Assembly: GCF_016862635.1 (NCBI RefSeq)
Contig: NZ_BONI01000024.1
Location: 1-64,000 of the forward strand
DNA length: 64,000 nt
Source of the DNA: Catellatospora coxensis
GTDB taxonomy: Bacteria; Actinomycetota; Actinomycetes; Mycobacteriales; Micromonosporaceae
Direction of reading: 5' to 3'
Position numbers and translations under genes: made by a program. Under the pieces are notes generated by a model that was not told the DNA's origin, searched no databases, and worked only from the letters and a program-made list of their open reading frames with translations. Numbering within the stretch: position 1 is the stretch's first letter; each line of letters starts with the position of its first letter. Positions 1 to 64,000 of the stretch are shown here, piece after piece.

Positions 1-33
1 GCGAAACAGGAACCCCCGAGGGCGACCAAGGGA

Positions 34-60
34 ATCCCCGTCCATTAGTGCGGGGAGGAT
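34..60. other. Isolated hairpin near window edge
   Basis: ATCCCCG (34-40) and CGGGGAGGAT (51-60) form a stem with a 10-nt loop. It may be the terminator of a gene lying to the left of the window, or a structured leader. Only one copy is visible. Positions 61-263 hold no gene I can support. Confidence 0.3.
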
Positions 61-251
61 GTCAAACGTTGACCGCGACGGAAAATGCCGTCGTGCTTCT
101 CACCGTGGCCAAGCACCCATAGCCGAGCTGCTCGGCGCACCAGCGCGGTGCTGCGGGTCAGTTCGGGTGCCGGTTGTCGGGGTCCGATGTACAGCCCGGT
201 CGCAGGTACCTCGGACACGGCGATTTCTGATGGCGTACGGCCGGCGGCGCA

Positions 252-263
252 TACCGTGTAAGC
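252..263 (+). promoter_or_regulatory. -10-like hexamer of a leaderless start
   Basis: TACCGT at 252-257 is followed by exactly 6 nt and then ATG at 264. The same arrangement recurs before six other starts in this window (3674, 31533, 32722, 34220, 42305, 51732). A weak DosR-box-like stretch, AGGTACCTCGGACA, lies upstream at about 204-217. Confidence 0.4.
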
Positions 264-368
264 ATGGACGTCGCAGCCCTCCAGGCGCGCAGGGCGTGGG
301 CGGAGTCGGCACGTGGCGAGCTCGCCGGGCCTTCGGTTCTGGCGCAGGTGCTCGTCAGTCCGTCGTGA
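264..368 (+). CDS. Putative 34-aa leaderless upstream ORF
   Basis: A short reading frame starts at ATG 264 directly after a -10-like element and ends in TGA at 366-368. The stop overlaps the GTG start (365) of the HAD-GH65 gene as GTGA, so translation could be coupled. No domain is recognisable in the 34-residue product, which contains an Ala/Arg-rich stretch. It may simply deliver ribosomes to the downstream start, or be non-coding. The support is the promoter spacing and the stop/start overlap, not homology. Confidence 0.35.
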   Translation: MDVAALQARRAWAESARGELAGPSVLAQVLVSPS

Positions 369-3300
369 GCGCGACAGCCGCGGCTCGCCCGGAGAACACC
401 GGGGTGCTGCGTGTCGACCAGGTCGACGCGGTGGTGTTCGACCTCGACGGCGTGCTGACCGATACCGCGCGGCTGCACGCCGCCGCTTGGAAGCAGGCCT
501 TCGACGACGCCCTGCGCGCTCACGACGGCGCGGGTTTCACACCGTTCGACCTCGACGCCGATTACCGGGCTCACGTCGACGGGCGGCCACGTCTGGACGG
601 CGCGCGGGCGTTCCTCGCGTCACGGCACCGGCTGCTGCCGGACGGCAGTCCCGCCGACCCGCCCGGCGTGGAGACGGTGTGGGCAGTGGCGAACCGGAAG
701 AACCAGCTGTTCACGGAACTGCTCGACGAGCGTGGCGTACGTACGTTCGACTCCTCGGTCGACCTCGTGCGGGCGCTGCGGGCCGCCGGCGTGGCCACCG
801 CGGTCGTCACGGCGAGCCGCAACGCAGGGCGGGTACTCGCCGCGACCGGCCTCGCCGAGCTGTTCGACGCGCGCGTCGACGGTGAGGACGCGGCGGCGCT
901 GCGCCTGCCCGGCAAACCCGACCCGGCCACGTACCTGGAAGCGGTCCGGCGTCTCAACGTCTCGCCCGACCGTGCGGTGATCGTCGAGGACGCGCTGGCC
1001 GGCGTCGAGGCGGGCCGCCGGGGCGGGTTCGGTCTGGTGGTCGGCGTGGACCGGCGGGGCCGTCCCGGCCTGCTGGAGGCGGCGGGCGCCGATCTGGTCG
1101 TCACCGATCTGGCCGCCCTCACCCTGGACCCGTCTCATCCACGCCGCCCGCCCGGCCTGGCCGAGGCCGGGCGCGACTTCTGCGGCGGCGGCCAGGCGGG
1201 AGACGGCTGGGTGCTGTGCTACGAGGGTTTCGATCCCGCCCGAGAAGGCCTGCGGGAAGCGCTGTGCACCACCGGCAACGGATATCTCGGCACGCGCGGC
1301 GCCGTGCCGGAAGCCCGTGCCGACGGGGTGCACTATCCCGGCAGCTACCTCGCCGGTGTCTACAACCGGCTGCTCACCCGGGTGGAGGACCGCACGCTGG
1401 AGCATGAGCACCTGGTGAACGTGCCGAACTGGCTGTGTCTGCGGTTCCGCGCCGAGGGTGACGACTGGTTCCAGCCGTCCACCGCCGACCTTGTCGCGTA
1501 CCGCACCGAGCTCGACCTGCGCTGCGGCGTGCTCACCCGCAGCCTGCGGTTCCGTGACAGGCGCGGCCGCCACACGGCGGTCACGCAGCGGCGCCTGGTG
1601 CACATGGGCTGGTCGCATCTGGCCGCGCTGGAGACCGTGTTCACGGCCGAGGACTGGTCCGGCACGGTCGAGGTGTGCTGCGGAGTCGACGGGGAGGTCG
1701 TCAACGCCAACCTGCCCGAGGACGCCCCGCTGGCCAAGACGCACCTGCTGGGGGAGAGCGCCATGGCCGAGGGCGACCTCGCCGCGCTGACCGTCGTGAC
1801 GACGCAGTCACGGGTCCGTATCGCGACCGCGGCCCGCACCGTCGTCCGCGACGGCGCGGGCCGCCCGCTGGCCGTGCCGCGCGATCCGGTGGTTCGGGAG
1901 CGCTTTGCGGGGCAGGCGCTGCGATGCGAGCTGGCGCGGGGTCGGCCGCTGGTGGTGGAGAAGGTCGTCGCGGTGGCCACCTCGCGTGACCCCGGGATCA
2001 GCGAGCCGATGCTGGCCGCGAGGGAAGCCGTGGCGGGCGCGGGCGCCTTCGCCGAGCTGCTGGACTCCCAGCAGGCGGCGTGGGCTGCGCTGTGGGAGCG
2101 GTTCGACCTGGCCGTGGATGCCGACGACGAGGTGGTGCTCGCCTTGCGGCTGCACACCTTCCACCTGTTGCAGACCCTGTCGCCGCACACCGCCCAGCTC
2201 GACGCGGGGGTGCCGGCCCGCGGGCTGCACGGGGAGGGCTACCACGGGCATGTGTTCTGGGACGAGATGTTCGTGTTCCCGGTGCTGAATCTGCGGCTGC
2301 CCGCGCTGTCGCGGGCGCTGCTGCTGTACCGGTGGCGGCGGCTGGACGCCGCCCGGCGAGCCGCGCGGGCCGCGGGCCGGGCCGGGGCGATGTACCCGTG
2401 GCAGAGCGGCAGCGACGGCCGGGAGGAGACGCCGCTGGAGCTGTACGACCAGGTCATGGGCCGGTGGGTTCCGGACTTCTCGCATCTGCAGCGCCACGTC
2501 GGCATCACGATCGTCTACGACATCTGGCAGTACTACCAGGTCACCGGTGACGTGGACTTCCTCGCCGAGTACGGCGCCGAGACGGTCGTCGAGATCGCCC
2601 GGTATCTGGCCGGGCTCACGGACTACGACCCCGACGACGACCGCTACGGGATCTCCGGCGTCGTCGGGCCGGACGAGTACCACGACGCCTACCCGGGCGC
2701 GGCGGAGCCGGGCCTGCGAGACAACACGTACACCAACGTGATGACCGCGTGGGTGCTCTGCCGCGCGCTCGACGTGATCGCGCTGCTGGCCGGCCACCAC
2801 TGCGGCCGGCTGTGGGCGCGGCTCGGCCTCAGCGAGACGGAGACCCGCTGGTGGGAGCGGATCAGCCGCCGCATGCGGGTGCCGTTCCACGACGGTGTGA
2901 TCAGCCAGTTCGCCGGCTACGGCGACCTGGCGGAGTTCGACTGGGCCGGTTACCGGCAGCGCTGCGGCGACCTCGTCGGCATCGACGCGCTGCTGCGCCG
3001 GGAGGGTGACTCGCCGAACCGGTACCGGCTGTCCAAGCAGGCGGACGTGCTGATGCTGCTGTACCTGCTGTCGGCCGAGGAGCTGCGGGAGCTGTTCGGC
3101 CGCCTGGGCTACCCGCTGGAACCGGCGACCGTCGAGCGCACCGTCGCCTACTACCTGGCCCGCGTCGCCCACGGGTCGAGCCTGAGCCGGATCGTGCACA
3201 GCTGGGTGCAGGCCCGCGCCGACCGCGAGCAGTCCTGGAAGCTGTTCGCCGAGGCGCTGCGCGCCGACCTCGCCGACACCCGCGGCGGCAGCACGCGCAA

Positions 3301-3592
3301 CGGCGTGCATCTGGGCGCCATGGCCGGCACCATCGACCTGGCCATGCGCTGCTACACGGGCCTGGAGACCCGCGGCGACGTGCTCTACCTGCACCCGCTC
3401 CTGCCCGCGGAGCTGCGCGCGCTGCACGTGGAAGTGCTCTACCGCGGGCACTGGGTCGTGATCGACGTCGACCATCAGCGGTTGCGGGTCGCGCTGCGGC
3501 CCTGCGAGGCGGCGCCGATCAGTATCTGCGTCGACGGGGTGGTGCACCGCCTGGCAGCCGGCCGCCATCGCGAGTTCCGACGGTCGGGCTGA
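365..3592 (+). CDS. Beta-phosphoglucomutase / GH65 disaccharide phosphorylase fusion
   Basis: A 1075-aa fusion. Residues about 20-240 are a HAD-superfamily beta-phosphoglucomutase: FDLDGVLTDT with nucleophile Asp26 and Asp28, GKPDP, and VEDALAGVEAG. Residues about 280-1070 are a glycoside hydrolase family 65 phosphorylase of the maltose/trehalose/kojibiose type, with GPDEYHD carrying the general acid Glu771 and SKQAD typical of the phosphate site. GH65 releases beta-glucose 1-phosphate by phosphorolysis and the mutase makes glucose 6-phosphate, so the fusion converts storage disaccharide to a glycolytic intermediate without spending ATP. The open frame extends back to 59, but homology begins near GTG 365, which overlaps the stop of a short upstream ORF (GTGA). 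The exact disaccharide cannot be read from sequence. Cytosolic. Confidence 0.9.
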   Translation: MSATAAARPENTGVLRVDQVDAVVFDLDGVLTDTARLHAAAWKQAFDDALRAHDGAGFTPFDLDADYRAHVDGRPRLDGARAFLASRHRLLPDGSPADPPGVETVWAVANRKNQLFTELLDERGVRTFDSSVDLVRALRAAGVATAVVTASRNAGRVLAATGLAELFDARVDGEDAAALRLPGKPDPATYLEAVRRLNVSPDRAVIVEDALAGVEAGRRGGFGLVVGVDRRGRPGLLEAAGADLVVTDLAALTLDPSHPRRPPGLAEAGRDFCGGGQAGDGWVLCYEGFDPAREGLREALCTTGNGYLGTRGAVPEARADGVHYPGSYLAGVYNRLLTRVEDRTLEHEHLVNVPNWLCLRFRAEGDDWFQPSTADLVAYRTELDLRCGVLTRSLRFRDRRGRHTAVTQRRLVHMGWSHLAALETVFTAEDWSGTVEVCCGVDGEVVNANLPEDAPLAKTHLLGESAMAEGDLAALTVVTTQSRVRIATAARTVVRDGAGRPLAVPRDPVVRERFAGQALRCELARGRPLVVEKVVAVATSRDPGISEPMLAAREAVAGAGAFAELLDSQQAAWAALWERFDLAVDADDEVVLALRLHTFHLLQTLSPHTAQLDAGVPARGLHGEGYHGHVFWDEMFVFPVLNLRLPALSRALLLYRWRRLDAARRAARAAGRAGAMYPWQSGSDGREETPLELYDQVMGRWVPDFSHLQRHVGITIVYDIWQYYQVTGDVDFLAEYGAETVVEIARYLAGLTDYDPDDDRYGISGVVGPDEYHDAYPGAAEPGLRDNTYTNVMTAWVLCRALDVIALLAGHHCGRLWARLGLSETETRWWERISRRMRVPFHDGVISQFAGYGDLAEFDWAGYRQRCGDLVGIDALLRREGDSPNRYRLSKQADVLMLLYLLSAEELRELFGRLGYPLEPATVERTVAYYLARVAHGSSLSRIVHSWVQARADREQSWKLFAEALRADLADTRGGSTRNGVHLGAMAGTIDLAMRCYTGLETRGDVLYLHPLLPAELRALHVEVLYRGHWVVIDVDHQRLRVALRPCEAAPISICVDGVVHRLAAGRHREFRRSG

Positions 3593-3615
3593 TCGGTATC
3601 GCCCAGTCTGGGAGG

Positions 3616-3628
3616 TTCGGGACTTTTC
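3616..3628. promoter_or_regulatory. DosR-box-like half site
   Basis: TTCGGGACTTTTC matches the left half of the mycobacterial DosR consensus (TTSGGGACTWWAGTCCSSAA); the right half is degenerate (CAGGGTTCCC). It lies about 37 bp before the CACAGT -10-like hexamer (3662-3667) that precedes the DUF1918 start by 6 nt. Confidence 0.35.
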
Positions 3629-3673
3629 AGGGTTCCCAGGCCGGTCGGTGGACGTCGGGAGCACAGTGGAGGC

Positions 3674-3880
3674 ATGAGGGCACATGTCGGAGACCGCCTG
3701 GTACTCGAAGCCATCCACGTCGGCGAGCCGCGGCGGGTGGGTGTCATCACGGAGCTGCGCCATCCGGACGGCACGCCGCCCTACATGGTGCGGTGGCTGG
3801 ACACCGACCGCGAGAGCATGGTGTTCCCGGGTTCGGAGGCGCACATCGAGCCGCCCCACGCGCCACACCACGCGCACTAG
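3674..3880 (+). CDS. DUF1918 domain protein
   Basis: A 68-aa protein matching the actinobacterial DUF1918 family by recall: an SH3-like barrel opening with RAHVGDRLVLE and continuing with RRVGVITELRHPDGTPPYMV and VRWLDT. Function is unknown; members often sit beside stress genes. The ATG is exactly 6 nt downstream of CACAGT, so the mRNA is probably leaderless. It probably forms an operon with the P-type ATPase that starts 27 bp after its stop. Confidence 0.85.
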   Translation: MRAHVGDRLVLEAIHVGEPRRVGVITELRHPDGTPPYMVRWLDTDRESMVFPGSEAHIEPPHAPHHAH

Positions 3881-3907
3881 CACATCTCGTACCGCGGAAT
3901 CCGTCCG

Positions 3908-6523
3908 ATGAGCGGACCGCACACCCGTCCTGCGGCGCAGTCGGCGGCTGCGAGCGTGCCTGCTGGAGGGCTCACCGCAGCGCAGGTGGGCCGCCAACGC
4001 ACCCGGTCCGGCCCGAACACGCTGCCCGCGGCCCGCCGGCCGCCGGTCTGGCTGCTGCTGATCCGGCAGCTCACGCATTTCTTCGCCCTGTTGCTGTGGC
4101 TGGCGGCCGCGCTCGCCCTGCTCGCCGGGATGCCGCAACTCAGCGTCGCGATCATCATTGTCGTGCTGGTCAACGGCGTGTTCGCGTTCGTCCAGGAGTA
4201 CCGCGCCGACCGGGCGGTGGAGCGCCTGCGTGACCTGCTGCCCGCACAGGCCGTCGTACGCCGGGACGGCCACCGCCGCACCGTGGCCGCGGCCGACCTG
4301 GTACCCGGCGACGTCGTCCTGCTGGAGGCCGGTGACCGGGTCAGCGCCGACCTGGACCTGCTGTCGGCGGCCGGCCTGGCGGTCGACGAGTCGCTGCTGA
4401 CCGGGGAGAGCGTGCCCCGCCGGGCGCAGGCCGGACAGGTGCTGTACGCCGGCACGTTCGTCGTGGAGGGCGCGGCAGAGACCGTCGTGGCGGCTACCGG
4501 GGCGCGTACCCGGCTGGCCGGCATCGCCGCGATCAGCCAGGCGGCCCGCCGCCCGCCCAGCCCGCTGGCGGTGCGGCTGGGCCGCGTGGTGCAGGTCGTC
4601 GCGGTGACCGCGGTCGCGGCGGGCAGCGTGCTGTTCGGCGTCGGGCTCCTGCTCGGGCTGCCCCCGCGGCAGGGTTTCCTGTTCGCGCTCGGGGTGACCG
4701 TCGCCCTGGTGCCGGAGGGCCTGCTGCCCACGGTGACGCTGGCCCTGGCGTACGGCGCGCACGCGATGGCCCGCCGCAACGCCCTCGTCCGCCGTCTGGA
4801 GGCGGTGGAGACGCTGGGTTCGGTGACCTTCATCTGCACCGACAAGACGGGAACGCTCACCTGTAACCAGATGACAGTGGCACAGGTGTGGACCCCCGCA
4901 GGACAGGCCCGCGTCACCGGCCAAGGCTACGACCCCCACGGACGCATCGACGCCGCGCCCGCCGTCGCCGCGCAGGTTGCCGAGCTGGCCTACGCGGCCG
5001 TGCGGGCCTCGCGAGGCAGGCTCACCCCCCATGGCGAGGCGTGGCAGCCGCACGGCGACCCGATGGAGGTGGCGCTGCACGTCCTCGCCCTGCGTGCGGG
5101 AGTCGACGTGGATGCTCGTTCGCAGCGCGAGCCGGAGCAGCTGTGGCTGCCCTTCGATCCGCAGCGGCTGCGTGCGGCGAGCCTGTGCGGCGGAACGCTG
5201 TACGTCAAGGGCGCCCCGGAGCGGCTGCTGGCCGACTGCCGCGGCGACATCCAGGCCGCGCTGCAGGCCGCACACACCATGGCCGACGACGGCCTGCGGG
5301 TGCTCGCCGTCGCCCGCCAGCCCGGCGTCACGGCGGCCACCGCGCCTACCGCCTCCTCCCTCGACCTGCTCGGGGTGGTCGGCCTGCTCGACCCGCCCCG
5401 CCCGGACGTCGGCGGGGCCGTGGCCGCCTGCCGTCGCGCCCACATCCGCCTCGCGATGGTCACCGGTGACCACCCGGCCACCGCCCGGGCCCTGGCCGTG
5501 CGGGTGGGGCTGTGTGCTTCCGAACCGGTCGTGGTGACCGGCGACCAGTTGCCCGCCAGCGATCGGGAGCTGGGCGAGCTGGTGGACCGCGACGGCGTCG
5601 TCGTCGCGCGGGTCACTCCGGAGCAGAAGCTGCGGATCGCCAGGGCGCTGCGGTCGCGCGGGCACGCGGTGGCGATGACGGGCGACGGCGTCAACGACGC
5701 ACCCGCACTGCGGGAGGCCGACATCGGCATCGCGATGGGCGCCTCCGGCAGCGACGTCGCCCGGGAGAGCGCCGACCTGGTCCTGCTCGACGACCACTTC
5801 GCGACCATCGTCGCCGCGGTGGAGACCGGCCGGGCCACCTTCGCCAACATCCGCCGCTTCCTGACCTACCACCTCACCGACAACGTGGCCGAGCTGGCCC
5901 CGTTCGTGGTCTGGGCGCTGACCGGCGGGGCGTTCCCGCTGGCCATCGGGGTGCTGCAGATCCTGGCCCTGGACATCGGCACGGACCTGCTGCCGGCGCT
6001 GGCGCTCGGCGCCGAACCACCCAACCCGCGCACGCTGGCCGGACCGGCGCGAACCGGGCAGCTCATCGACCGCAGGCTGCTCGCGCGTGCCTTCGGTGTG
6101 CTCGGCCCGGCCGAGGTCATGGTGTCGCTGGGCGCGTTCGCAGCGGTGCTGATCGCGGGCGGGTGGCGCTGGGGTCTGACGCCGTCCGCGGAGTTGCTGG
6201 CCGCGGCGTCGGGCGCCGCGTTCGCCGCGATCGTGCTCGGGCAGCTGGCCAACGCCTTCGCGTGCCGCAGCGAGGTGCGCCCGGCGTTCCTGCTGGATCC
6301 GCGCCGTAACCCGCTGCTGCTGTGGGCTGTGGCCACCGAACTGGTGCTGCTGTGCGCGTTCCTGGGCGTGCCGGTCGTCGCACGGACGCTGGGCGGGTCG
6401 TGGCCGCCCGCCTTCGGCTGGGCGCTGGCGGCCCTGGCCGTGCCCGTGCTCCTGCTGGCCGATGCGGCGCACAAGGCGTGGCGCGGCGGTCGGCTCAGCG
6501 CGGCCGCAGCTGTACGGCGGTGA
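3908..6523 (+). CDS. P2-type cation-transporting ATPase (CtpF-like)
   Basis: An 871-aa integral membrane pump. Visible in order: N-terminal cation-ATPase segment, actuator motif LTGESVP, membrane helix 4 with VPEGLLP, phosphorylation motif DKTGTLT with Asp312, GDGVNDAPAL hinge, and a C-terminal bundle of membrane helices. PEGL in M4 and the absence of CPC or metal-binding domains place it with P2-type pumps (Ca2+, Na+/K+-like) such as mycobacterial CtpF, a DosR-regulon member. The transported ion is not certain. Probably co-transcribed with the DUF1918 gene. Its last 29 bases overlap the 3' end of the convergent formate dehydrogenase gene. Confidence 0.9.
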   Translation: MSGPHTRPAAQSAAASVPAGGLTAAQVGRQRTRSGPNTLPAARRPPVWLLLIRQLTHFFALLLWLAAALALLAGMPQLSVAIIIVVLVNGVFAFVQEYRADRAVERLRDLLPAQAVVRRDGHRRTVAAADLVPGDVVLLEAGDRVSADLDLLSAAGLAVDESLLTGESVPRRAQAGQVLYAGTFVVEGAAETVVAATGARTRLAGIAAISQAARRPPSPLAVRLGRVVQVVAVTAVAAGSVLFGVGLLLGLPPRQGFLFALGVTVALVPEGLLPTVTLALAYGAHAMARRNALVRRLEAVETLGSVTFICTDKTGTLTCNQMTVAQVWTPAGQARVTGQGYDPHGRIDAAPAVAAQVAELAYAAVRASRGRLTPHGEAWQPHGDPMEVALHVLALRAGVDVDARSQREPEQLWLPFDPQRLRAASLCGGTLYVKGAPERLLADCRGDIQAALQAAHTMADDGLRVLAVARQPGVTAATAPTASSLDLLGVVGLLDPPRPDVGGAVAACRRAHIRLAMVTGDHPATARALAVRVGLCASEPVVVTGDQLPASDRELGELVDRDGVVVARVTPEQKLRIARALRSRGHAVAMTGDGVNDAPALREADIGIAMGASGSDVARESADLVLLDDHFATIVAAVETGRATFANIRRFLTYHLTDNVAELAPFVVWALTGGAFPLAIGVLQILALDIGTDLLPALALGAEPPNPRTLAGPARTGQLIDRRLLARAFGVLGPAEVMVSLGAFAAVLIAGGWRWGLTPSAELLAAASGAAFAAIVLGQLANAFACRSEVRPAFLLDPRRNPLLLWAVATELVLLCAFLGVPVVARTLGGSWPPAFGWALAALAVPVLLLADAAHKAWRGGRLSAAAAVRR

Positions 6524-9155
6524 CCTTGTACTCCGGGCAGGAGGTCACCTCGTCCACCGCCGCGGAGGTGAGCAGGTTCGCGGCCACATCCGGGAAATGG
6601 AACGCCATGAACACCTGCCCGAGGGCCATCTCCGAGGTCAGGCGGGCCGTCGCGGTGACGCTGCCGCGCCGGCTGGTGATCTCTACGGCCGCGCCGTCGC
6701 GCAGGCCGAGCGCCGCGGCGTCGGCGGGGTGCATGTCGAGGGTCTCGTGCGGCTGCAACGCCAGGTTGGGTGTGCGCCGAGTCATCGTGCCGGCGTTGTA
6801 GTGCGTCAGCCGGCGTCCCGTGATGAGCACGTACGGGTAGGCCTCGTCCGGCTGCTCGCCGGGCGGCAGCCATTCTCTGGCGGCGAGCTGCGCCCGGCCG
6901 TTCGGCGTGGCGAACGACCGCAGGTGCAGGCGCGGCTGCCCGGGGTCGTCGGTGGAGCGGCACGGCCAGTGCAGGGGTCCTTCGCGGTCCAGGCGCGCGT
7001 GCGAGACCCCCGCGAACAGCGGCGCGACCCGGGCGCATTCGTCCAGCGCCGCGGCGGGCGTGGCACAGCCGAGATCACCGCCGAGCGCGGCCGCCACCGC
7101 CTGGATGATCGCGAAGTCGGCCCGTGCCGATCCCGGTGTCGGCAGGGCGGGACGGACCCGCTGGAAGCGGCGGTCGAAGTTGACGAACGTGCCGTCCTTC
7201 TCCAGGAACGACGCGCCCGGCAGCACCACGTCGGCCAGCCGCGCGGTGTCGGTCAGGAAGATCTCCTGGCAGACGACGAACTCGCACGCGGCCAGCGCCG
7301 CGCGCACGTGGCCGCTGTCCGGGTCGGTCTGCGCGATGTTCTCGCCGAAGACGTACAGCGCCCGCAGGCGGCCGTCGAGCGCCGCGTCGAACATCTCCGG
7401 GATACGCAGGCCCGCACGGTCCGGTACGGGGCAGCCCCAGACCTGCGCACACCGTGCCCGCGCCTGGGCGTCGGCGACGGGCCGGTAGCCGGGCAGCAGA
7501 TCCGGCAACGCGCCCATGTCGGACGCGCCCTGCACGTTGTTCTGCCCGCGCAACGGGTTCACGCCGCCGCCGTGCTGCGTGCCGACCGCACCGCGCAGGA
7601 TCGCCAGATTCGCCAGCGTCCGCACACCGTCCGTGCCGTGCGCATGCTCGGTGACCCCCAACCCGTAAATGATCATCGGGGTCTGTGCCGTGCCGTACAG
7701 CCGGGCCGCCTCCCGCAGCGCGGGCGGCGCCACCCCGCTGAGCTGCGCGACCCGTTCCGGCGAGAACCGGCGCAGCTGCTCCCGGAGGATGTCGAGCCCG
7801 TCCGCGCGGTCGGCGAGAAAACCGGGGTCGGTCCAGCCCTGCTCCAGCATGATCCGGGCCAGACCGTTGAACACCGCCACGTTACTGCCGGGGCGGGCGG
7901 CCAGGTGCACGTCGGCGAGCGCCGCCAGCTCGGTGCGGCGCGGGTCGATCACCACCAGCTTCGCGCCCGACAGCGCCCGCTGCCGGATACGCGCGCCGAT
8001 CACGGGGTGCGCCTCGGTCGGGTTGGCTCCGGCGACCAGGAGGCAGCCGGCGCGCTCGATGTCCTCGGCGGGGTTGGTGCCGCCCGCCAGGCCGAACGCC
8101 GCTGTCAGCCCGGCTGCCGAGGGCGCGTGGCAGATGCGCGAGCAGTTGTCGACGTTGTTGGTGCCGACCACCGCGCGCATCAGCTTCTGCATCAGGTAGT
8201 TCTCCTCGTTGGTGGCGCGGGCCGAGGAGATCGCCGCGACGGCGTCCGGTCCGTGGCGGCCGATGACACCGCCGATGCGTTCGCCGATCAACGCGAGCGC
8301 GTCCTCCCAGCTCGCCGGTGCGAGCCGGTCACCGTCGCGGATCAGCGGGGTGGTCAGCCGGTCGGGCGAGGTCGCGAAGCCGTACGCGAACCGGCCCTTC
8401 ACGCAGGCGTGGCCGCGGTTGACGGGACCGCGGCGATCGGGGGTGATCTGGTCGACCCCGCCGTCGGCGACGTGCACGGTCAGCGCGCACCCGACACCGC
8501 AGTACCCGCACGTGGTGTCCACCGCGATCGGCGAAACGGGGGCGACCTGCCGTCCCGCCTGGGTGATGGCACCGGTCGGGCAGGTGTCGACGCAGCCGCC
8601 GCAGGAGACGCACGCCGACTGCGCCCAGCTGCCCGGACCGGGCGCGACGACCGTGTCGGCGCCGCGGCCGGCCAGCGTCAGAGCGAACGTGCCCTGCACG
8701 TCGTCGCACATGCGCACACATCGCACGCACGCGATGCACAGATCCCGGTCCAGGTGCACGTAGGGGTGCGAGTCGTCGCGGCCCAGCCCGCGCCCGGCCG
8801 CCGCGAACGCCCCGGCGTCCACGCCGAGCTCGCGGCATCGCGCGGCCAGTTCCGTGGGCAGCTCCCGCGCCTCGCGGGGCAGCCGCTCGACGGTCAGCTC
8901 CAGCACCTGCCGCGCCATCGCGACGACATCAGGTTCCCGGGTGCGGATGACGTCGCCGTCGGCAGCCGGCGTCGCGCAGGCCGCGACGACGCCGCGGCCG
9001 TCGACGCGTACCAGGCACAGCCGGCAGCTGCCCGACGGGCTGAACCGGTCGTCGTGGCACAGGGTCGGCACCGCGGCACCGGCTGCCCGCGCCGCCTCCA
9101 GCACCGTCGCGCCGGGCGCCGGCTCGACCTCCCGGCCGTCGACGGTGACCCTCAT
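6495..9155 (-). CDS. fdhF: NAD-dependent formate dehydrogenase, molybdenum catalytic subunit
   Basis: An 886-aa FdsA/FdhF-type subunit. The N-terminus binds [2Fe-2S] (Cys33, 44, 47, 60), then two 4Fe-4S ferredoxin-type motifs (Cys140/143/146/150 and Cys182/185/188/192), then the molybdopterin oxidoreductase 4Fe-4S motif (Cys216, 219, 223, 251). NCSRICHAPSA places Cys342 as the Mo/W ligand, so it is the cysteine rather than the selenocysteine form. A molybdopterin-dinucleotide-binding domain follows near the C-terminus. It oxidises formate to CO2 and passes electrons to the NADH-forming subunit encoded just upstream. The ATG at 9155 overlaps the stop of that gene (ATGA); an open frame continues upstream but homology starts here. 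No fdhD is seen nearby. The 3' end overlaps the convergent ATPase gene. Confidence 0.9.
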   Translation of the reverse strand: MRVTVDGREVEPAPGATVLEAARAAGAAVPTLCHDDRFSPSGSCRLCLVRVDGRGVVAACATPAADGDVIRTREPDVVAMARQVLELTVERLPREARELPTELAARCRELGVDAGAFAAAGRGLGRDDSHPYVHLDRDLCIACVRCVRMCDDVQGTFALTLAGRGADTVVAPGPGSWAQSACVSCGGCVDTCPTGAITQAGRQVAPVSPIAVDTTCGYCGVGCALTVHVADGGVDQITPDRRGPVNRGHACVKGRFAYGFATSPDRLTTPLIRDGDRLAPASWEDALALIGERIGGVIGRHGPDAVAAISSARATNEENYLMQKLMRAVVGTNNVDNCSRICHAPSAAGLTAAFGLAGGTNPAEDIERAGCLLVAGANPTEAHPVIGARIRQRALSGAKLVVIDPRRTELAALADVHLAARPGSNVAVFNGLARIMLEQGWTDPGFLADRADGLDILREQLRRFSPERVAQLSGVAPPALREAARLYGTAQTPMIIYGLGVTEHAHGTDGVRTLANLAILRGAVGTQHGGGVNPLRGQNNVQGASDMGALPDLLPGYRPVADAQARARCAQVWGCPVPDRAGLRIPEMFDAALDGRLRALYVFGENIAQTDPDSGHVRAALAACEFVVCQEIFLTDTARLADVVLPGASFLEKDGTFVNFDRRFQRVRPALPTPGSARADFAIIQAVAAALGGDLGCATPAAALDECARVAPLFAGVSHARLDREGPLHWPCRSTDDPGQPRLHLRSFATPNGRAQLAAREWLPPGEQPDEAYPYVLITGRRLTHYNAGTMTRRTPNLALQPHETLDMHPADAAALGLRDGAAVEITSRRGSVTATARLTSEMALGQVFMAFHFPDVAANLLTSAAVDEVTSCPEYKVTAVQLRPR

Positions 9156-10774
9156 CCGCAGTCCTCGCCCAGCGCCCGCCGGAGGCTGCGCACCGCGCGT
9201 GGCACGCCACGGCCGAAGGGGCACAGGCTCGCCACCTCCATCAGCTCCAGCAGCGGCGTGTCCGCCGAGGCGGCAGCCGGGTCGGCGGCACCGCGGCGGG
9301 TGCCTTCGCGGCACGGGGTGCACGCGCCGCAGCTCTCGCTCGCGTAGAACCGCCACAGGTGAGCCAGCAGCTGCGCGGCGGTCACCGAGTCGTCGACGGC
9401 GATGATGCCGCCGTGGCCGAGCGCGACCCCGGCGGCGTCGAGCGCCGAGGCCAGCAGCGGCAGGTCGAGCTGGTCGGGGGCCAGGAAGCCGCCCAGCGGC
9501 CCGCCGACCTGCAGGGCCCGCAGGTGCCGGCCCGCCGCGAGGCCGCCGCCGAGGTGGTACACGACGTCGCGCAGCGGCGTGCCCAGCTCGACCTCGTACG
9601 CGCCCGGACGGGTGAAGCGCTCGTTGAGGCACACCACCAGCGTGCCGGTCTCGGGCGCGCGGCCCAGCCGGGCGTAGGCGTCCCCGCCGGCGTCCACGAT
9701 CCTGGGCACGGCGGCGAGGGTCTCCACGTTGTTCACCGCGGTCGGCCGCCCGAACAGGCCGTACTCGGCCGGGTAGGGCGGGCGCAGCCGCACGCTGCCG
9801 CGCAGCCCGCTCATCGAGCGCAGCAGCGACGTCTCCTCACCGGCGACGTAGGAGCCGGCTCCCTCGACGACGGTGACGTCGAAGTCCATGCCCCCGTGCA
9901 CCGCCCGCCCGAGGTGCCCTGCCGCACGGGCCTGCTCGACCGCGCGGCGAATGCTGCCCAACGCCTGCGGATACTCCGAGCGCACGTACACGAACCCGCG
10001 GCTCGCGCCGCAGGCCAGCCCGGCCAGGGCCAGGCCCTCCAGCACGAGGTCCGGGCTGCGTTCCATGAGCAGGCGGTCGGCGTACGAACCGGGGTCGCCC
10101 TCGTCGCCGTTGGCGACCACGTAGCGCGGCGCCGGTTGCGCGCCGACGGCCTGCCACTTGCGCGCGGCGGGGAACCCCGCGCCGCCCCGCCCCCGCAGGC
10201 CCGACCGGTTGATCTCGTCCACGATCAGCGCAGCGGCGTCGACCCGGCCTGCCAGCCGCGACCAGACACGCCAGCCCGGTCCGGCGGCCAGCCCACGCAG
10301 CGCCACGGGGCCGGCCGCCGCCCGGACCGGGATCGGCGGCGCCCGGCGCGGGGCCCGGCCGGTCAGCTGTCCGGCGACGTCGCTGCCGGCCAGCGGCGTG
10401 TCACCGTCCAGGACCGCCGGGCCGCCGTAGCAGAACCCCAGGCAGTGCACCGCCTGCAGAGACGTCGAGCCGTCGGCGCTGCACGTGCCCGCGGCCACAC
10501 CGAGGGCCCGCTCGACCTGGGCGACGTGCTGCCCGCCGCCGGCGATGAAGCAGGCGGTGCCCGCGCAGACCCGCACGTGCCGCGCACCCCGCGGGGCGCT
10601 CAGATCCCGGAAGTAGCCGACGGTTCCGTGAACGGCCGCGGTGGGCAACCCGGCATCCGCCACCGCCGCGCCGCCCACAGTTGCTAGCCGCAGCCGGTCC
10701 AGCACGCCGGTGTCGCCCTCGCGCGCGACCAGTTCCTCCAACGCACTGCGGCCAGGCCGCATCCCGTCCGGCAC
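9152..10774 (-). CDS. Formate dehydrogenase NADH/FMN subunit (NuoE-NuoF fusion)
   Basis: A 540-aa fusion. Residues about 1-130 are a NuoE/FdsG-like thioredoxin-fold [2Fe-2S] domain (Cys70, Cys75, Cys111, Cys115). The remainder is NuoF/FdsB-like: GRGGAGFPAARKW for NADH/FMN binding, GAGSYVAGEETSLL, and C-terminal SCGACTPCREG with a later Cys for the 4Fe-4S cluster. It takes electrons from the catalytic subunit and reduces NAD+. It is first in a two-gene operon and its stop overlaps the fdhF start by ATGA. The GTG at 10774 lies 11 nt after GAGGAGG. Confidence 0.88.
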   Translation of the reverse strand: MPDGMRPGRSALEELVAREGDTGVLDRLRLATVGGAAVADAGLPTAAVHGTVGYFRDLSAPRGARHVRVCAGTACFIAGGGQHVAQVERALGVAAGTCSADGSTSLQAVHCLGFCYGGPAVLDGDTPLAGSDVAGQLTGRAPRRAPPIPVRAAAGPVALRGLAAGPGWRVWSRLAGRVDAAALIVDEINRSGLRGRGGAGFPAARKWQAVGAQPAPRYVVANGDEGDPGSYADRLLMERSPDLVLEGLALAGLACGASRGFVYVRSEYPQALGSIRRAVEQARAAGHLGRAVHGGMDFDVTVVEGAGSYVAGEETSLLRSMSGLRGSVRLRPPYPAEYGLFGRPTAVNNVETLAAVPRIVDAGGDAYARLGRAPETGTLVVCLNERFTRPGAYEVELGTPLRDVVYHLGGGLAAGRHLRALQVGGPLGGFLAPDQLDLPLLASALDAAGVALGHGGIIAVDDSVTAAQLLAHLWRFYASESCGACTPCREGTRRGAADPAAASADTPLLELMEVASLCPFGRGVPRAVRSLRRALGEDCG

Positions 10775-10812
10775 CGCCCCGCCATCCTCCTCGTCACGAC
10801 CCGCTTCACCCG

Positions 10813-10855
10813 ATTATCAGGCGCTGGGTGGGTCGCCGTCGGGCCGATCGCGCAG
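10813..10855 (-). promoter_or_regulatory. Promoter of formate dehydrogenase operon with DosR-like site
   Basis: GATAAT (10818 down to 10813) is a good -10. The palindrome-like CGGGCCGATCGCGCAG (10840-10855) is centred about 29 bp upstream of it, close to the 31-33 bp seen before 42305 and 41152. The box match is imperfect; the -10 is more secure. Confidence 0.4.
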
Positions 10856-10906
10856 ACCGGAGCGGCATGGCCGGTGCCATGGCGGTGACAGCGTCGCCGG
10901 GCCGCC

Positions 10907-12160
10907 TCACACCCCGCTGGGATAGGTCTCCATCTCGCCCGGCGCGGGCTGCGCGTGCAGCGGGTGGACGGCGGTGGTCTGGTCGCACCACACGAAGGCG
11001 TCGTAGCGTTCGCCCAGCCGGGTGGGCACGTAGTTGCCGGACCGTTCGCGCCCGGGGTGGTAGACGACGCCGACAGCGCGGTGGTCAAGTACCTCGGTGA
11101 GCCAGGGCGGCCCGTCGGTGTCGGGGAAGACCAGCAGCGACGGGCCGGGCAGCCGGTGGTGGAGCAGGTCCTCCAGCGACCCGGCCCGCGCCGGTGGCAT
11201 GGTCATGACCTGGCGGGGCGCGGCCCAGCCCGGGGCGGCCATGACTTGGCCCCGGTGGCAGCCGAACCCGACGAGGACCACGGCGTCGCGACCGTGCCGG
11301 TAGCGGGCGAGCTGCCCGATGTTGACCATGTTGGCCGCGGCCATGTCGGTGGCGCGGGCGTCGCCGACATGGGTGTTGTGCGCCCAGACCACGGCCTTGG
11401 CCGCGGGGCCGTGGTGGTTCAGGAGCCGGTCGAGGGTGTCGGCCATGTGCACGTCGCGTACGTTCCACGAGTGCGCCCCGCCGCCGATCATCGCCCGGTA
11501 GTAGCGCTCGGCGTCGGCGACGATCTGGGCGTTCTGCCACACGTCGAACCGCGTCGCGCCGTCCAGCGACATCTGCGCCCGCGCCTGCGCCAGCAGCCGC
11601 GCGACCTCGTCCTCGCAACCGGCCGATACGAACCGGCACGCCAGCGCGTACTCCTGCGGTTCGCGCGAGTACGGCTGGAAGCAGCGGTAGGCGTCCCAGA
11701 CGGCGTCCAGGCCGGCCGGGTCGTGCTCGCGGACGTACTCGACGATGACCTGCATCGACTCCCAGAGGCTGTAGACGTCGAGGCCGTAGAACCCGACGCG
11801 TCCGGCGGGCGGCTGGTTGAGGTTCCAGGCGCGCAGCCAGCGGCAGAACGCGGCGACCTCCGTGTTGGCCCACATCCAGGTGGGCCAGCGGGCGAACTCG
11901 TGCAGCGCCGTGATCGGATCCAGGCTGCCCGGCGCGCCGGTGACCGCGCGGTGCACCCGGTTGCAGTCGGGCCAGTCGCCCTCGACCGCGACGAACGAGA
12001 ACCCGCGTTCGGCGATCAAGCGGCGGGTCAGCTGCTCGCGCAGCCGGTAGAACTCATGGGTACCGTGGCTTGCCTCGCCGAGCAGCACCAGCCGCGCGTC
12101 GCCGATCCGCTCCAGCAGCGCCGTGAAGTCGGCCGCAGTTCGCAAGGTCTGGACCAGCAC
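10907..12160 (-). CDS. Erythromycin esterase family protein
   Basis: A 417-aa member of the erythromycin-esterase/succinoglycan-biosynthesis family. LLGEASHGTHEFY carries the conserved Glu and His residues near residue 30, followed by AVEGDWPDCNRVHRAV and several WAHNTH-type histidine motifs. Mycobacterial relatives occur in the DosR regulon (Rv2030c carries a similar domain), so the role here is more likely stress-related hydrolysis than macrolide resistance, but the substrate is unknown. GTG start; GTATAC about 35 nt upstream may be the -10. The gene is separate from the formate dehydrogenase operon (132-bp gap). Confidence 0.85.
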   Translation of the reverse strand: MLVQTLRTAADFTALLERIGDARLVLLGEASHGTHEFYRLREQLTRRLIAERGFSFVAVEGDWPDCNRVHRAVTGAPGSLDPITALHEFARWPTWMWANTEVAAFCRWLRAWNLNQPPAGRVGFYGLDVYSLWESMQVIVEYVREHDPAGLDAVWDAYRCFQPYSREPQEYALACRFVSAGCEDEVARLLAQARAQMSLDGATRFDVWQNAQIVADAERYYRAMIGGGAHSWNVRDVHMADTLDRLLNHHGPAAKAVVWAHNTHVGDARATDMAAANMVNIGQLARYRHGRDAVVLVGFGCHRGQVMAAPGWAAPRQVMTMPPARAGSLEDLLHHRLPGPSLLVFPDTDGPPWLTEVLDHRAVGVVYHPGRERSGNYVPTRLGERYDAFVWCDQTTAVHPLHAQPAPGEMETYPSGV

Positions 12161-12269
12161 GTCAGCTCACCTGCCACCCTCGCCGGACCACAGCCTCTGT
12201 ATACGCCGAGGAGAAGGCCGTCCGCTGTCGAACACGTGCTCCCGGCAGCACTGCTTCCGCCATGACCGT

Positions 12270-13250
12270 TCACCCCAGCAGCAGGCTGACCGCCACCAGA
12301 TAGATCAGGATGGACAGCAGGTCCTGCACCACGGTGGCCAGCGGACCGGAGCCGAAAGCGGGGTCGAAGCCGAGCCGTGCGAGCAGCCAGGGCAGTGCCA
12401 TCGCGACGAGCGTGGCGATGGCACTGGCGGCCAGCACCGCGACGGCCACGGCGGCGGCCAGGGCGGGCTCGCCCCACACCAGAACGAGGACCGGCAGCAG
12501 CACGGCCGCCAGCAGCAGTCCCACCAGCAGCCCGGTGAGTGCCTCGCGGGTGGCGATGCGGCCGATGCCCACGCCGACGGACAGCCCTCGGATGGCCACG
12601 GTCTCGGTCTGGGTGCCGACCGCGTCGGCGAGGTAGACGATGCCTGGAATGAAGTAGGCGATGGCGACGTTGTCGACGAGCTGGTCTTCGAAGCCGGCCA
12701 CCATCGCGGCGGACAGCAGCGCACCGGCCAGCCCCACGGCCAGCCACGGCATCCGGTGCCACAGCCGGCGGGCGACGCTCTCCTCGCTGGCGGTGCGGGC
12801 TCCGGCGGTGGTGTGCAGAAAGCCGCCGATCCGTGCGAGGTCCTCGTCGTGCTCCTCGAGCAGCACTCCGAGAAGTTGCTGCGGCGGGATGAGGCCATGG
12901 AAACGTCCTTGGCCGTCGACGACGGCGAGACCCGGTTCGCCGTGCTGTACGGCCTTCCAGGCGGCGCGTTCCTGATCGGTGCCTGGGGCTACCCGCGGCG
13001 GGTCGGGGTCCATGACGGAGCCGACCGTCCGGTCGCCGGGCGCGGCGAGCAGGCGTTCGATGGTGGCCAGACCGACGAGGACGCCCGCCCGGCAGACCGC
13101 GACGACCGCCGCGCTGTCGTAGTCCTGCCCGCGCATGGCGGCCAGCACAGCGTCAACGGTGTCGTGCGGAGCGGCTACCGGCACGCGCAGGCTGGCATGC
13201 CGGGCTGCGGTGCCGAGCGGCTGGACCGGGGCGACATCGCTGTCCCGCAT
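12270..13250 (-). CDS. mgtE: MgtE-like magnesium transporter with CBS pair
   Basis: A 326-aa protein: two CBS domains (about residues 15-130), a linker, then five hydrophobic segments of the MgtE membrane domain, including the conserved pore segment with FIPGIVYLADAVGTQTE followed by AIRGLS. The usual MgtE N-terminal superhelical domain is missing. It should mediate Mg2+ (or another divalent cation) uptake, gated by the cytoplasmic CBS domains. I chose ATG 13250 because it overlaps the stop of a short leader ORF as TGATG. A GTG nine bases upstream (13259) is also in frame, but neither start has its own Shine-Dalgarno, which favours coupled translation. Confidence 0.88.
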   Translation of the reverse strand: MRDSDVAPVQPLGTAARHASLRVPVAAPHDTVDAVLAAMRGQDYDSAAVVAVCRAGVLVGLATIERLLAAPGDRTVGSVMDPDPPRVAPGTDQERAAWKAVQHGEPGLAVVDGQGRFHGLIPPQQLLGVLLEEHDEDLARIGGFLHTTAGARTASEESVARRLWHRMPWLAVGLAGALLSAAMVAGFEDQLVDNVAIAYFIPGIVYLADAVGTQTETVAIRGLSVGVGIGRIATREALTGLLVGLLLAAVLLPVLVLVWGEPALAAAVAVAVLAASAIATLVAMALPWLLARLGFDPAFGSGPLATVVQDLLSILIYLVAVSLLLG

Positions 13251-13330
13251 CAGGCCCACGGCTCGGGGTCAGGCCGCCAGGCCACGGTGCCCGACCTGGA
13301 CCCGCGAGCATCGCTGTGACGACGGCACAT
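13250..13330 (-). CDS. Leader peptide ORF of mgtE (26 aa, ends WRPDPEPWA)
   Basis: A 26-codon ORF (28 if the in-frame ATG at 13336 is used) has a strong Shine-Dalgarno, GGAGGGG, 8 nt before ATG 13330. It ends in TGA overlapping the mgtE ATG (TGATG). The peptide finishes with Trp-Arg-Pro-Asp-Pro-Glu-Pro-Trp-Ala. Acid/proline runs in leader peptides of enterobacterial Mg2+ transporter genes (MgtL, EPDPTPLP) destabilise translating ribosomes when Mg2+ is low. By analogy this ORF probably controls mgtE through ribosome behaviour. Sequence and position are seen directly; the mechanism is inferred. Confidence 0.65.
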   Translation of the reverse strand: MCRRHSDARGSRSGTVAWRPDPEPWA

Positions 13331-13343
13331 GGTCATCACCCCT

Positions 13344-13380
13344 CCGTGGCATCGTAGCCGGAACCTGACCGCCCGGTTAA
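13344..13380 (-). promoter_or_regulatory. Promoter of mgtE leader
   Basis: On the minus strand TACGAT (13356-13351) is preceded, 18 bp upstream, by TTAACC, giving an acceptable sigma-70-like promoter. Transcription would start near 13344, about 14 nt before the preferred leader ATG. Confidence 0.45.
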
Positions 13381-13739
13381 CCTCATTGTCCGGGTCGGCC
13401 AGCCCGGATGGAGCCGTTAGCCCGCGCACGGGCGACTTCGGTGCAGCACGATCGCAGGCGATGGCAGCGCCACTGCCAGACCGGGCACCTGCGATCCGGC
13501 AGTAGGCACGAGGTCGCGGTCGCTGATACCACGCCCCATGCCGAGCCGCTGACGGTCGTGGAGGCCGTGTGCCGATTCGATCGGCCGGCGCATCCGGCGG
13601 ATGAAATCGTGCAGTGCCCGCGGCCTGCTTGACGGTGACGAAGGCGTCGCTGTGCTGCGACTTCGATCGACCGCGAATCGGCGACGCATTTCGGTCTAGA
13701 GTGCCAGGTTGGGAGGGTGATAACGCGAGGGGGCGCGAC
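13381..13739. other. About 360 bp without a recognisable gene
   Basis: Short open frames occur on both strands but none has a recognisable domain or a convincing ribosome-binding site. Given the ISL3 remnant 0.5 kb downstream it could be transposon debris, which I cannot confirm. TAGAGT near 13697 may be the -10 of the adenosine-specific kinase gene. Confidence 0.4.
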
Positions 13740-14237
13740 ATGGCAGCCGGGTCCGTGGCCATCGAAGTGGTGGCTGTCGACCTGCCCGACGACGTAAACG
13801 TGATCATCGGGCAGTCGCATTTCATCAAGACGGTGGACGATCTGCACGAGGCGCTGGTGGGGGTCGGTTCGCAGCTGCGTTTCGGCATCGGATTCTGTGA
13901 GGCGTCCGGTGCTCGGCTGGTGCGACGTTCCGGCAACGACGGCGAGCTGACCGGGCTGGCGGTCGAGACGGCACGGCGGATCGGTGCCGGGCACTGCTTC
14001 GTGGTGATGCTGCGTGAGGGTTTCCCGGTCAACGTGCTGAACCAGGTCAAGTCCGTGCCGGAGGTATGCACGGTCTTCTGCGCCACGGCCAACCCGGTGC
14101 AGGTGCTGGTCGCCGTGACCGAGCTGGGCCGGGGGGTGCTCGGCGTCGTCGACGGCGGGCCGCCGCTGGGCGTGGAGACGGATGCGGACGCCGACACCCG
14201 GCGCGAGCTGCTCCGCGAACTCGGATACAAGCTGTGA
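13740..14237 (+). CDS. Adenosine-specific kinase family protein
   Basis: A 165-aa protein matching the adenosine-specific kinase family (PF04008) by recall: VNVIIGQSHFIKTVDDLHEA, LRFGIGFCEASGARL, GHCFVVMLREGFPVN, VPEVCTVFCATANPVQV and GVVDGGPPLGVE are characteristic blocks covering almost the full length. Archaeal relatives have been assigned adenosine kinase activity; the bacterial role is little studied. The open frame extends upstream to 13614, but ATG 13740, after a purine-rich GAGGGGGCG stretch, fits the family N-terminus. It stands alone between an unassigned stretch and a transposase remnant. Confidence 0.8.
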   Translation: MAAGSVAIEVVAVDLPDDVNVIIGQSHFIKTVDDLHEALVGVGSQLRFGIGFCEASGARLVRRSGNDGELTGLAVETARRIGAGHCFVVMLREGFPVNVLNQVKSVPEVCTVFCATANPVQVLVAVTELGRGVLGVVDGGPPLGVETDADADTRRELLRELGYKL

Positions 14238-14261
14238 CCGAGCCGGGACATCGAATACCTC

Positions 14262-14753
14262 CGTGGATACTCCGGCCTTCAGGTCGTGGACAAAATCGTC
14301 TTCGCTGCCGACTGGATAGTCATCGCCCTGCGACTTCGCTCTCGCAAGCTGGTCTGCCCGTGTGGTCGGCAGAGCGTCGCTGCCTACGACCGGTCGTGGC
14401 GCTCGTGGCGGCATCTGGACTTCGGCAAGTGGAAGGTCATCATTCACGCCGAAGTCCGCCGGGTCGACTGCCGCGGCTGCGGCCGGGTGCGTACCGAGTG
14501 GATGCCGTTCGCCCGGCCCGGCGCTCGCTTACCGCATCGGCGTGGACGAGATCGCCTATCGAAAGGCCGCAAGTTCCTCACCATCGTCACCGATCACGAC
14601 AGCGGCCAGCCTGTCCAACTCCCTGGCCGAAGGCATCAACGCCGGCATCCGCCTGATCCAGCACCGCGCTCACGGCTACGCCCGCCTCGACAACTTCACC
14701 GAAATGATCTACCTGTGCCACGGTGGCATACCCGCATGCCTGCCCACTACCTG
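14262..14753 (+). pseudogene. ISL3-family transposase remnant
   Basis: Decayed transposase. Frame one gives the ISL3 N-terminal zinc-ribbon region (KLVCPCG ... RSWRSWRHLDFGKWKV ... VDCRGCGRVRTEW) up to about 14525. The reading then jumps frame to IGVDEIAYRK, part of the DDE catalytic region, with VTDHDSG in the first frame again. After another deletion comes the C-terminal SNSLAEGINAGIRLIQHRAHGY. A full ISL3 transposase is about 400 aa, so more than half is missing. No terminal inverted repeats were found. Confidence 0.8.
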
Positions 14754-14768
14754 ACCGCCGGGAACCGG

Positions 14769-15164
14769 CTACATGCCGGGCCCATCTGGCGGCCGGTTGG
14801 CCGGATCCTTGATCCACGACCGGATTCCACGACCCGCCAGGGGTTCACCCGCATACCGCGGCACCAGATGACAATGCGCATGCGGGATGCTCTGCCCACC
14901 GACCGGCTCCACATTCCAGCCGACATTCCAGCCATCGGGCCCATACCGATCCGCAATCAGCGCCTTCATCCCCCGAAGCAACCGTGCCGTCGACGCCCAC
15001 TCCTGCTCCGTCAGATCGAACACCGTCACCCGGTGCGCCACAGGCAAAACCATGGCCGATCCGGACGGCGTCCCCGTGTCCCGCGTGAACATCGCGAAAC
15101 ACCACTGATCAGATAACACGATCTGGGGCTCCATCACTGGTAGGCAGAACGGGCAATCAACCAT
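14769..15164 (-). CDS. HIT family hydrolase
   Basis: A 131-aa histidine-triad protein. The N-terminus has DCPFCLP, which together with later residues resembles the zinc site of some HIT proteins; HAHCHLVPRY near residue 105 is the His-x-His-x-His nucleotide-hydrolase motif. It probably hydrolyses a nucleotide phosphoramidate or dinucleoside polyphosphate in the cytosol. The open frame continues upstream, but ATG 15164 before VDCPFC matches family starts. It is divergent from the nitroreductase gene at 15434 and adjoins the ISL3 remnant. Confidence 0.82.
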   Translation of the reverse strand: MVDCPFCLPVMEPQIVLSDQWCFAMFTRDTGTPSGSAMVLPVAHRVTVFDLTEQEWASTARLLRGMKALIADRYGPDGWNVGWNVEPVGGQSIPHAHCHLVPRYAGEPLAGRGIRSWIKDPANRPPDGPGM

Positions 15165-15433
15165 CCCGTCATGATCGCCCAGCGAAGCAGATCCCGCCTG
15201 CCCATAGGCACCTGAGAATTGGCACAGGTGTGCTAACTTGTTGTGGCTTGACCGACGAAAACCAAGCCGGCCGGGCCTACCGCCGGGCTGGCGGGCAGTC
15301 AGGTCTGTGGAGCCTGTGTAAGACCGATGGGCGGTACCCCGTCCCTTGCCGACGGCGGGTGAGCGCATTTCGCCGTTTCCGACGACGGTCGTGCGGTATC
15401 ACCAAAGGAGGCAGGGTCGAAGGGGCCGACATC

Positions 15434-16441
15434 ATGAATCAGGTGCAGACGGGGCAGTCGGATGACATCGTGCAGGCCTACCAGCATGCCGCCGAGGTCG
15501 GCGGGCGGGCACCGTCGGTGCACAACACCCAGCCCTGGCTCTGGTACGCCGGGCGGACCGGGTTGGAGCTGCGGGCCGACCGCAGCCGCCACTTGCCGAC
15601 CGCCGACCCGGACGGCAGGCTGCTGACGATCAGCTGCGGAGCGGCACTGCACCACGCCCGGCTGGCGCTGTCAGCGGCGGGCTGGGCGCCCCACGTGGCC
15701 CGCCTGCACGACCCGAGGTCGGACGACAGGCTGGCGTGGATCACCGTTGCCGAGCATGCGGCCCCCAGCGCCCAGGACCGCCGCCTTTTCGAGGAGATCG
15801 ACATCCGGCACACCGACCGCCGCCCCACAGTGGAGCTGCCGGTGCCGGCCGAGGCGCTGGCGCTGATCAGGCAGGCCGCCGCCGACGAGGGCGCCGGGCT
15901 GCACTGGCTCGGCCAACCGGACCTCGACGACCTGGCAGTTGCGGCCGCCCGCGCCAACGAGATCGGGCTGGCCGACCTCGACCAGCGCGCCGAGATGGAC
16001 TACTGGGTCGGCGGCCGCCGCCCGGCCCGCACCGGCGTGCCCAGCGACGCGGTACCCGAGCGCGCGCCGCAGACCGACGTGCCCGGCCGGGACTTCGGCC
16101 ACCCCGGCACCCTCGGGGTGGGGGAGGGCCACGCCCGCTCAGCGGTGTACGGCCTGCTCTACCGTCCCGGTGACGGCCCGGAGGACTGGCTGCGGGCGGG
16201 AGAGGCGCTGTCGGCGTGCTGGCTGAAGGCCACCGACCTCGGCGTCGCCGTCCTGCCGCTCAGCTCGGTCATCGAGGTCCCGGCGACCCGCGAGGTCCTG
16301 CGGCGGATGTTGTCCGGCGTCGGCCATCCGCTGCTGGTGCTGCGGTTCGGGCTGGCCGGCCCGGACCAGGCCCCGGTGCCTGGCACACCGCGGCTACCCA
16401 CCGAACGGGTGGTGCGGCCGGGACCGTTCCCGCAGCCGTGA
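15434..16441 (+). CDS. Acg-type nitroreductase family protein, copy 1
   Basis: A 335-aa flavin nitroreductase-fold protein of the Acg (Rv2032/Rv3127/Rv3131) group. APSVHNTQPW near residue 30 is the FMN-binding signature, with [23 protein letters not shown], and a C-terminal AGEALSACWLKATDLG. In mycobacteria these genes belong to the DosR regulon; the physiological substrate is unknown. ATG 15434 is chosen over the longer frame because homology begins at its N-terminus. TATCAC (15397-15402) is a possible -10 and is shared with copy 2 (29894), its closest paralogue in this window. A DosR-like site upstream (near 15341-15355, reverse orientation) is weak. Confidence 0.88.
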   Translation: MNQVQTGQSDDIVQAYQHAAEVGGRAPSVHNTQPWLWYAGRTGLELRADRSRHLPTADPDGRLLTISCGAALHHARLALSAAGWAPHVARLHDPRSDDRLAWITVAEHAAPSAQDRRLFEEIDIRHTDRRPTVELPVPAEALALIRQAAADEGAGLHWLGQPDLDDLAVAAARANEIGLADLDQRAEMDYWVGGRRPARTGVPSDAVPERAPQTDVPGRDFGHPGTLGVGEGHARSAVYGLLYRPGDGPEDWLRAGEALSACWLKATDLGVAVLPLSSVIEVPATREVLRRMLSGVGHPLLVLRFGLAGPDQAPVPGTPRLPTERVVRPGPFPQP

Positions 16442-16451
16442 GCGGTCGGTG

Positions 16452-16556
16452 TCACCAGTTCGCGACCAGCCACCAAGCCGCCCACACCAGCAGTACCGCG
16501 ATCAGCACCGCGATCAGCGGCGTCCAGTCACGGCCGCCCGTCCTGCTGCCGCGCAT
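16452..16556 (-). CDS. Small single-span membrane peptide (34 aa)
   Basis: A 34-residue ORF with a short basic N-terminus (MRGSRTGGRDW) followed by one hydrophobic segment, PLIAVLIAVLLVWAAWWLV. It is convergent with nitroreductase copy 1, 10 bp from its stop. Longer in-frame starts exist upstream but add only low-complexity sequence. The membrane span is plain; whether it is expressed is not shown. Confidence 0.4.
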   Translation of the reverse strand: MRGSRTGGRDWTPLIAVLIAVLLVWAAWWLVANW

Positions 16557-16827
16557 CGTCAACCGGACCGGGCGAGCAGCGAGATGAGGTCGACGCCCGA
16601 CATAGCCCCTGGTGTCACCTCTGCCGTATGAGTGATCAGACCTCCACCTTTCATCCTGCGCCGAGTCGCGCCCGGTGTCGACGGGGCGCAAGCCCTTGAA
16701 GAGGGGATTTCTGCCTGCCCGGGCCGCTGCGAGGGCCGGGTGGGCGCGGGCGCGGCGCGGAACCGCACGATCCGCCCCGCGACGACACGTCCCGCGGGAT
16801 CATGTGAGGGGCAGCCGGAGGCAGACG

Positions 16828-17982
16828 ATGGACCAGCCCGCGGTACGTGATGTGATGACAGCCGACGTCCTGACCGTCGACCTCGACATGCCCTACGCCG
16901 AGATCGCCGCACTGCTGGCCGGGCACCGGATCAACGCCGTGCCCGTCCTGGACGATCTACGCCGCCTGGCCGGGATCGTCACCGAAGGCGACCTGCTGCG
17001 GCGCGTCGAGTTCCTCGGCGAGCCCGCAGACGCCACGCACCTGCTGGAACGGCCCTCGCGCAGAGCCGCACGCGAGAAGGCCAGGGCCGCGGTCGCCCGG
17101 CAGCTGATGACCGTTCCCGCCGTCACCGTGTCGCCTGACGCCGCGGTCGCCGACGCAGCCCGGCTCATGGCCGACCGGAACATCAAACAGCTGCCCGTGG
17201 TGGACCGGCAGGGACGGCTCGTCGGGATCGTCGCGCGGCGCAACCTGCTCGCGGTCTTCAAGCGCGCCGACACCGACATCAGAGCCGAGATCGTCGAGTC
17301 GATACTGCGCCGTGCGCTGCACCTGGAACCGGACGCCGTCACCGTCGACGTCCGCGACGGCGTCGTCAATCTGACCGGCAGGGTCCGGCAGGCCAGCAAG
17401 GGCCAGATCGCGGTACGGCTCGCCGAGGCGGTCACCGGGGTCACCGCCGTACTCGACCACATCAGGTTCGAGATCGACGACGAGCGGGCGGGCCGGCCTG
17501 CGGGGGAGCCCGCGGAAGCCTTCGGCACGCTGCTGGTGGTGGGCGTCGACGGGTCTGACGGCGGCCGGGAAGCGCTGAGGTGGGCGGTCGCGCACGCCGC
17601 CGACGTCGGCGGTTCGGTGCTGGCGGTCGCGGCATGGCACTGGCCCGAGGACGACCTCTCGACGACCCTGGAAGCCGACGAGCGGCGGCACCTGTCCGAC
17701 ATGCTCACTCGGGAGGTCGAGGCCCTGCCCGCGCGGCAGCGGGCGGCCGTGCCGCTGCGTACGAAGACCGTGCGGGGCAGGCCGGCCGAGGTGCTGTGCG
17801 CGGAGTCGGCCGGCGCGGCGCTGCTGGTTCTGGGACGTCACGGGCACAGCCGTGCTAGCGCCGCACGCGCGGGTTCGGTGAGCGAGGAGTGCATCCGCAG
17901 GGCGCCATGCCCGGTGCTGGTCGTGCCCCGGCCGCACCACGAGCCTGCGGCTGCGGCTAAGGCGCCGGCGGGGCCGGGCTGA
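16828..17982 (+). CDS. CBS-CBS-BON-USP fusion protein
   Basis: A 384-aa cytosolic fusion. Two CBS domains (about 5-60 and 90-150, [12 protein letters not shown] and [15 protein letters not shown]), a BON domain (about 155-220, [16 protein letters not shown]), then one universal stress domain (about 232-375, [16 protein letters not shown] and [21 protein letters not shown]). CBS pairs usually bind adenosine nucleotides and USP domains often bind ATP, so the protein may sense adenylate charge. CBS-BON proteins are common in actinobacterial stress loci; the added USP is less usual. ATG 16828 follows GGAGG by 7 nt. GAGGGGATTTCTGCCTG near 16701-16717 weakly resembles the DosR-like box. Confidence 0.88.
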
Positions 17983-18023
17983 GCCCACGCCGCCGCCTGC
18001 CCTGCACGGACGGGAACGATTCG

Positions 18024-18059
18024 GGGACCTCGGCACGGTGCCACAGGACTTCGGTCCCT
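18024..18059. promoter_or_regulatory. Two DosR-box-like sites before the acs-pdh operon
   Basis: AGGACTTCGGTCCCT (18045-18059) contains GGAC-TTCG-GTCC, the same spacing as the mycobacterial DosR box. GGGACCTCGGCAC (18024-18036) is a second, weaker copy. They suggest that the five-enzyme operon beginning near 18075-18117 is part of the dormancy regulon. Confidence 0.6.
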
Positions 18060-18074
18060 AGCCGCAATGGCGGG

Positions 18075-19850
18075 GTGAGAGCGACGGTCGGAGAACGGGG
18101 GGTGACCGTGAAGACCATGTCAGCGACCGTCGTACGGTATGACCGGTTGCGGGAGCAGTTCAGCTGGGCCGCGGAACGCCGGGCACTGGCTGGCTTGCCC
18201 GACGGCGGGGTGAACATCGGCTACGAGTCGGTCGACCGCCACGTGCTCGCCGGAGCGGGGGACCGGACGGCGCTGCGTTGCGTGTCCCGCGACGGCGTCG
18301 TCGACGTCAGCTACGGCCAGCTGCTGACGCGCACGAGCAGGTTCGCCAACCTGCTCACCCACCTGGGCGTCAGCCGTGGCGAGCGGGTGTTCTCGCTGCT
18401 GGGCCGCGTGCCGGAGCTGTACGTGACGGCGCTGGGAACACTGCGGCACGCCGGCGCCTACTCGCCGCTGTTCGCCGCGTTCGGCCCGGAACCGGTCCGG
18501 GAGCGCCTGGCGCGCGGGGACGCCGCCGTGCTCGTGACCACGCCGGAGTTGTACGAGTGCAGGGTGGCGCCGATCCGAGATCAGCTGCCCATGCTGCGCC
18601 ACGTCCTGGTGACCGGGGAGGACCCGCCGCCAGGCGCCCTCAGCCTCGATGTCGAGCTGTCGTACATGAGCGATGCGTTCGAGGTGCCCCCGACCGATCC
18701 GCAGGAGATCGCACTTCTGCACTTCAGCAGCGGCACGACCGGCCGGCCGAAAGGCGCCGTGCACGTGCACGAGGCGGTCGTGGCGCACCGCGCGACCGCG
18801 CAGCTGGCCCTCGACCTGCGCGCCGACGACGTGTTCTGGTGCACCGCAGACCCGGGCTGGGTGACCGGCACGTCGTACGGGATCGTCGCTCCGCTGGCGC
18901 TCGGTGCCACGGTGCTGGTCGACGCGGAGGAGTTCGACGCCCGCCGCTGGTATGCGCGGCTGGCCGAACACCGGGTGAGCGTCTGGTACACCGCGCCGAC
19001 GGCACTGCGCATGCTGATGCGCCATCCGGCGAGCCTGCCTGCTTCGTTCGACCTGTCCGCGCTGCGGCACATCGCATCGGTGGGCGAGCCCCTCAACCCC
19101 GAGGTGGTGACCTGGGGCGCGCAGGTGCTGGGCCATCCGGTGTACGACAACTGGTGGCAGACCGAGACCGGCGCGATCATGATCGGCAACATGCCCGGCG
19201 TCGAGATCCGGCCCGGGTCGATGGGTCTGCCCATGCCCGGCGTCGAGGCCGGCCTCGCGGTGCAGGGCGAGGACGGGCGGGCCCGGGTCACGCCCGTCTC
19301 GGGCGTCGAGCTGGTGACACGACCGGACACGGTCGGTGAGATCGTGCTGCGCCGGGGCTGGCCGTCGATGTTCCGCGGCTACCTGCACGAACCGGAGCGC
19401 TACGCGCACAGCTTCGCCGGGGACTGGTACCTCACCGGCGATCTGGCACGCCGCGACGCCGACGGCTACTTCTGGTTCGTCGGACGCGCCGACGACGTGA
19501 TCAAGTCTGCGGGTCACCTGATCGGCCCGTTCGAGGTCGAGAGCGTGCTCATGGTGCACCCGGCCGTCGCCGAGGCCGGAGTCATCGGCAGACCCGACCC
19601 GGTCGCCGGTGAGATCGTCAAGGCGTTCGTATCGATCCGGCCAGGCGTCGAAGCCACCGACGAGCTGCGCCTGGAGCTGCTCGGCTTCGCGCGGCGCCGG
19701 CTGGGCGCCGTGGCGCCCAGGGAGATCGCCTTCGACGACAGCCTGCCGCACACCCGCAGCGGCAAGGTGATGCGACGGCTGCTGAAGGCACGCGAACTCG
19801 GCCTGCCCGAAGGTGACCTGTCCACGCTGGAGACGGGGGAGCGGCGGTGA
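18075..19850 (+). CDS. AMP-forming acyl-CoA synthetase (acetyl-CoA synthetase-like)
   Basis: A 591-aa ANL-superfamily enzyme. Motifs in order: [16 protein letters not shown] (phosphate loop), [29 protein letters not shown] with [18 protein letters not shown], and [13 protein letters not shown] with the catalytic lysine. It activates a short carboxylic acid, most likely acetate or propionate, to its CoA thioester with ATP going to AMP and PPi. The start is uncertain: GTG 18075 gives the longest frame, but GTG 18102 and ATG 18117 fit better if the DosR-like site at 18045 activates transcription. First gene of an operon; its stop overlaps the E1-alpha start (GTGA). Confidence 0.88.
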
Positions 19851-20863
19851 AGACCGCGACGGCTGGAGCGCGCCCGGCGGCCGCCGGACGGGCGGGTCCT
19901 GCGCACCGGCGTGATCTGCTGCGCCAGATGCTGCGTATCCGCCGGTTCGAGGAGCGGTGCGTCGAGCTGTACAGCGCGACGAAGATCCGCGGGTTCCTGC
20001 ACCTGTACATCGGCGAGGAGGCCGTCGCGGCCGGGGTGATGGCCGCCCTCGAACCGGCCGACGCGGTCGTGTCGACCTACCGCGAGCACGGCCACGCCCT
20101 GGCCCGGGGCGTGCCCATGGACGCGATCATGGCCGAGATGTACGGCAAAGCCACCGGGTGCAGCCGCGGCCGCGGCGGCTCCATGCACCTGTTCGACCGG
20201 GCGACCAACTTCCACGGCGGCAGCGCCATCGTCGGCGGCGGGCTGCCCCTGGCCGTCGGACTGGCCCTGGCCGACCGGATGGCCGGCCGCAGCCGGGTGA
20301 CGGCCTGCTTCTTCGGCGACGGCGCGGTCGCCGAGGGCGAATTCCACGAATGCCTCAACCTCGCCGCCCTGTGGCACCTGCCGGTGCTGTTCCTGTGCGA
20401 GAACAACCTCTACGCCATGGGCACCCGCATCGACCGCGCCCAGGCCAACACCGACCTGGCAGCCCGCGCCGCGACATACGGCATGACCGCCCACGCCGTC
20501 GACGGCATGGACGCCCTCGAGGTGGAGAAGGCCGCACGCCGAGCGGCCGCTGCGGTGCGCGCCACAGGCAGCCCGTACTTCCTGGAGCTGCGCACCTACC
20601 GGTTCCGGGCCCACTCCATGTACGACCCGGACCGCTACCGGGACAAGGCGGAGATCGCCCGCTGGCAGCAGCGCGATCCGATCGACACCCTCGCCCGGCG
20701 GATGATCTCCGACGGCGAACTCGACGAACCCGGGCTGGCGCAGCTGAACGCCGACGTCGAAGCCGAGGTGGCCGCCTCCGTCACCGCCGCGGAGCAGGCA
20801 CCGGTCGAGCCGGTGGACCAGCTCACCCGCTTCGTCTACGCAGACAACGAAGGCCTCCCATGA
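19847..20863 (+). CDS. pdhA: Thiamine-diphosphate dehydrogenase E1 alpha subunit (pyruvate/acetoin type)
   Basis: A 338-aa E1-alpha: [11 protein letters not shown] at the N-terminus, [35 protein letters not shown], and [26 protein letters not shown] holding the TPP/Mg site (GDG...N). The C-terminus has the [11 protein letters not shown] phosphorylation-loop-like segment. With E1-beta and E2 from the same operon it would decarboxylate pyruvate (or acetoin, or a branched 2-oxo acid) to an acyl-CoA. GTG start overlapping the previous stop; the stop overlaps the next start (ATGA). Confidence 0.87.
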
Positions 20864-21855
20864 CCCCGGCGACTGCCACCGCGCAGGCGGAGCTCACCTA
20901 CCGCGAGGCGGTCCGGGAGGCGATACGCGACGCGATGCGCCGTGACGAGCGCGTGTTCCTGATGGGCGAGGACGTCGGCCAGTACGGCGGGGCGTTCGGG
21001 GTGAGCCTGGGCCTGCTGGAGGAGTTCGGCGCCGACCGCATCCGCGACACACCGCTGTCGGAGTCCGCGTTCGTCGGCGCGGGCATCGGCGCCGCCATGG
21101 GCGGCATGCGGCCCATCGTCGAGATCATGACCGTGAACTTCAGCCTGCTCGCCCTCGACCAGATCCTCAACAACGCCGCGACGCTGCTGCACATGTCCGG
21201 CGGGCAGTTCGGCGCACCGCTGGTCATCCGCATGACCACCGGCGGCGGCCGGCAACTGGCCGCACAGCACTCGCACAGCCTGGAAGGCTGGTACGCGCAC
21301 ATCCCCGGGCTGCGGATCCTCTCCCCGGCCACCGTCGCCGACGCCCGCGGCATGCTCTGGCCCGCACTGCGCTGCCCCGACCCGGTCCTCATCTTCGAAC
21401 ACGGCAGCCTCTACAACGCCACCGGCTCGCCGGCCGGGCACGACAGCGCCGACATCACCACCGCGGCGATCCGCCGCACCGGCTCCGACGTGACGATCGT
21501 GGCCTACGGCGGCACCCTGGGCACCGCCCTGACCGCCGCGGACCGGCTCGCCGAGCAGAGCATCAGCGCCGACGTCATCGACCTGCGGGTTCTGCGTCCG
21601 CTCGACGACGCGACGATCATGGAGTCGGTGCGCCGCACCCACCGGGCGGTGGTCGTCGACGAGGGCTGGCGCAGCGGCAGCCTCTCCGCCGAGATCGCCG
21701 CCCGCATCACCGAGCAGGCCTTCTACGACCTCGACGCCCCGGTGGGACGGGTCTGCTCCGCCGAGGTGCCGATGCCGTACGCCGCCCACCTCGAACAGGC
21801 GGCCCTGCCGCAGCCCGGCGCAGTGGTCGACGCGGTCCGGGCGGTGGTCGCGTGA
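20860..21855 (+). CDS. pdhB: Thiamine-diphosphate dehydrogenase E1 beta subunit
   Basis: A 331-aa transketolase-like beta subunit: [56 protein letters not shown], and a C-terminal transketolase domain with [14 protein letters not shown] and [10 protein letters not shown]. It pairs with the E1-alpha subunit to form the alpha2beta2 E1. ATG 20860 overlaps the upstream stop (ATGA), and its own stop overlaps the GTG of the E2 gene, showing tight translational coupling. Confidence 0.88.
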
Positions 21856-23150
21856 AGTCGGAGTTCCGCATGCCGTCGCTGGGCGCCGACATGGACCACG
21901 GCACCCTCGTCGAGTGGCTGGTGCATCCCGGCCAGCAGGTGCGCAGGGGCGACGTCGTCGCCGTGGTCGACACCGCCAAGGCCAACGTCGAAGTGGAGTG
22001 CTTCACCAGCGGCGTCGTCGACCAGCTGCTCGTCGAGCCGGGCGTCCGGGTGCCGGTCGGCGCCGTGCTCGCCACGATCACCACCGGCGGACCGGAGCCG
22101 GAACCGGCCCCGGCCGCCCCGCAGCCCGCACCCACAGCACCTGCCACCGCAGCCGTCCGGTCGCCGGTCACCTCACCCCTGGTACGCCGCCTGGCGGACG
22201 CCGCACACGTCGACCTGGGCACCGTGCACGGCACCGGGCCCGGCGGACGCGTCACCCACGCGGACGTCCGAGCGGCTTCATCAACGACGGAGAGGACCCC
22301 GGCGGCCGTCGCCGCGGTCCGCATCCGGTCCTCACCACTTGCCCGCAAGCTGGCGCAGGAGCTCGGTGTGCCGCTGACCGGCATCGCCGGGTCGGGCCCT
22401 GGTGGAGCGGTACGCGCCGCCGACGTGACGGCCACGGCCGCGGCGCTCACGGCCGCTCCGGCACCTGCCGAGACGGCTGATCGCACCATGGCGATCCGGG
22501 CGCAGATCGCGACGTCGATGGCCCGCGCCAAGCGCGAGATACCGCACTACTACCTCGCCCAGACGATCGACCTCGAGGCCGCGCTGCGCCGGCTGCGGGA
22601 GCACAATCGCACCGTGCCCGTGGCCGAGCGCGTCCTGCCCGCCGCGCTTCTGCTCAAAGCCGCCGCCATGGCCGTGAGCACGGTGCCCGACCTCAACGGC
22701 TTCCACACCGGCACGGCCTTCCACCGCAGCGCAGCCGTGCACCTGGGCGTGGCGATCTCGCTGCGCGAAGGCGGACTGGTGGCACCGGCCATCCACGACG
22801 CCGACAAGCTCACCGTGCCCGAACTCATGGCCGCACTCAAAGACCTGGTCGCGCGTACCCGCGCCGGGCGGCTGCGCGCCGCCGAACTCGCCGACCCCAC
22901 CATCACCGTGTCCAGCCTGGGCGAGCAGGGCGTCGACACCATCCATGGGGTCATCTACCCGCCGCAGGTGGCCCTCGTCGGGTTCGGCGCGATCCGCGAC
23001 CGGCCCTGCGCCGTCGACGGGCTCCTGGGCGTACACCCGACGGTCACTGCCAGTCTTGCAGCAGATCACCGGGTCACCGACGGGATCAGCGGCGCCCGCT
23101 ACCTGCTTGCCGTCGAACGCCTGCTCAACCAGCCGGATAAGCTGCTGTGA
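21852..23150 (+). CDS. pdhC: Dihydrolipoamide acyltransferase (E2) with two E3-binding domains
   Basis: A 432-aa E2: one lipoyl domain (residues 1-80, lipoyl Lys43 in [11 protein letters not shown]), a Pro/Ala-rich linker, two consecutive peripheral-subunit-binding domains ([20 protein letters not shown] and [20 protein letters not shown], each ending in GPGG-V-AADV-like sequence), and the acyltransferase core with HRVTDG (His406). Most E2 chains carry one such binding domain, so the duplication is unusual. No E3 (dihydrolipoamide dehydrogenase) gene is in the operon, so it must be shared from elsewhere. Last gene of the operon. Confidence 0.88.
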
Positions 23151-23192
23151 CCCAGGTTAGCGGGCACTCGTGCACCGAAGTGGCCCCGCCCG

Positions 23193-23369
23193 TCAACCCC
23201 TGCCGATGTCCGCCGGCTTCTCGCTGTGCACGATGGCGAAGGCGTTCGCGAGCGCCTCGAGGTGCTCCGGGGAGTATCGCTCATCGTCGAGAGCAGTCTT
23301 GATCTTCTTGAGGATCAAAACCTCGACGTCCCGCTGCAACCCGAAGAACTCCTCGTCGGTCATGGCCAT
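23193..23369 (-). CDS. Small conserved hypothetical protein (58 aa)
   Basis: A 58-aa acidic helical protein beginning MAMTDEEFFGLQRDVEVL. No domain recognised. The ATG at 23369 is preceded by a GAGGG stretch at a workable distance; an open frame continues upstream to 23432. Codon use is coding-like, unlike the flanks. It sits alone between the E2 gene and the sulfatase, on the opposite strand. Confidence 0.55.
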   Translation of the reverse strand: MAMTDEEFFGLQRDVEVLILKKIKTALDDERYSPEHLEALANAFAIVHSEKPADIGRG

Positions 23370-23532
23370 GACAACCACGCCCTCCCTGGCAGTGAACATC
23401 CAAGCCCGTGCACGGACGGGGCTACCAGCCATCCTATGGCCGGAATCGGCTCACTGGACCGGAAACATCCGGTAGGCACGGCCCCGGGTTACCTATCGTG
23501 GAAGACGGGCCGATCAGCCGGAGGTGGTGACG

Positions 23533-25899
23533 ATGGGCGAGCCCGTCAGCCGGGATGTGCTGCCGATTCCGCATGTCGACCGTCCAGGTCTGACGACCTA
23601 CGACGCCAAGGATCCCGACACGTCGTACCCGCCGATCGAACCGCTTCTGCCGCCGCGGCAGGCCCCGAACGTTCTGGTCATGTTGATCGACGACTGCGGC
23701 TTCGGTGCGTCCAGCGCGTTCGGCGGTCCGATCAGCACGCCGACGTTCGATCGCCTGGCGGCAGGCGGGCTGCGTTACACCCGGTTTCACACCACCGCCC
23801 TGTGCTCGCCGACGCGGGCGGCCCTGCTCAGCGGAGGCAATCACCACTCGGTCGGGATGGGTGGGGTCACCGAGATGGCTACGTCCGCGCCCGGGTACAG
23901 CTCCGTGCGGCCCAATACCAAGGCGCCGCTGCCGGAGATCCTGAAGCTGAACGGCTACTCGACCGCGCAGTTCGGCAAGTGCCACGAGGTGCCGGTCTGG
24001 CAGACCAGCCCGATGGGACCGTTCGACGCCTGGCCCAGCGCCGGCGGCGGGTTTGAGTACTTCTACGGGTTCATCGGCGGTGAGACCAACCAGTACGCCC
24101 CGTCGATCTACCGGAACACCGTGCCGGTGGAGCCGCCACGGACTCCGGAGCAGGGCTACCACTTCACCGAGGACATGACCGACCAGGCCATCGCGTGGGT
24201 GGGCCAGCAGAAGGCGCTGATGGGCGCCAAACCGTTCTTCGTCTACTGGGCGCCTGGTGCCACGCACGCGCCGCACCATGTTCCGGCGCAGTGGTCGGAC
24301 AGGTATCGGGGCCGGTTCGACGACGGCTGGGACAGGCTGCGCGAGCGCACCTTCGCCAGGCAGAAGGAGATAGGTGTCGTCCCGACCGACGCGCAGCTGA
24401 CCGTTCGCCCTGCCGAGATTCCGGCCTGGGCGGACATGCCCGACGACCTCAAACCCGTGCTGGCGCGGCAGATGGAGGTCTACGCCGGGTTCCTGGAGCA
24501 CACCGACCACCACGCGGGCCGGCTCATCGACGCGCTGGCCGACCTCGGGGTCCTGGACGACACTCTGATCTACTGCATCATCGGCGACAACGGCGCGTCG
24601 GCCGAGGGCACCCTGCACGGCACCTTCAACGAGCACATCATCCTCAACGGCATCGAGGGCCTGGAAACCGCCGAGTTCATGGCGTCCCGTATCGGCGACT
24701 TCGGCACGCCCAGGGCGTACAACCACTACGCCGTGGGCTGGGCGCATGCGATGGACACTCCGTACCAGTGGACCAAGCAGGTCGCCTCGCACTGGGGCGG
24801 CACCCGCAACGGCACGATCGTGCACTGGCCCGCTGGGATTACGGCCCGCGGCGAGCTGCGCCACCAGTTTCACCACGTGATCGACGTGGCGCCGACGGTG
24901 CTGGAGGCGGCGGGGCTGCCGCAGCCGAGCTTCGTCCACGGGGTGCAGCAGGCCGCGATGGAGGGCGTGTCGATGGCGTACTCCTTCGACGACCCGGGCG
25001 CCGATGAGCGGCACGAGACCCAGTATTTCGAGATGTTCGTCAACCGGGGGATCTACCACAAGGGCTGGACGGCGGTCACCCGGCATTCGGTGCCGTGGTC
25101 GTTCGTCCAGGGGCGACTGCCCGCCTACGACGACGACGCGTGGGAACTGTACGGACCCGACGATTGGACCCAGGCCCGCGACCTGGCCGCCGAGCAGCCC
25201 GAGAAGCTGCGGCAACTGCAGCGGCTGTTCCTTGTCGAGGCCGCCAAGTACCAGGTGCTGCCGCTGGACGACCGCCGACCCGACCGATTCAACGCCGACC
25301 TGGCCGGCCGGCCGACCCTGATCCGCGGCGACAGGCAGCTGATCTACGGCGGCATGGGCCGGCTGAGCGAGAACTCGGTGATCATCGTCAAGAACAAGTC
25401 GCACGCGGTCACCGCGCAGGTCACTGTTCCACAAGACGGGGCCCAGGGCGTCGTCGTGGCGCAGGGCGGCGCGTTCGGCGGCTGGTCGCTGTACGCCAAA
25501 GACGGCAGACCTGCGTACTGCTACAACCTCTTCGGCCTCAAGACGTTCATCGTGGTCGGCTCCGAGCCCATCCCGGCGGGTGATCACCAGGTAAGGATGG
25601 AGTTCGTCTACGACGGCGGCGGCCTCGGCAAGGGCGGCACCGTCATGCTCTACCTGGACGGCGTCCAGGTCGGCGCGGGCCGGGTCGACGCCACCGTGCC
25701 GATGGTGTTCTCCGCCGACGAGACCACCGACATCGGCAATGACACGGCAACCATGGTCAGCCCGGACTACGGCCCCCACGAGGCCGCGTTCACCGGGCGG
25801 GTCCACTGGGTCGAGATCACTCTCGGCCAGGATGCCGAAGATGCAGACCACCTGATCAACCCCGACGAACGGTTCAAGATCGCTATGGTCCGGCAGTAG
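23533..25899 (+). CDS. Arylsulfatase family protein
   Basis: A 788-aa type I sulfatase: VLMLIDDCGFGASSAFGG (metal-binding Asp pair), CSPTRAALLSGG, the formylglycine consensus C-x-P-x-R with Cys91 as the residue to be modified, then KCHE, THAPHHVP and DNGASAEG metal and active-site motifs. The C-terminal 150 residues form a beta-rich tail. No signal peptide is visible, so it may be cytosolic or exported another way. It would hydrolyse an organic sulfate ester; the substrate is unknown. GGAGG (23519-23523) lies 9 nt before ATG 23533. TATCGT near 23493 is a possible -10. Confidence 0.88.
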   Translation: MGEPVSRDVLPIPHVDRPGLTTYDAKDPDTSYPPIEPLLPPRQAPNVLVMLIDDCGFGASSAFGGPISTPTFDRLAAGGLRYTRFHTTALCSPTRAALLSGGNHHSVGMGGVTEMATSAPGYSSVRPNTKAPLPEILKLNGYSTAQFGKCHEVPVWQTSPMGPFDAWPSAGGGFEYFYGFIGGETNQYAPSIYRNTVPVEPPRTPEQGYHFTEDMTDQAIAWVGQQKALMGAKPFFVYWAPGATHAPHHVPAQWSDRYRGRFDDGWDRLRERTFARQKEIGVVPTDAQLTVRPAEIPAWADMPDDLKPVLARQMEVYAGFLEHTDHHAGRLIDALADLGVLDDTLIYCIIGDNGASAEGTLHGTFNEHIILNGIEGLETAEFMASRIGDFGTPRAYNHYAVGWAHAMDTPYQWTKQVASHWGGTRNGTIVHWPAGITARGELRHQFHHVIDVAPTVLEAAGLPQPSFVHGVQQAAMEGVSMAYSFDDPGADERHETQYFEMFVNRGIYHKGWTAVTRHSVPWSFVQGRLPAYDDDAWELYGPDDWTQARDLAAEQPEKLRQLQRLFLVEAAKYQVLPLDDRRPDRFNADLAGRPTLIRGDRQLIYGGMGRLSENSVIIVKNKSHAVTAQVTVPQDGAQGVVVAQGGAFGGWSLYAKDGRPAYCYNLFGLKTFIVVGSEPIPAGDHQVRMEFVYDGGGLGKGGTVMLYLDGVQVGAGRVDATVPMVFSADETTDIGNDTATMVSPDYGPHEAAFTGRVHWVEITLGQDAEDADHLINPDERFKIAMVRQ

Positions 25900-25997
25900 T
25901 CCGCCGAACCGACAAGCCCACTACTGTCCGGGCTGGGGTACGCGCGAGCCTCGCGGCGGGCCGTGATTGCCTGAGCGGCCGACCGTGTGGTGCCCGC

Positions 25998-27011
25998 TCA
26001 GCGGTCCGGGGGCGGTTCCTGGATCGGCAGGGACGCCCGCAGCGTGCGGGATGCCTGCATCTGCGCCGCGATACCCGAGGCCTCTAGTGCCTCCGTGAGC
26101 CGTCGGCGCATCTCGCGCTGAAGGTCCCACTGCCGGTCGGTGGAGGTCTTGCAGACAGTGCGGATCACCGCGCCGTCGACACTGATGTTCTCCACGCCTA
26201 GCACCTGCGGTGATTCGAGAAAGTATCCGGAGTACTGCGGATCGTGGGCGAACGCGTCCACAGCCCGGCGCAGCACGGCGGTGGCCTTGTCGACACCGAC
26301 GAACCCGATCGGCACGTCGATCATGACCGTGGCCCAGCCCTGACTCTTGTTGCCGACACGGATGATCTCACCGTTGCGGACGTGCCACAGCACGCCGTGG
26401 ATGTCGCGGATGCTGACGATGCGCAGGCCGACCGTCTCCACCACGCCGAGGGCCTCGCCGGTGTCGATGGTGTCGCCGACGCCGTACTGGTCTTCCAGGA
26501 GCATGAACATCCCGGCGATCAGATCCTTGACCAGCGACTGGGCGCCGAAACCCAGCGCCACGCCGGCTACGCCGAGACTCGCGAGAAGGGGCCCGACGTT
26601 GATCTCCAGCTCGCTGAGCACGATCAGGAATGCGAGGGAGAAAACCGTTGCGGTGACCACGCTTTTGAGCACCGATCCCAGTGCCTCGGCCCGCTGGCTG
26701 CGGCGGTCGGCGAAAACCGTGGTGGCTGTGGCGACCGAGGTGGGGACCTTCTCGCGGATGGGTCGCAGGAGCGTTTTGCCCTTCACCGTGCGGTCGACGA
26801 ACCGGTCGATGCCGTGGTTCAGCAGCGCCCGGACGATCATCGCGCCGAGGATGATGAGGAGGATGCGGACCGGCTTGACCAGCAGGTAGTAGCCGCCCTC
26901 GGCGAGCCAGCCGGATCCGGTGAGGTCGTACAGGAACTTGCAGGTCCTGTCTGCCAGGCAGTCGGCGTTCGGAAGCGGCGGCTCGGGCGCCGGTTGTGCG
27001 CTCAGCGGCAT
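25998..27011 (-). CDS. MscS-type mechanosensitive channel
   Basis: A 337-aa membrane protein: an N-terminal region with two hydrophobic segments (LLVKPVRILLIILGAMIV and SVVTATVFSLAFLIVLSEL), then the MscS pore helix LLASLGVAGVALGFGAQSLV and the beta domain (MFMLLEDQYGVGDTI, VETVGLRIVSIRD), ending in an alpha/beta cytoplasmic domain. It should act as an osmotic safety valve in the plasma membrane. An open frame runs up to 27128, but ATG 27011 is preceded by GAGGTG and starts the plausible N-terminus. Convergent with the sulfatase. Confidence 0.88.
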   Translation of the reverse strand: MPLSAQPAPEPPLPNADCLADRTCKFLYDLTGSGWLAEGGYYLLVKPVRILLIILGAMIVRALLNHGIDRFVDRTVKGKTLLRPIREKVPTSVATATTVFADRRSQRAEALGSVLKSVVTATVFSLAFLIVLSELEINVGPLLASLGVAGVALGFGAQSLVKDLIAGMFMLLEDQYGVGDTIDTGEALGVVETVGLRIVSIRDIHGVLWHVRNGEIIRVGNKSQGWATVMIDVPIGFVGVDKATAVLRRAVDAFAHDPQYSGYFLESPQVLGVENISVDGAVIRTVCKTSTDRQWDLQREMRRRLTEALEASGIAAQMQASRTLRASLPIQEPPPDR

Positions 27012-27111
27012 GGCGGCGTGGTCACCTCGTCGGTCGTGGAGCGGCCGCGGCCAAGAACCGACATCGCAACTGCTGCTGAGTCGGCGCAGCTCGGCTGAGA
27101 ATGGAGCCACT

Positions 27112-27126
27112 GCCGATTTTATCGGC
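27112..27126. promoter_or_regulatory. Perfect inverted repeat upstream of mscS
   Basis: GCCGAT-TTT-ATCGGC is a perfect 6-bp inverted repeat with a 3-nt centre, about 100 bp before the mscS start. It could be an operator or a small hairpin in the leader. Nothing else was recognised in 27127-27268. Confidence 0.3.
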
Positions 27127-27268
27127 ATACACGAGGCCTATTCCGCCTGATCACCACAAAGCCTGTGTGGCATTTCACGGTTCAGAGCGGGCCGTGTCCT
27201 CGGCGGCATTCGGTGACGATTCGCCCTGCGGGTTGCTACACCGCTGACCCGTTATATCTCCTGTGTGG

Positions 27269-27478
27269 TCATCGCGCGGGGACCATGGGAAGTTCGGTGG
27301 TGGCGTGCAGCAGAGCCAGCACGGTGCTGTTGTGTTCGTGCGCTCGGGTGCTGGCCAGGGCCACGGTGCACGGCAGCAGGCGCCCGCACGTGCACAGGCT
27401 GCGTCCTGCGGGCTGGTGCTCCGACATCAGGAACGTCGCCGCGGCCAGTTGCCTTCGTGCCGACTCCGTTGGTTGCAC
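27269..27478 (-). CDS. Small Cys-motif protein (69 aa)
   Basis: A 69-aa protein with SLCTCGRLLPC near residue 30, a C-x-C-x5-C pattern found in many small actinobacterial zinc-ribbon-like hypotheticals. The GTG start at 27478 lies 6 nt after GAGGAGG, a near-perfect ribosome-binding site that decides the start. The downstream half contains NSTVLALLHATTELPMV. No function can be assigned. It lies just downstream of, and on the same strand as, the winged-helix regulator. Confidence 0.55.
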   Translation of the reverse strand: MQPTESARRQLAAATFLMSEHQPAGRSLCTCGRLLPCTVALASTRAHEHNSTVLALLHATTELPMVPAR

Positions 27479-27608
27479 CGATTGCCTCCTCGCGCGTCCC
27501 TTCGCAGCCGAACCCTGCGAGAGACTCACCCACTGCCATCGCTGGTGTACACATCGTATCGACCGCGGTGACGTGGGCTTGTTTCCGCGAAGTGAATGAT
27601 TGCGCTCA

Positions 27609-27983
27609 TCACCTCTGCGGCCTACTTGGCTGTGGGGGCTGCGCGGCTTGCTCGGGTTCCGGTTCTCTGCGCGCCGGGCGTTCGGCGCGGGGCGCGGCGA
27701 GCAGGGCGATGAGGGCGCCGATGCGGTGGTCGGCCTCGGCCGGGTGGCGGAACGGTCCGTCCGGGTCGATGGTGTAGTGGTTGCGCCGTCCGACGCGGTG
27801 GCGGACCAGGTAGCCCGCGGTCTCCAGGTCCAGGACGATCGCCTGGCAGGCCCGCTCGGTGATGCCGACCTCGACCGCCACATCGCGCAGCCGGGCGTCG
27901 GGTTGCCTGGCGAGGGCCAGCAGGACATGGGCGTGGTTGGTCAGGAACGTCCAGGTCCTGCTGCCGGAAGCCGTCTGGGCCAT
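27609..27983 (-). CDS. Winged-helix transcriptional regulator (MarR/ArsR-like)
   Basis: A 124-aa DNA-binding protein. Residues about 12-80 give a winged helix: HAHVLLALARQPDARLRDVA, VGITERACQAIVLDLETAG (recognition helix) and the wing YLVRHRVGRRNHYTID. The remainder is an Ala/Pro/Arg-rich tail. ATG 27983 is preferred over the GTG two codons upstream. Targets are not evident; candidates are the neighbouring small Cys-motif gene and terC. Confidence 0.75.
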   Translation of the reverse strand: MAQTASGSRTWTFLTNHAHVLLALARQPDARLRDVAVEVGITERACQAIVLDLETAGYLVRHRVGRRNHYTIDPDGPFRHPAEADHRIGALIALLAAPRAERPARREPEPEQAAQPPQPSRPQR

Positions 27984-28115
27984 GCGCACATTCTACGAGC
28001 GCGGATTCGCGTACTCCACATCGCAATTTCCATGACCGAACGCTCGGCGGTCCCCGCAACCGTTCCGGGCGGCGTTTGCCCGGCCTTGGCCAGGCAGCGG
28101 CTGCGGGCGGGGACG

Positions 28116-29087
28116 TCAGCGGGGCGGAGCGGGCGCCTGGCCGTCTGGCCGGGCGGTGTGTGCGGGAGGCACGTCGCGGCGAGTGGCGATCATGCTCCAA
28201 CCGATCGACACGGCCAGGGTGGCGACGATGACGCCGAGCGTGACCGGGATCGGCAGCTTGCCGACCGGGGTTTCGGACAGGATCAGTTTCACTCCGGCGA
28301 AGCCGAGCAGCACCGCCAGGCCGTAGTGCAGGTGGACGAACCGGCGCAGCAGCCCGGCCAGGCAGAAGTAGAGGCTGCGCAGGCCGAGCACGGCGAAGGC
28401 GTTGGCGGTCCAGACGATGAAGGTGCTGGTGGTGATGGCCAGGATCGCCGCGACGGAGTCGATGGCGAAGATGAGGTCGGTGGCTTCGATGGCGATGAGC
28501 ACGACGAACAGCAGCGTGGCCACCCGCCTGCCGCCGATCCGGGTGAAGAACCGGTCGCCGTGGTAGGCCGGGTCGGTGGGCACGACCCGGCGCACGATCC
28601 TCACCAGCAGGTTGCGGTGCGGGTCGATGTCGCCGTTGTGTTTGAAAGCCATCTTGTAGCCGGTGTAGATCAGGAACGCGCCGAACAGGTAGGCGGTCCA
28701 GAAGAAGGCGTCGAGCAGCTGCGCGCCGACGAAGATGAAGACCAGCCGGAAGGCCAGCGCGCCGATCACGCCCCAGAACAGGACCTTGTGCTGGAAAGCG
28801 CTGGGCACGGCGAAGAACGTGAAGATCATCGCGAAGATGAACACGTTGTCGACCGACAGCGCCTTCTCGATCAGGTAGCCGGCGTAGTAGGTGCCGGCCG
28901 CCTCCCCGCCCTGCCACCACCACAGCACGCCGCCGAACGCCAGCCCGGCTGCGATCCAGATGCCCGACCAGGTCAGCGCCTCGCGGAAGCCGATCTCGTG
29001 GCCGTCGCGATGCAGGAACAGATCGATGGCGAGCATGACGGCGACGGCACCCATCACGGCAGCCCAGGCCCACAGTGACACGGACAT
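28116..29087 (-). CDS. TerC/Alx family membrane protein
   Basis: A 323-aa integral membrane protein of the TerC family with about nine hydrophobic segments. Characteristic sequences are KALSVDNVFIFAMIFTFF and IEATDLIFAIDSVAAI, which supply the conserved membrane Asp/Glu residues. TerC/Alx proteins export manganese or handle metal during exoenzyme loading. ATG 29087 follows GAAGGAG by 5 nt. The roughly 155-nt leader appears to hold a Mn2+ riboswitch, which fits a Mn2+-efflux role. Confidence 0.88.
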   Translation of the reverse strand: MSVSLWAWAAVMGAVAVMLAIDLFLHRDGHEIGFREALTWSGIWIAAGLAFGGVLWWWQGGEAAGTYYAGYLIEKALSVDNVFIFAMIFTFFAVPSAFQHKVLFWGVIGALAFRLVFIFVGAQLLDAFFWTAYLFGAFLIYTGYKMAFKHNGDIDPHRNLLVRIVRRVVPTDPAYHGDRFFTRIGGRRVATLLFVVLIAIEATDLIFAIDSVAAILAITTSTFIVWTANAFAVLGLRSLYFCLAGLLRRFVHLHYGLAVLLGFAGVKLILSETPVGKLPIPVTLGVIVATLAVSIGWSMIATRRDVPPAHTARPDGQAPAPPR

Positions 29088-29137
29088 GGAAGACTCCTTC
29101 GACCGGTCTGAGCCGGTGGCTCGGACCTGAACGGCCG

Positions 29138-29236
29138 ACGGTCTCCCCGAACCACCCCTGTCGGATGGCCGCGGCTCCGGGCCCGGATGGCCGGACCGTA
29201 CTGGCGAAGTCGCGTCCTGCTTCGGGTACTCCCCCT
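29138..29236 (-). ncRNA. Candidate yybP-ykoY (Mn2+) riboswitch upstream of terC
   Basis: In the leader of terC the minus strand reads GGGGAGTA (29234-29227), matching the conserved first loop of the yybP-ykoY aptamer. GGGGAGACC (ending at 29140) stands where the second conserved strand is expected. Paired GC-rich segments lie between. This riboswitch class commonly precedes terC and senses Mn2+. The assignment is from motif position and gene context; a covariance-model search was not possible. Confidence 0.55.
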
Positions 29237-29249
29237 CGAACTGCGATCC

Positions 29250-29277
29250 AGTATACGCGAAATGCTGTTCGTGTAAA
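29250..29277 (-). promoter_or_regulatory. Sigma-70-type promoter of terC
   Basis: TTTACA (29277-29272), a 16-bp spacer and TATACT (29255-29250) form a near-consensus housekeeping promoter. Transcription would begin near 29243, leaving about 155 nt of leader for the riboswitch. Confidence 0.75.
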
Positions 29278-29286
29278 TGGCGCTGG

Positions 29287-29721
29287 TCAAGACGCGATGA
29301 GCCTGATGAGGTCGCTGCTGGTGAGCATGCCGACCGGGCTGCCGCTGCCGTCGACGAGCGCGACGGCGTCGACCGCGGTCGACCTCATCAGCCGCGCGGC
29401 GTCCACGACCACGGCGTGGGAGTCCAGCACCGCGGCCTCGTGGTCGAGCACCTCCGCGGCGGTCAGATCGGCGAGGCCGCGCTGCCCGGCGGACGCGGCG
29501 GCGATGGCGCGAGCAGCCAGCACCCCCACGCAGCACCCCCGGCCGTCGACGATCGCCAGGTGCCGGAATCCGGCGGCGAGCATCTGCCGCAGCGCCTCAT
29601 CGAGGGTCACCGACGCGGGCGCCGCCAGTACCGGGCTGCTCATCACCTCGGCTACGGGCCGGCGGGTCCAGGCGCAACGCCGCGTGTCGGACAGTACCGG
29701 CGTGGCATAGATCGCTTTCAT
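29287..29721 (-). CDS. CBS-domain pair protein (Hrp1-like), copy 1
   Basis: A 144-aa cytosolic protein made of two CBS domains: VAEVMSSPVLAAPASVTLDE-type first repeat and an AVLDSHAVVVDAARLM second repeat ending in VGMLTSSDLIRLI. It resembles the DosR-regulated hypoxic response protein Hrp1 (Rv2626c). The ligand is unknown. GGAGG lies 5 nt before ATG 29721. It is divergent from nitroreductase copy 2 across a promoter region with a DosR-like box. Confidence 0.82.
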   Translation of the reverse strand: MKAIYATPVLSDTRRCAWTRRPVAEVMSSPVLAAPASVTLDEALRQMLAAGFRHLAIVDGRGCCVGVLAARAIAAASAGQRGLADLTAAEVLDHEAAVLDSHAVVVDAARLMRSTAVDAVALVDGSGSPVGMLTSSDLIRLIAS

Positions 29722-29808
29722 CTCAACCTCCGCTGTGCGGGTTCTGCCTTTCGCCTCCAGGGTGCGTGCGGGCGGGTGGGCTGGGCAGAGCACGTCGACC
29801 CGGCCGGC

Positions 29809-29825
29809 CAGGACCATGGGCCCTT
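29809..29825. promoter_or_regulatory. DosR-box-like site, divergent CBS / nitroreductase promoters
   Basis: AGGACCATGGGCCCT (29810-29824) has half-sites GGAC and GGCCC separated by four bases. It is about 46 bp upstream of TATCAC (29862-29867), the likely -10 of the nitroreductase at 29894, and about 95 bp from the CBS gene start on the other side. Confidence 0.55.
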
Positions 29826-29893
29826 CCCGGTATATCGACACGTCGGCGGCCCCGGGTGCGTTATCACTGGTGGTGGCGCAAGGAGGGCAGGCG

Positions 29894-30901
29894 ATGACAG
29901 ACGGACCGGAACCGCAGGCCGATGAAGTGATCGAGGCATATCGGCGGGCGGCGGAGGTCGGCGGCCGCGCGCCGTCAGTGCACAACACGCAGCCGTGGCG
30001 ATGGCTTGCCACCCGCACCGGCCTGGAGCTTCGCGCCGACCGCAGCCGGCAGTTGCGTGTCGCCGACCCTGAGGGCCGGCTGTTGACGATCAGCTGCGGC
30101 GCGGCGCTGCACCACGCCCTGCTCGCGCTGCACGCCGCCGGATGGGTGCCGCAGGTGGTGCGGATGCCCGACGCCCGCTCAGCCGACGCCCTGGCCCAGA
30201 TCACCGTGAGCGGCCGTCAGGCGGCCACGGCACAGCAGCGGCGGCTGTTCGACGAGATCGACGTCCGGCATACCGACCGGCGCCCGACCATCGGGCATAA
30301 GGTGCCCCACGACGCCCTGGAACTCATCCGGCAGGCAGCGGTCAACCACGGCGCCGGCTTGCACCGGCTCGCCGGACCGGATCTCGACGACCTGGCCGTC
30401 GCCGCGGCCCGCGCCAACGAGATCGGGCTGAACGACGCCGACCAGCGGACCGAGATGGACTACTGGGTCGGCGGCACCCGCCCGACCCGCACCGGCGTGC
30501 CGTCAGACGCCGTGCCGCAGTCGCCGCCGCAGACCGATGTGCCGGGCCGGGACTTCGGCCGGCCCGGCACCCTCGAACCCGGGCACGGTCACGCCCATTC
30601 GGCCGTCTATGGGCTGCTGTTCACCCCCGGTGACCAGCCCGGTGACTGGCTGCGGGCGGGGGAGGCGCTGTCGGCCTGCTGGCTGAAGGCAACCGACCTC
30701 GGGGTGGCGGTGCTGCCGCTGAGCTCCGTGGTCGAGGTGCCCGTGACGCGCCAGATCCTGCACCGGATGCTTGCCGGAGCCGGCCACCCGATGCTGGTCT
30801 TGCGGTTCGGGCTGGCCGACCCCGACCAGGCGCCGGTGCCCGGCACGCCGCGGCTGCCCGCCGAGCGGACCACGTGGCCGGGCCAGATCCCGCAGCCGTA
30901 G
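29894..30901 (+). CDS. Acg-type nitroreductase family protein, copy 2
   Basis: A 335-aa close paralogue of the protein at 15434: same length, same [53 protein letters not shown] and AGEALSACWLKATDLG blocks. The similarity over the whole length indicates a fairly recent duplication. FMN nitroreductase fold; substrate unknown. AAGGAGGG lies 7-8 nt before ATG 29894. A bidirectional hairpin terminator follows the stop. Confidence 0.88.
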   Translation: MTDGPEPQADEVIEAYRRAAEVGGRAPSVHNTQPWRWLATRTGLELRADRSRQLRVADPEGRLLTISCGAALHHALLALHAAGWVPQVVRMPDARSADALAQITVSGRQAATAQQRRLFDEIDVRHTDRRPTIGHKVPHDALELIRQAAVNHGAGLHRLAGPDLDDLAVAAARANEIGLNDADQRTEMDYWVGGTRPTRTGVPSDAVPQSPPQTDVPGRDFGRPGTLEPGHGHAHSAVYGLLFTPGDQPGDWLRAGEALSACWLKATDLGVAVLPLSSVVEVPVTRQILHRMLAGAGHPMLVLRFGLADPDQAPVPGTPRLPAERTTWPGQIPQP

Positions 30902-30926
30902 CCGTCCAGGTCATCAACCGCCTGCC

Positions 30927-30947
30927 GCGCATCACGGAGTGATGCGC
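30927..30947. terminator. Bidirectional hairpin between convergent genes
   Basis: GCGCATCAC-GGA-GTGATGCGC is a perfect 9-bp stem with a 3-nt loop between the stop of nitroreductase copy 2 and the stop of hsp20, placed to end transcription from both sides. No T-tract is present. Confidence 0.6.
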
Positions 30948-30988
30948 AGGTTCGCGTCTACCTCGTCCACAGGCGGTCGTGGTCGTGG

Positions 30989-31384
30989 CTAGCCGGCTGT
31001 GATGGGAATCTGCTTGGCCGCCGGCTCCGTCGCCTTCAGCGGCACGGTGACCTCCAGAACGCCCTTGTCGTACCCGGCGCGGATGGCGGACACATCGGCG
31101 TTGCCGGGCAGGCGCACGGATCGGGTGAACATCCCGTAGCGGAACTCCGAACGGGTCCGGCCCCTGTCCTCCACGCGGCGTTCGGCGTGGATGCTGAGGA
31201 CCCCGTTGTCGCAGCTGACCTGGATGTCCTTTTCCGGGTCGAGTCCGGGCAGCTCCGCGCGGATCTGGTACTGCTCGTCGGTGAGCGTGTCCTCCAGTCG
31301 GATGACGTGGCCGGCGGACATGGGCCGGTCGGACTCGAACAGGTCGGCCAAGTCCCCGAACAGGCGGGGCATGAGCGCGGTCAT
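30989..31384 (-). CDS. hsp20: Hsp20/alpha-crystallin small heat shock protein (HspX-like)
   Basis: A 131-aa small heat shock protein: flexible N-terminus with PRLFGDLADLFE, alpha-crystallin domain from residue 35 to 125 (IRAELPGLDPEKDIQVS, GVLSIHAERR, FTRSVRLPG, YDKGVLEVTVPL), and a short tail with IPI, the IxI motif. It works as an ATP-independent holdase. HspX (Rv2031c) is the best-known DosR target, and this gene lies divergently across a strong DosR-like box. AGGGAG lies 7 nt before ATG 31384. Confidence 0.92.
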   Translation of the reverse strand: MTALMPRLFGDLADLFESDRPMSAGHVIRLEDTLTDEQYQIRAELPGLDPEKDIQVSCDNGVLSIHAERRVEDRGRTRSEFRYGMFTRSVRLPGNADVSAIRAGYDKGVLEVTVPLKATEPAAKQIPITAG

Positions 31385-31465
31385 GATCTTCTCCCTCCGT
31401 TTGTCCTTGCCTCCATGACACGCCGGTCCAGTGCGTCGGGGACAGGGCCGGTCGGCAGCGCCAGC

Positions 31466-31481
31466 CGGGACTTCGGTCCTG
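31466..31481. promoter_or_regulatory. DosR-box-like site, divergent hsp20 / nitroreductase promoters
   Basis: GGGACTTCGGTCCT (31467-31480) is GGGAC-TTCG-GTCCT, the best match here to the mycobacterial core GGGAC-TWWA-GTCC. It lies 47 bp upstream of TACCGT (31521-31526), the -10-like hexamer of the nitroreductase, and about 50 bp from a plausible -10 (TGTCAT) for hsp20. Confidence 0.7.
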
Positions 31482-31520
31482 ACCTGTGAAGACTTGCCCT
31501 GGGTGGGGCGGTGGGCGGCA

Positions 31521-31532
31521 TACCGTGGGGGC
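31521..31532 (+). promoter_or_regulatory. -10-like hexamer of a leaderless start
   Basis: TACCGT (31521-31526) is followed by exactly 6 nt and the ATG at 31533. No Shine-Dalgarno dictates this start. The element is almost identical to that at 252-263. Confidence 0.5.
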
Positions 31533-32501
31533 ATGAACGTCACCGGGCTGCAAACTCGCGGTGCACTGTTGGAGGCGGCACGTGACGCGCTGGCCGCGCC
31601 GTCGGTGTTCAACACCCAGCCGTGGATCTGGCGTACCAGCACCGAGGACCTGCAGCTGTTCGCCGACGAGCACCGGCGGCTGGCCACCGATCCCGACGGC
31701 CGGCAACTGCTGATCAGCTGCGGCTGCGCCCTGCATCACGCCTGCGTGGCGCTGGCCGCCAACCGCCTGGTCCCCGACGTGCGACGCCAGCGGGCAGCCA
31801 CGACCATGGGACCGCTGGCCGTCGTCACGGTAGGGGAATCCGCCGCACACGACACACAGGTCAACCTGTACCGGGCGATGGCCCGCCGCCGTACCGACCG
31901 CCGGGCGTTCACCGCCGAACCGGTCAACAGCGCCACCGTCAGTGCCCTGGTCGCCGCCGCCGAGCAGCACGGAGCACACCTGCAGCCGCTGACCGGCGAC
32001 CAACTGACGGTCCTGCGTGAGCTGGCCGGGGAGGCGGCCGCCCGGCAGGCCACCGATCCCCGCTACCAGGAGGAGTTGCTGCGCTGGACGAACCGGCCCC
32101 CGGACGCGGGCGACGGCGTTCCCGCGGTCACGGCGGTGACCGCGTCCGAGCGGCGGGTGCCGGTGCGGGACTTCACCTACTTCAGCTCAGGGTTCTCCGC
32201 CGGGCCCGAACACGACGTCGGCGCGGTGTACGGGCTGCTGTTCACCGACGCCGACACGCTCACCGACCGGCTGCGCGCAGGGGAGGCCCTGTCGGCGGTC
32301 CTGCTGACCGCCACCGCGGCCGGGCTCGGATCGGCGCCGATCAGCGACGTCGTCGAGTTCGCCGACCTGCGGGCGCAGGCGGCCCGGCTGCTTTCCGGCC
32401 CGGGTCAGCCGCAGATCCTGGTCCGTGTCGGGCACCCGCCGCCGGGGCGGCCGGCGCAGAGCCCGCGCCGCCCGGCCGCGCAGATGCTCGACCCGCCGTG
32501 A
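31533..32501 (+). CDS. Acg-type nitroreductase family protein, copy 3
   Basis: A 322-aa nitroreductase-fold protein of the Acg group: LAAPSVFNTQPWIW (FMN region, Phe replacing the His of the other group), LLISCGCALHHACVAL, RRRTDRRAF, and [20 protein letters not shown]-type C-terminus. Together with the 51732 copy it forms a second subtype ([16 protein letters not shown]). Probably leaderless, and shares a DosR-like box with hsp20. Confidence 0.87.
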   Translation: MNVTGLQTRGALLEAARDALAAPSVFNTQPWIWRTSTEDLQLFADEHRRLATDPDGRQLLISCGCALHHACVALAANRLVPDVRRQRAATTMGPLAVVTVGESAAHDTQVNLYRAMARRRTDRRAFTAEPVNSATVSALVAAAEQHGAHLQPLTGDQLTVLRELAGEAAARQATDPRYQEELLRWTNRPPDAGDGVPAVTAVTASERRVPVRDFTYFSSGFSAGPEHDVGAVYGLLFTDADTLTDRLRAGEALSAVLLTATAAGLGSAPISDVVEFADLRAQAARLLSGPGQPQILVRVGHPPPGRPAQSPRRPAAQMLDPP

Positions 32502-32721
32502 CGGCCACGCGTGCCGTGCAGGCGGCCAGGGCTGCAACGCGGGCCGACCGAGTCCACGCGGTCGCCTTCGGCGGCCTCCGGGTGCCGGGCATGGCAGGCG
32601 ATCGCGATCAGTGGGCGGTGCGACGGCCTGGGACGAATCGGCGCCTGCACCGCAAGCGCCGTTGAAGGCCGATCTTCCGGTTTGGTCACCGGCAGCGCCA
32701 TCTGGGCGGCATCGTGGACGT

Positions 32722-33651
32722 ATGGACCCTGAAACGGCCGTACCGCGCCCTATCGGGCCGGACCATCCCGTGATCGCAGGAGTGGACGGCTCCGAATGCG
32801 GCATCCTCGCCGCCCGCCATGCGGCCCTGCTGGCCCGCGAACGTGGCGCGCCACTGGAACTGGTCTGCGGCTACCAAAGCGCGTTGTACGGGTTCGCTCC
32901 GCCGTGGCTGGGCGGCGAATACCTGGCCGCCGATCAGGGCGAAGCCCGCCACGCCGCCGAGCAGGCCCTCACCGGCGTCACGGCGCAGCTCCGCGAGCAG
33001 TGTCCCGACGTCGAGGTTCGTGCCCATCTGGTCGCCGGGGCGGGCGCACAGGTGCTGATCGAGCAGTCCCGCCGGGCAGGGATCGTCGTCGTCGGCAGCC
33101 GCGGCGCAGGCGGTTTCACCGGCCTGCTCCTGGGATCGGTGTCCTCGCAGGTCGCCGCCCACGCCCACACCACCGTCGTCGTCTACCGCCCCGCCGACAC
33201 CGACACCGAACCCGCTGCGACCCTTGCCGGGCCGGTCCTTGTCGGCTACGACGGCTCACCACCGGCCCAGGCCGCACTGCAGTTCGCCGCCCAGGAGGCC
33301 CTGCTGCGCCAGGCCACGCTGATCATGGTCAACGTCCATTGGCAGGCCCCGTGGTATCGCGGTGACAAGCCCGCCGTGGACCCCGCCGACGCAGCCCGCG
33401 CCGAAGCCGAGCAGCTGCTCGCCGACGCCGTCGCGCCGTGGCGTGCCGGTCATGCCGAACTGGCAGTCGAGCTGCGGCCGGTGCACAGCCTCAATGCCGA
33501 GCGAGCCCTCGTCGAAGCCAGCCGGGACGCCGCGCTGACGGTCGTCGGCTCCCGCGGGCGGGGCGGTTTCACCGGCAAGTTGCTGGGCTCGGTCAGTCAC
33601 GCCTTGGTCGAGCACGCCCACGGCCCGGTCGCCGTCGTCCACACCAGCTGA
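32722..33651 (+). CDS. Tandem universal stress protein, copy 1
   Basis: A 309-aa protein with two USP domains (about 15-150 and 160-305). Each has the ATP-binding signature: VIAGVDGSECG and [19 protein letters not shown] in the first, VLVGYDGSPPAQ and VGSRGRGGFTGKLLGSVSH in the second (G-2x-G-9x-G-S/T). It resembles Rv2623/Rv2005c of the DosR regulon, which bind ATP and restrain growth. ATG 32722 sits exactly 6 nt after CATCGT (32710-32715), so the mRNA is probably leaderless. A weak box (AAGGCCGATCTTCCGG, near 32664) lies upstream. 32502-32709 is otherwise empty. Confidence 0.9.
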   Translation: MDPETAVPRPIGPDHPVIAGVDGSECGILAARHAALLARERGAPLELVCGYQSALYGFAPPWLGGEYLAADQGEARHAAEQALTGVTAQLREQCPDVEVRAHLVAGAGAQVLIEQSRRAGIVVVGSRGAGGFTGLLLGSVSSQVAAHAHTTVVVYRPADTDTEPAATLAGPVLVGYDGSPPAQAALQFAAQEALLRQATLIMVNVHWQAPWYRGDKPAVDPADAARAEAEQLLADAVAPWRAGHAELAVELRPVHSLNAERALVEASRDAALTVVGSRGRGGFTGKLLGSVSHALVEHAHGPVAVVHTS

Positions 33652-33692
33652 CCCGCCACCGGGCCCTGGCTGCCGGGACACTCCGGCGGCGC

Positions 33693-34220
33693 TCACGCGG
33701 ACACGGGAGACTGCGCCGCCTGCCACACCGGGCACTGGCCGGGCTCCGACACCCCTACCGAGGTTCGCAGTGGGCGGACGAATACCACCAGTTGCGCGAA
33801 CCCGGACTCCCCGAACATCAGCTGCAGATGGTCCCGGGCCAGCGGGACCGCAGCGGGCTGGGCGTGGATCGAGGCGACCAGCCCGACCCTGGCCGATTCG
33901 GCCAGCAGGTCACGGGCAACCTGTCCGGCCCGTGACCGGTCGTCGGCGCTGTCGGCGTCGGTGCCCAGCACCACCGCGTAGCCGCGGTCGGGGCCGCACG
34001 GACCGGCGCGGCAGGTGCCCGCCACGCCCTCCCACGCATGCGCCCTCGGGCAGTACGCCGTGCCGCCGACCGGCCGAAGGCGGTAGGAGCTGTCACCCCG
34101 CAGGGCGGCGGTGGCGGCCTCAACGATCCGCGACAGCAGCTGCAACGACGCCTCGCCGGTGACGACCTCGGCCCACACGCCGTGCTCGCGTGCTTTGACC
34201 AGGAACTGTTCAGTGACCAT
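33693..34220 (-). CDS. Hypothetical protein, 175 aa
   Basis: No family recognised. The protein has a mixed alpha/beta look, with four cysteines, three of them clustered in the middle (AYCPRAH, GTCRAGPCGPDRG). The open frame continues upstream, but ATG 34220 is preceded 6 nt upstream by CACGGT, the same leaderless arrangement as at neighbouring dormancy genes, and GGGTCCTACCGGCTCTG (34271-34255) upstream weakly resembles the DosR-like box. It is probably co-regulated with its neighbours. Convergent with the USP gene, 41 bp apart. Confidence 0.5.
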   Translation of the reverse strand: MVTEQFLVKAREHGVWAEVVTGEASLQLLSRIVEAATAALRGDSSYRLRPVGGTAYCPRAHAWEGVAGTCRAGPCGPDRGYAVVLGTDADSADDRSRAGQVARDLLAESARVGLVASIHAQPAAVPLARDHLQLMFGESGFAQLVVFVRPLRTSVGVSEPGQCPVWQAAQSPVSA

Positions 34221-34376
34221 GCTCTCACCGTGCGCTCGGCCGGCTCGGCCGGGGCAGAGCCGGTAGGACCCGTCGGGCAGGACCTTGGTCACATCACCGG
34301 CCGGTGACGTGTCTGGCAAGCGCACGGCTGCCGTGCGCCGCGACGCGGCCGACGCCACGGCGCACGGGTTCTGCGG

Positions 34377-35912
34377 TCAGGACACGGTGACGTCGTCGAC
34401 GTAGATCGCGGAGGTGCCACCGGCGCCTGCGGCCGGGATGAACTGCACGCCGATCTCCCGTACGTCGCCGAGGTCGGCCACCCCGGTCAGGGTGAGCGAC
34501 AGCGCTGCCCCGGCCGAGGTGACCGTGACCGTGCCGCCGTCGTGCCACTGCCAGGACGAGCCGGTCTTGACGTACAGCTTGGCCTGGGTGCCCGCGGCGT
34601 GGCTGCCCCACGGCGCGACCCGGGCGACGGCACGCAGGCTGGTTCGCCCGGACAGGCTCTGCGTCGCCGTACGGCGCAGGTAGGACACGCCGGAGGCGAG
34701 GTTGACGTCGGCCTTCAGCGACTGGCTGCCCTGGACCGCCCACTCGCCGACCCGCCACGGGCCGCCCGTGACGTTGCTGCCGGACCAGCCCTCAAGGCCG
34801 GACTCGAACCCGTGGAGCAGCGTCGCCGATCCGCCACCGCCGCCGGGCTCGGTGATCGAACCCAGGTCCACCTCGCCGCGGTTCAGGACCCAGGAGCTGG
34901 TGAACAGGGTCGACGCGCCCTGGTTGCGCGCCGGGCCCCAGCCGTCGTTCCACGCCAGGAAGTAGCTGGTGGCCGGGTAGTTCTGCTGGAACGCCGTCAC
35001 CCACCGCCCGTAGTCGAACGAGCCCTGGCTGTCCGGTCCGATCTCGGCGAACGCGAACGGCTTGCCCAGGCCGACCAGCTCGCCGTAGGCCGACTGGATG
35101 CCCGAGGTCTGCGGGTTGTCGTCGTAGGCGTCCATCCCGACGACGTCCACATACGATCCGCCGGGGTAGTACGCGGTGCGGTTGCCGCGGCTGAAGTCGG
35201 CCGAGTACACCCACAGCAGGTTGTCGAGGCCCTTGGTGGCGGTGAAGTAGGTGTACAGCTGCTGCCACACCTGCTTGAAAATGTTGGTGTCGCGGTTGCC
35301 CCACCAGAACCAGTCGCCGTTGACCTCGTGGAACGGCCGGAACAGCACCGGCACGCCCGCGTTCTCCAGGTCCTGCAGGCCCTGGGCCATCTTGTCCATG
35401 AGCGCGCGCCAGCGTGAGCCCGCCGCAGTGGATGAGTTCAGCAGGTCGGCGAAGTTGCCCATCGGGGTGTTGAGGCCGCCGCCGTTGGCGTTGGCGGGGC
35501 TGGGCAGGTGCACGCTGATGGTGACCAGGCCGCCGGCGGTGTGCCAGCTCTTCAGCGACGCGTTGCAGGAGTAATCGACCAGCGTGGTGATGTCGGCGGC
35601 CGTGGCCCAGCCGGAGCCGTAGTCACAGCTCAGGATCGCCGGGTACTGGCCGGTCGCGTTACGCAGCTCCTCGGTCTGGGCCAGGGAGAAGCCGCTGTTG
35701 CTGTAGCCGCCGAAGAACCCGGATGCGATCCGGTTCCCGCTGCGGTTCGGCAGGTGCGCCAGCCAGTTGAGCACCGAGCGCGCGGCGGTCGAGGCGTTGG
35801 GGTTGGCCGGGGAGACCGTGTGGGCCTGTGCCGGCGGGACTGCCGACAGCACGGCCGCGGCGACGGTCAGCGCCACCAGACCGGCGGCACGGCGAAGACG
35901 TGCGTGAAACAT
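34377..35912 (-). CDS. Secreted GH26 endo-beta-mannanase with C-terminal CBM
   Basis: A 511-aa exported enzyme. A signal peptide (Arg-rich start, hydrophobic core, cleavage near AQA-HT at residue 30) leads into a GH26 catalytic domain (about 40-345), with the acid/base Glu196 in RPFHEVNGDWFWWG and the nucleophile Glu290 in FAFAEIGPDS. A Gly-rich linker joins a beta-sandwich carbohydrate-binding module (about 370-511, FESGLEGWSG and YVDDVTV). It would hydrolyse beta-1,4-mannan outside the cell. ATG 35912 follows AGGAAGGTG. Its context is unlike the stress genes; two TGAACCG repeats upstream suggest LacI-type sugar control. Confidence 0.9.
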   Translation of the reverse strand: MFHARLRRAAGLVALTVAAAVLSAVPPAQAHTVSPANPNASTAARSVLNWLAHLPNRSGNRIASGFFGGYSNSGFSLAQTEELRNATGQYPAILSCDYGSGWATAADITTLVDYSCNASLKSWHTAGGLVTISVHLPSPANANGGGLNTPMGNFADLLNSSTAAGSRWRALMDKMAQGLQDLENAGVPVLFRPFHEVNGDWFWWGNRDTNIFKQVWQQLYTYFTATKGLDNLLWVYSADFSRGNRTAYYPGGSYVDVVGMDAYDDNPQTSGIQSAYGELVGLGKPFAFAEIGPDSQGSFDYGRWVTAFQQNYPATSYFLAWNDGWGPARNQGASTLFTSSWVLNRGEVDLGSITEPGGGGGSATLLHGFESGLEGWSGSNVTGGPWRVGEWAVQGSQSLKADVNLASGVSYLRRTATQSLSGRTSLRAVARVAPWGSHAAGTQAKLYVKTGSSWQWHDGGTVTVTSAGAALSLTLTGVADLGDVREIGVQFIPAAGAGGTSAIYVDDVTVS

Positions 35913-35965
35913 GATCACCTTCCTGTAGGGACGGAAGTGACCCGGGATCGGGTTTCGCCAGCTCA

Positions 35966-36086
35966 TCACTGAACCGCTTAAGTTTCAAGAGTGTACATTG
36001 AACCTGGCACATAATGCCTTGATAGATTGGTTCACGAGAAATGCCTTAAGTGACCTTATGGAATCTTCACTGAACCGGTGCAGGAC
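35966..36086. promoter_or_regulatory. Repeated TCACTGAACCG elements upstream of GH26 gene
   Basis: TCACTGAACCG occurs at about 35966 (followed by CTTAAG) and again at about 36068 (followed by GTGCAG). AACCGCTTAAGTTT and TGAACCGGTGCA have the central-CG palindromic look of LacI-family operators. TACACT near 35993 (minus strand) may be the -10. This 340-bp AT-richer gap (35913-36254) holds no gene. Confidence 0.4.
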
Positions 36087-36254
36087 GTTTCGGATGTGCT
36101 TCCGACGTTCGACCTGGCGATCGACCACTCCCGCGTGCCGATGACGTCGCATGGATACCGGAGGCGGGTTTCGTCGGACACCGACCGGGTAGACAAAGCT
36201 TGCCGTTGGTAGGCGACTACGGTGGTGCTCGCTGTGTCAGCGTGAGGAGTAGCA

Positions 36255-37124
36255 GTGAGCGGTACGTCGGTGGAGGACCTGAAGCCGGGTGATCACGCCT
36301 GTCTGACGTTCTCCGACAACGACGAGCGCCTGGACATCGTCGCGGCGTTCGTGCGCGATGGTCTCCGGCTGGGGCAGAAGGTGCTGTGCCTGACGGAGTC
36401 CGTCAGCCACCCGGCACTGGCAGATGAGCTGACCGCACGCGGCCTGGCCATCGAATCGGCCGTCCGATCGAGGCAGCTGCAGATCAGCCCCAGCGGGCTG
36501 TTCTTCGCACCGCAGGGCACGTTCAATCCGGCGGCCACCTTCGACCGGTGGCAGGCGCACATCGATCAGGCCACCCGCGACGGACACGGCGGCCTGCGGG
36601 TGACCGGCGACATGTGCTGGGCGCTACGCCCGATCACCGGCGTGGCCGATCTGATGGAGTACGAGTCACGGCTGACCCGGATGCTCGCCGAGCAGAACGC
36701 GACAGCGGCCTGCCAGTACGACCGCCAGTGCTTCGACACGGTGACGCTGGCCGCGGCAGCAGAGTCCCACGGCATGAACGTCACCGCCGTCACCTATCAC
36801 GACGACGCCCTGCTGAGAATCTGCCGCCAACACGTGCCCACCGGCGTCCGCGTCGCCGGGGAGATCGACTACCGGGCGATCGAACCGCTGACCACGGCTC
36901 TCACGGAGACCCTCGCGCTCGACGACCACGTCGACCTGAACCTGACTCAGCTGAGGTTCATGGATACGACCACGGCGGGCGTGATCATGCAGACCGCGCT
37001 CGGCCTGACCGCCCGGCAGCGTATGACCGTGCGTTGTACCCGAATCTCCTTCGACCTGCTCGCTGCGCTGGGGCTGAAAGAGCTGGCAAAGGTGACCATG
37101 ACAGCGGTCCGCCATGACGACTGA
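36255..37124 (+). CDS. MEDS-STAS sensor / anti-anti-sigma factor
   Basis: A 289-aa protein. The N-terminal MEDS (DcmR-sensory) domain, residues about 8-190, shows LKPGDHACLTFSDNDERLDI, FVRDGLRLGQKVLCL and LRVTGDMCWAL. The C-terminal 90 residues form a STAS domain (VRVAGEIDYRAIEPLTTAL, LRFMDTTTAGVIMQTA). The protein should switch partners with an anti-sigma kinase in response to a signal. GTG 36255 follows GAGGAG. It overlaps the anti-sigma ATPase gene by 11 bp, so the two are made together. Confidence 0.85.
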   Translation: MSGTSVEDLKPGDHACLTFSDNDERLDIVAAFVRDGLRLGQKVLCLTESVSHPALADELTARGLAIESAVRSRQLQISPSGLFFAPQGTFNPAATFDRWQAHIDQATRDGHGGLRVTGDMCWALRPITGVADLMEYESRLTRMLAEQNATAACQYDRQCFDTVTLAAAAESHGMNVTAVTYHDDALLRICRQHVPTGVRVAGEIDYRAIEPLTTALTETLALDDHVDLNLTQLRFMDTTTAGVIMQTALGLTARQRMTVRCTRISFDLLAALGLKELAKVTMTAVRHDD

Positions 37125-37569
37125 ACCCGGCAGCCGATCCCGGCAGGCGCCGCCAGACGGCCTCCCGGCGGATGCCGTGCTGCTCCTTGAGCTGCTGTTC
37201 GCCGAAGCGGACCTGGTCAGCCTGCGATCGGCGGTCGCTGCCCACGCCGACGCCGTCGGCTTGCGCGCAGAACGCGTCGACGCGCTGGTCTTCGTCGCGT
37301 ACGAGCTCGCCACCAACGTCGTACGCCACGGCGGCGGCTCAGGCGAGCTGGCGCTGTGGGCGGCCGCCGGCGCGGTCTACTGCCGGGTGAGCGACGAAGG
37401 CCCGGGAATCCCGCCTGGAGTCGACGGGCGTAAGCAGCCGGAGCCCGGCTCGGCTGACAGCCGCGGTCTGTGGCTCGTCCGGACCCTCGCCGACGGCATG
37501 CACATCGGCACCCGCATCAGTGAGAGCAGAGGCAGCGTGGTGACAGCGATGATCTCTCGCGACCGGTAG
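37114..37569 (+). CDS. RsbW/SpoIIAB-like anti-sigma ATPase
   Basis: A 151-aa GHKL (HATPase_c_2) protein: ELATNVVRHGG (N box) and VSDEGPGIPP (G1 box) with GLWLVRTLADG. It would bind ATP and act as a serine-protein kinase or sigma-binding partner for the STAS protein encoded just upstream, with which its start overlaps. The sigma factor it controls is not in the window. Confidence 0.85.
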   Translation: MTTEPGSRSRQAPPDGLPADAVLLLELLFAEADLVSLRSAVAAHADAVGLRAERVDALVFVAYELATNVVRHGGGSGELALWAAAGAVYCRVSDEGPGIPPGVDGRKQPEPGSADSRGLWLVRTLADGMHIGTRISESRGSVVTAMISRDR

Positions 37570-37673
37570 AGCCACCGGCTCCCGGCGTGATGACACCGAC
37601 CGGACCGGCGTTCGGCGCGTCCCCGTGACGTCGAGTCCCGAGCCGGCCGGAGCGAGGAGGCACCGGGCCGTCG

Positions 37674-38129
37674 GTGCTGCCGGATCGAGCAGCCGCTGTT
37701 CCGGTTCCGGCGGCCGACTGCCAGCATGTTCCGGTGGACGTGTGGCAGGAATTGACCGCAGAGCAGTACGCCGTGATGGTCAACGCGACTGAGGAGGCAT
37801 ATCTCAGCGGGGTCATATACGACCACAACTTCCACACCAACGCCGTGCCGACCGGTACCGGGCTGGTGGCGCCGCCGATCTCCGAGGAGATGGTGCGTTT
37901 CCTGATACCGCGTTTCGCCGATGTTGTGGCTGACCTGATCGAGCGGGGCTGGATCGAGATCCGAGAACCCCACGACGGCGAATGGAACAGTGCCGGGCCC
38001 ATGACCGACGAGGAGGTCGCGGCAGCGCTGGCTGACCCGGACACCTGGCTCTGGCACGAGCAGCGCGCCAATAGGCTGATCATGCTCATGACGACCAGCA
38101 CCTGGGATGACATGGCCAAGCGCAGCTGA
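37674..38129 (+). CDS. Hypothetical protein, 151 aa
   Basis: No family recognised. The central part is acidic and tryptophan-containing (EEAYLSGVIYDHNFHTN, PRFADVVADLIERGWIEI, DPDTWLWHEQRANRLIML) and looks like a real folded helical protein. GTG 37674 follows a GAGGAGG at long spacing; GTG 37734 is an alternative that drops a low-complexity N-terminus. The preceding 104 bp is empty. Confidence 0.6.
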   Translation: MLPDRAAAVPVPAADCQHVPVDVWQELTAEQYAVMVNATEEAYLSGVIYDHNFHTNAVPTGTGLVAPPISEEMVRFLIPRFADVVADLIERGWIEIREPHDGEWNSAGPMTDEEVAAALADPDTWLWHEQRANRLIMLMTTSTWDDMAKRS

Positions 38130-38199
38130 TCAGCAGGATGGTCGGCGACCCGGACCACCGGCAGATCGCCCACTCGCGGACAAGCGCGCTGACCGAGGC

Positions 38200-38465
38200 G
38201 GTGCTGCAGCCCACCTGGTCCTGAGAACGACAGGCCAGCCTGGTTCGTCGACCAGCGCCGCGTAGTGCACGGGGTCGTTGAGTAGCCACATCAGGTCGAC
38301 GGCCTGTTCGGTGATGCATTAGGGTGAGCGGTCCGAGCCTGGCGGCGTGTTCGACCACCATCCGGGCTCCGGTTGGACTTCACCGTCTGCCACAGCTTGA
38401 CGACCTCGGGTGAGTCGTCGGCGGCCCGGCGCACGGTTTCGAAGATTGGCAAGACGAGGCCTTAC
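38200..38465 (-). pseudogene. Remnant of a TetR-family regulator C-terminal domain
   Basis: On the minus strand three consecutive frames give, in order, VLPIFETVRRAADDSPEVV, RMVVEHAARLGPLTL and ITEQAVDLMWLLNDPVHY with AALVDEPGW. Together they read like the ligand-binding C-terminus of a TetR/AcrR regulator broken by two frameshifts. The DNA-binding half is absent. The family call is by recall of the C-terminal pattern; the frame switching is seen directly. Confidence 0.55.
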
Positions 38466-38525
38466 ACCGACGCGGCGAACCCGAGCACCTCACTTCTTCG
38501 AGGTCTGCGGCGCAGGCTCGGGCGT

Positions 38526-38555
38526 GGGGCGGCCCGCCGGTCGGCGGGCCGCCCC
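38526..38555 (-). terminator. Strong hairpin after the membrane-protein gene
   Basis: A 13-bp perfect stem (GGGGCGGCCCGCC / GGCGGGCCGCCCC) with a 4-nt loop lies 10 bp past the stop of the gene ending at 38565. There is no T-tract, as is usual in high-GC actinobacteria. Confidence 0.7.
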
Positions 38556-38564
38556 CAGGGGCTG

Positions 38565-39209
38565 TCAGGCGTTGATCCGCTCGCGGTCCGGTGCTGCCTC
38601 GACCGGCGCGAAGGCCCGTGTGCGAGGGGTGACCCATGCGTGGACGAACCCGGCGACCGACAGCAGGAGCATCACCAGTGCCGACAGGAAGGCCACGAGC
38701 GCGGCCTGGCCGGCCTTGACGCCGAACTCGCTGAACCCGTAGGTCGTCAGCAGCAGGCCGCGCAGGGTCTCGCCCTTGAACATGGTCTCCCGCTGGGCGG
38801 TGACGTCGGCCAGCTGCTGCTGCAGCGCGGCCAGATTCGGGTCGTTGTTCTTGGCGGCCTCGGCGACCTGTGCCCGAAGCTGGCTCTGCGGCACGCCCAA
38901 ATCGGCGTAGGTCTTGCCGTCGGCAGTGTTCTTCAGGTGCAGGCCGATGAACTGGATCGCGTACACCTCGGCCTGCTTGCCGGTGGTGAGCTTCTGGCCG
39001 GCGTACTCGACCAGTCCGGGCTGCCGACGCTCCTCGGGGGTGAGGGCGTCCAGGGCCTTGAAGGTGATGTTCTGCTCGGTCAGCTGCGAGCCGACGTAGT
39101 CGTTGGCGAAGTTCGCGTTGGCCTGCAGCACGAATCCGGCGATCGCGAGCAGGACGGCGATGGCCATGCCGCCGAGGCTGAACATCAGGTCGAGGGTCCT
39201 GCGCTTCAT
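38565..39209 (-). CDS. Two-span membrane protein, function unknown
   Basis: A 214-aa protein: hydrophobic N-terminal segment (FSLGGMAIAVLLAIAGFVL), an extracytoplasmic region of about 130 residues with LTEQNITFKALDALTPEER and a Gln-rich helix (AALQQQLADVTAQRETMF), a second membrane span (AALVAFLSALVMLLLSVAGFV), and a short charged tail. It resembles membrane proteins annotated only as hypothetical in actinobacteria. GAAGGAG lies 6 nt before ATG 39209. A strong DosR-like box 90 bp upstream puts it in the dormancy set. Confidence 0.75.
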   Translation of the reverse strand: MKRRTLDLMFSLGGMAIAVLLAIAGFVLQANANFANDYVGSQLTEQNITFKALDALTPEERRQPGLVEYAGQKLTTGKQAEVYAIQFIGLHLKNTADGKTYADLGVPQSQLRAQVAEAAKNNDPNLAALQQQLADVTAQRETMFKGETLRGLLLTTYGFSEFGVKAGQAALVAFLSALVMLLLSVAGFVHAWVTPRTRAFAPVEAAPDRERINA

Positions 39210-39300
39210 GGTCTTCTCCTTCGGGGGAAGGGGGTCGCTGTCTGGACCCAGAGTCCCGTGCGCACCCGCCGCCACAGCAGAGTGCGAAGACCTGTCGTGA

Positions 39301-39316
39301 TGGGACCATCGGCCCT
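39301..39316. promoter_or_regulatory. DosR-box-like site
   Basis: TGGGACCATCGGCCCT: half-sites GGGAC and GGCCC with four bases between. It lies upstream of the membrane-protein gene (start 39209). A second partial copy, GGACCCAGAGTCCC, is at 39244-39257. Confidence 0.65.
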
Positions 39317-39468
39317 GAGCGGACCGGCCGTGTGGCCCCTGGGCTCGTCGGCCCACTGCGGATGCGCCGCGAGGCGGTCATGGGCTGTGTGCGTGGGGGC
39401 GAGACGTTGGTCCTGACCTGGGGCCTGGTCGGAAGGCGCCTGGCTGTGCCCTGAGGAGAGGCTCGGCC

Positions 39469-40110
39469 TCAGCGCCGGGTGCCGCCGAGCAGCCGCATCG
39501 CGAGCACCGCTGCCTGGGTGCGGCGTTCGAGGCCGAGTTTGGCCAGGATGCTGGTGACGAGGTTCTTGATCGTCTTCTCGGTCAGGAACATCTTCTCGGC
39601 GATCTCGTCGTTGGTCAGCCCGTCGGCGATCTGGCTGAGGATGCGCAGCTCCTGATCGGTGAGGGCGGCGAGTTCGGGTGGCTGGCCCGCGCCACGGCGG
39701 ATGCGTTCGAGGACCTGGGCGGTGACCGCCGGGTCGAGCAGCGACTGGCCGGCGGCGGCACGGCGGACGGCGTCGATCAGATCGGTGCCGCGGACCTGTT
39801 TGAGGAGGTATCCGGCGGCGCCTGCCATGATCGCGGCGAACAGCGCCTCGTCGTCGGCGTACGAGGTCAGGATCAGTCCCTGGATGCCGGGGTCGGTCGA
39901 TCGGATGTCACGGCACACGTCGATGCCGTCTCCGTCAGGCAGCCGGGCGTCGAGGATCGCGACGTCGGGGCGCAGCGCGACGATCGAGCGGATCGCTTCG
40001 ACGGCCGACCCGGACTCGCCCACGACCTCGATGTCGCCGGGCTGCTGCAGCAGTTCGATCAGCCCCCGGCGGACCGCTTCGTGGTCGTCGAGGACGAAGG
40101 CTCGGATCAT
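39469..40110 (-). CDS. DosR/DevR-like NarL-family response regulator, copy 1
   Basis: A 213-aa regulator: receiver domain with DDHEAVRRGL, phospho-acceptor Asp54 in AILDARLPDG, LTSY switch and LLKQVRG; LuxR-type HTH near the C-terminus with FLTEKTIKNLVTSILAKLG, keeping the Lys and Asn of the DosR recognition helix. It is very similar to the second regulator at 50960. It is probably co-transcribed with nitroreductase copy 4 (37-bp gap), and no kinase gene adjoins it, so it may share the DevS-like kinase at 49284. Confidence 0.88.
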   Translation of the reverse strand: MIRAFVLDDHEAVRRGLIELLQQPGDIEVVGESGSAVEAIRSIVALRPDVAILDARLPDGDGIDVCRDIRSTDPGIQGLILTSYADDEALFAAIMAGAAGYLLKQVRGTDLIDAVRRAAAGQSLLDPAVTAQVLERIRRGAGQPPELAALTDQELRILSQIADGLTNDEIAEKMFLTEKTIKNLVTSILAKLGLERRTQAAVLAMRLLGGTRR

Positions 40111-40147
40111 GGCGGGTTCCTGTTCCGGCCGTCGGCGCTCGTGCAGG

Positions 40148-41152
40148 TCACCGGCCGGTCTCGTCGATCGTGGCGGTGGCCTCGAACGGCAGCCGCGGCG
40201 TGTGTCCGGGCAGCGCGTGCTCGGGGTCGGCGACCCCTAGGCGCAGCACCAGGTAGGCGTAGCCGAGGTGGGACAGGAGCCGGCGCATCATGGCCCGCGT
40301 GCCGTCGATCTCGATGACCTGGCTGAACGGCAGCACGGCCAGGCCCTGCATGGTCGCGTCCAGCCACACCGCCGACAGGGCCTGCCCGGCGCGCAGCCAC
40401 GCGGCGCGGTCGTCGTCGGCGCCGAACAGCACGACGTAGGTGGACGCCTTATCGTGGCCGCCACCGGTCATGAGGGTGCCGCGCACGCCGAAGTCCCGCT
40501 CGCCGACGTCGGTCTCGGGCCGCCGGTCCGGGATGACCTCTGGCGGCAGCCCGGTGCCGGCGGGGTGTCCGGGTCCGGCCCACAGGTGTGATTCGGCCAG
40601 GGCGGCGGGTTCGGCCGCGGCCGCGTCCTCGGCGTGGGAGACCGCGACGACGAGGTCGGTGACCTGGTCGGGGGTGAGCTTGTGCAGGTGTACGCCGACG
40701 GCGCCGGCGATCCTGCGCAGCTCGTCGACCTGCTCCGCGGTGACCGGCACGTCGACGGTCGGCCGCCGGTCGGTGTGGCGCAGCTGCATCGCCTGCACGA
40801 GGCGCACCGCGCCGGCGGTTACCGGCGTGTCGCCGACGACCGTGACCGTCGCCAGGTGGTCGGCGTCGGCCGGGTCGGGCAGCGGGCGCACGGCGACTTC
40901 GTGGCCCGCGGCGCGCAGCGCCACCTGGGCGTGGTGCAGCGCCGCCCCGCAGCTGACCAGCAGCATCCGCCCGTCGGGATCGGTGCCGGGCAGCGCGCGG
41001 CTGGTGTCGGCGTACAGGTCGAGCCGGTCGGGGTGGATGCGCCAGTGCCACGGCTGGGTGTTGTGGATCGAAGGCGCGCGCCGCGCGGCGTCGACGGCCT
41101 GTGCGAAGGCCGCCGCGGTCGACTGGCGGTGCTCACCGGTGGTCGTGGTCAT
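40148..41152 (-). CDS. Acg-type nitroreductase family protein, copy 4
   Basis: A 334-aa Acg-group protein: [81 protein letters not shown]-binding nitroreductase fold; substrate unknown. GGAGG lies 7 nt before ATG 41152. Two strong DosR-like boxes precede it, and it is followed by a DosR-like regulator gene, so the pair may form an autoregulated unit. Confidence 0.88.
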   Translation of the reverse strand: MTTTTGEHRQSTAAAFAQAVDAARRAPSIHNTQPWHWRIHPDRLDLYADTSRALPGTDPDGRMLLVSCGAALHHAQVALRAAGHEVAVRPLPDPADADHLATVTVVGDTPVTAGAVRLVQAMQLRHTDRRPTVDVPVTAEQVDELRRIAGAVGVHLHKLTPDQVTDLVVAVSHAEDAAAAEPAALAESHLWAGPGHPAGTGLPPEVIPDRRPETDVGERDFGVRGTLMTGGGHDKASTYVVLFGADDDRAAWLRAGQALSAVWLDATMQGLAVLPFSQVIEIDGTRAMMRRLLSHLGYAYLVLRLGVADPEHALPGHTPRLPFEATATIDETGR

Positions 41153-41202
41153 CGTCTGCCTCCAGGATTCGTTGCCTCAATTGCACGCGTCGCGCGCCTG
41201 CG

Positions 41203-41275
41203 TATGCCAGGAGCGAAGGGTCCTTCCGGCAGGGACTTTCGACCCTGCCGACAGCGTCAAGGGCCGACCGGCCCG
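41203..41275 (-). promoter_or_regulatory. Promoter with two strong DosR-box-like sites
   Basis: AGGGACTTTCGACCCT (41231-41246) and AGGGCCGACCGGCCCG (41260-41275) are both inverted repeats with a 4-nt spacer. GCATAC (41208-41203) on the minus strand is a plausible -10, about 31 bp from the centre of the nearer box. AGGGTCC at 41217-41223 may be an extra half-site. Confidence 0.75.
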
Positions 41276-41312
41276 GTACGGCGCAGGTGTGCCTCGGTCA
41301 GCTGGTGCCGTG

Positions 41313-42305
41313 TCACCGGTGTCGCGGCTCTACACGACCTCCGGCGAGCGGGCCAGCACCTCCGACACCGGCCGACGCGGGCTCGGACCACCTGCGACGG
41401 CGTAACCGGCACGCAGCAGGATCTGCGGCGGCGCCGCGGTGCAGTCCCAGGCGCAGCTGTTCGCGGATCGCGGGCACGTCGATCGGCTGGGACATCAGCG
41501 AGGTCGCCAGGCCGTTGGCGGTGGCGGTCAGCAGGACCCGCTGCAGGCCCTGGCCCGCTTGCAGGTCGTCTGCGGGGGTGTCGCCGTAGGCTCCGAGGAC
41601 CGCGACGAACGGGTCGGTCTCGTAGTCGCGGCCCGGTCGGCGGGCCGGGCCGTCGAAGTCGCGGCGGGTGAGAAGGTCCTGCGGTTCAGGCGCGCAGCCG
41701 GCGGCGTCGCGGGCTACACCGTCGGTGCTGGGCTGCTCGCGTGTCCAGGCGGCGAGCTCGGCGCGGTAGCCGGGTGCGGCCAGCAGCAGCCGGTCGGCGG
41801 TGGCGACGAGCTCGGCGACCATCTCCTGGGCGACGGGTCCCACGATCAGGTCGAGCCAGCAGTTCTCGGCGCGTGCCGCGTCGCCGAGTCTGGCACGCAC
41901 GTTCAGCGCGACAGCCGTGTCGATGAACGGGCCGCGGTTGCTGTGCCGGTGCGCGATCGCACCGTAGAGCTGCTGTTCGGCAGGGGTGGCGGTGTGCGTG
42001 CCGGTCACCTGGATCCGGGCAAGGTGCAGTGGGTCGGCACGGTCGGGAAGCAGCGTCGTCTGGTGCGCCCAGCCCTGATGCGTCAGGGCGAGGCGGGTGT
42101 TGAACACGGCCGCGCCGCACGACAGGCGCAGGGCGCGGCCGTCGGGGTCGGCGACGGGCAGTTGCCGGTCCGGGTCGGCGAAGACGTCGATGGCGTCGGC
42201 CTGCAGCCGGAACCGCCACGGTTGGGTGTTGTGGACCGACGGAGCCCGCACGGCGGCGCTCACGGCCGTCGGCAGGTCCGCCTGCAGGGCTGCTGGCGTA
42301 TGCAT
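41313..42305 (-). CDS. Acg-type nitroreductase family protein, copy 5 (C-terminal frameshift)
   Basis: A 330-aa Acg-group protein with RAPSVHNTQPWRFRL, LRLSCGAAVFNTRLAL and LQRVLLTATANGLATSL. After LGLHRG (near 41430) the frame reads low-complexity Ala/Arg sequence to a stop at 41313. A +1 shift restores APPQILLRAGYAVAGG followed by PRRPVSEVLA, the normal family ending, with a stop at 41330. So about 33 C-terminal residues are scrambled by a one-base indel, real or a sequencing error. ATG 42305 is 6 nt after GACAGT (42317-42312), a leaderless arrangement. A DosR-like site lies upstream. Confidence 0.82.
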   Translation of the reverse strand: MHTPAALQADLPTAVSAAVRAPSVHNTQPWRFRLQADAIDVFADPDRQLPVADPDGRALRLSCGAAVFNTRLALTHQGWAHQTTLLPDRADPLHLARIQVTGTHTATPAEQQLYGAIAHRHSNRGPFIDTAVALNVRARLGDAARAENCWLDLIVGPVAQEMVAELVATADRLLLAAPGYRAELAAWTREQPSTDGVARDAAGCAPEPQDLLTRRDFDGPARRPGRDYETDPFVAVLGAYGDTPADDLQAGQGLQRVLLTATANGLATSLMSQPIDVPAIREQLRLGLHRGAAADPAACRLRRRRWSEPASAGVGGAGPLAGGRVEPRHR

Positions 42306-42340
42306 GCCTCCACTGTCGATGCCGCCCGGTGCCACTGGTC

Positions 42341-42356
42341 AGTGCCGTTGGTCCCG
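42341..42356 (-). promoter_or_regulatory. DosR-box-like site of nitroreductase copy 5
   Basis: Read on the minus strand, CGGGACCAACGGCACT has GGGAC-CAAC-GGCAC, one mismatch from the GGCCC half-site of the strong copies. It is centred about 31 bp before the GACAGT -10-like hexamer. Confidence 0.45.
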
Positions 42357-42364
42357 AATCTGCG

Positions 42365-42391
42365 GGACCGGCCCGTGGCGCGGGCCGGTCC
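42365..42391 (-). terminator. Hairpin ending the phosphoketolase / USP transcript
   Basis: GGACCGGCCCG-TGGCG-CGGGCCGGTCC is a perfect 11-bp stem with a 5-nt loop, 34 bp beyond the stop of the truncated USP frame on the minus strand. Confidence 0.65.
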
Positions 42392-42424
42392 GCGGCGGCG
42401 ACGCCCGGTCGTCGGCGGGCGTGT

Positions 42425-42705
42425 TCAGCGGATCACGATGACGGGGCAGCCCGCGTGGTGCAGCAGCACCTGGCTGACCGAACCCCGCAGCAGACCGGCG
42501 GCGCCGGCGTGACCGCGGCTGCCGACCACGACGAGTCCCGCCTCAGCCGACTGATGCATCAGCGTGGTGCCCACCGCGCCGGTGCGGATCAGCCGCTGGA
42601 TCACCGGGACGTGCGGGTGGTGGCGACGGGCCCCGGCGATGGCGGCGTCGAGCAGCGCCTGTGCCGCGAGTTCCTCTGGTGATGCGCTCAGCGGCGGGTC
42701 GGTGT
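42425..42705 (-). pseudogene. 5'-truncated universal stress protein overlapping phosphoketolase
   Basis: In the frame +2 relative to phosphoketolase, the minus strand encodes PEELAAQALLDAAIAGARRH, PVIQRLIRTGAVGTTL and then VVVGSRGHAGAAGLLRGSVS with VLLHHAGCPVIVIR and a stop at 42425. This is the C-terminal half of a USP domain with an intact G-2x-G-9x-G-S motif. The N-terminal VDGS strand is missing and no ATG or GTG start is present. The frame runs into the 3' end of the phosphoketolase gene, so the truncation joint lies at or near that gene's stop (42688). Confidence 0.7.
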
Positions 42706-45048
42706 CCAGTCGCGGATCTCCGGCAGGTCCTGGCCGGTTTCGCGGATGTAGGCGGCGTGCTCGGTGCGCTTGTCAACCATCGCCTGCCGCAGCGCGGCGG
42801 CCTTGCGGGCCAGGCCCGGCACCCGGTCGATGACGTCGATGACCAGGTGGTAGCGGTCCATGTCGTTGCGGACCAGCATGTCGAACGGCGTGGTCGTGGT
42901 CCCTTCCTCCTTGTAGCCGCGCACGTGCAGGTGCTCGTGGCCGGCCCGGCGGTAGGTGAGGCGGTGGATCAGCCACGGGTAGCCGTGGTAGGCGAACACG
43001 ACCGGCCGGTCGGTGGTGAAGATGGCGTCGTATTCGGCGTCGGGCAGCCCGTGGGGGTGCTCGGTCTGTGGCTGCAGCCGCATCAGGTCCACCACGTTGA
43101 CGACCCGGACCCGCAGCTGCGGCAGGTGCTCGCGCAGCAGGTCCGCGGCGGCCAGCACCTCCATGGTCGGCACGTCGCCGGCGGCGGCCAGCACCACGTC
43201 GGGGTCGCCGCCGTCGTCGGCCGCCCAGGGCCAGATGCCCAGCCCGCGGGTGCAGTGCGCGACCGCCTCGTCGATGTCGAGGAACGTGGGCGCGGGCTGC
43301 TTGCCCGCCACGATCACGTTGATGTAGTCGCGGCTGCGCAAGCAGTGGTCGGCCACCGACAGCAGCGTGTTGGCGTCCGGCGGCAGGTAGACCCGGATGA
43401 CGTCGGCCTTCTTGTTGACGACGTGGTCGATGAAACCGGGGTCCTGGTGGGAGAAGCCGTTGTGGTCCTGGCGCCACACGTGCGAGGTGAGCAGGTAGTT
43501 CAGCGACGGGATCGGCTTGCGCCAGTCCAGCTCCCGGGTGACCTTCAGCCACTTGGCGTGCTGGTTGACCATCGAGTCGACGATGTGCACGAACGCCTCG
43601 TAGCAGGAGAAAAGCCCGTGCCGCCCGGTCAGCAGGTAGCCTTCCAGCCAGCCCTGGCAGGTGTGCTCGGACAGGATCTCCATCACCCGCCCGTGGCGGT
43701 CCAGGTGCAGGTCGGTGTCGAGGGTGTGGGCCTGCCAGGCCTTGCCGGTGACGTCCAGGACCGCGCCGAGCCGGTTGGACTCGGTCTCGTCGGGGCCGAC
43801 CATCCGGAAGTTGCGGTAGGCGGCGTTGGCCGCCATCACGTCGCGCACCCAGGAGCCCAGCACCCGCGTCGGTTCGGCCGGCGGGCCGGGCTTGACGCCG
43901 TACGCCCGAAAGTCGGGCAGCTCCAGGTCGCGGACGAGACGTCCGCCGTTGGCGTGCGGGGTGGCGCCCATGCGCAGCTCACCCTGCGGCAGCCAGCCGA
44001 CGACCTCCGGCCGTGGCGCGCCGGTGCTGTCGAACAGCTCCTGCGGCCGGTAGGAGCACATCCAGTCGGCGAGCATGGCCAGGTGGTCGGTGTCGTCGCG
44101 GGCGGCCGACAGCGGCACCTGGTGCGCGCGCCACGTGCCCTCGATGGGAATGCCGTCGACCTGCTTCGGGCCGGTCCAGCCTTTCGGCGTGCGCAGCACG
44201 ATCATCGGCCAGCGCGGCCGGTCGGCGAGCTCGCCGGTGCGGGCGTCGGCCTGGATCGCTGCGATCTCGTCGCATACGGCGTCCAGCGTCGCGGCCAGCA
44301 GCTGGTGCACGGTCGCCGGGTCGTCACCTTCGACGAGGTAGGGCTTGTGCCCGTACCCGGTCAGCAGCGCGGTCAGCTCGTCGTCGGACAGCCGTGCCAG
44401 CACCGTCGGGTTCGCGATCTTGTACCCGTTGAGGTGCAGGATCGGCAGGACCGCGCCGTCGCCGACCGGGTCGAGGAACTTGTTGGAGTGCCACGACGCC
44501 GCCAGGGGTCCGGTCTCGGCCTCACCGTCGCCGATGACGCACGCGACGAGCAGGCCGGGGTTGTCGAGTGCGGCGCCGTAGGCGTGGGAGAGGCTGTAGC
44601 CGAGCTCGCCGCCCTCGTGGATGGAACCGGGGGTCTCCGGCGCGACGTGGCTGGGGATGCCGCCGGGGAAGGAGAACTGCCGGAACAGCCGGCCCATGCC
44701 GCGCTCGTCAAGGCCGATGTGCGGATAGGTTTGGCTGTACGTGCCCTCCAACCACGTGTTGGCGACCAGGCCGGGGCCGCCGTGGCCCGGCCCGGTGATG
44801 AAGATGGTCTCCTGGCCGCGGGCGGCGATGATCCGGTTGAGGTGGGTGTAGAGCAGGTTGAGGCCGGGCGTGGTCCCCCAGTGGCCGAGCAGGCGCGGCT
44901 TGACGTGTTCGGGCAGCAGCGGCTGGGTCAGCAGCGGGTTGGCCATCAGGTAGATCTGCCCGACGGACAGGTAGTTGGCGGCTCGCCAGTGCGCGTCGAT
45001 GCGGGCGAGTTCCTGCGCGCCCAGCGGGGCGCCCTGCGCGATATGCAT
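42688..45048 (-). CDS. xfp: Phosphoketolase (xylulose-5-phosphate/fructose-6-phosphate)
   Basis: A 786-aa thiamine-diphosphate enzyme of full family length. Diagnostic blocks: [89 protein letters not shown] (TPP site), and a C-terminal [20 protein letters not shown]. It cleaves xylulose 5-phosphate or fructose 6-phosphate with phosphate to acetyl phosphate, giving ATP through acetate kinase without oxygen. ATG 45048 before HIAQGAPLG is the family-like start. It is divergent from the P-type ATPase at 45277 across two DosR-like boxes. Confidence 0.95.
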
Positions 45049-45107
45049 GTTCGTCAGCGTGGCTGCTGTGACCTGTGAGGTTGTAGGGCCGGGCAGCCCG
45101 GCCGGTC

Positions 45108-45195
45108 CGGGACTTTCGGCCCTGCGCCGTCTCCTGGGCTGGCCGCGGGCCGCGCGCAGGGATGGCGTGGTCGCAGGTTCGGGACTTTCGGCCCG
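45108..45195. promoter_or_regulatory. Two strong DosR-box-like sites, divergent xfp / ATPase promoters
   Basis: CGGGACTTTCGGCCCT (45108-45123) and CGGGACTTTCGGCCCG (45180-45195) are the same sequence apart from the last base, 72 bp apart, each preceded by TC or TT as in the mycobacterial consensus. They occupy the 228-bp gap between phosphoketolase and the ATPase-USP-CBS genes. TACATC (45252-45257) may be the ATPase -10. Confidence 0.75.
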
Positions 45196-45276
45196 GGGCA
45201 TCGTGGCCCACCGGCCTGTGCGCGGCGGGGCGGGCTGCCCTTTGCCGCAGGTACATCACGGCGCGAGCCTTGAACC

Positions 45277-47823
45277 ATGGCCCTCACCGAGACACCCGCC
45301 CCGGACATCGGGCAGAGACCCGCCGGTCTCACCGGCGGCGAAGCCGCGACACGGCTGGCGCACGACGGTCCGAACGCCGTCCCGCGCCCGCGGCCGCCGC
45401 GTCTGCTGCGGCGGGTGGTGGCGCAGCTGGCCGACCCGCTCGTGTCGCTGCTGCTGGTCGCCGGGGCCGTGACCGGACTGCTCGGCGACTGGGCCGACAC
45501 GGCGATCATCGCGGTGGTCGTGTGCCTGAACACCGCCATCGGGGTCGCGCAGCAGGTCCGCGCCGACAAGGCCGTCGCCGCGCTGGACACTCTCACCGCA
45601 CCGACCGCCCGGGTCACCCGCGACGGTACCGAACTCGTCGTGCCCGCCGCCGACCTGGTCCGAGGCGACGAAGTACGGGTCGAGGCGGGTGACATCGTGC
45701 CCGCCGACCTGCTGCTGCACGACGCCCACCGGTGCCAGGCCGACGAAGCGGCCCTGACCGGGGAGTCGGTGCCTGTCGCCCGTGCCGCCGGCGACGAACT
45801 GTCCGCCGGGACGGTGCTGGTGACCGGCCGAGCCGCGGGCACCGTGGTGCGTACCGGTGCACGCAGCGCCCTGGGCCGCATCGCTGAACTCGTCGCCACC
45901 ACCCATGCCGGCCCGACGCCGCTGCAGCGGCGCCTCACCCGGCTCAGCCGTGTCCTGGGCGCCCTCGCCGTGGCGCTGTGCCTGGTCGTGTTCGCCGTGG
46001 GCCTGGCCTCGGGCAGGCCTCTGCTGTTGATGGCCCTGACGGCGGTCAGCCTGGTCGTCGCTGCGGTCCCGGAGTCGCTGCCCGCCGTGGTGACCCTCTC
46101 GCTGGCCCTGGGCGCCCGGCGGATGGCCCGCCGAAAGGCCATCCCGCGCAACCTGCACGCCGTCGAGACGATGGGGTCGGTGACCGTCGTCGCCTCCGAC
46201 AAGACCGGCACCATGACCGAGGGCCGCATGACGGTACGCCGCGCCGTCACCCCCGATACCGACGTATCGGTCACCGGCACCGGCTACGAACCCGCCGGGC
46301 AGATCTCGGGCACGGACCGGCCGCTGCCACAGGACCTGCTCGACCTTGCCCGCGCGGGACTGCTGTGCTCTGACGCCGCCGTCCTGCCACCGGCACCCGA
46401 CCGGCCGGGCTGGACCGCCGTCGGCGACCCCCTCGAAGCGGCGCTGGTCACGTTCGCCGCCCGCTGCGGCCTGGACCCCGCCGCAACCCGCGCGGCCGCG
46501 CCACGCTGGGCCGAACACCCCTTCGACCAGGCCACCCGGCAGATGACCACCGTCCACCGCGACGGTGACACGTACCTGACCATCTGCAAAGGCGCACCCG
46601 AAAGCGTCCTGTCCGCACCCGTCGCCGACCCGGCCGACCCACGCCTGCCCGCCGCCCGCCAAGCCGCCGCCGACCTGACCGCTGCAGGCCTGCGCGTACT
46701 CGCGATCGCGGCGGCCACCACCGCCGAGCCGACGAACCCGATCGCGCCGACCGGCCTGCGGCCCCTCGGTGTCATCGGCATCGAGGACCCGCTACGGCCC
46801 TCCGCCGCCACGACCGCCGCCGAGTTCACCCAGGCGGGCATCCGGCTCATGCTGATCACCGGCGACCACCCCGGCACCGCCGCGCACATCGCCGCCCAGG
46901 TCGGCATCTGGCAGCCCGGCGACCCGATCGCCACCGGCGACCAGCCGGAGCGGGCCCACCAGGTGCGGGTCTTCGCCCGCACCCAGCCCGAGCAGAAGCT
47001 CGACATCATCGCCGAGCTCCAGCACCACGGCCACGTCGTCGCGATGACCGGCGACGGCGTCAACGACGCCCCCGCCCTCAGCCGCGCCGACATCGGCGTG
47101 GCGATGGGCGGCGGCACCGAGGTAGCCCGGCAGGCCGCCGACCTCGTCCTGGTCGACGACAACCTCGCCACCGTCAGCCACGCCGTGGCCGAAGGCCGCC
47201 GCGTCTACGACAACATCCGCCGCTTCCTGCGCTACGGACTGGCCGGCGGCACCGCCGAACTCGCCGTCATGCTCATCGGGCCGCTGCTCGGCCTCGGCCT
47301 GCCGCTGCTGCCCGGCCAGATCCTGTGGATCAACCTGCTCACCCACGGCCTGCCCGGCGTCGCGCTGGGCGCCGAACCCGCCGAACCCGACGTGCTGCGT
47401 CGGCCGCCGCGCCCGCCCGACGAGCAGATCCTCGGCGACGGCCTGCTACGCGGCGTGCTGGCCCTCGGCGCGCTGCTGACCGCCGTCACCCTCGGTACCG
47501 GCCTGTACGCCGCCGCGGCCGGCTGGCCCTGGCAGAGCATGGTCTTCGTCGTGCTCGGCCTGGCCCAGCTCGGCATCGCCCTGGCCTCCCGCGCCACCCG
47601 GCCCCACGGCACCCGGTGGGCCAACCCCGGCCTGCTCGCCGCCGTCGCACTGTCGGCGGCCGCCCAGTTCGCCGCCGTCGCGATCCCCGCCCTGCGCGAC
47701 CTGCTGGGCACCGCCCCGCTGAACGCGACCCAGCTCGCCTTCTGCGCCGTGGCCGCCCTGCTGCCCGGAGGGCTGGCGCTCATCTGGCGGACAGCCCTGC
47801 GACACCGCCACCACCAGCGATAA
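45277..47823 (+). CDS. P2-type cation-transporting ATPase, second copy (CtpF-like)
   Basis: An 848-aa P-type pump: N-terminal cation-ATPase domain, actuator LTGESVPVARA, M4 with AAVPESLPAVVTL, SDKTGTMTEGRMTV with phosphorylated Asp308, TGDGVNDAPALSRADIGVAMG, and a C-terminal helical bundle. It groups with Ca2+/Mn2+-type P2 pumps such as CtpF and Pma1-like bacterial enzymes; the ion is not certain. It differs clearly from the pump at 3908 (PESLP versus PEGLL), so the two are not recent duplicates. First gene of a likely operon with the USP 22 bp downstream and the CBS protein. Confidence 0.9.
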   Translation: MALTETPAPDIGQRPAGLTGGEAATRLAHDGPNAVPRPRPPRLLRRVVAQLADPLVSLLLVAGAVTGLLGDWADTAIIAVVVCLNTAIGVAQQVRADKAVAALDTLTAPTARVTRDGTELVVPAADLVRGDEVRVEAGDIVPADLLLHDAHRCQADEAALTGESVPVARAAGDELSAGTVLVTGRAAGTVVRTGARSALGRIAELVATTHAGPTPLQRRLTRLSRVLGALAVALCLVVFAVGLASGRPLLLMALTAVSLVVAAVPESLPAVVTLSLALGARRMARRKAIPRNLHAVETMGSVTVVASDKTGTMTEGRMTVRRAVTPDTDVSVTGTGYEPAGQISGTDRPLPQDLLDLARAGLLCSDAAVLPPAPDRPGWTAVGDPLEAALVTFAARCGLDPAATRAAAPRWAEHPFDQATRQMTTVHRDGDTYLTICKGAPESVLSAPVADPADPRLPAARQAAADLTAAGLRVLAIAAATTAEPTNPIAPTGLRPLGVIGIEDPLRPSAATTAAEFTQAGIRLMLITGDHPGTAAHIAAQVGIWQPGDPIATGDQPERAHQVRVFARTQPEQKLDIIAELQHHGHVVAMTGDGVNDAPALSRADIGVAMGGGTEVARQAADLVLVDDNLATVSHAVAEGRRVYDNIRRFLRYGLAGGTAELAVMLIGPLLGLGLPLLPGQILWINLLTHGLPGVALGAEPAEPDVLRRPPRPPDEQILGDGLLRGVLALGALLTAVTLGTGLYAAAAGWPWQSMVFVVLGLAQLGIALASRATRPHGTRWANPGLLAAVALSAAAQFAAVAIPALRDLLGTAPLNATQLAFCAVAALLPGGLALIWRTALRHRHHQR

Positions 47824-47845
47824 TCCATACGGACAGGAGTCACCC

Positions 47846-48745
47846 ATGGACAGCAACACCGAGCACCCGCAGCGAGCCGTCGTGGTGGGTGTCGACGGTT
47901 CAGCCGCCGCACTCGCCGCAGTGCGCCTCGCCGCGCACGAGGCCGCCCGCCGCGGCCTCGACCTGCGGATCGTGCACGCGTTCATCTGGCCGCTGATGCA
48001 CGTCGACGTCGGCGCATCCGAGGCCGTGCCCGAAGGCGGCCTGCGCCACGACGCCGAACGGCTGCTCGCCGAAGCCGCCACGGCCGCCTCGGCCACGCAG
48101 CCCGACGTCACCGTCACGACCGAACTCGTCACCGGCGCACCCGCGGCGGTACTGCTCGCTGCGGCACGCCACGCCGAGCTGCTCGTCCTCGGCGACCGCG
48201 GGCTGGGCGGATTCACCGGCCTGCTGCTGGGATCGGTCGCCGTCCAGGTCACCGCCCACAGCACGACACCGGTCCTCGTCGCTCGCGGCGAGGAACACGC
48301 CGGCGGCCCGATCGTGGTGGGCGTCGACGATTCGCCCGAGGGCGCAGCGGCGATCGAGGCCGCGTTCGCCGCCGCCGAGCGACGGCACGCCGAACTGCTG
48401 GCCGTACGCACCTGGACCTACCCGGCCATGGCGACGCTCTACACGCCACCGGTGCCGGCCGACTGCACACCGGTCGAGGACGCCGAACGGCACCTGCTCG
48501 CCGAGACCGTGTCCACGGGCGCGAAACTCCACACCGAGGTGCAGGTGCGGGAGCAGCTGGTGTGCGGCCGGCCCGGGCGCACCCTCGTGCAGCTCAGTGA
48601 GCTCGCGCAGTTGGTCGTCGTCGGGGCCAGGGGACGCGGCGGCTTCGCCGGGCTGCTGCTCGGCTCGGTCAGCCAGCAGGCCTTGCACCACGCCGCCTGC
48701 CCCGTACTGGTGGTCCCGGACCCACGAACCGAACGCACACCGTGA
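47846..48745 (+). CDS. Tandem universal stress protein, copy 2
   Basis: A 299-aa protein of two USP domains: AVVVGVDGSAAALAAV and LGDRGLGGFTGLLLGSVAV (first), PIVVGVDDSPEGAAA and [19 protein letters not shown] (second). Both keep the ATP-binding glycine motif. ACAGGAG lies 6 nt before ATG 47846. Located 22 bp after the ATPase gene and 28 bp before the CBS gene, it is probably translated from the same mRNA. Confidence 0.9.
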   Translation: MDSNTEHPQRAVVVGVDGSAAALAAVRLAAHEAARRGLDLRIVHAFIWPLMHVDVGASEAVPEGGLRHDAERLLAEAATAASATQPDVTVTTELVTGAPAAVLLAAARHAELLVLGDRGLGGFTGLLLGSVAVQVTAHSTTPVLVARGEEHAGGPIVVGVDDSPEGAAAIEAAFAAAERRHAELLAVRTWTYPAMATLYTPPVPADCTPVEDAERHLLAETVSTGAKLHTEVQVREQLVCGRPGRTLVQLSELAQLVVVGARGRGGFAGLLLGSVSQQALHHAACPVLVVPDPRTERTP

Positions 48746-48773
48746 ACGCCGGCGGATTGAACGGGGGAGCGCC

Positions 48774-49196
48774 ATGCCAACGACTTCGGACTCGGCCCAC
48801 GCGGTGGGCCTGCCGCAGCGAGCAGTACGGGAGGTCATGAGCGGCCACCCGGTACAGGTCGCCGCCTCGTCGACCCTGGAAGACGCTCTGGCGACCATGG
48901 CCGGCGCGAAGCTGCGCCACCTCGTCGTCGTCGACGGGGCCGGGCGGTGCGCCGGGGTGATCAGCGACCGCGCGATCGTCGCGGCGTGGGCGGCCGAACC
49001 CGGATGCCTGTCCGCCCGCCGGGTGTCCAGCGTGCTCGACAGCCCTCCGGCTGCCGTCGACGTCGACGCGACGGTCGTCGACGCCGCCCGGCTCATGTGC
49101 GGCGCCCACGTCGACGCCGTCGCGGTCGTCGACCGTCGCGGCTGCGCGGCCGGCATCGTCACCGGCAGCGACCTGGTCTCGCTGCTCACCCGCTGA
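48774..49196 (+). CDS. CBS-domain pair protein (Hrp1-like), copy 2
   Basis: A 140-aa protein with two CBS domains: AVREVMSGHPVQVAASSTLE and RVSSVLDSPPAAVDVDATVV, ending in AGIVTGSDLVSLL. It resembles the copy at 29287 and the hypoxic response protein Hrp1. ATG 48774 follows a GGGGGAG stretch; the longer open frame upstream only overlaps the USP gene. Last gene of the ATPase-USP-CBS unit and next to the DevS-like kinase. Confidence 0.83.
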   Translation: MPTTSDSAHAVGLPQRAVREVMSGHPVQVAASSTLEDALATMAGAKLRHLVVVDGAGRCAGVISDRAIVAAWAAEPGCLSARRVSSVLDSPPAAVDVDATVVDAARLMCGAHVDAVAVVDRRGCAAGIVTGSDLVSLLTR

Positions 49197-51598
<2,402 letters not shown>

Positions 51599-51633
51599 AC
51601 CCGCATTGTCTCTCTGCCAGACCGGGGCCGGGA

Positions 51634-51674
51634 AGGGACCAAAGACCCGTCCGCGGACAGGACCACCGCCCCTG
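51634..51674. promoter_or_regulatory. Two DosR-box-like sites, divergent devR / nitroreductase promoters
   Basis: AGGGACCAAAGACCCG (51634-51649) and AGGACCACCGCCCCT (51659-51673) are inverted repeats with four-base centres, 25 bp apart. They serve the regulator gene on one side and, on the other, the nitroreductase whose ATG (51732) is 6 nt after GACAGT (51720-51725). Confidence 0.6.
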
Positions 51675-51731
51675 CCGCGCCAGGCCCGCCGGCACTGACC
51701 CCGCCCCATCATCCCGACGGACAGTGAAGCC

Positions 51732-52712
51732 ATGACCGCAGACGAGACGACCAGCGCCCCAGCGCTGTACGACGCGGCCCGCACCGCACTCGCCGCGCCG
51801 TCGATCTTCAACACCCAACCGTGGCGCTGGCACGCCGAACCCGACCAGCTACGCCTATACGCCGACCGCAGGCGCCAACTTTTCACCGCGGACCCGCAGG
51901 GCCGGCTCCTGACGATCAGCTGCGGCGCGGGACTGCACCACGCCCGCACCGCCCTGGCGGCCGCCGGACTCGACGCCGCCGTCGCCGAACTGCCCGACCC
52001 GGCCGACCCGGACCTGCTGGCCACGATCCGCATCGCCGGCCCGCACGAACCCGCACTCGCCGAACTGCAGGCATTCACCGCCATCACCCGCAGGCACACC
52101 GACCGCAGACCGTTCACCACACAACCGGTCACCGACGCCGCCTGCCGGGCACTGATCACCGCCGGAGAAACCCAGCACGCCCACGTCCACCTGGTCAGAC
52201 CAGAACAGGTCGCCGTCCTCGCCCTCACGGCGGTCCGCGCCGGGGCACTGCAACTGTCCGACCCCGACTACCGCGCCGAACTGGCCGACTGGACCCACCG
52301 GCCACCGTGGAGCGGCGAAGGCGTGACCACCGACACCACCGTACGCGCAGTCCCTCGCAAGGTCCCGATCCGCGACTACGCCCCCTTCGGCGGCCAGACC
52401 ATGCACCCGGGCCGCGACACCGACGCCGGAGCCCGCTACCTCGTGCTGTACACCGACGACGACACCCCCATCGCATGGCTGCACGCCGGACAGGCCCTGT
52501 CGGCGGTGCTGCTCACCGCGACGGTCCACGGCCTGGGCAGCGCACCCATCAGCGACGTCACCGAGGTCCCCGGCACCCGCGACGAACTGCGCCGGCTGCT
52601 GCCCGGACTCGGCCAGCCGCAGGTCTGCGTACGCATCGGCTACGCCCAACCCTGCACGCCACCGCCGACCACCCGCCGACCGTACGAAGAATCCATCAAC
52701 CCCACCCCCTGA
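51732..52712 (+). CDS. Acg-type nitroreductase family protein, copy 6
   Basis: A 326-aa Acg-group protein, closest in the window to copy 3: [76 protein letters not shown]-binding nitroreductase fold; substrate unknown. Leaderless-type start 6 nt after GACAGT. A tandem USP gene starts 14 bp after its stop, so the two are probably co-transcribed. Confidence 0.88.
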
Positions 52713-52725
52713 ACAGGAGACCGAC

Positions 52726-53664
52726 ATGACCGCCCACCGGCCGATCCTCGTCGGCGTCGACGGCTCGCCGTCCAGCCTCGCCGCCGCCTCCTACGCCGCC
52801 GACCTCGCCGTACGCCGCCAGGCACCCCTGCACCTGGTGTACGGCTACCTCAGCCCCCTGTTCGGCTACGGCACCGTCGGGATGGCCGAGGCCTACTACG
52901 ACGAGTCCGACACCCGCGCCGCGATCGACCGCAGCCTTGCCGACGCCGTCGATACCCTGCGCAAGCAGCACCCCGAACTCGGGGAGATCCACGCCCGGCA
53001 GATCACCGGCAGCCCCGCGCCGGTCCTGATCGAGCAGTCACGCACGGCGGCCGTGACCGTTGTCGGGTGCCGCGGCGTCGGAGGGTTCGCCGAGCTGCTC
53101 CTCGGCTCGGTGTCGGCGCAGGTCGCCGCCCACGCCCACGGCCCGGTCATCGTCGTGCGCCCGCCCGTGCCCGACCACATGATCGGACCAGGACCGGAAC
53201 AGCCGACACCGCCCGCCTCCCACGGCCCGATCGTGGTCGGCATCGACGGGTCCCCGGCCGCACAAGCCGCGCTGACCTTCGCCGCTGCCGAAGCCATCAG
53301 CCGTGACGTGCCGCTGGTCGCAGCGCACGTCTACTGGCCCCAGCCGTGGCTGAAACTCGGCGCTGACGACATCGATGCCCAGGCCGAAGCCGAGCGTGCC
53401 GCCGAGGACCGGGCGCAGCGTCTGCTCGCCGACGCCACCTCGGCGCTGATCACCACCCACCCGCAGCTGAAGCTCGAGACCCGCGCCATCCGCAGCCTCA
53501 ACAGCGAGTACAGCCTCGTCGAAGCCTCACGCGGCGCGACGCTGACCGTCGTGGGGTGCCGCGGTCGGGGCGGATTCGCCGGCCTGCTGCTCGGCTCCGT
53601 CAGCGGCGCCCTGGTCCACCACGCCCACAGCCCGGTCGCGGTCCTCCACCCGACCGAACACTGA
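52726..53664 (+). CDS. Tandem universal stress protein, copy 3
   Basis: A 312-aa protein with two USP domains: [14 protein letters not shown] and [20 protein letters not shown], then [15 protein letters not shown] and [19 protein letters not shown]. The glycine-rich ATP motif is intact in both halves. ACAGGAG lies 7 nt before ATG 52726. It is the last dormancy-type gene before the recombinase/tRNA scar. Confidence 0.9.
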
Positions 53665-53714
53665 GCCGCGTGACAAGCCGAAGGGCTCCTCGAGTCGGCG
53701 GTCGTTGGCTGGCG

Positions 53715-54006
53715 GCGGGCGTGCGGGTGCTCGGACCGCACCAGGTTCGGCACATGCTGGCGTCGAGCCTGCTGGACTCCGGTTACATCGTGCACGAGGT
53801 CGCCGAACGGCTCGGGCCACGACCCCGCGACACTGATGCGCTACTACACCCGGGTCAACGCAGTGGGCCGTCGGCAGGCCGCCGACGACGCAGCGGCTCT
53901 GGTCACCGGCCGACTGCCGCTCACCGGGGCGATCGGACCGTCGGCGCCGCCGGTCCCGCGGCAGCGAAGCCGGGCCGACCGCCGCCATCGTTGTCCGGCC
54001 GCTTGA
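53715..54006 (+). pseudogene. Tyrosine recombinase (integrase) C-terminal remnant
   Basis: Frame one gives VLGPHQVRHMLASSLLDSGY then IVHEVAERLG, the HxxR box of a tyrosine recombinase. After a one-base indel near 53818 the +1 frame continues HDPATLMRYYTRVNAVGRRQ, which supplies the catalytic Tyr, and ends at 54006. Only the last third of an integrase is present and it is frameshifted. It lies 0.4 kb from a tRNA 3' end, the usual target of such enzymes, so it is probably the relic of an integrated element. Confidence 0.75.
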
Positions 54007-54400
54007 ACCGGATCACCGTTGTCAGGCGCTGGGTTGAACGCTCAACGCCGCAGGTGCGGCGTGAGCGAGGTTCAGTCAACTTGACTGGGCCGTCACCGTA
54101 GTGACCGGAGGGCGTGGACGCTGGGCGAATGCGCCGTAGTACCGCGCTTCAAATTCGATCGTGGCGCGTTTCGTGGACGCAGGCGCCGCACGGTTGGCGG
54201 CCCGTCAGGTCAGGCTCTCAACCATTCGGATTGTCTATTTTGTTATGCGGTGATTACCTGTCCTGGATGCAGGATGTGCGGTGAACTGGGGTAATGTGGC
54301 GCCTGGAATGGTGCAATCACAGACCCCTTGACGGGGGTACTTTATACTTCTGGTGACCTCGGCAAACGTTGCCTAGTACACCGCTGGCCCTTGATATACC

Positions 54401-54442
54401 TGGGGGTCAAGGGGTCGTCGGTTCGAATCCGGCCAGCCCGAC
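54401..54442 (+). other. 3' half of a tRNA (attachment-site-like)
   Basis: The T-arm GTCGG-TTCGAAT-CCGGC (54417-54433) is followed by a seven-base acceptor strand (CAGCCCG) and discriminator A. No matching 5' acceptor or D-arm is present upstream, so this is not a complete tRNA gene. A tRNA 3' end at the edge of an integrated element is the classic attL/attR sequence. The amino acid identity cannot be told. Confidence 0.7.
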
Positions 54443-54446
54443 AGTA

Positions 54447-54488
54447 AGAGGGTTTCCGCAGGTCACAGACCACGGAGACCCTCTTTTC
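54447..54488 (+). terminator. Rho-independent terminator after the tRNA 3' end
   Basis: A 12-bp stem (AGAGGGTTTCCG / CGGAGACCCTCT) is followed by a TTTT run, the only classical T-tract terminator I noticed in the window. It directly follows the tRNA segment and is probably the original tRNA terminator. Confidence 0.75.
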
Positions 54489-54556
54489 TCGTTCCGGGGT
54501 CGTCGGTCAAAGTCAAGTACACCGCTGGTGGACCCCTTGACTAATGCGAGTTATCG

Positions 54557-54572
54557 AGTGACAAGTGTCAAT
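54557..54572. promoter_or_regulatory. TGACA-AG-TGTCA inverted repeat
   Basis: A 5-bp inverted repeat with a 2-nt centre in an AT-richer stretch just past the att-like region. It could be an operator or recombinase arm site. 54573-54641 holds nothing recognised. Confidence 0.25.
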
Positions 54573-54641
54573 TAGAGAAGCCTTGGTCGGCCGGGGATCT
54601 CCATGCCGACGTCCCGCTGCAGCGATCCGCCTGTCGCTGGA

Positions 54642-55312
54642 TCACCCCGCTGGTGGACTCGGTGGGCCGGGTGCTTCCGTGGAAGCGCGGGCGTTGCGCG
54701 GCCTGGGGACCGGGGGTCTTTCCAGGGTGCTGGCAATGCGGTCGGCGGGCGCGGCCGGCGGTGTGTGATCGGTGTGGAGCTGTAGCAGTGGCCAGTCCAT
54801 GGCAGCCAGCGTGGCGGCGGCCGCCTGGTAGGCGAGGATCTCGCGGCTGGCGTTGCCTGGCTCGGCTTGGCAGCGACTGTGCGGCCCACGTGCGGCTATT
54901 CGGGCGTCCAGCGCGTCGGGGCTGCTGGAGAGGATCACTGCGAGGTCGGGCTGGGGTAGGCCCGCGTGGAGATCCCACATGACCTGTTCTGGGACTCTGC
55001 GCAGCGTGTCCAGGGCGAGGGAGGCGACGTAGCGGTCGCGATGACGGTCTGTCCGCTGGTCAGAGCGGGCAGGATGTCGGTGTGTACGTGCTGGTAGCGG
55101 TCGGCGGTGACGACGTGGGCCAGGGGCAGCCCGTTGAGAGTACGCAGAGCGTGGCGGACGTAGGCGCCGAACGGCGAGCGTGACGGCTGCTGCGTTCGCA
55201 GGATGTGGTGGCCTGTGGCGGTGAGCGGCCGTTCGAGTGCCGCCGCGGTGCTGGTCTTGCCGGTTCCGCCGGGTCCGTCGATGGTGATCCAGCGTGGGCT
55301 GGGGTCTACACC
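54642..55312 (-). pseudogene. Frameshifted thymidylate-kinase-like gene
   Basis: The minus strand reads WITIDGPGGTGKTSTAAAL (P-loop), FGAYVRHALRTLNGLPLAHV, VTADRYQHV and LTSGQTVIA. One base is missing near 55035 and the next frame continues with DRYVASLALDTLRRVPEQV, DLAVILSSSPDALDARIAAR and LAYQAAAATLAAMDWPLLQL. Together these make a dTMP-kinase-fold protein of about 220 aa. No clear start codon is found next to the P-loop. A single sequencing error or a real inactivating deletion would both explain the break. Confidence 0.7.
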
Positions 55313-55560
55313 CGTTGGAAGGTTGTGTCGGTGAGGGCGGGCAGCAGCACGCCGGGGCCGCCTCGGATGATGTCGGGACCAGCGATGGCCTCGGCGACGG
55401 CAGGGAACAGGTGCAACTGGTAGACCTGACTCACAGGCACCCAAACGATCGCGCCGGGGAGAGGTCGTCTTGCTCCACGAGCGCGAGTTCGCCGCGCTGT
55501 TCAGGGGTGATCCAGACCGCGAAGACCGGGTGCAGTTTGCGGGGCGGGGCGGTGGGGCCG
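55306..55560 (-). pseudogene. 3' remnant of a NUDIX-like hydrolase
   Basis: The minus strand gives PPRKLHPVFAVWITPEQRGE then LALVEQDDLSP, a one-base frameshift, then GAIVWVPVSQVYQLHLFPAV and GGPGVLLPALTD, with a stop at 55306. The C-terminal GGPGVLLPAL ending is familiar from actinobacterial NUDIX-annotated proteins next to kinase-like genes. The 5' part is cut off at about 55560, where a different gene begins on the other strand. The family assignment is by recall of the C-terminal block. Confidence 0.5.
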
Positions 55561-55566
55561 GGACGA

Positions 55567-56475
55567 CTGTATCGCGTCTCGCTTGCCATCGACGGCGATG
55601 CGAGACCGCACATCGCTTTCGTCAGCGAGGCCAGCGACCATCTGATGTACGGGTTCCGAAACTCGTCCTGGCAGTTCGAGGAGGTGCCGACCGAGGCTGG
55701 ACTCTTCGCCGGATCGGTGCGGTTCCCCGCCATGAAGCTCTACCGCGGGGACCTCGAGGTCGAGGACGTGTTCAAGTGGCGGCCCCACTTCTGTTACCAG
55801 GCGGGGCTGGCGCTGAAGCACCTTGCCAAGCAGCCGCGCCGGGACAACCCAGCCGCAGGTGCCGTCTGGAAGAAGCACTTCGAGGAGGTCGACCCGGTCC
55901 AGGTCACGGAGAAGGGCTGGTACGCCACGCTCGACTTCGACCGGGCACAGGACAACACGATGCGGATCGCCTATTTCGACGAGCTTCCGGGTGCGGCCAA
56001 GCGGCAGTTGCGCCTGGCGACGATGACGCAGAGCTTCGAGCCGGGCGTGCCCAACACGTGGACGGTGGATGTCATCGACGGGGGTGACGTTCTGGGGGAG
56101 TTCCCTGCGCTGGCGCGCACGATCAGCGGTGGAGGAGCCATCTCCTACTTCGAACGCAACGCCCGCCAGCTCAAGATCTGCATGTTCGGGCCGTTCCCGG
56201 AGTCGCCAGCCGTCGAGGTCGTGACGGGGGACGTGGACAACGACGACGTCTGGTCCTCGGTGGGCGCGAGCTTCCAGTTCAAGTTCTGCATCGCCTACGG
56301 TTCCGGCGGCAAACTTCGGTACGCCACACGGACCGGCATCAACACCTTCGACATCCAGGATGTCGACAGTGGCGGTCGCTGGCCGAGCCTGGCATTCGAC
56401 GACAACGGGACTGTGCACATAGCGCACGTCGCGGGCGGAACGTTGAAGTACGCCACCGCGGCGACCGGCAACTGA
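55567..56475 (+). pseudogene. 5'-truncated beta-propeller-type protein
   Basis: About 300 in-frame codons without a proper start. The sequence has repeating propeller-like blades: SLAIDGDARPHIAFVSEASD, LDFDRAQDNTMRIAYFDELP, FQFKFCIAYGSGGKLRYATR, SLAFDDNGTVHIAHVAGG, resembling repeats with the pattern S-L-A-x-D-x-G-x-x-H-I. The frame stays open back to 55294, but that part is antisense to the NUDIX remnant and looks non-coding. The family is not known in detail; related proteins are usually extracellular. It is truncated at the recombination joint. Confidence 0.6.
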
Positions 56476-56538
56476 GCCGCTCGGGACGCCCGTGACGCCG
56501 ACGCCAAGGCCCCAGAAACCGGATTGTTCAGGACGGTC

Positions 56539-58617
56539 CTAGCGCCGGCCCGCCGGTTCTGGCGCGGCGAGTATCCGGGTGACGGGCGCCGATGCGGCGA
56601 AAGGCCCGGGCACAACCTCACCTCGGAGGATCCCACAGAGGTCGGCGCTTAGGTCCAGGTCAGACCCATCGGGGTTGGTGTAGCCGATCTCGGCTTGGTA
56701 GCTGGTCCCGAGGCGGTCGGTGGTCACCGGGGCGACCACGTGGGTGCCCGGGTGGGTCACCTCGACGCGAAGGGTGCCGGCTGCGGTGTCGAGCACCTCG
56801 ACGCGCACGGGTGATGGGCCTGTGATGATGGCCGTGGGTTCCGCGCGGAACGGCTCGGCACCCTCCGCGTAGAGGTTGCCCTCGATCCAGACCGGAAGGC
56901 GTGGCCCGGCCATCGCGCTGCCATGCTCGTTGGGGTACTCCTGCGCCGTCGGGTAGGCGTCGTACTGCGAGCTGCCCACCGGGGTGGGCATGAAGGTGGC
57001 CTGCCCGGGCACGCCGTCCATGTCGATCGCGCCGGACCAGAAGCTCGCGAGCGTCGGTTCCGGCTGCGGTTCGGTGTGCTCGGCGCGCGCGCCGTCGCCG
57101 ACGAAGACGTTGTTGTAGAACCGGTTGTCTCCACCGAGGATGTTCGAGACTCCGTAGACGGCCGTGGAGTGCGGGAGGTGGTACGGGGTGTACCGCTGGT
57201 GCTCGGTGCAGTTCGCGATGCGACCGGCGATGTAGTTGTGCACGTAGGCGCCGCCGCTGGACATGTCCTTGACCGCCCACGGTGACAGGAACAGGTTCGA
57301 GTCCACGAGGTACGGGCCGTGGCAGACCTCGACCATGAAGTCTTCGGAGGTGGAGGCGTAGAAGACGTTGCGCCGCACCAGGGTGCCCTGGGCCTGCCAG
57401 TCGAGCCACAGGGCACGGTGCGTGTGATGGATGGTGTTCCCGCTGATCACGGTGTCGATCGCGGCATGCAGCTTGATGCCGGCCACCTCGGCGCCGTGCC
57501 ACTGGCGCTTCACGTGGATGCGGGAGATGTGGTTGTCGCTGATGGTCGAGAACGCCGCCCCCAGGTGCCCGACGATGCCGGCCTGCTCGCAGTCCCGGAT
57601 CGTGTTGCGGCGCACCGTGTGGGAGCCGACGTGATCCCGGTCCCACGGGTGCGGCTCGCCCGCGGCGGGCCCGCGCAGGGCGAGCGCCCGCTGGATCACC
57701 TCGCGCTCGCGCTGTGTGCCGCCCTTGGCGCCCTTCGGCCCTGCGGCGGCCTCGTTCTGCCCGGTGCTGGCCTCTTTGCCCAGCGAGACGCCGACATTCT
57801 TCGAGTCGGTGATCGTGTTGTCCTCGATCACCCAGCCCTTCGACCAGTGCGGGCCGATCAGGCCCTCTTGCAGCGCCGTGGGCGGGGCCCACTGCGTGGC
57901 GGCCTTCGTCAGGGTGAAGCCGCGCACCGTGATGTAGTCAATGCCCGTGGCGGCGGGCCAGAAGACGGACTTGCGCGCGTTGATCTCGATCTGGTGGTCC
58001 GCCGGGTCGGCGCCCCCGAAGTTCGCCCAGATCGTGGTGACGTCGTCGCCCACCTCGCAGTACCAGGTCAGCAGCGAGCCCGCCTGGTCGAACGAGTCCA
58101 CGGTGACCTCGGGGTGCTCGACGCCGGCCATGGTCAGCGACTCGTACAACGACTTGCCGTCGAGATACACCTCGCCCGTATGCCAGGTGTTGACCTGGTC
58201 GAAGAACCAGTCCCCACCGATGCGCTCGAGGTAGGGGTTGGGCGACCCGAACAGGGTGTTCGGCACGGTCGCCACCCAGACCCGGCCCGCCTGGCCGGCG
58301 TGCGGATGCCAGTCGCCGATCACCTCAGCGCCCGAGATCGTCACCTTCTCGAACAGGCCATCCGCGTCCAGTGCAGCCTGGTAGGTGATCGGCGCGGCAG
58401 CCGTGCCGCCGCGCGGCGGGTTGACCCACTCGCGGTACACACCTTCGTGCACGAAGACGGTGTCCCCCGGCTGAGCCAGCGCCGCGGCAGCACCGATCGT
58501 GAGCAGGGGGGCCTGCGCGGTTCCGGCGGCGTTGTCGGAACCAGACTTCGCGACGTGCAGCGACACGCCGGTAACCTCAGCCTGAGGGACGGGGAAAGCA
58601 AGAGCGCTGCTGGCCAT
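56539..58617 (-). CDS. Right-handed parallel beta-helix protein (possible GH141-type)
   Basis: A 692-aa protein. Residues about 15-100 match the entry segment of beta-helix carbohydrate enzymes (LHVAKSGSDNAAGTAQAPLL, AQPGDTVFVHEGVYREWVNP). Residues about 200-520 contain the helix repeats (VIEDNTITDSKNVGVSLG, HTVRRNTIRDCEQAGIVGH, ISGNTIHHTHRALWLDWQ, FYNNVFVGDG). The C-terminal 150 residues are beta-rich. GH141 members (alpha-L-fucosidase, xylanase) have this layout; a polysaccharide lyase is the alternative. No signal peptide is visible, so it may act inside the cell on imported oligosaccharides. Last gene of the sugar-uptake cluster. Confidence 0.75.
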   Translation of the reverse strand: MASSALAFPVPQAEVTGVSLHVAKSGSDNAAGTAQAPLLTIGAAAALAQPGDTVFVHEGVYREWVNPPRGGTAAAPITYQAALDADGLFEKVTISGAEVIGDWHPHAGQAGRVWVATVPNTLFGSPNPYLERIGGDWFFDQVNTWHTGEVYLDGKSLYESLTMAGVEHPEVTVDSFDQAGSLLTWYCEVGDDVTTIWANFGGADPADHQIEINARKSVFWPAATGIDYITVRGFTLTKAATQWAPPTALQEGLIGPHWSKGWVIEDNTITDSKNVGVSLGKEASTGQNEAAAGPKGAKGGTQREREVIQRALALRGPAAGEPHPWDRDHVGSHTVRRNTIRDCEQAGIVGHLGAAFSTISDNHISRIHVKRQWHGAEVAGIKLHAAIDTVISGNTIHHTHRALWLDWQAQGTLVRRNVFYASTSEDFMVEVCHGPYLVDSNLFLSPWAVKDMSSGGAYVHNYIAGRIANCTEHQRYTPYHLPHSTAVYGVSNILGGDNRFYNNVFVGDGARAEHTEPQPEPTLASFWSGAIDMDGVPGQATFMPTPVGSSQYDAYPTAQEYPNEHGSAMAGPRLPVWIEGNLYAEGAEPFRAEPTAIITGPSPVRVEVLDTAAGTLRVEVTHPGTHVVAPVTTDRLGTSYQAEIGYTNPDGSDLDLSADLCGILRGEVVPGPFAASAPVTRILAAPEPAGRR

Positions 58618-58739
58618 TGATGATCTCGATTTCTAGAGTTTCCATCGGTACCTGGAGGTCTGCGTCTGAGTGCGATTACCTTGCGAGACGGTGGCGAGTC
58701 CGTACGGCAGCCGGCGCGGATCGGGCCGTCCGGCATATC

Positions 58740-60041
58740 TCACTCGATCTGCGTGAGCAGCAATGCCGCGGCAGAGAACGGCTCATTCAGCTCCACGACT
58801 ACTAGCTCCTCGGTCAGCTTGACCACGATCTCGCGGTGGGAGTAGAGGTCGCTGACCTCGTACCTACCCGGTGGCAAAGCAACCTCGATCGGAGTTCGCT
58901 CAGCGGCTCCGAACCGGTGGACGACGACCAGGATCTGGGCCCCGTCGTTGGACACTCGCCGGACTGCCTGCCACCCTTCGGGGTGCCGATAGCTGCTCAC
59001 CTTCGGTCCGAACCGGTGACTGACACCGTTCTTGATCACCGGGACCGCCATCCTGTAGAAGGTGATTGCCCGGGAGACCACAGCCCACTGCTCGTCACTC
59101 AGTTCGTGGATGTCGCCCGATAGGCACATCCGGCCGAGCATGGTCGCGGTGAGCGAGTACGCAAGCCGCTGTGGGGAGTCCTGCGCGCGCAGCACTGCCC
59201 AGATCTGGCTCTGCCGCGGGAGCAGTGCGCGTTGCACGTTGGCGGCGATGATGGGGATCTCCGCGCACTCGTGCGCGTCCGAGAATGACGACATGCTGGT
59301 GAGGGCCAGCATCGAGGGCTCCAGCCGGTGGCCGCCGGACGCGCAGTTCTCCATCACGAGCTCCGGCATCTCCTCGCGGATCATCCGGAAGAAGGCCTGG
59401 ACTGCGGCCATCTGCTGTCGCAACCCCTCACCGAGGGACTCTGCTCCGTCGCACCCGATTCCGATGCTGTTGTTGTAGTCGACTTTGAGATAGCCGAAGC
59501 CGTTGGCCTTGAGGAAGTCGATCACCCGGTCTTTGAGGTACCCGATCACGAACGGATCGCGGAAGTCCCAGAAGCGTCGGCCGCCTACGGTGACGGGGAC
59601 GCCGTCGCGCTTGAGGAGGTGGTCGGTCAGCGGGAATGACGTGGCCCGGGAACCGACCGTCTCGAACTCGAACCAGATGCCGGGGATCATGCCGGCGGAC
59701 CGCACGTGGTCAAGCGCCTCGGTCAGTCCGTCGGGGAACGTTCGGCGGTCCAGCTCCCAGTCGCCGTGACCGTTGAACCATTCGCTTCCCTCGGCCTTGT
59801 ACCAGCCGCTGTCGATGACGAGATATCGAATCCCTTTCCGCAACGAACGACCGGCCGAACCGCCCGGGTATGTGTCACCGACGGTCTTGATCTGGACGAG
59901 CGAGTCGATGGCAGACGACTTCTCGGCGACCTGGCCAGCCATTGCCGCCGGGAAGAGCATCATTCCCACCGGCCCGCCCGGACCAGGCCGCATGTAGCGG
60001 GCGATCGTGTCCCCGAGGACGTAGTCCTTCAGGACCTCCAC
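58740..60041 (-). CDS. GH36 alpha-galactosidase-like protein, internally deleted
   Basis: A 433-aa protein. From IRYLVIDSGWY (about residue 70) on it is a GH36 catalytic barrel: YLKVDYNNS carries the nucleophile Asp, ENCASGGHRLEP and SFSDAHE follow with the acid/base Asp. The first 65 residues (GDTIARYMRPGPGGPVGMML, SAIDSLVQIKTVGDTYPGG) match the start of the N-terminal domain of these 600-730-aa enzymes. The roughly 250-300 residues of beta-sandwich that should come between are absent: the two parts join in frame at GRSLRKG/IRYLV. Activity is therefore doubtful. GTG 60041 follows AAAGGAG by 5 nt. Confidence 0.75.
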   Translation of the reverse strand: MEVLKDYVLGDTIARYMRPGPGGPVGMMLFPAAMAGQVAEKSSAIDSLVQIKTVGDTYPGGSAGRSLRKGIRYLVIDSGWYKAEGSEWFNGHGDWELDRRTFPDGLTEALDHVRSAGMIPGIWFEFETVGSRATSFPLTDHLLKRDGVPVTVGGRRFWDFRDPFVIGYLKDRVIDFLKANGFGYLKVDYNNSIGIGCDGAESLGEGLRQQMAAVQAFFRMIREEMPELVMENCASGGHRLEPSMLALTSMSSFSDAHECAEIPIIAANVQRALLPRQSQIWAVLRAQDSPQRLAYSLTATMLGRMCLSGDIHELSDEQWAVVSRAITFYRMAVPVIKNGVSHRFGPKVSSYRHPEGWQAVRRVSNDGAQILVVVHRFGAAERTPIEVALPPGRYEVSDLYSHREIVVKLTEELVVVELNEPFSAAALLLTQIE

Positions 60042-60145
60042 GACTACTCCTTTCAAAGACCGTGTCGAAGTAGCACCAGCACGATCCGGACGAAGTTGCC
60101 GAACCAGCCGAGCCCGTCAATCTGAGCGGCCTCGGCTGGAGAGCG

Positions 60146-60700
60146 TCAGATCTCCGCCTCCTTCGGCTCCGGTTGCACGTACCCCCGGGCGACGAAGAAC
60201 CCCTCGAGCAGGTAGCACCACCACAGGAGGATCAGGCCGGGCGCCACGAACACCGCGGGCATGAAGTTCCAGATGGCGACGCCTCCGAGGACCACGGCGA
60301 TCCCGAGCAGGAACGTCAGGCTGGGCGTCGTCAGCCCCAACGTGAGCCCGTTGAGCACCTGGCGCCAGGTGGGGTTGGTGAAGCGGGCTGCTAGGGGGAG
60401 GCACCAGAAGACCAGGACCAGGAGGAAGAGTCCGACGACAAGGAGCGGCACCCAGACTTCGGCTGGCCCGAGAGTGGGCAGGTAGGAGAGCGTGAGGATG
60501 CCCACGGCCGCGACCGGGACGGCCAGCAGGCCGATGACGGTCGCCTGCCTCCAGCTCTGCCGCAAGGCCTTCGTGGCGATGGCCCAGGGGCCTGCGTCCT
60601 TGCCCAGGACGTACCGGCGGCACACCTCGTAGGCGACCACCGTTCCCGCTCCCGCCGTCACGACAAGGCCGAGGCTCACGAGCCAGAACAGGCTGATCAC
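60146..60700 (-). CDS. DUF624 (YesL-like) membrane protein
   Basis: A 184-aa protein with about five hydrophobic segments (SLFWLVSLGLVVTAGAGTVV, VIGLLAVPVAAVGILTLSYL, WVPLLVVGLFLLVLVFWCL and two more). DUF624/YesL proteins accompany LplABC-type sugar transporters. Homology continues upstream of the GTG at 60700 (TIFRYHPASRLWRILDSLGS in the same frame), but no standard start codon is found there, so the true start may be lost or non-canonical. The 104 bp between this stop and the GH36 start hold no recognised gene. Confidence 0.72.
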   Translation of the reverse strand: MISLFWLVSLGLVVTAGAGTVVAYEVCRRYVLGKDAGPWAIATKALRQSWRQATVIGLLAVPVAAVGILTLSYLPTLGPAEVWVPLLVVGLFLLVLVFWCLPLAARFTNPTWRQVLNGLTLGLTTPSLTFLLGIAVVLGGVAIWNFMPAVFVAPGLILLWWCYLLEGFFVARGYVQPEPKEAEI

Positions 60701-60842
60701 GATGACGGAGCCGAGCGAGTCCAGGATGCGCCACAGTCGCGACGCGGGGTGGTAACGGAAGATGGTCGGCGCCTTTCCGTGTGCTGAGTTGCGGGGTCGT
60801 GAGGATGGGGTCGGCCTGCCGGCGGGCGGGAGCCCGGCGCCG

Positions 60843-61796
60843 TCAGCCCTTCACGGAGCCGATCACGAGACCGGACACGAAGTGCTTCTGCAGGAACGGG
60901 TAGACGAGCAGGATGGGGACGGCCGCCACCATGGTGATCGTCGATCGCAGCGCGATCGGTGTGGTGACCTGCCCGCCAGACTGCGCGCTGCCCGTGGCGG
61001 CCACGGAGTTCATGCCGGCGTTCATCGAGCTCGCCAGTAGCTTCTGCAACTCGTACTGCAGGGTGGACAACGCCTGATCGCCCGAGTTGTAGAGCAGGGT
61101 GTCCAGCCAGGAGTTCCAGCTGGCCACGGCCACGAACAGACCCACCACGGCCAGCGCGGGCTTGCACAGCGGCATCACGATCTGCCACCACATGCGGAAC
61201 TCGCCCGCGCCGTCGGTCCGTGCCGACTCGATGATCTCGTCGGGGATCGACTTCATGTACGTGCGCAGGACGATCAGGTTGAACGCGCTGATGATCGTCG
61301 GCACCCAGTAGGCCTGGAAGCTGTTCAGCATGCCCAGGTCCCTGATGAGCAGGTAGTTGGGGATCAGCCCGGCGTCGAAGTACATCGTCAGCACGAAGAT
61401 CAGGGTGATCGAGCGGCGGAAGATGAACTCTTTGCGGCTGAGCGCGTAGGCGAGCATCGAGGTGAAGAACAGGTTTGTCGCCACCACCACGACCGTCTTC
61501 AGGACGCTCATGACGAACGCCTGGTAGATCGTGGTCATGTTGAACACGACGTGGTAGTTCTGCAGCGAGAAGACCCGAGGCCAGATGCCGATCCCGCCAC
61601 GGACGGCGTCGTTGCCGTCGTTGAGGGAGATGGCGAGCGTGTTCAGCAGCGGGTAGATCATGAGCGCCGCGAGGGCCAGCAGGAAGGTCGTGTTGAGCGT
61701 CGTGAAGATGATCTGCTCGACCGTCCGCTTGCGACGCCGTGACCCGCCTCGTGATGCGCGCCGCGGCAGAGGCTTCGCGACAGTGGTGCCTGACAT
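60843..61796 (-). CDS. Carbohydrate ABC transporter permease (LplC/YtcP type)
   Basis: A 317-aa permease with six hydrophobic segments: TLNTTFLLALAALMIYPLLN at the first, YALSRKEFIFRRSI, and the EAA loop EIIESARTDGAGEFRMWWQI then VMPLCKPALA, which contacts the ATPase. LplC-type permeases work with LplB and a lipoprotein binding protein; the ATP-binding subunit (MsmX-like) is usually encoded elsewhere, and none is seen here. Ten bases separate it from the upstream lplB-type gene. Confidence 0.88.
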   Translation of the reverse strand: MSGTTVAKPLPRRASRGGSRRRKRTVEQIIFTTLNTTFLLALAALMIYPLLNTLAISLNDGNDAVRGGIGIWPRVFSLQNYHVVFNMTTIYQAFVMSVLKTVVVVATNLFFTSMLAYALSRKEFIFRRSITLIFVLTMYFDAGLIPNYLLIRDLGMLNSFQAYWVPTIISAFNLIVLRTYMKSIPDEIIESARTDGAGEFRMWWQIVMPLCKPALAVVGLFVAVASWNSWLDTLLYNSGDQALSTLQYELQKLLASSMNAGMNSVAATGSAQSGGQVTTPIALRSTITMVAAVPILLVYPFLQKHFVSGLVIGSVKG

Positions 61797-61805
61797 GAAG
61801 TCCTC

Positions 61806-62858
61806 CTAGACCAGCGTCTCTTGGTTGAGGCGCTTGGCCGCTAGGTTCGCCGAGCCCACCAGGATGACGGCGACGATGGTCTTGAAGATGCCCGCGACGA
61901 CGGCGAGGCTGTAGTTGCCCAGCTGGTAGCCGTAGCGCAGCACGAAGACGTCGATGGTCTCGGACTTTTCGGACACCAGGCCGTTGCCGAGGAAGTACGG
62001 CAGCTCGAAGTTCGTGGACAGGATCCAGCCGCTGTTGATGATGAGCAGCACGACGATCGTGGGCCTGATGCTCGGGAGCGTGATGCTGAACATCTTGCGA
62101 TAGCGGCCCGCTCCGTCGACCTCGGCGGCCTCGTACAGGCCCGGGTCGATCGCAGTGATCGCGGCCAGGTAGAGGATCGTGTTCCAGCCCAGCTCCTTCC
62201 ACAGGTTCGTCCCGGCGACGATCTCCCAGAAGTAGTTCGGCTGGGTCAGGAACAGGACCGGCTCGTCGACGAGGTGCAGGCTAATGAGGCCCTGGTTGAT
62301 GAACCCGCCGGAGGAGGGCAGCGAGAGCGCCACCGATGCCAGGCTCGCCACGATCACCCAGCTGAGGAAGTGGGGCATGTACGTGATGTTCTGCATGATC
62401 CGCTTGAACGGCAGGTTCTTGACCTCGTTCAGCAGCAGCGCCAGGACGATGGCCCCGAAGGTCCCGACGATCAGGGTCAGGACCGACTGTCCCATCGTGT
62501 TGACCACGACCTGGCGGAACCGCTCACCGTTGACGCCGGTGAACAGGTTGTGGAAGTTTTCGAGGCCCACCCACTGCTGGTTCCAGATGCTGCCGCGACC
62601 CGGCTTGTAGCGCTGGAAGGCGATCGCCCAGCCGTAGACCGGGACGTACTTGAACAGGATCTGGTACAGCAGCAGCGGGACGGCCATCGCGAGCAGGGCT
62701 CGCTGCGCCCAGACCCTGTCCCAGGTGATCTTGCGCTTGGGATCCTTCGACGCGTTCTTTCGGGCCTTGCGCTGCTGGGCACGCGAGCTGCTCGCGGGCT
62801 CCGGGGCCGGTTCGGCCCCGGAGGCGGTCACAGGGGCGCTGACCGTGGTGTCCGACAT
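61806..62858 (-). CDS. Carbohydrate ABC transporter permease (LplB type)
   Basis: A 350-aa permease: a charged 45-residue N-terminal extension, YQILFKYVPVYGWAIAFQRY, EVKNLPFKRIMQNITYMPHF, and the EAA-like loop YEAAEVDGAGRYRKMFSITL then PSIRPTIVVLL. It pairs with the LplC-type permease. It follows the solute-binding protein gene after an 89-bp gap that carries a strong hairpin. Confidence 0.88.
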   Translation of the reverse strand: MSDTTVSAPVTASGAEPAPEPASSSRAQQRKARKNASKDPKRKITWDRVWAQRALLAMAVPLLLYQILFKYVPVYGWAIAFQRYKPGRGSIWNQQWVGLENFHNLFTGVNGERFRQVVVNTMGQSVLTLIVGTFGAIVLALLLNEVKNLPFKRIMQNITYMPHFLSWVIVASLASVALSLPSSGGFINQGLISLHLVDEPVLFLTQPNYFWEIVAGTNLWKELGWNTILYLAAITAIDPGLYEAAEVDGAGRYRKMFSITLPSIRPTIVVLLIINSGWILSTNFELPYFLGNGLVSEKSETIDVFVLRYGYQLGNYSLAVVAGIFKTIVAVILVGSANLAAKRLNQETLV

Positions 62859-62901
62859 CTGTCCAACCTCGTCAGGAGCAGTGGGCGGTAATCGAGAACG
62901 C

Positions 62902-62934
62902 GTCGTGGTGGGGGCGCACGCCGCCCACCACGAC
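62902..62934 (-). terminator. Intercistronic hairpin after the solute-binding protein gene
   Basis: GTCGTGGTGGG and CCCACCACGAC form a perfect 11-bp stem with an 11-nt loop between the binding-protein gene and the permeases. Such stems usually attenuate transcription or protect the upstream mRNA, so that more binding protein than permease is made. Confidence 0.6.
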
Positions 62935-62947
62935 TGCGCGCAGACTG

Positions 62948-64000
62948 TTACCAGTTGGCCAGACGGTCCTTGATGCCGGCGTTGACGGCGTCCTCGTACA
63001 CCTTGACGTCGACCTTGTGGATGGAGTCGACGTAGGCCTGCCAGTTCTTGTCGAAGTCGGCGGGATTGCCGGCGATGATCTTCGGCAGGTTCTGCACGCT
63101 GGTGTCGGTCAGCTGCTGGTTGACCTGGTTGGCGGCGTCGGAGAGCTTGATGTTCCAGGCCGGGTAGTACTTGGGGTTCTCCGGCGCCTTGTTCACGAAG
63201 TCAAGCCAGGTCTTCTTGTTGCCGTACTTGGCCATGAAGTTCTTGTCGTAGTCGCTCAGCGTCGCGTAGAACTCGGCGGGCTGGTCGTCGGGGCTGTAGG
63301 CGTTGCCGTCGGAGAACTTGCCCTGGTGCTTGGGCAGCATGTCGAGCAGCGCATCGAGACGGTTGTGCGAACGCCAGGTGATGTCCTTGTAGTTCTTGCG
63401 CTGCTCGTCCGTGCGGGAGAAGACGCCGTCGGCGCCGACCTGGTAGTCCTCGCCGGCGATGCCCCAGGAGAGCGTCTTCTGCCACTCCTCGCTGAGCATG
63501 GTGTCGAGGAACTTCAGTGCCTTCTTCGGCTGCTTGCTGGAGACCGAGACGCCGAAGCCCTGGTTGATGTTCATGACGGCGCGGTCGGCGTACCAGGGCG
63601 TCACCCCGTCGTAGACGGGCATGAGGGGCACGTAGGTGTTCTCGTCCTTGCCGGCGCTCTGCAGCGACTGGGTGGCGGTCCCGAAGTTCCAGCCCTGGTC
63701 GTGCATGCCGAGGACGGCGCCGGTGGCCAGCTTCGCGGTGTACTGGTCGAACGTCAGGGTGAAGGACTCGCGGTCGACGAGGCCCGCGTTGTACTGCTGG
63801 TTGAGGACCTTGTAGAAGTTCTTCGCGACGTCCTTGTCGGCGTAGATCGACGCGTTGTTGTTGCCGTCGACGATGACGCCACCGTTGTTCGGGGAGCCTG
63901 CCAGCAGCGCCGGCGGGTTGGTCATGCCCCACTCGCGGCCCTTGGACGCCAGAATCTCGAAGCCGACGGTCGGGGCGCCGTTGGTCTGGGGGTGCTTCGC
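62948..64000 (-). CDS. Extracellular sugar-binding protein (LplA type), 5' end outside window
   Basis: About 350 C-terminal residues of a family 1 solute-binding lipoprotein; the frame is open to the window edge, so the signal peptide and N-lobe are missing. Visible features: YADKDVAKNFYKVLNQQYN, ATGAVLGMHDQGWNFG, VMNINQGFGVSVSSKQPKKA, KFLDTMLSEEWQKTLSWG. It would capture an oligosaccharide for the LplB/LplC permeases downstream. Sugar specificity cannot be told; the GH36 and beta-helix genes suggest a galactose-containing plant polysaccharide. Confidence 0.87.
   Translation of the reverse strand, partial: AKHPQTNGAPTVGFEILASKGREWGMTNPPALLAGSPNNGGVIVDGNNNASIYADKDVAKNFYKVLNQQYNAGLVDRESFTLTFDQYTAKLATGAVLGMHDQGWNFGTATQSLQSAGKDENTYVPLMPVYDGVTPWYADRAVMNINQGFGVSVSSKQPKKALKFLDTMLSEEWQKTLSWGIAGEDYQVGADGVFSRTDEQRKNYKDITWRSHNRLDALLDMLPKHQGKFSDGNAYSPDDQPAEFYATLSDYDKNFMAKYGNKKTWLDFVNKAPENPKYYPAWNIKLSDAANQVNQQLTDTSVQNLPKIIAGNPADFDKNWQAYVDSIHKVDVKVYEDAVNAGIKDRLANW

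Follow-up and report, generated by a model that had tools for sequence, protein, structure and literature searches.

Gene content of the island

The DNA analysed here (the window) comprises 64,000 nucleotides of Catellatospora coxensis and begins at base 1 of its contig (C24 below). Genes were assigned through Pfam-type domain searches of 59 open reading frames, NCBIfam scans of ten, and family searches of the whole genome. The start of each gene was placed manually, guided by where its domain begins, and that of the XFP gene was chosen after a nearby box had been noticed. The evidence is a domain search unless stated in parentheses.

59..3592, +, HAD + GH65 fusion; 61% counterpart in the Catelliglobosispora koreensis island
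3908..6523, +, P-type cation ATPase 1; 67% counterpart in the same island
6495..10774, -, formate dehydrogenase alpha and NuoEF-like beta, FdhA/FdhB (domain and NCBIfam)
15437..16441, +, Acg1 (NF047509; start estimated)
16675..17982, +, CBS-CBS-BON-USP fusion
18075..19850, +, acyl-CoA synthetase, first gene of the ACS-PDH operon
19847..23150, +, pyruvate/2-oxoacid dehydrogenase E1alpha, E1beta and E2
29287..29760, -, CBS-pair protein 1 (start estimated)
29894..30901, +, Acg2 (NF047509; start estimated)
30989..31418, -, Hsp20 (PF00011 at 30998-31282; start estimated)
31533..32501, +, Acg3 (NF047509; start estimated)
32722..33651, +, USP1, tandem universal stress protein (Usp, two stretches; start estimated)
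33693..34358, -, Acg C-terminal fragment (NF047509 at 33783-33983, 21.3 bits, sub-threshold; no Pfam match)
38565..39209, -, conserved membrane protein with upstream boxes; left end of the duplicated core (sequence reading; no Pfam match)
39469..40110, -, RR1, second DevR-type response regulator (best PDB match DevR 3c3w, E 1.7e-65)
40148..41152, -, Acg4, Acg-family FMN oxidoreductase, upstream of RR1 on the same strand (NF047509)
41313..42335, -, Acg5 (NF047509)
42425..42691, -, USP remnant, 88 aa (full tandem USP at the equivalent place in the C64 copy)
42688..45045, -, XFP phosphoketolase (XFP_N, XFP, XFP_C; start estimated)
45277..47823, +, P-type cation ATPase 2
47846..48745, +, USP2, tandem universal stress protein (Usp, two stretches)
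48762..49196, +, CBS-pair protein 2 (start estimated)
49284..50963, +, DevS/DosT-type sensor kinase (Pfam GAF, HisKA_3, HATPase)
50960..51598, -, RR2, DevR/OsdR-type response regulator, convergent with the kinase (best PDB match DevR 3c3w, E 6.8e-75)
51732..52712, +, Acg6, divergent from RR2 (NF047509 at 51774-52691)
52726..53664, +, USP3, tandem; right end of the duplicated core (Usp, two stretches; blastn block end 53670)

An initial annotation had described this stretch as a self-contained, clustered DosR-like dormancy island. Its gene list is correct, as each family it named was recovered by domain, NCBIfam or whole-genome family searches. Six full-length Acg proteins (matches at 15488, 29948, 31575, 40178, 41433 and 51774) exceed the NF047509 cut-off, such that 6 of the 14 above-cut-off members in the 9.35-Mb genome sit in a window representing 0.7% of its length. 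Acg, USP and Hsp20, which we take to be among the target families of the M. tuberculosis DosR regulon, are grouped near the kinase/regulator pair according to both window and whole-genome family searches. Clustering is real, but it is not new, because the OsdR island of Streptomyces coelicolor is already clustered (PMC5069765). Nor is the window self-contained: a 15-19 kb core exists in two copies without visible damage, one in the window and one on contig C64, and in a third copy with a decayed kinase on contig C9.

The HAD-GH65 fusion is presumably a phosphorylase, judging from its families. Its reading frame runs from base 59, so its promoter would lie beyond the contig end. Some genes in the 53-kb span look unrelated to the rest, among them those for a sulfatase, a GH26 mannanase, MscS and TerC, a MEDS-STAS/RsbW-like pair and an ISL3-type zinc-ribbon ORF. 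Scans for tRNAs and against Rfam (gathering) gave no matches.

A DevS/DosT-type kinase and two DevR-type regulators

The best PDB matches of the kinase are 2vzw, which we take to be DosT, and GAF structures of DevS. Its residues His142 and Tyr164 align with the DevS GAF structures, wherein His142 coincides with the residue that we assume to be the heme histidine, and the phospho-accepting histidine is residue 378. All three residues are retained throughout the 80 kin loci compared, which are the best of 533 relatives. These characteristics point to a DevS/DosT-type kinase with a predicted heme-binding GAF domain, and a second, degenerate GAF domain probably lies between the recognised domains.

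Both regulators are of the NarL/LuxR type, with M. tuberculosis DevR (3c3w) closest among solved structures, and neither scores above the cut-off of any of the 25 NCBIfam families listed for each. Aligned positions in RR2 carry D54, K104, K179, K182 and N183, the last three presumably contacting DNA. RR1 is identical to RR2 at 152 of 213 aligned positions, and may have targets unlike those of RR2. The regulator that had been placed at 50960 is indeed of the DevR type, but it starts near 51598, where the DevR-like sequence begins, and not at the ORF start of 52228. The kinase and RR2 genes occupy opposite strands with their 3' ends overlapping near 50960, and thus are convergent rather than forming an operon.

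Predicted DevR/OsdR-type boxes

The boxes predicted in the window are sequence matches to a 16-bp palindrome of the form GGGNC-NNNN-GNCCC.

15413..15428, weak box before Acg1
18044..18059, box before the ACS-PDH operon (score 12.8)
29809..29824, box between CBS1 and Acg2
31466..31481, box between Hsp20 and Acg3
39301..39415, two matches (39301, 39400) before the membrane-protein gene
41231..41275, two matches (41231, 41260) before Acg4-RR1; 41231 retained in four copies
42341..42356, box before Acg5
45108..45123, first of two boxes between XFP and ATPase 2
45180..45195, second of two boxes between XFP and ATPase 2
51634..51649, box between RR2 and Acg6; core retained in 6 of 6 aligned copies

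A loose pattern permitting two mismatches performs no better than chance (13 matches versus 10.6 expected, with 25 of 100 shuffles as high), and therefore position matrices and positional tests were needed. When a matrix is built from all 26 S. coelicolor Table 1 sequences, seven matches are found in window positions 28101-53700, all of them intergenic, and none of 300 permuted matrices equals this number. A matrix from 13 of these sequences, chosen by us, yields eight matches, or 5.9-fold over 380 kb of control (0/300 permuted), and across 77 Micromonosporaceae loci, each scored over a fixed slice, the enrichment is 4.4-fold (0/300). The 26-site matrix preserves the main result of the 13-site matrix, although the C64 core is weaker (three matches, 27/300). 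Likewise, the 13-site matrix is weak in some copies, with no matches in the C. vulcania stretch and one in KI3 (92/300 as high); the corresponding values are 10/300 for C. tritici and 9/300 for C9.

A third matrix was derived from the other copies and species, using 14 training sites chosen by eye. It gives four intergenic matches in positions 1-38500 (0/300), which lie outside the duplicated part and are independent of the training sites, whereas its eight matches in 38501-53700 are not independent because some training sites are letter-identical to sites in the window's own core. The box before the ACS-PDH operon scores only 5.1 with the 13-site matrix, for which the threshold is 8.8. The pattern GGGACYWWCGGYCC occurs exactly seven times in 9.35 Mb, on C24, C64 and C9; because it was chosen from window sites, independence is limited to the four matches outside the window, on C64 and C9. 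If as many as one mismatch is tolerated, the pattern has 43 genome matches versus 74 for a reversed control, and so only exact matches discriminate.

Conservation across Micromonosporaceae

Box footprints are conserved between copies and between species. A box precedes the RR2-type regulator in 65 of 65 other testable loci, in 63 of which it lies 50 or 51 bp upstream of the aligned start, and precedes the phosphoketolase gene in 48 of 50 other testable Micromonosporaceae loci. By comparison, a box precedes the kinase gene in only 4 of 77 loci, and the background rate is 19 of 1406 control tiles. The same positional test with the 13-site matrix gives 57/65, 44/50, 3/77 and 18/1406, respectively. 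Acg genes are present in 71 of 77 kin loci and USP genes in 60 of 77.

The designation of a DosR-like island is upheld by regulators closest to DevR, a DevS-type GAF kinase, and DevR/OsdR-type boxes before many genes, with the regulator and target genes carrying predicted sites upstream. Inclusion of metabolic genes is supported for phosphoketolase and, more weakly, for ACS-PDH, both of which have boxes, but not for formate dehydrogenase, which has neither a box nor linkage evidence. We consider it likely (probability about 0.82) that the island represents the core of a DevR/OsdR-type regulon for survival under low oxygen (or NO) in Micromonosporaceae, with the boxes as its predicted binding sites. 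Its genes would be expected to respond to hypoxia or NO, as judged from sequence.

Extent of the proposed regulon

It is conceivable, although we somewhat doubt it, that stress paralogues have merely piled up in a plastic region, and that the functional regulon spans only ~38.5-53.7 kb with the left part unrelated. Consistent with this possibility, the blastn alignments to C64 and to 60 kb of C. tritici stay colinear only between ~38523 and ~53670. Boxes are scarce in the first 28 kb: in positions 1-28100 the 26-site matrix gives two matches, neither intergenic, and the relative-derived matrix gives only two intergenic matches, such that co-regulation of much of the left half lacks support. 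In addition, no above-threshold box precedes the sulfatase, GH26, MscS or formate dehydrogenase genes, and membership of the first three is unsupported. However, boxes are present before ACS-PDH, CBS1/Acg2 and Hsp20/Acg3. Moreover, HAD-GH65, ATPase 1, the esterase and ACS-E1a-E1b-E2 recur in the C. koreensis island no more than ~45 kb from the kinase and RR2, and the 80-kb stretch that holds them has 24 box matches. This recurrence partly overturns an exclusion of the entire left half from the regulon.

Proposed mechanism

If the island is a DevR/OsdR-type regulon core, its kinase would bind heme in the first GAF domain and be activated by a fall in oxygen or by the binding of NO or CO. The kinase would then phosphorylate RR2, and probably also RR1, at Asp54. 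The phosphorylated regulators would occupy the GGGNC-NNNN-GNCCC palindromes and switch on the regulator's own gene together with those for the Acg, USP, Hsp20, CBS and ATPase proteins and for phosphoketolase; the ACS-PDH operon would probably respond as well. The phosphoketolase could convert sugar phosphates to acetyl phosphate without oxygen, from which a presumed acetate kinase would make ATP.

Alternatively, the locus might be a general stress or stationary-phase cluster whose DevR-like pair senses redox, nutrient or developmental state instead of oxygen or NO. OsdR of S. coelicolor does influence development and many stress genes (PMC5069765), and the MEDS-STAS/RsbW-like pair is located within the island. 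We regard this alternative as unlikely, given the retention of the DevS-aligned His and Tyr in all 80 kin and the status of phosphoketolase as a conserved box-bearing gene.

Additional copies of the core

The regulators on C64 and C9 align without a stop or gap. With two visibly undamaged cores and one whose kinase has decayed, a minimum of five DevR-type regulators would depend on two closely similar kinases. The duplicated block has a mosaic structure by blastn, and the order of duplication cannot be read from gene trees: C24 groups with C64 in the XFP tree (94 support on the split) and the Acg6 tree (68), the kinase and RR2 trees do not resolve this grouping, and C9 groups with C. vulcania in the RR2 (93) and Acg6 (96) trees but not in the membrane-protein tree. 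An attempt to prove movement from an empty site failed, as the C. tritici flanks map to the separate contigs C18, C23 and C25 of the Catellatospora genome.

That the C64 copy reflects a second, related strain mixed into the assembly is improbable despite 222 contigs and 2.88% reported contamination, because such a strain would be expected to duplicate C64 26000-36000 as well, and this 10-kb segment, which lies at a distance of 3 kb from the core, lacks a near-identical counterpart elsewhere in the genome among the 40 of 1358 candidates scored (best other match 741 bp at 83%).

OsdR is phosphorylated in vitro by acetyl phosphate (PMC5069765). A highly speculative extension of our model is that phosphoketolase acts as a feed-forward latch, wherein acetyl phosphate both yields ATP and directly phosphorylates DevR-type regulators, including that on C9 whose adjoining kinase has decayed. 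The induced state might then persist without ongoing sensing, and extra module copies could raise the gain.

Comparison with known systems

DevR/OsdR-type regulon islands are already known as a kind from S. coelicolor, where OsdR recognises DevR sites and governs an island whose induction by low oxygen and an NO donor has been reported (PMC5069765). As in the Catellatospora island, a DevS/DevR-type pair lies there amid USP and nitroreductase-family genes (SCO0167-SCO0219), and the boxes are palindromes of the same form (PMC5069765). One of the Table 1 sites, that preceding SCO2347, coincides letter for letter with a box match of the C. koreensis island. The two systems also differ. The osdR-osdK genes form an operon (PMC5069765), whereas here the kinase and RR2 converge and a second regulator is present. 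The metabolic targets listed for S. coelicolor include the nitrate reductase Nar2 and PPDK, and the word phosphoketolase is absent from the main text of that report (PMC5069765), whereas phosphoketolase is a core box-bearing gene here. No Nar2 nitrate reductase was assigned among the 59 window ORFs scanned, and the sole molybdopterin enzyme of the window passes the NCBIfam cut-off for formate dehydrogenase but none of those for nitrate reductase. The extra core copies are likewise a feature of the Catellatospora genome when set against the S. coelicolor island.

What is new are the OsdR-site matches in the window, the conservation of boxes at the regulator and phosphoketolase genes, and the multiplied core. 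Among the matches listed in the open-licence literature, none appears to be a paper on this system in Micromonosporaceae. Sequence-level evidence extends the DevR/OsdR dormancy regulon to this family, and demonstrates that its core can be multiplied within one genome. Anoxic survival of aerobic, spore-forming actinomycetes thereby becomes a question that can be tested in non-pathogenic strains.

The DosR/DevR regulon of M. tuberculosis is scattered over the chromosome and employs two kinases for one regulator, and to our knowledge it includes no phosphoketolase. It shares with the island a DevS/DosT-type kinase, a DevR regulator and the Acg, USP and Hsp20 families. Its box has the same form (PMC5069765). 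The island enzyme belongs to the same Pfam family (XFP) as phosphoketolases of the bifid-shunt type. Whereas the bifid-shunt enzyme serves as a main sugar route, the one described here is tied to a dormancy-type box and island, which places a possible oxygen-independent source of ATP and acetyl phosphate in the conserved core.

Gene content, regulators and sensor kinase

All of the gene families named in the initial annotation were recovered by Pfam, NCBIfam and genome-wide family searches of this 9.35-Mb Catellatospora coxensis assembly (222 contigs; completeness 99.98%, contamination 2.88%), in which the window starts at base 1 of contig C24. Six of the 14 full-length Acg genes in the genome lie inside the window. 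The genome is Acg-rich, since counting rows above the same cut-off in seven relatives yields only 6, 3, 3, 4, 6, 2 and 2 genes (14 versus 2-6). Three further observations concern gene content. At 36255-37569, an RsbW-like HATPase adjoins a MEDS-STAS protein inside the island, a possible sigma-factor switch, and an open reading frame at 14286-15113 carries an ISL3-type transposase zinc ribbon, a possible insertion-element trace. In strain KI3 (C13:162738-167703), DNA matches to the window Hsp20 and USP1 stretches flank an Acg gene, and from this arrangement the Hsp20-Acg3-USP1 trio seems to be a separate module elsewhere. Features referred to below are:

18075: start of the ACS-E1a-E1b-E2 operon (ACS-PDH)
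39469..40110, minus strand: RR1, DevR-type response regulator
42688..45045, minus strand: phosphoketolase (XFP; start estimated)
49284..50963, plus strand: DevS/DosT-type kinase
50960..51598, minus strand: RR2, DevR-type response regulator

The closest solved structure for both regulators is M. tuberculosis DevR (3c3w), with 254 bits for RR2 and 224 bits for RR1, versus 153 and 152 bits for VraR. Both proteins carry D54, K104, K179, K182 and N183 in DevR numbering, the last three corresponding to DNA-contact residues of DevR. The first GAF domain of the kinase matches 2vzw (E 7.5e-52), the DosT structure, labelled as a probable histidine kinase, as well as DevS GAF structures (E 1.5e-47 to 1.8e-46). 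Among the best 80 of 533 relatives, all 80 keep the His aligned to the heme ligand of DevS, the Tyr, and the phospho-His. The kinase shares 91-92% identity with its Catellatospora tritici counterpart and 89% with the one from C. vulcania, and its gene is convergent with RR2 rather than in an operon with it. We infer heme binding, phosphotransfer, box occupancy, induction and a metabolic role.

Candidate regulatory boxes in the window

According to PMC5069765, OsdR of S. coelicolor is orthologous to the DevR system and has a 16-bp palindrome as its recognition site. It governs a clustered island with genes for USPs, nitroreductase and nitrate reductase, and the paper cites induction by low oxygen and an NO donor. 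A matrix built from 13 of the 26 sequences in Table 1 of that source was set to a threshold giving 20 matches in a control of 19 stretches (380 kb) of the same genome, with 300 column-permuted matrices as the null. At this setting, positions 28101-53700 hold 8 matches (5.9-fold over control; 0/300 permuted matrices as high), and positions 1-28100 hold none. The 26-site matrix finds 7 matches in 28101-53700, all intergenic (0/300), 2 in 53701-64000 (19/300), and 2 in 1-28100, neither intergenic, a total reached by 129/300. A relative-derived matrix, trained on 14 sites of other copies and species, places 10 matches in 28101-53700, all intergenic (0/300). In positions 1-38500, outside the duplicated part, it finds 5 matches, 4 of them intergenic (0/300 for intergenic matches, 26/300 for the total).

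The sequence GGGACYWWCGGYCC occurs exactly seven times in the genome, three times each in the window and on contig C64 and once on contig C9, always adjoining Acg or USP genes. Only this exact form is informative, because allowing one mismatch yields 43 matches versus 74 for the reversed control.

Boxes are few in the left half of the window, with one at 18044 upstream of ACS-PDH and a weak one upstream of Acg1. In Catelliglobosispora koreensis, HAD-GH65, ATPase 1, the esterase, ACS-E1a-E1b-E2 and MgtE share a scaffold with the kinase and RR2. They lie in an 80-kb stretch (C41:220001-300000) that holds 24 box matches versus a permuted mean of 5.0 (1/300 as high), and 9 with the 26-site matrix (5/300). 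One match is located about 140 bp upstream of where the aligned esterase begins, a site about 600 bp upstream of ACS. A second falls within the aligned HAD-GH65 stretch, at its 5′ end; in C. koreensis, HAD-GH65 is divergent from ATPase 1. In a DNA search of eight genomes, only this genome and that of C. koreensis gave a match to the ACS gene at E 1e-40 or better. Because the counterparts in C. koreensis lie near the kinase and RR2 amid many boxes, the wider regulon plausibly includes some of the left half. Membership of formate dehydrogenase, sulfatase, GH26, MscS or TerC received no support. The dormancy-type island of C. koreensis is larger than that of the window; several of its genes encode USP and Acg proteins, and it has another kinase match that is more distant (38%).

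Additional copies of the core

Eleven core genes recur in window order at C64:4464-23027 with 83-97% protein identity: membrane protein, RR1, Acg4, XFP, ATPase 2, USP2, CBS2, kinase, RR2, Acg6 and USP3. All eleven proteins align near full length, with no stop or gap, and an additional Acg gene lies between the membrane protein and RR1. In place of the Acg5 and USP remnant of the window, C64 carries remnants of Acg and a complete tandem USP. A mixed assembly would also yield such a copy, but a 10-kb C64 stretch near the core lacks a near-identical counterpart elsewhere in the genome among the 40 of 1358 candidates scored, which argues against it.

A third copy, at about 44295-48922 of C9 (6296-10923 of locus L087), comprises Acg6, RR2 with its box, the greater part of Acg5, and the membrane protein. 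Its RR2 has no stop or gap; about 110-125 codons of the kinase are left, and only a piece of Acg4. Colinearity between this locus and C. vulcania continues far into the flanks. The window, C64 and C. tritici have the core in common and different flanks in the stretches compared, while other contigs of this genome carry some of the C. tritici flanking sequence. The core thus seems to have been relocated or rearranged as a unit.

Three side observations belong here. In C. vulcania (26634-26870 of joined loci L119-L120), a partial RR1-like stretch (48% identity) between the membrane protein and Acg4 is perhaps a decayed RR1. Directly right of the core, 53680-55600 is made up of short segments that resemble dispersed sites in other Catellatospora genomes. 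A second HAD-GH65 fusion (70%) adjoins an Acg gene at C9:1985-6156.

Conservation of the boxes

The 13-site matrix gives 5.1-fold enrichment in the C64 core (0/300), 7.9-fold in C9 (9/300), 3.4-fold in C. tritici (10/300), one match in KI3 (92/300), and none in the C. vulcania stretch; the 26-site matrix finds 3 matches in the C64 core (27/300). Promoter alignments reveal that the box between RR2 and Acg6 is kept in 6/6 copies, that XFP keeps two sites in three copies, and that boxes are kept upstream of Acg4 (four copies) and Acg5 (three), with the membrane-protein box more loosely kept (six copies). No box is visible in the orthologous promoter alignments of the kinase, USP2 or CBS2.

A further survey covered 77 Micromonosporaceae loci outside Catellatospora (L003-L080 minus L039), many of which are truncated by contig ends. 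A fixed slice of these loci holds 183 matches to the 13-site matrix (4.4-fold, 0/300). Of the 77 loci, 67 have RR2, 50 XFP, 71 Acg and 60 USP. Where upstream sequence suffices, a box precedes RR2 in 65/65 loci and XFP in 48/50, and the kinase has one in 4/77 (control tiles 19/1406). The corresponding values with the 13-site S. coelicolor matrix are 57/65, 44/50 and 3/77 (control tiles 18/1406). In 63/65 loci, the best match begins 50 or 51 bp upstream of the aligned RR2 start.

Comparison with known systems

The earlier reading of this region as a self-contained DosR-like island holds as to kind, given the DevR and DevS relatives and the boxes, and fails as to self-containment, given the copies on C64 and C9. 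A DevR/OsdR regulon is of a kind already known. The present variant is distinguished by a Micromonosporaceae core in which phosphoketolase is a conserved box-bearing gene and the kinase and regulator genes converge, along with an additional regulator and further copies in the genome. Like the OsdR island of S. coelicolor, the window island is clustered and combines USP and nitroreductase genes with a palindromic box. According to PMC5069765 the S. coelicolor island includes nitrate reductase, whereas the window core has a phosphoketolase with a box, and extra copies elsewhere in the genome.
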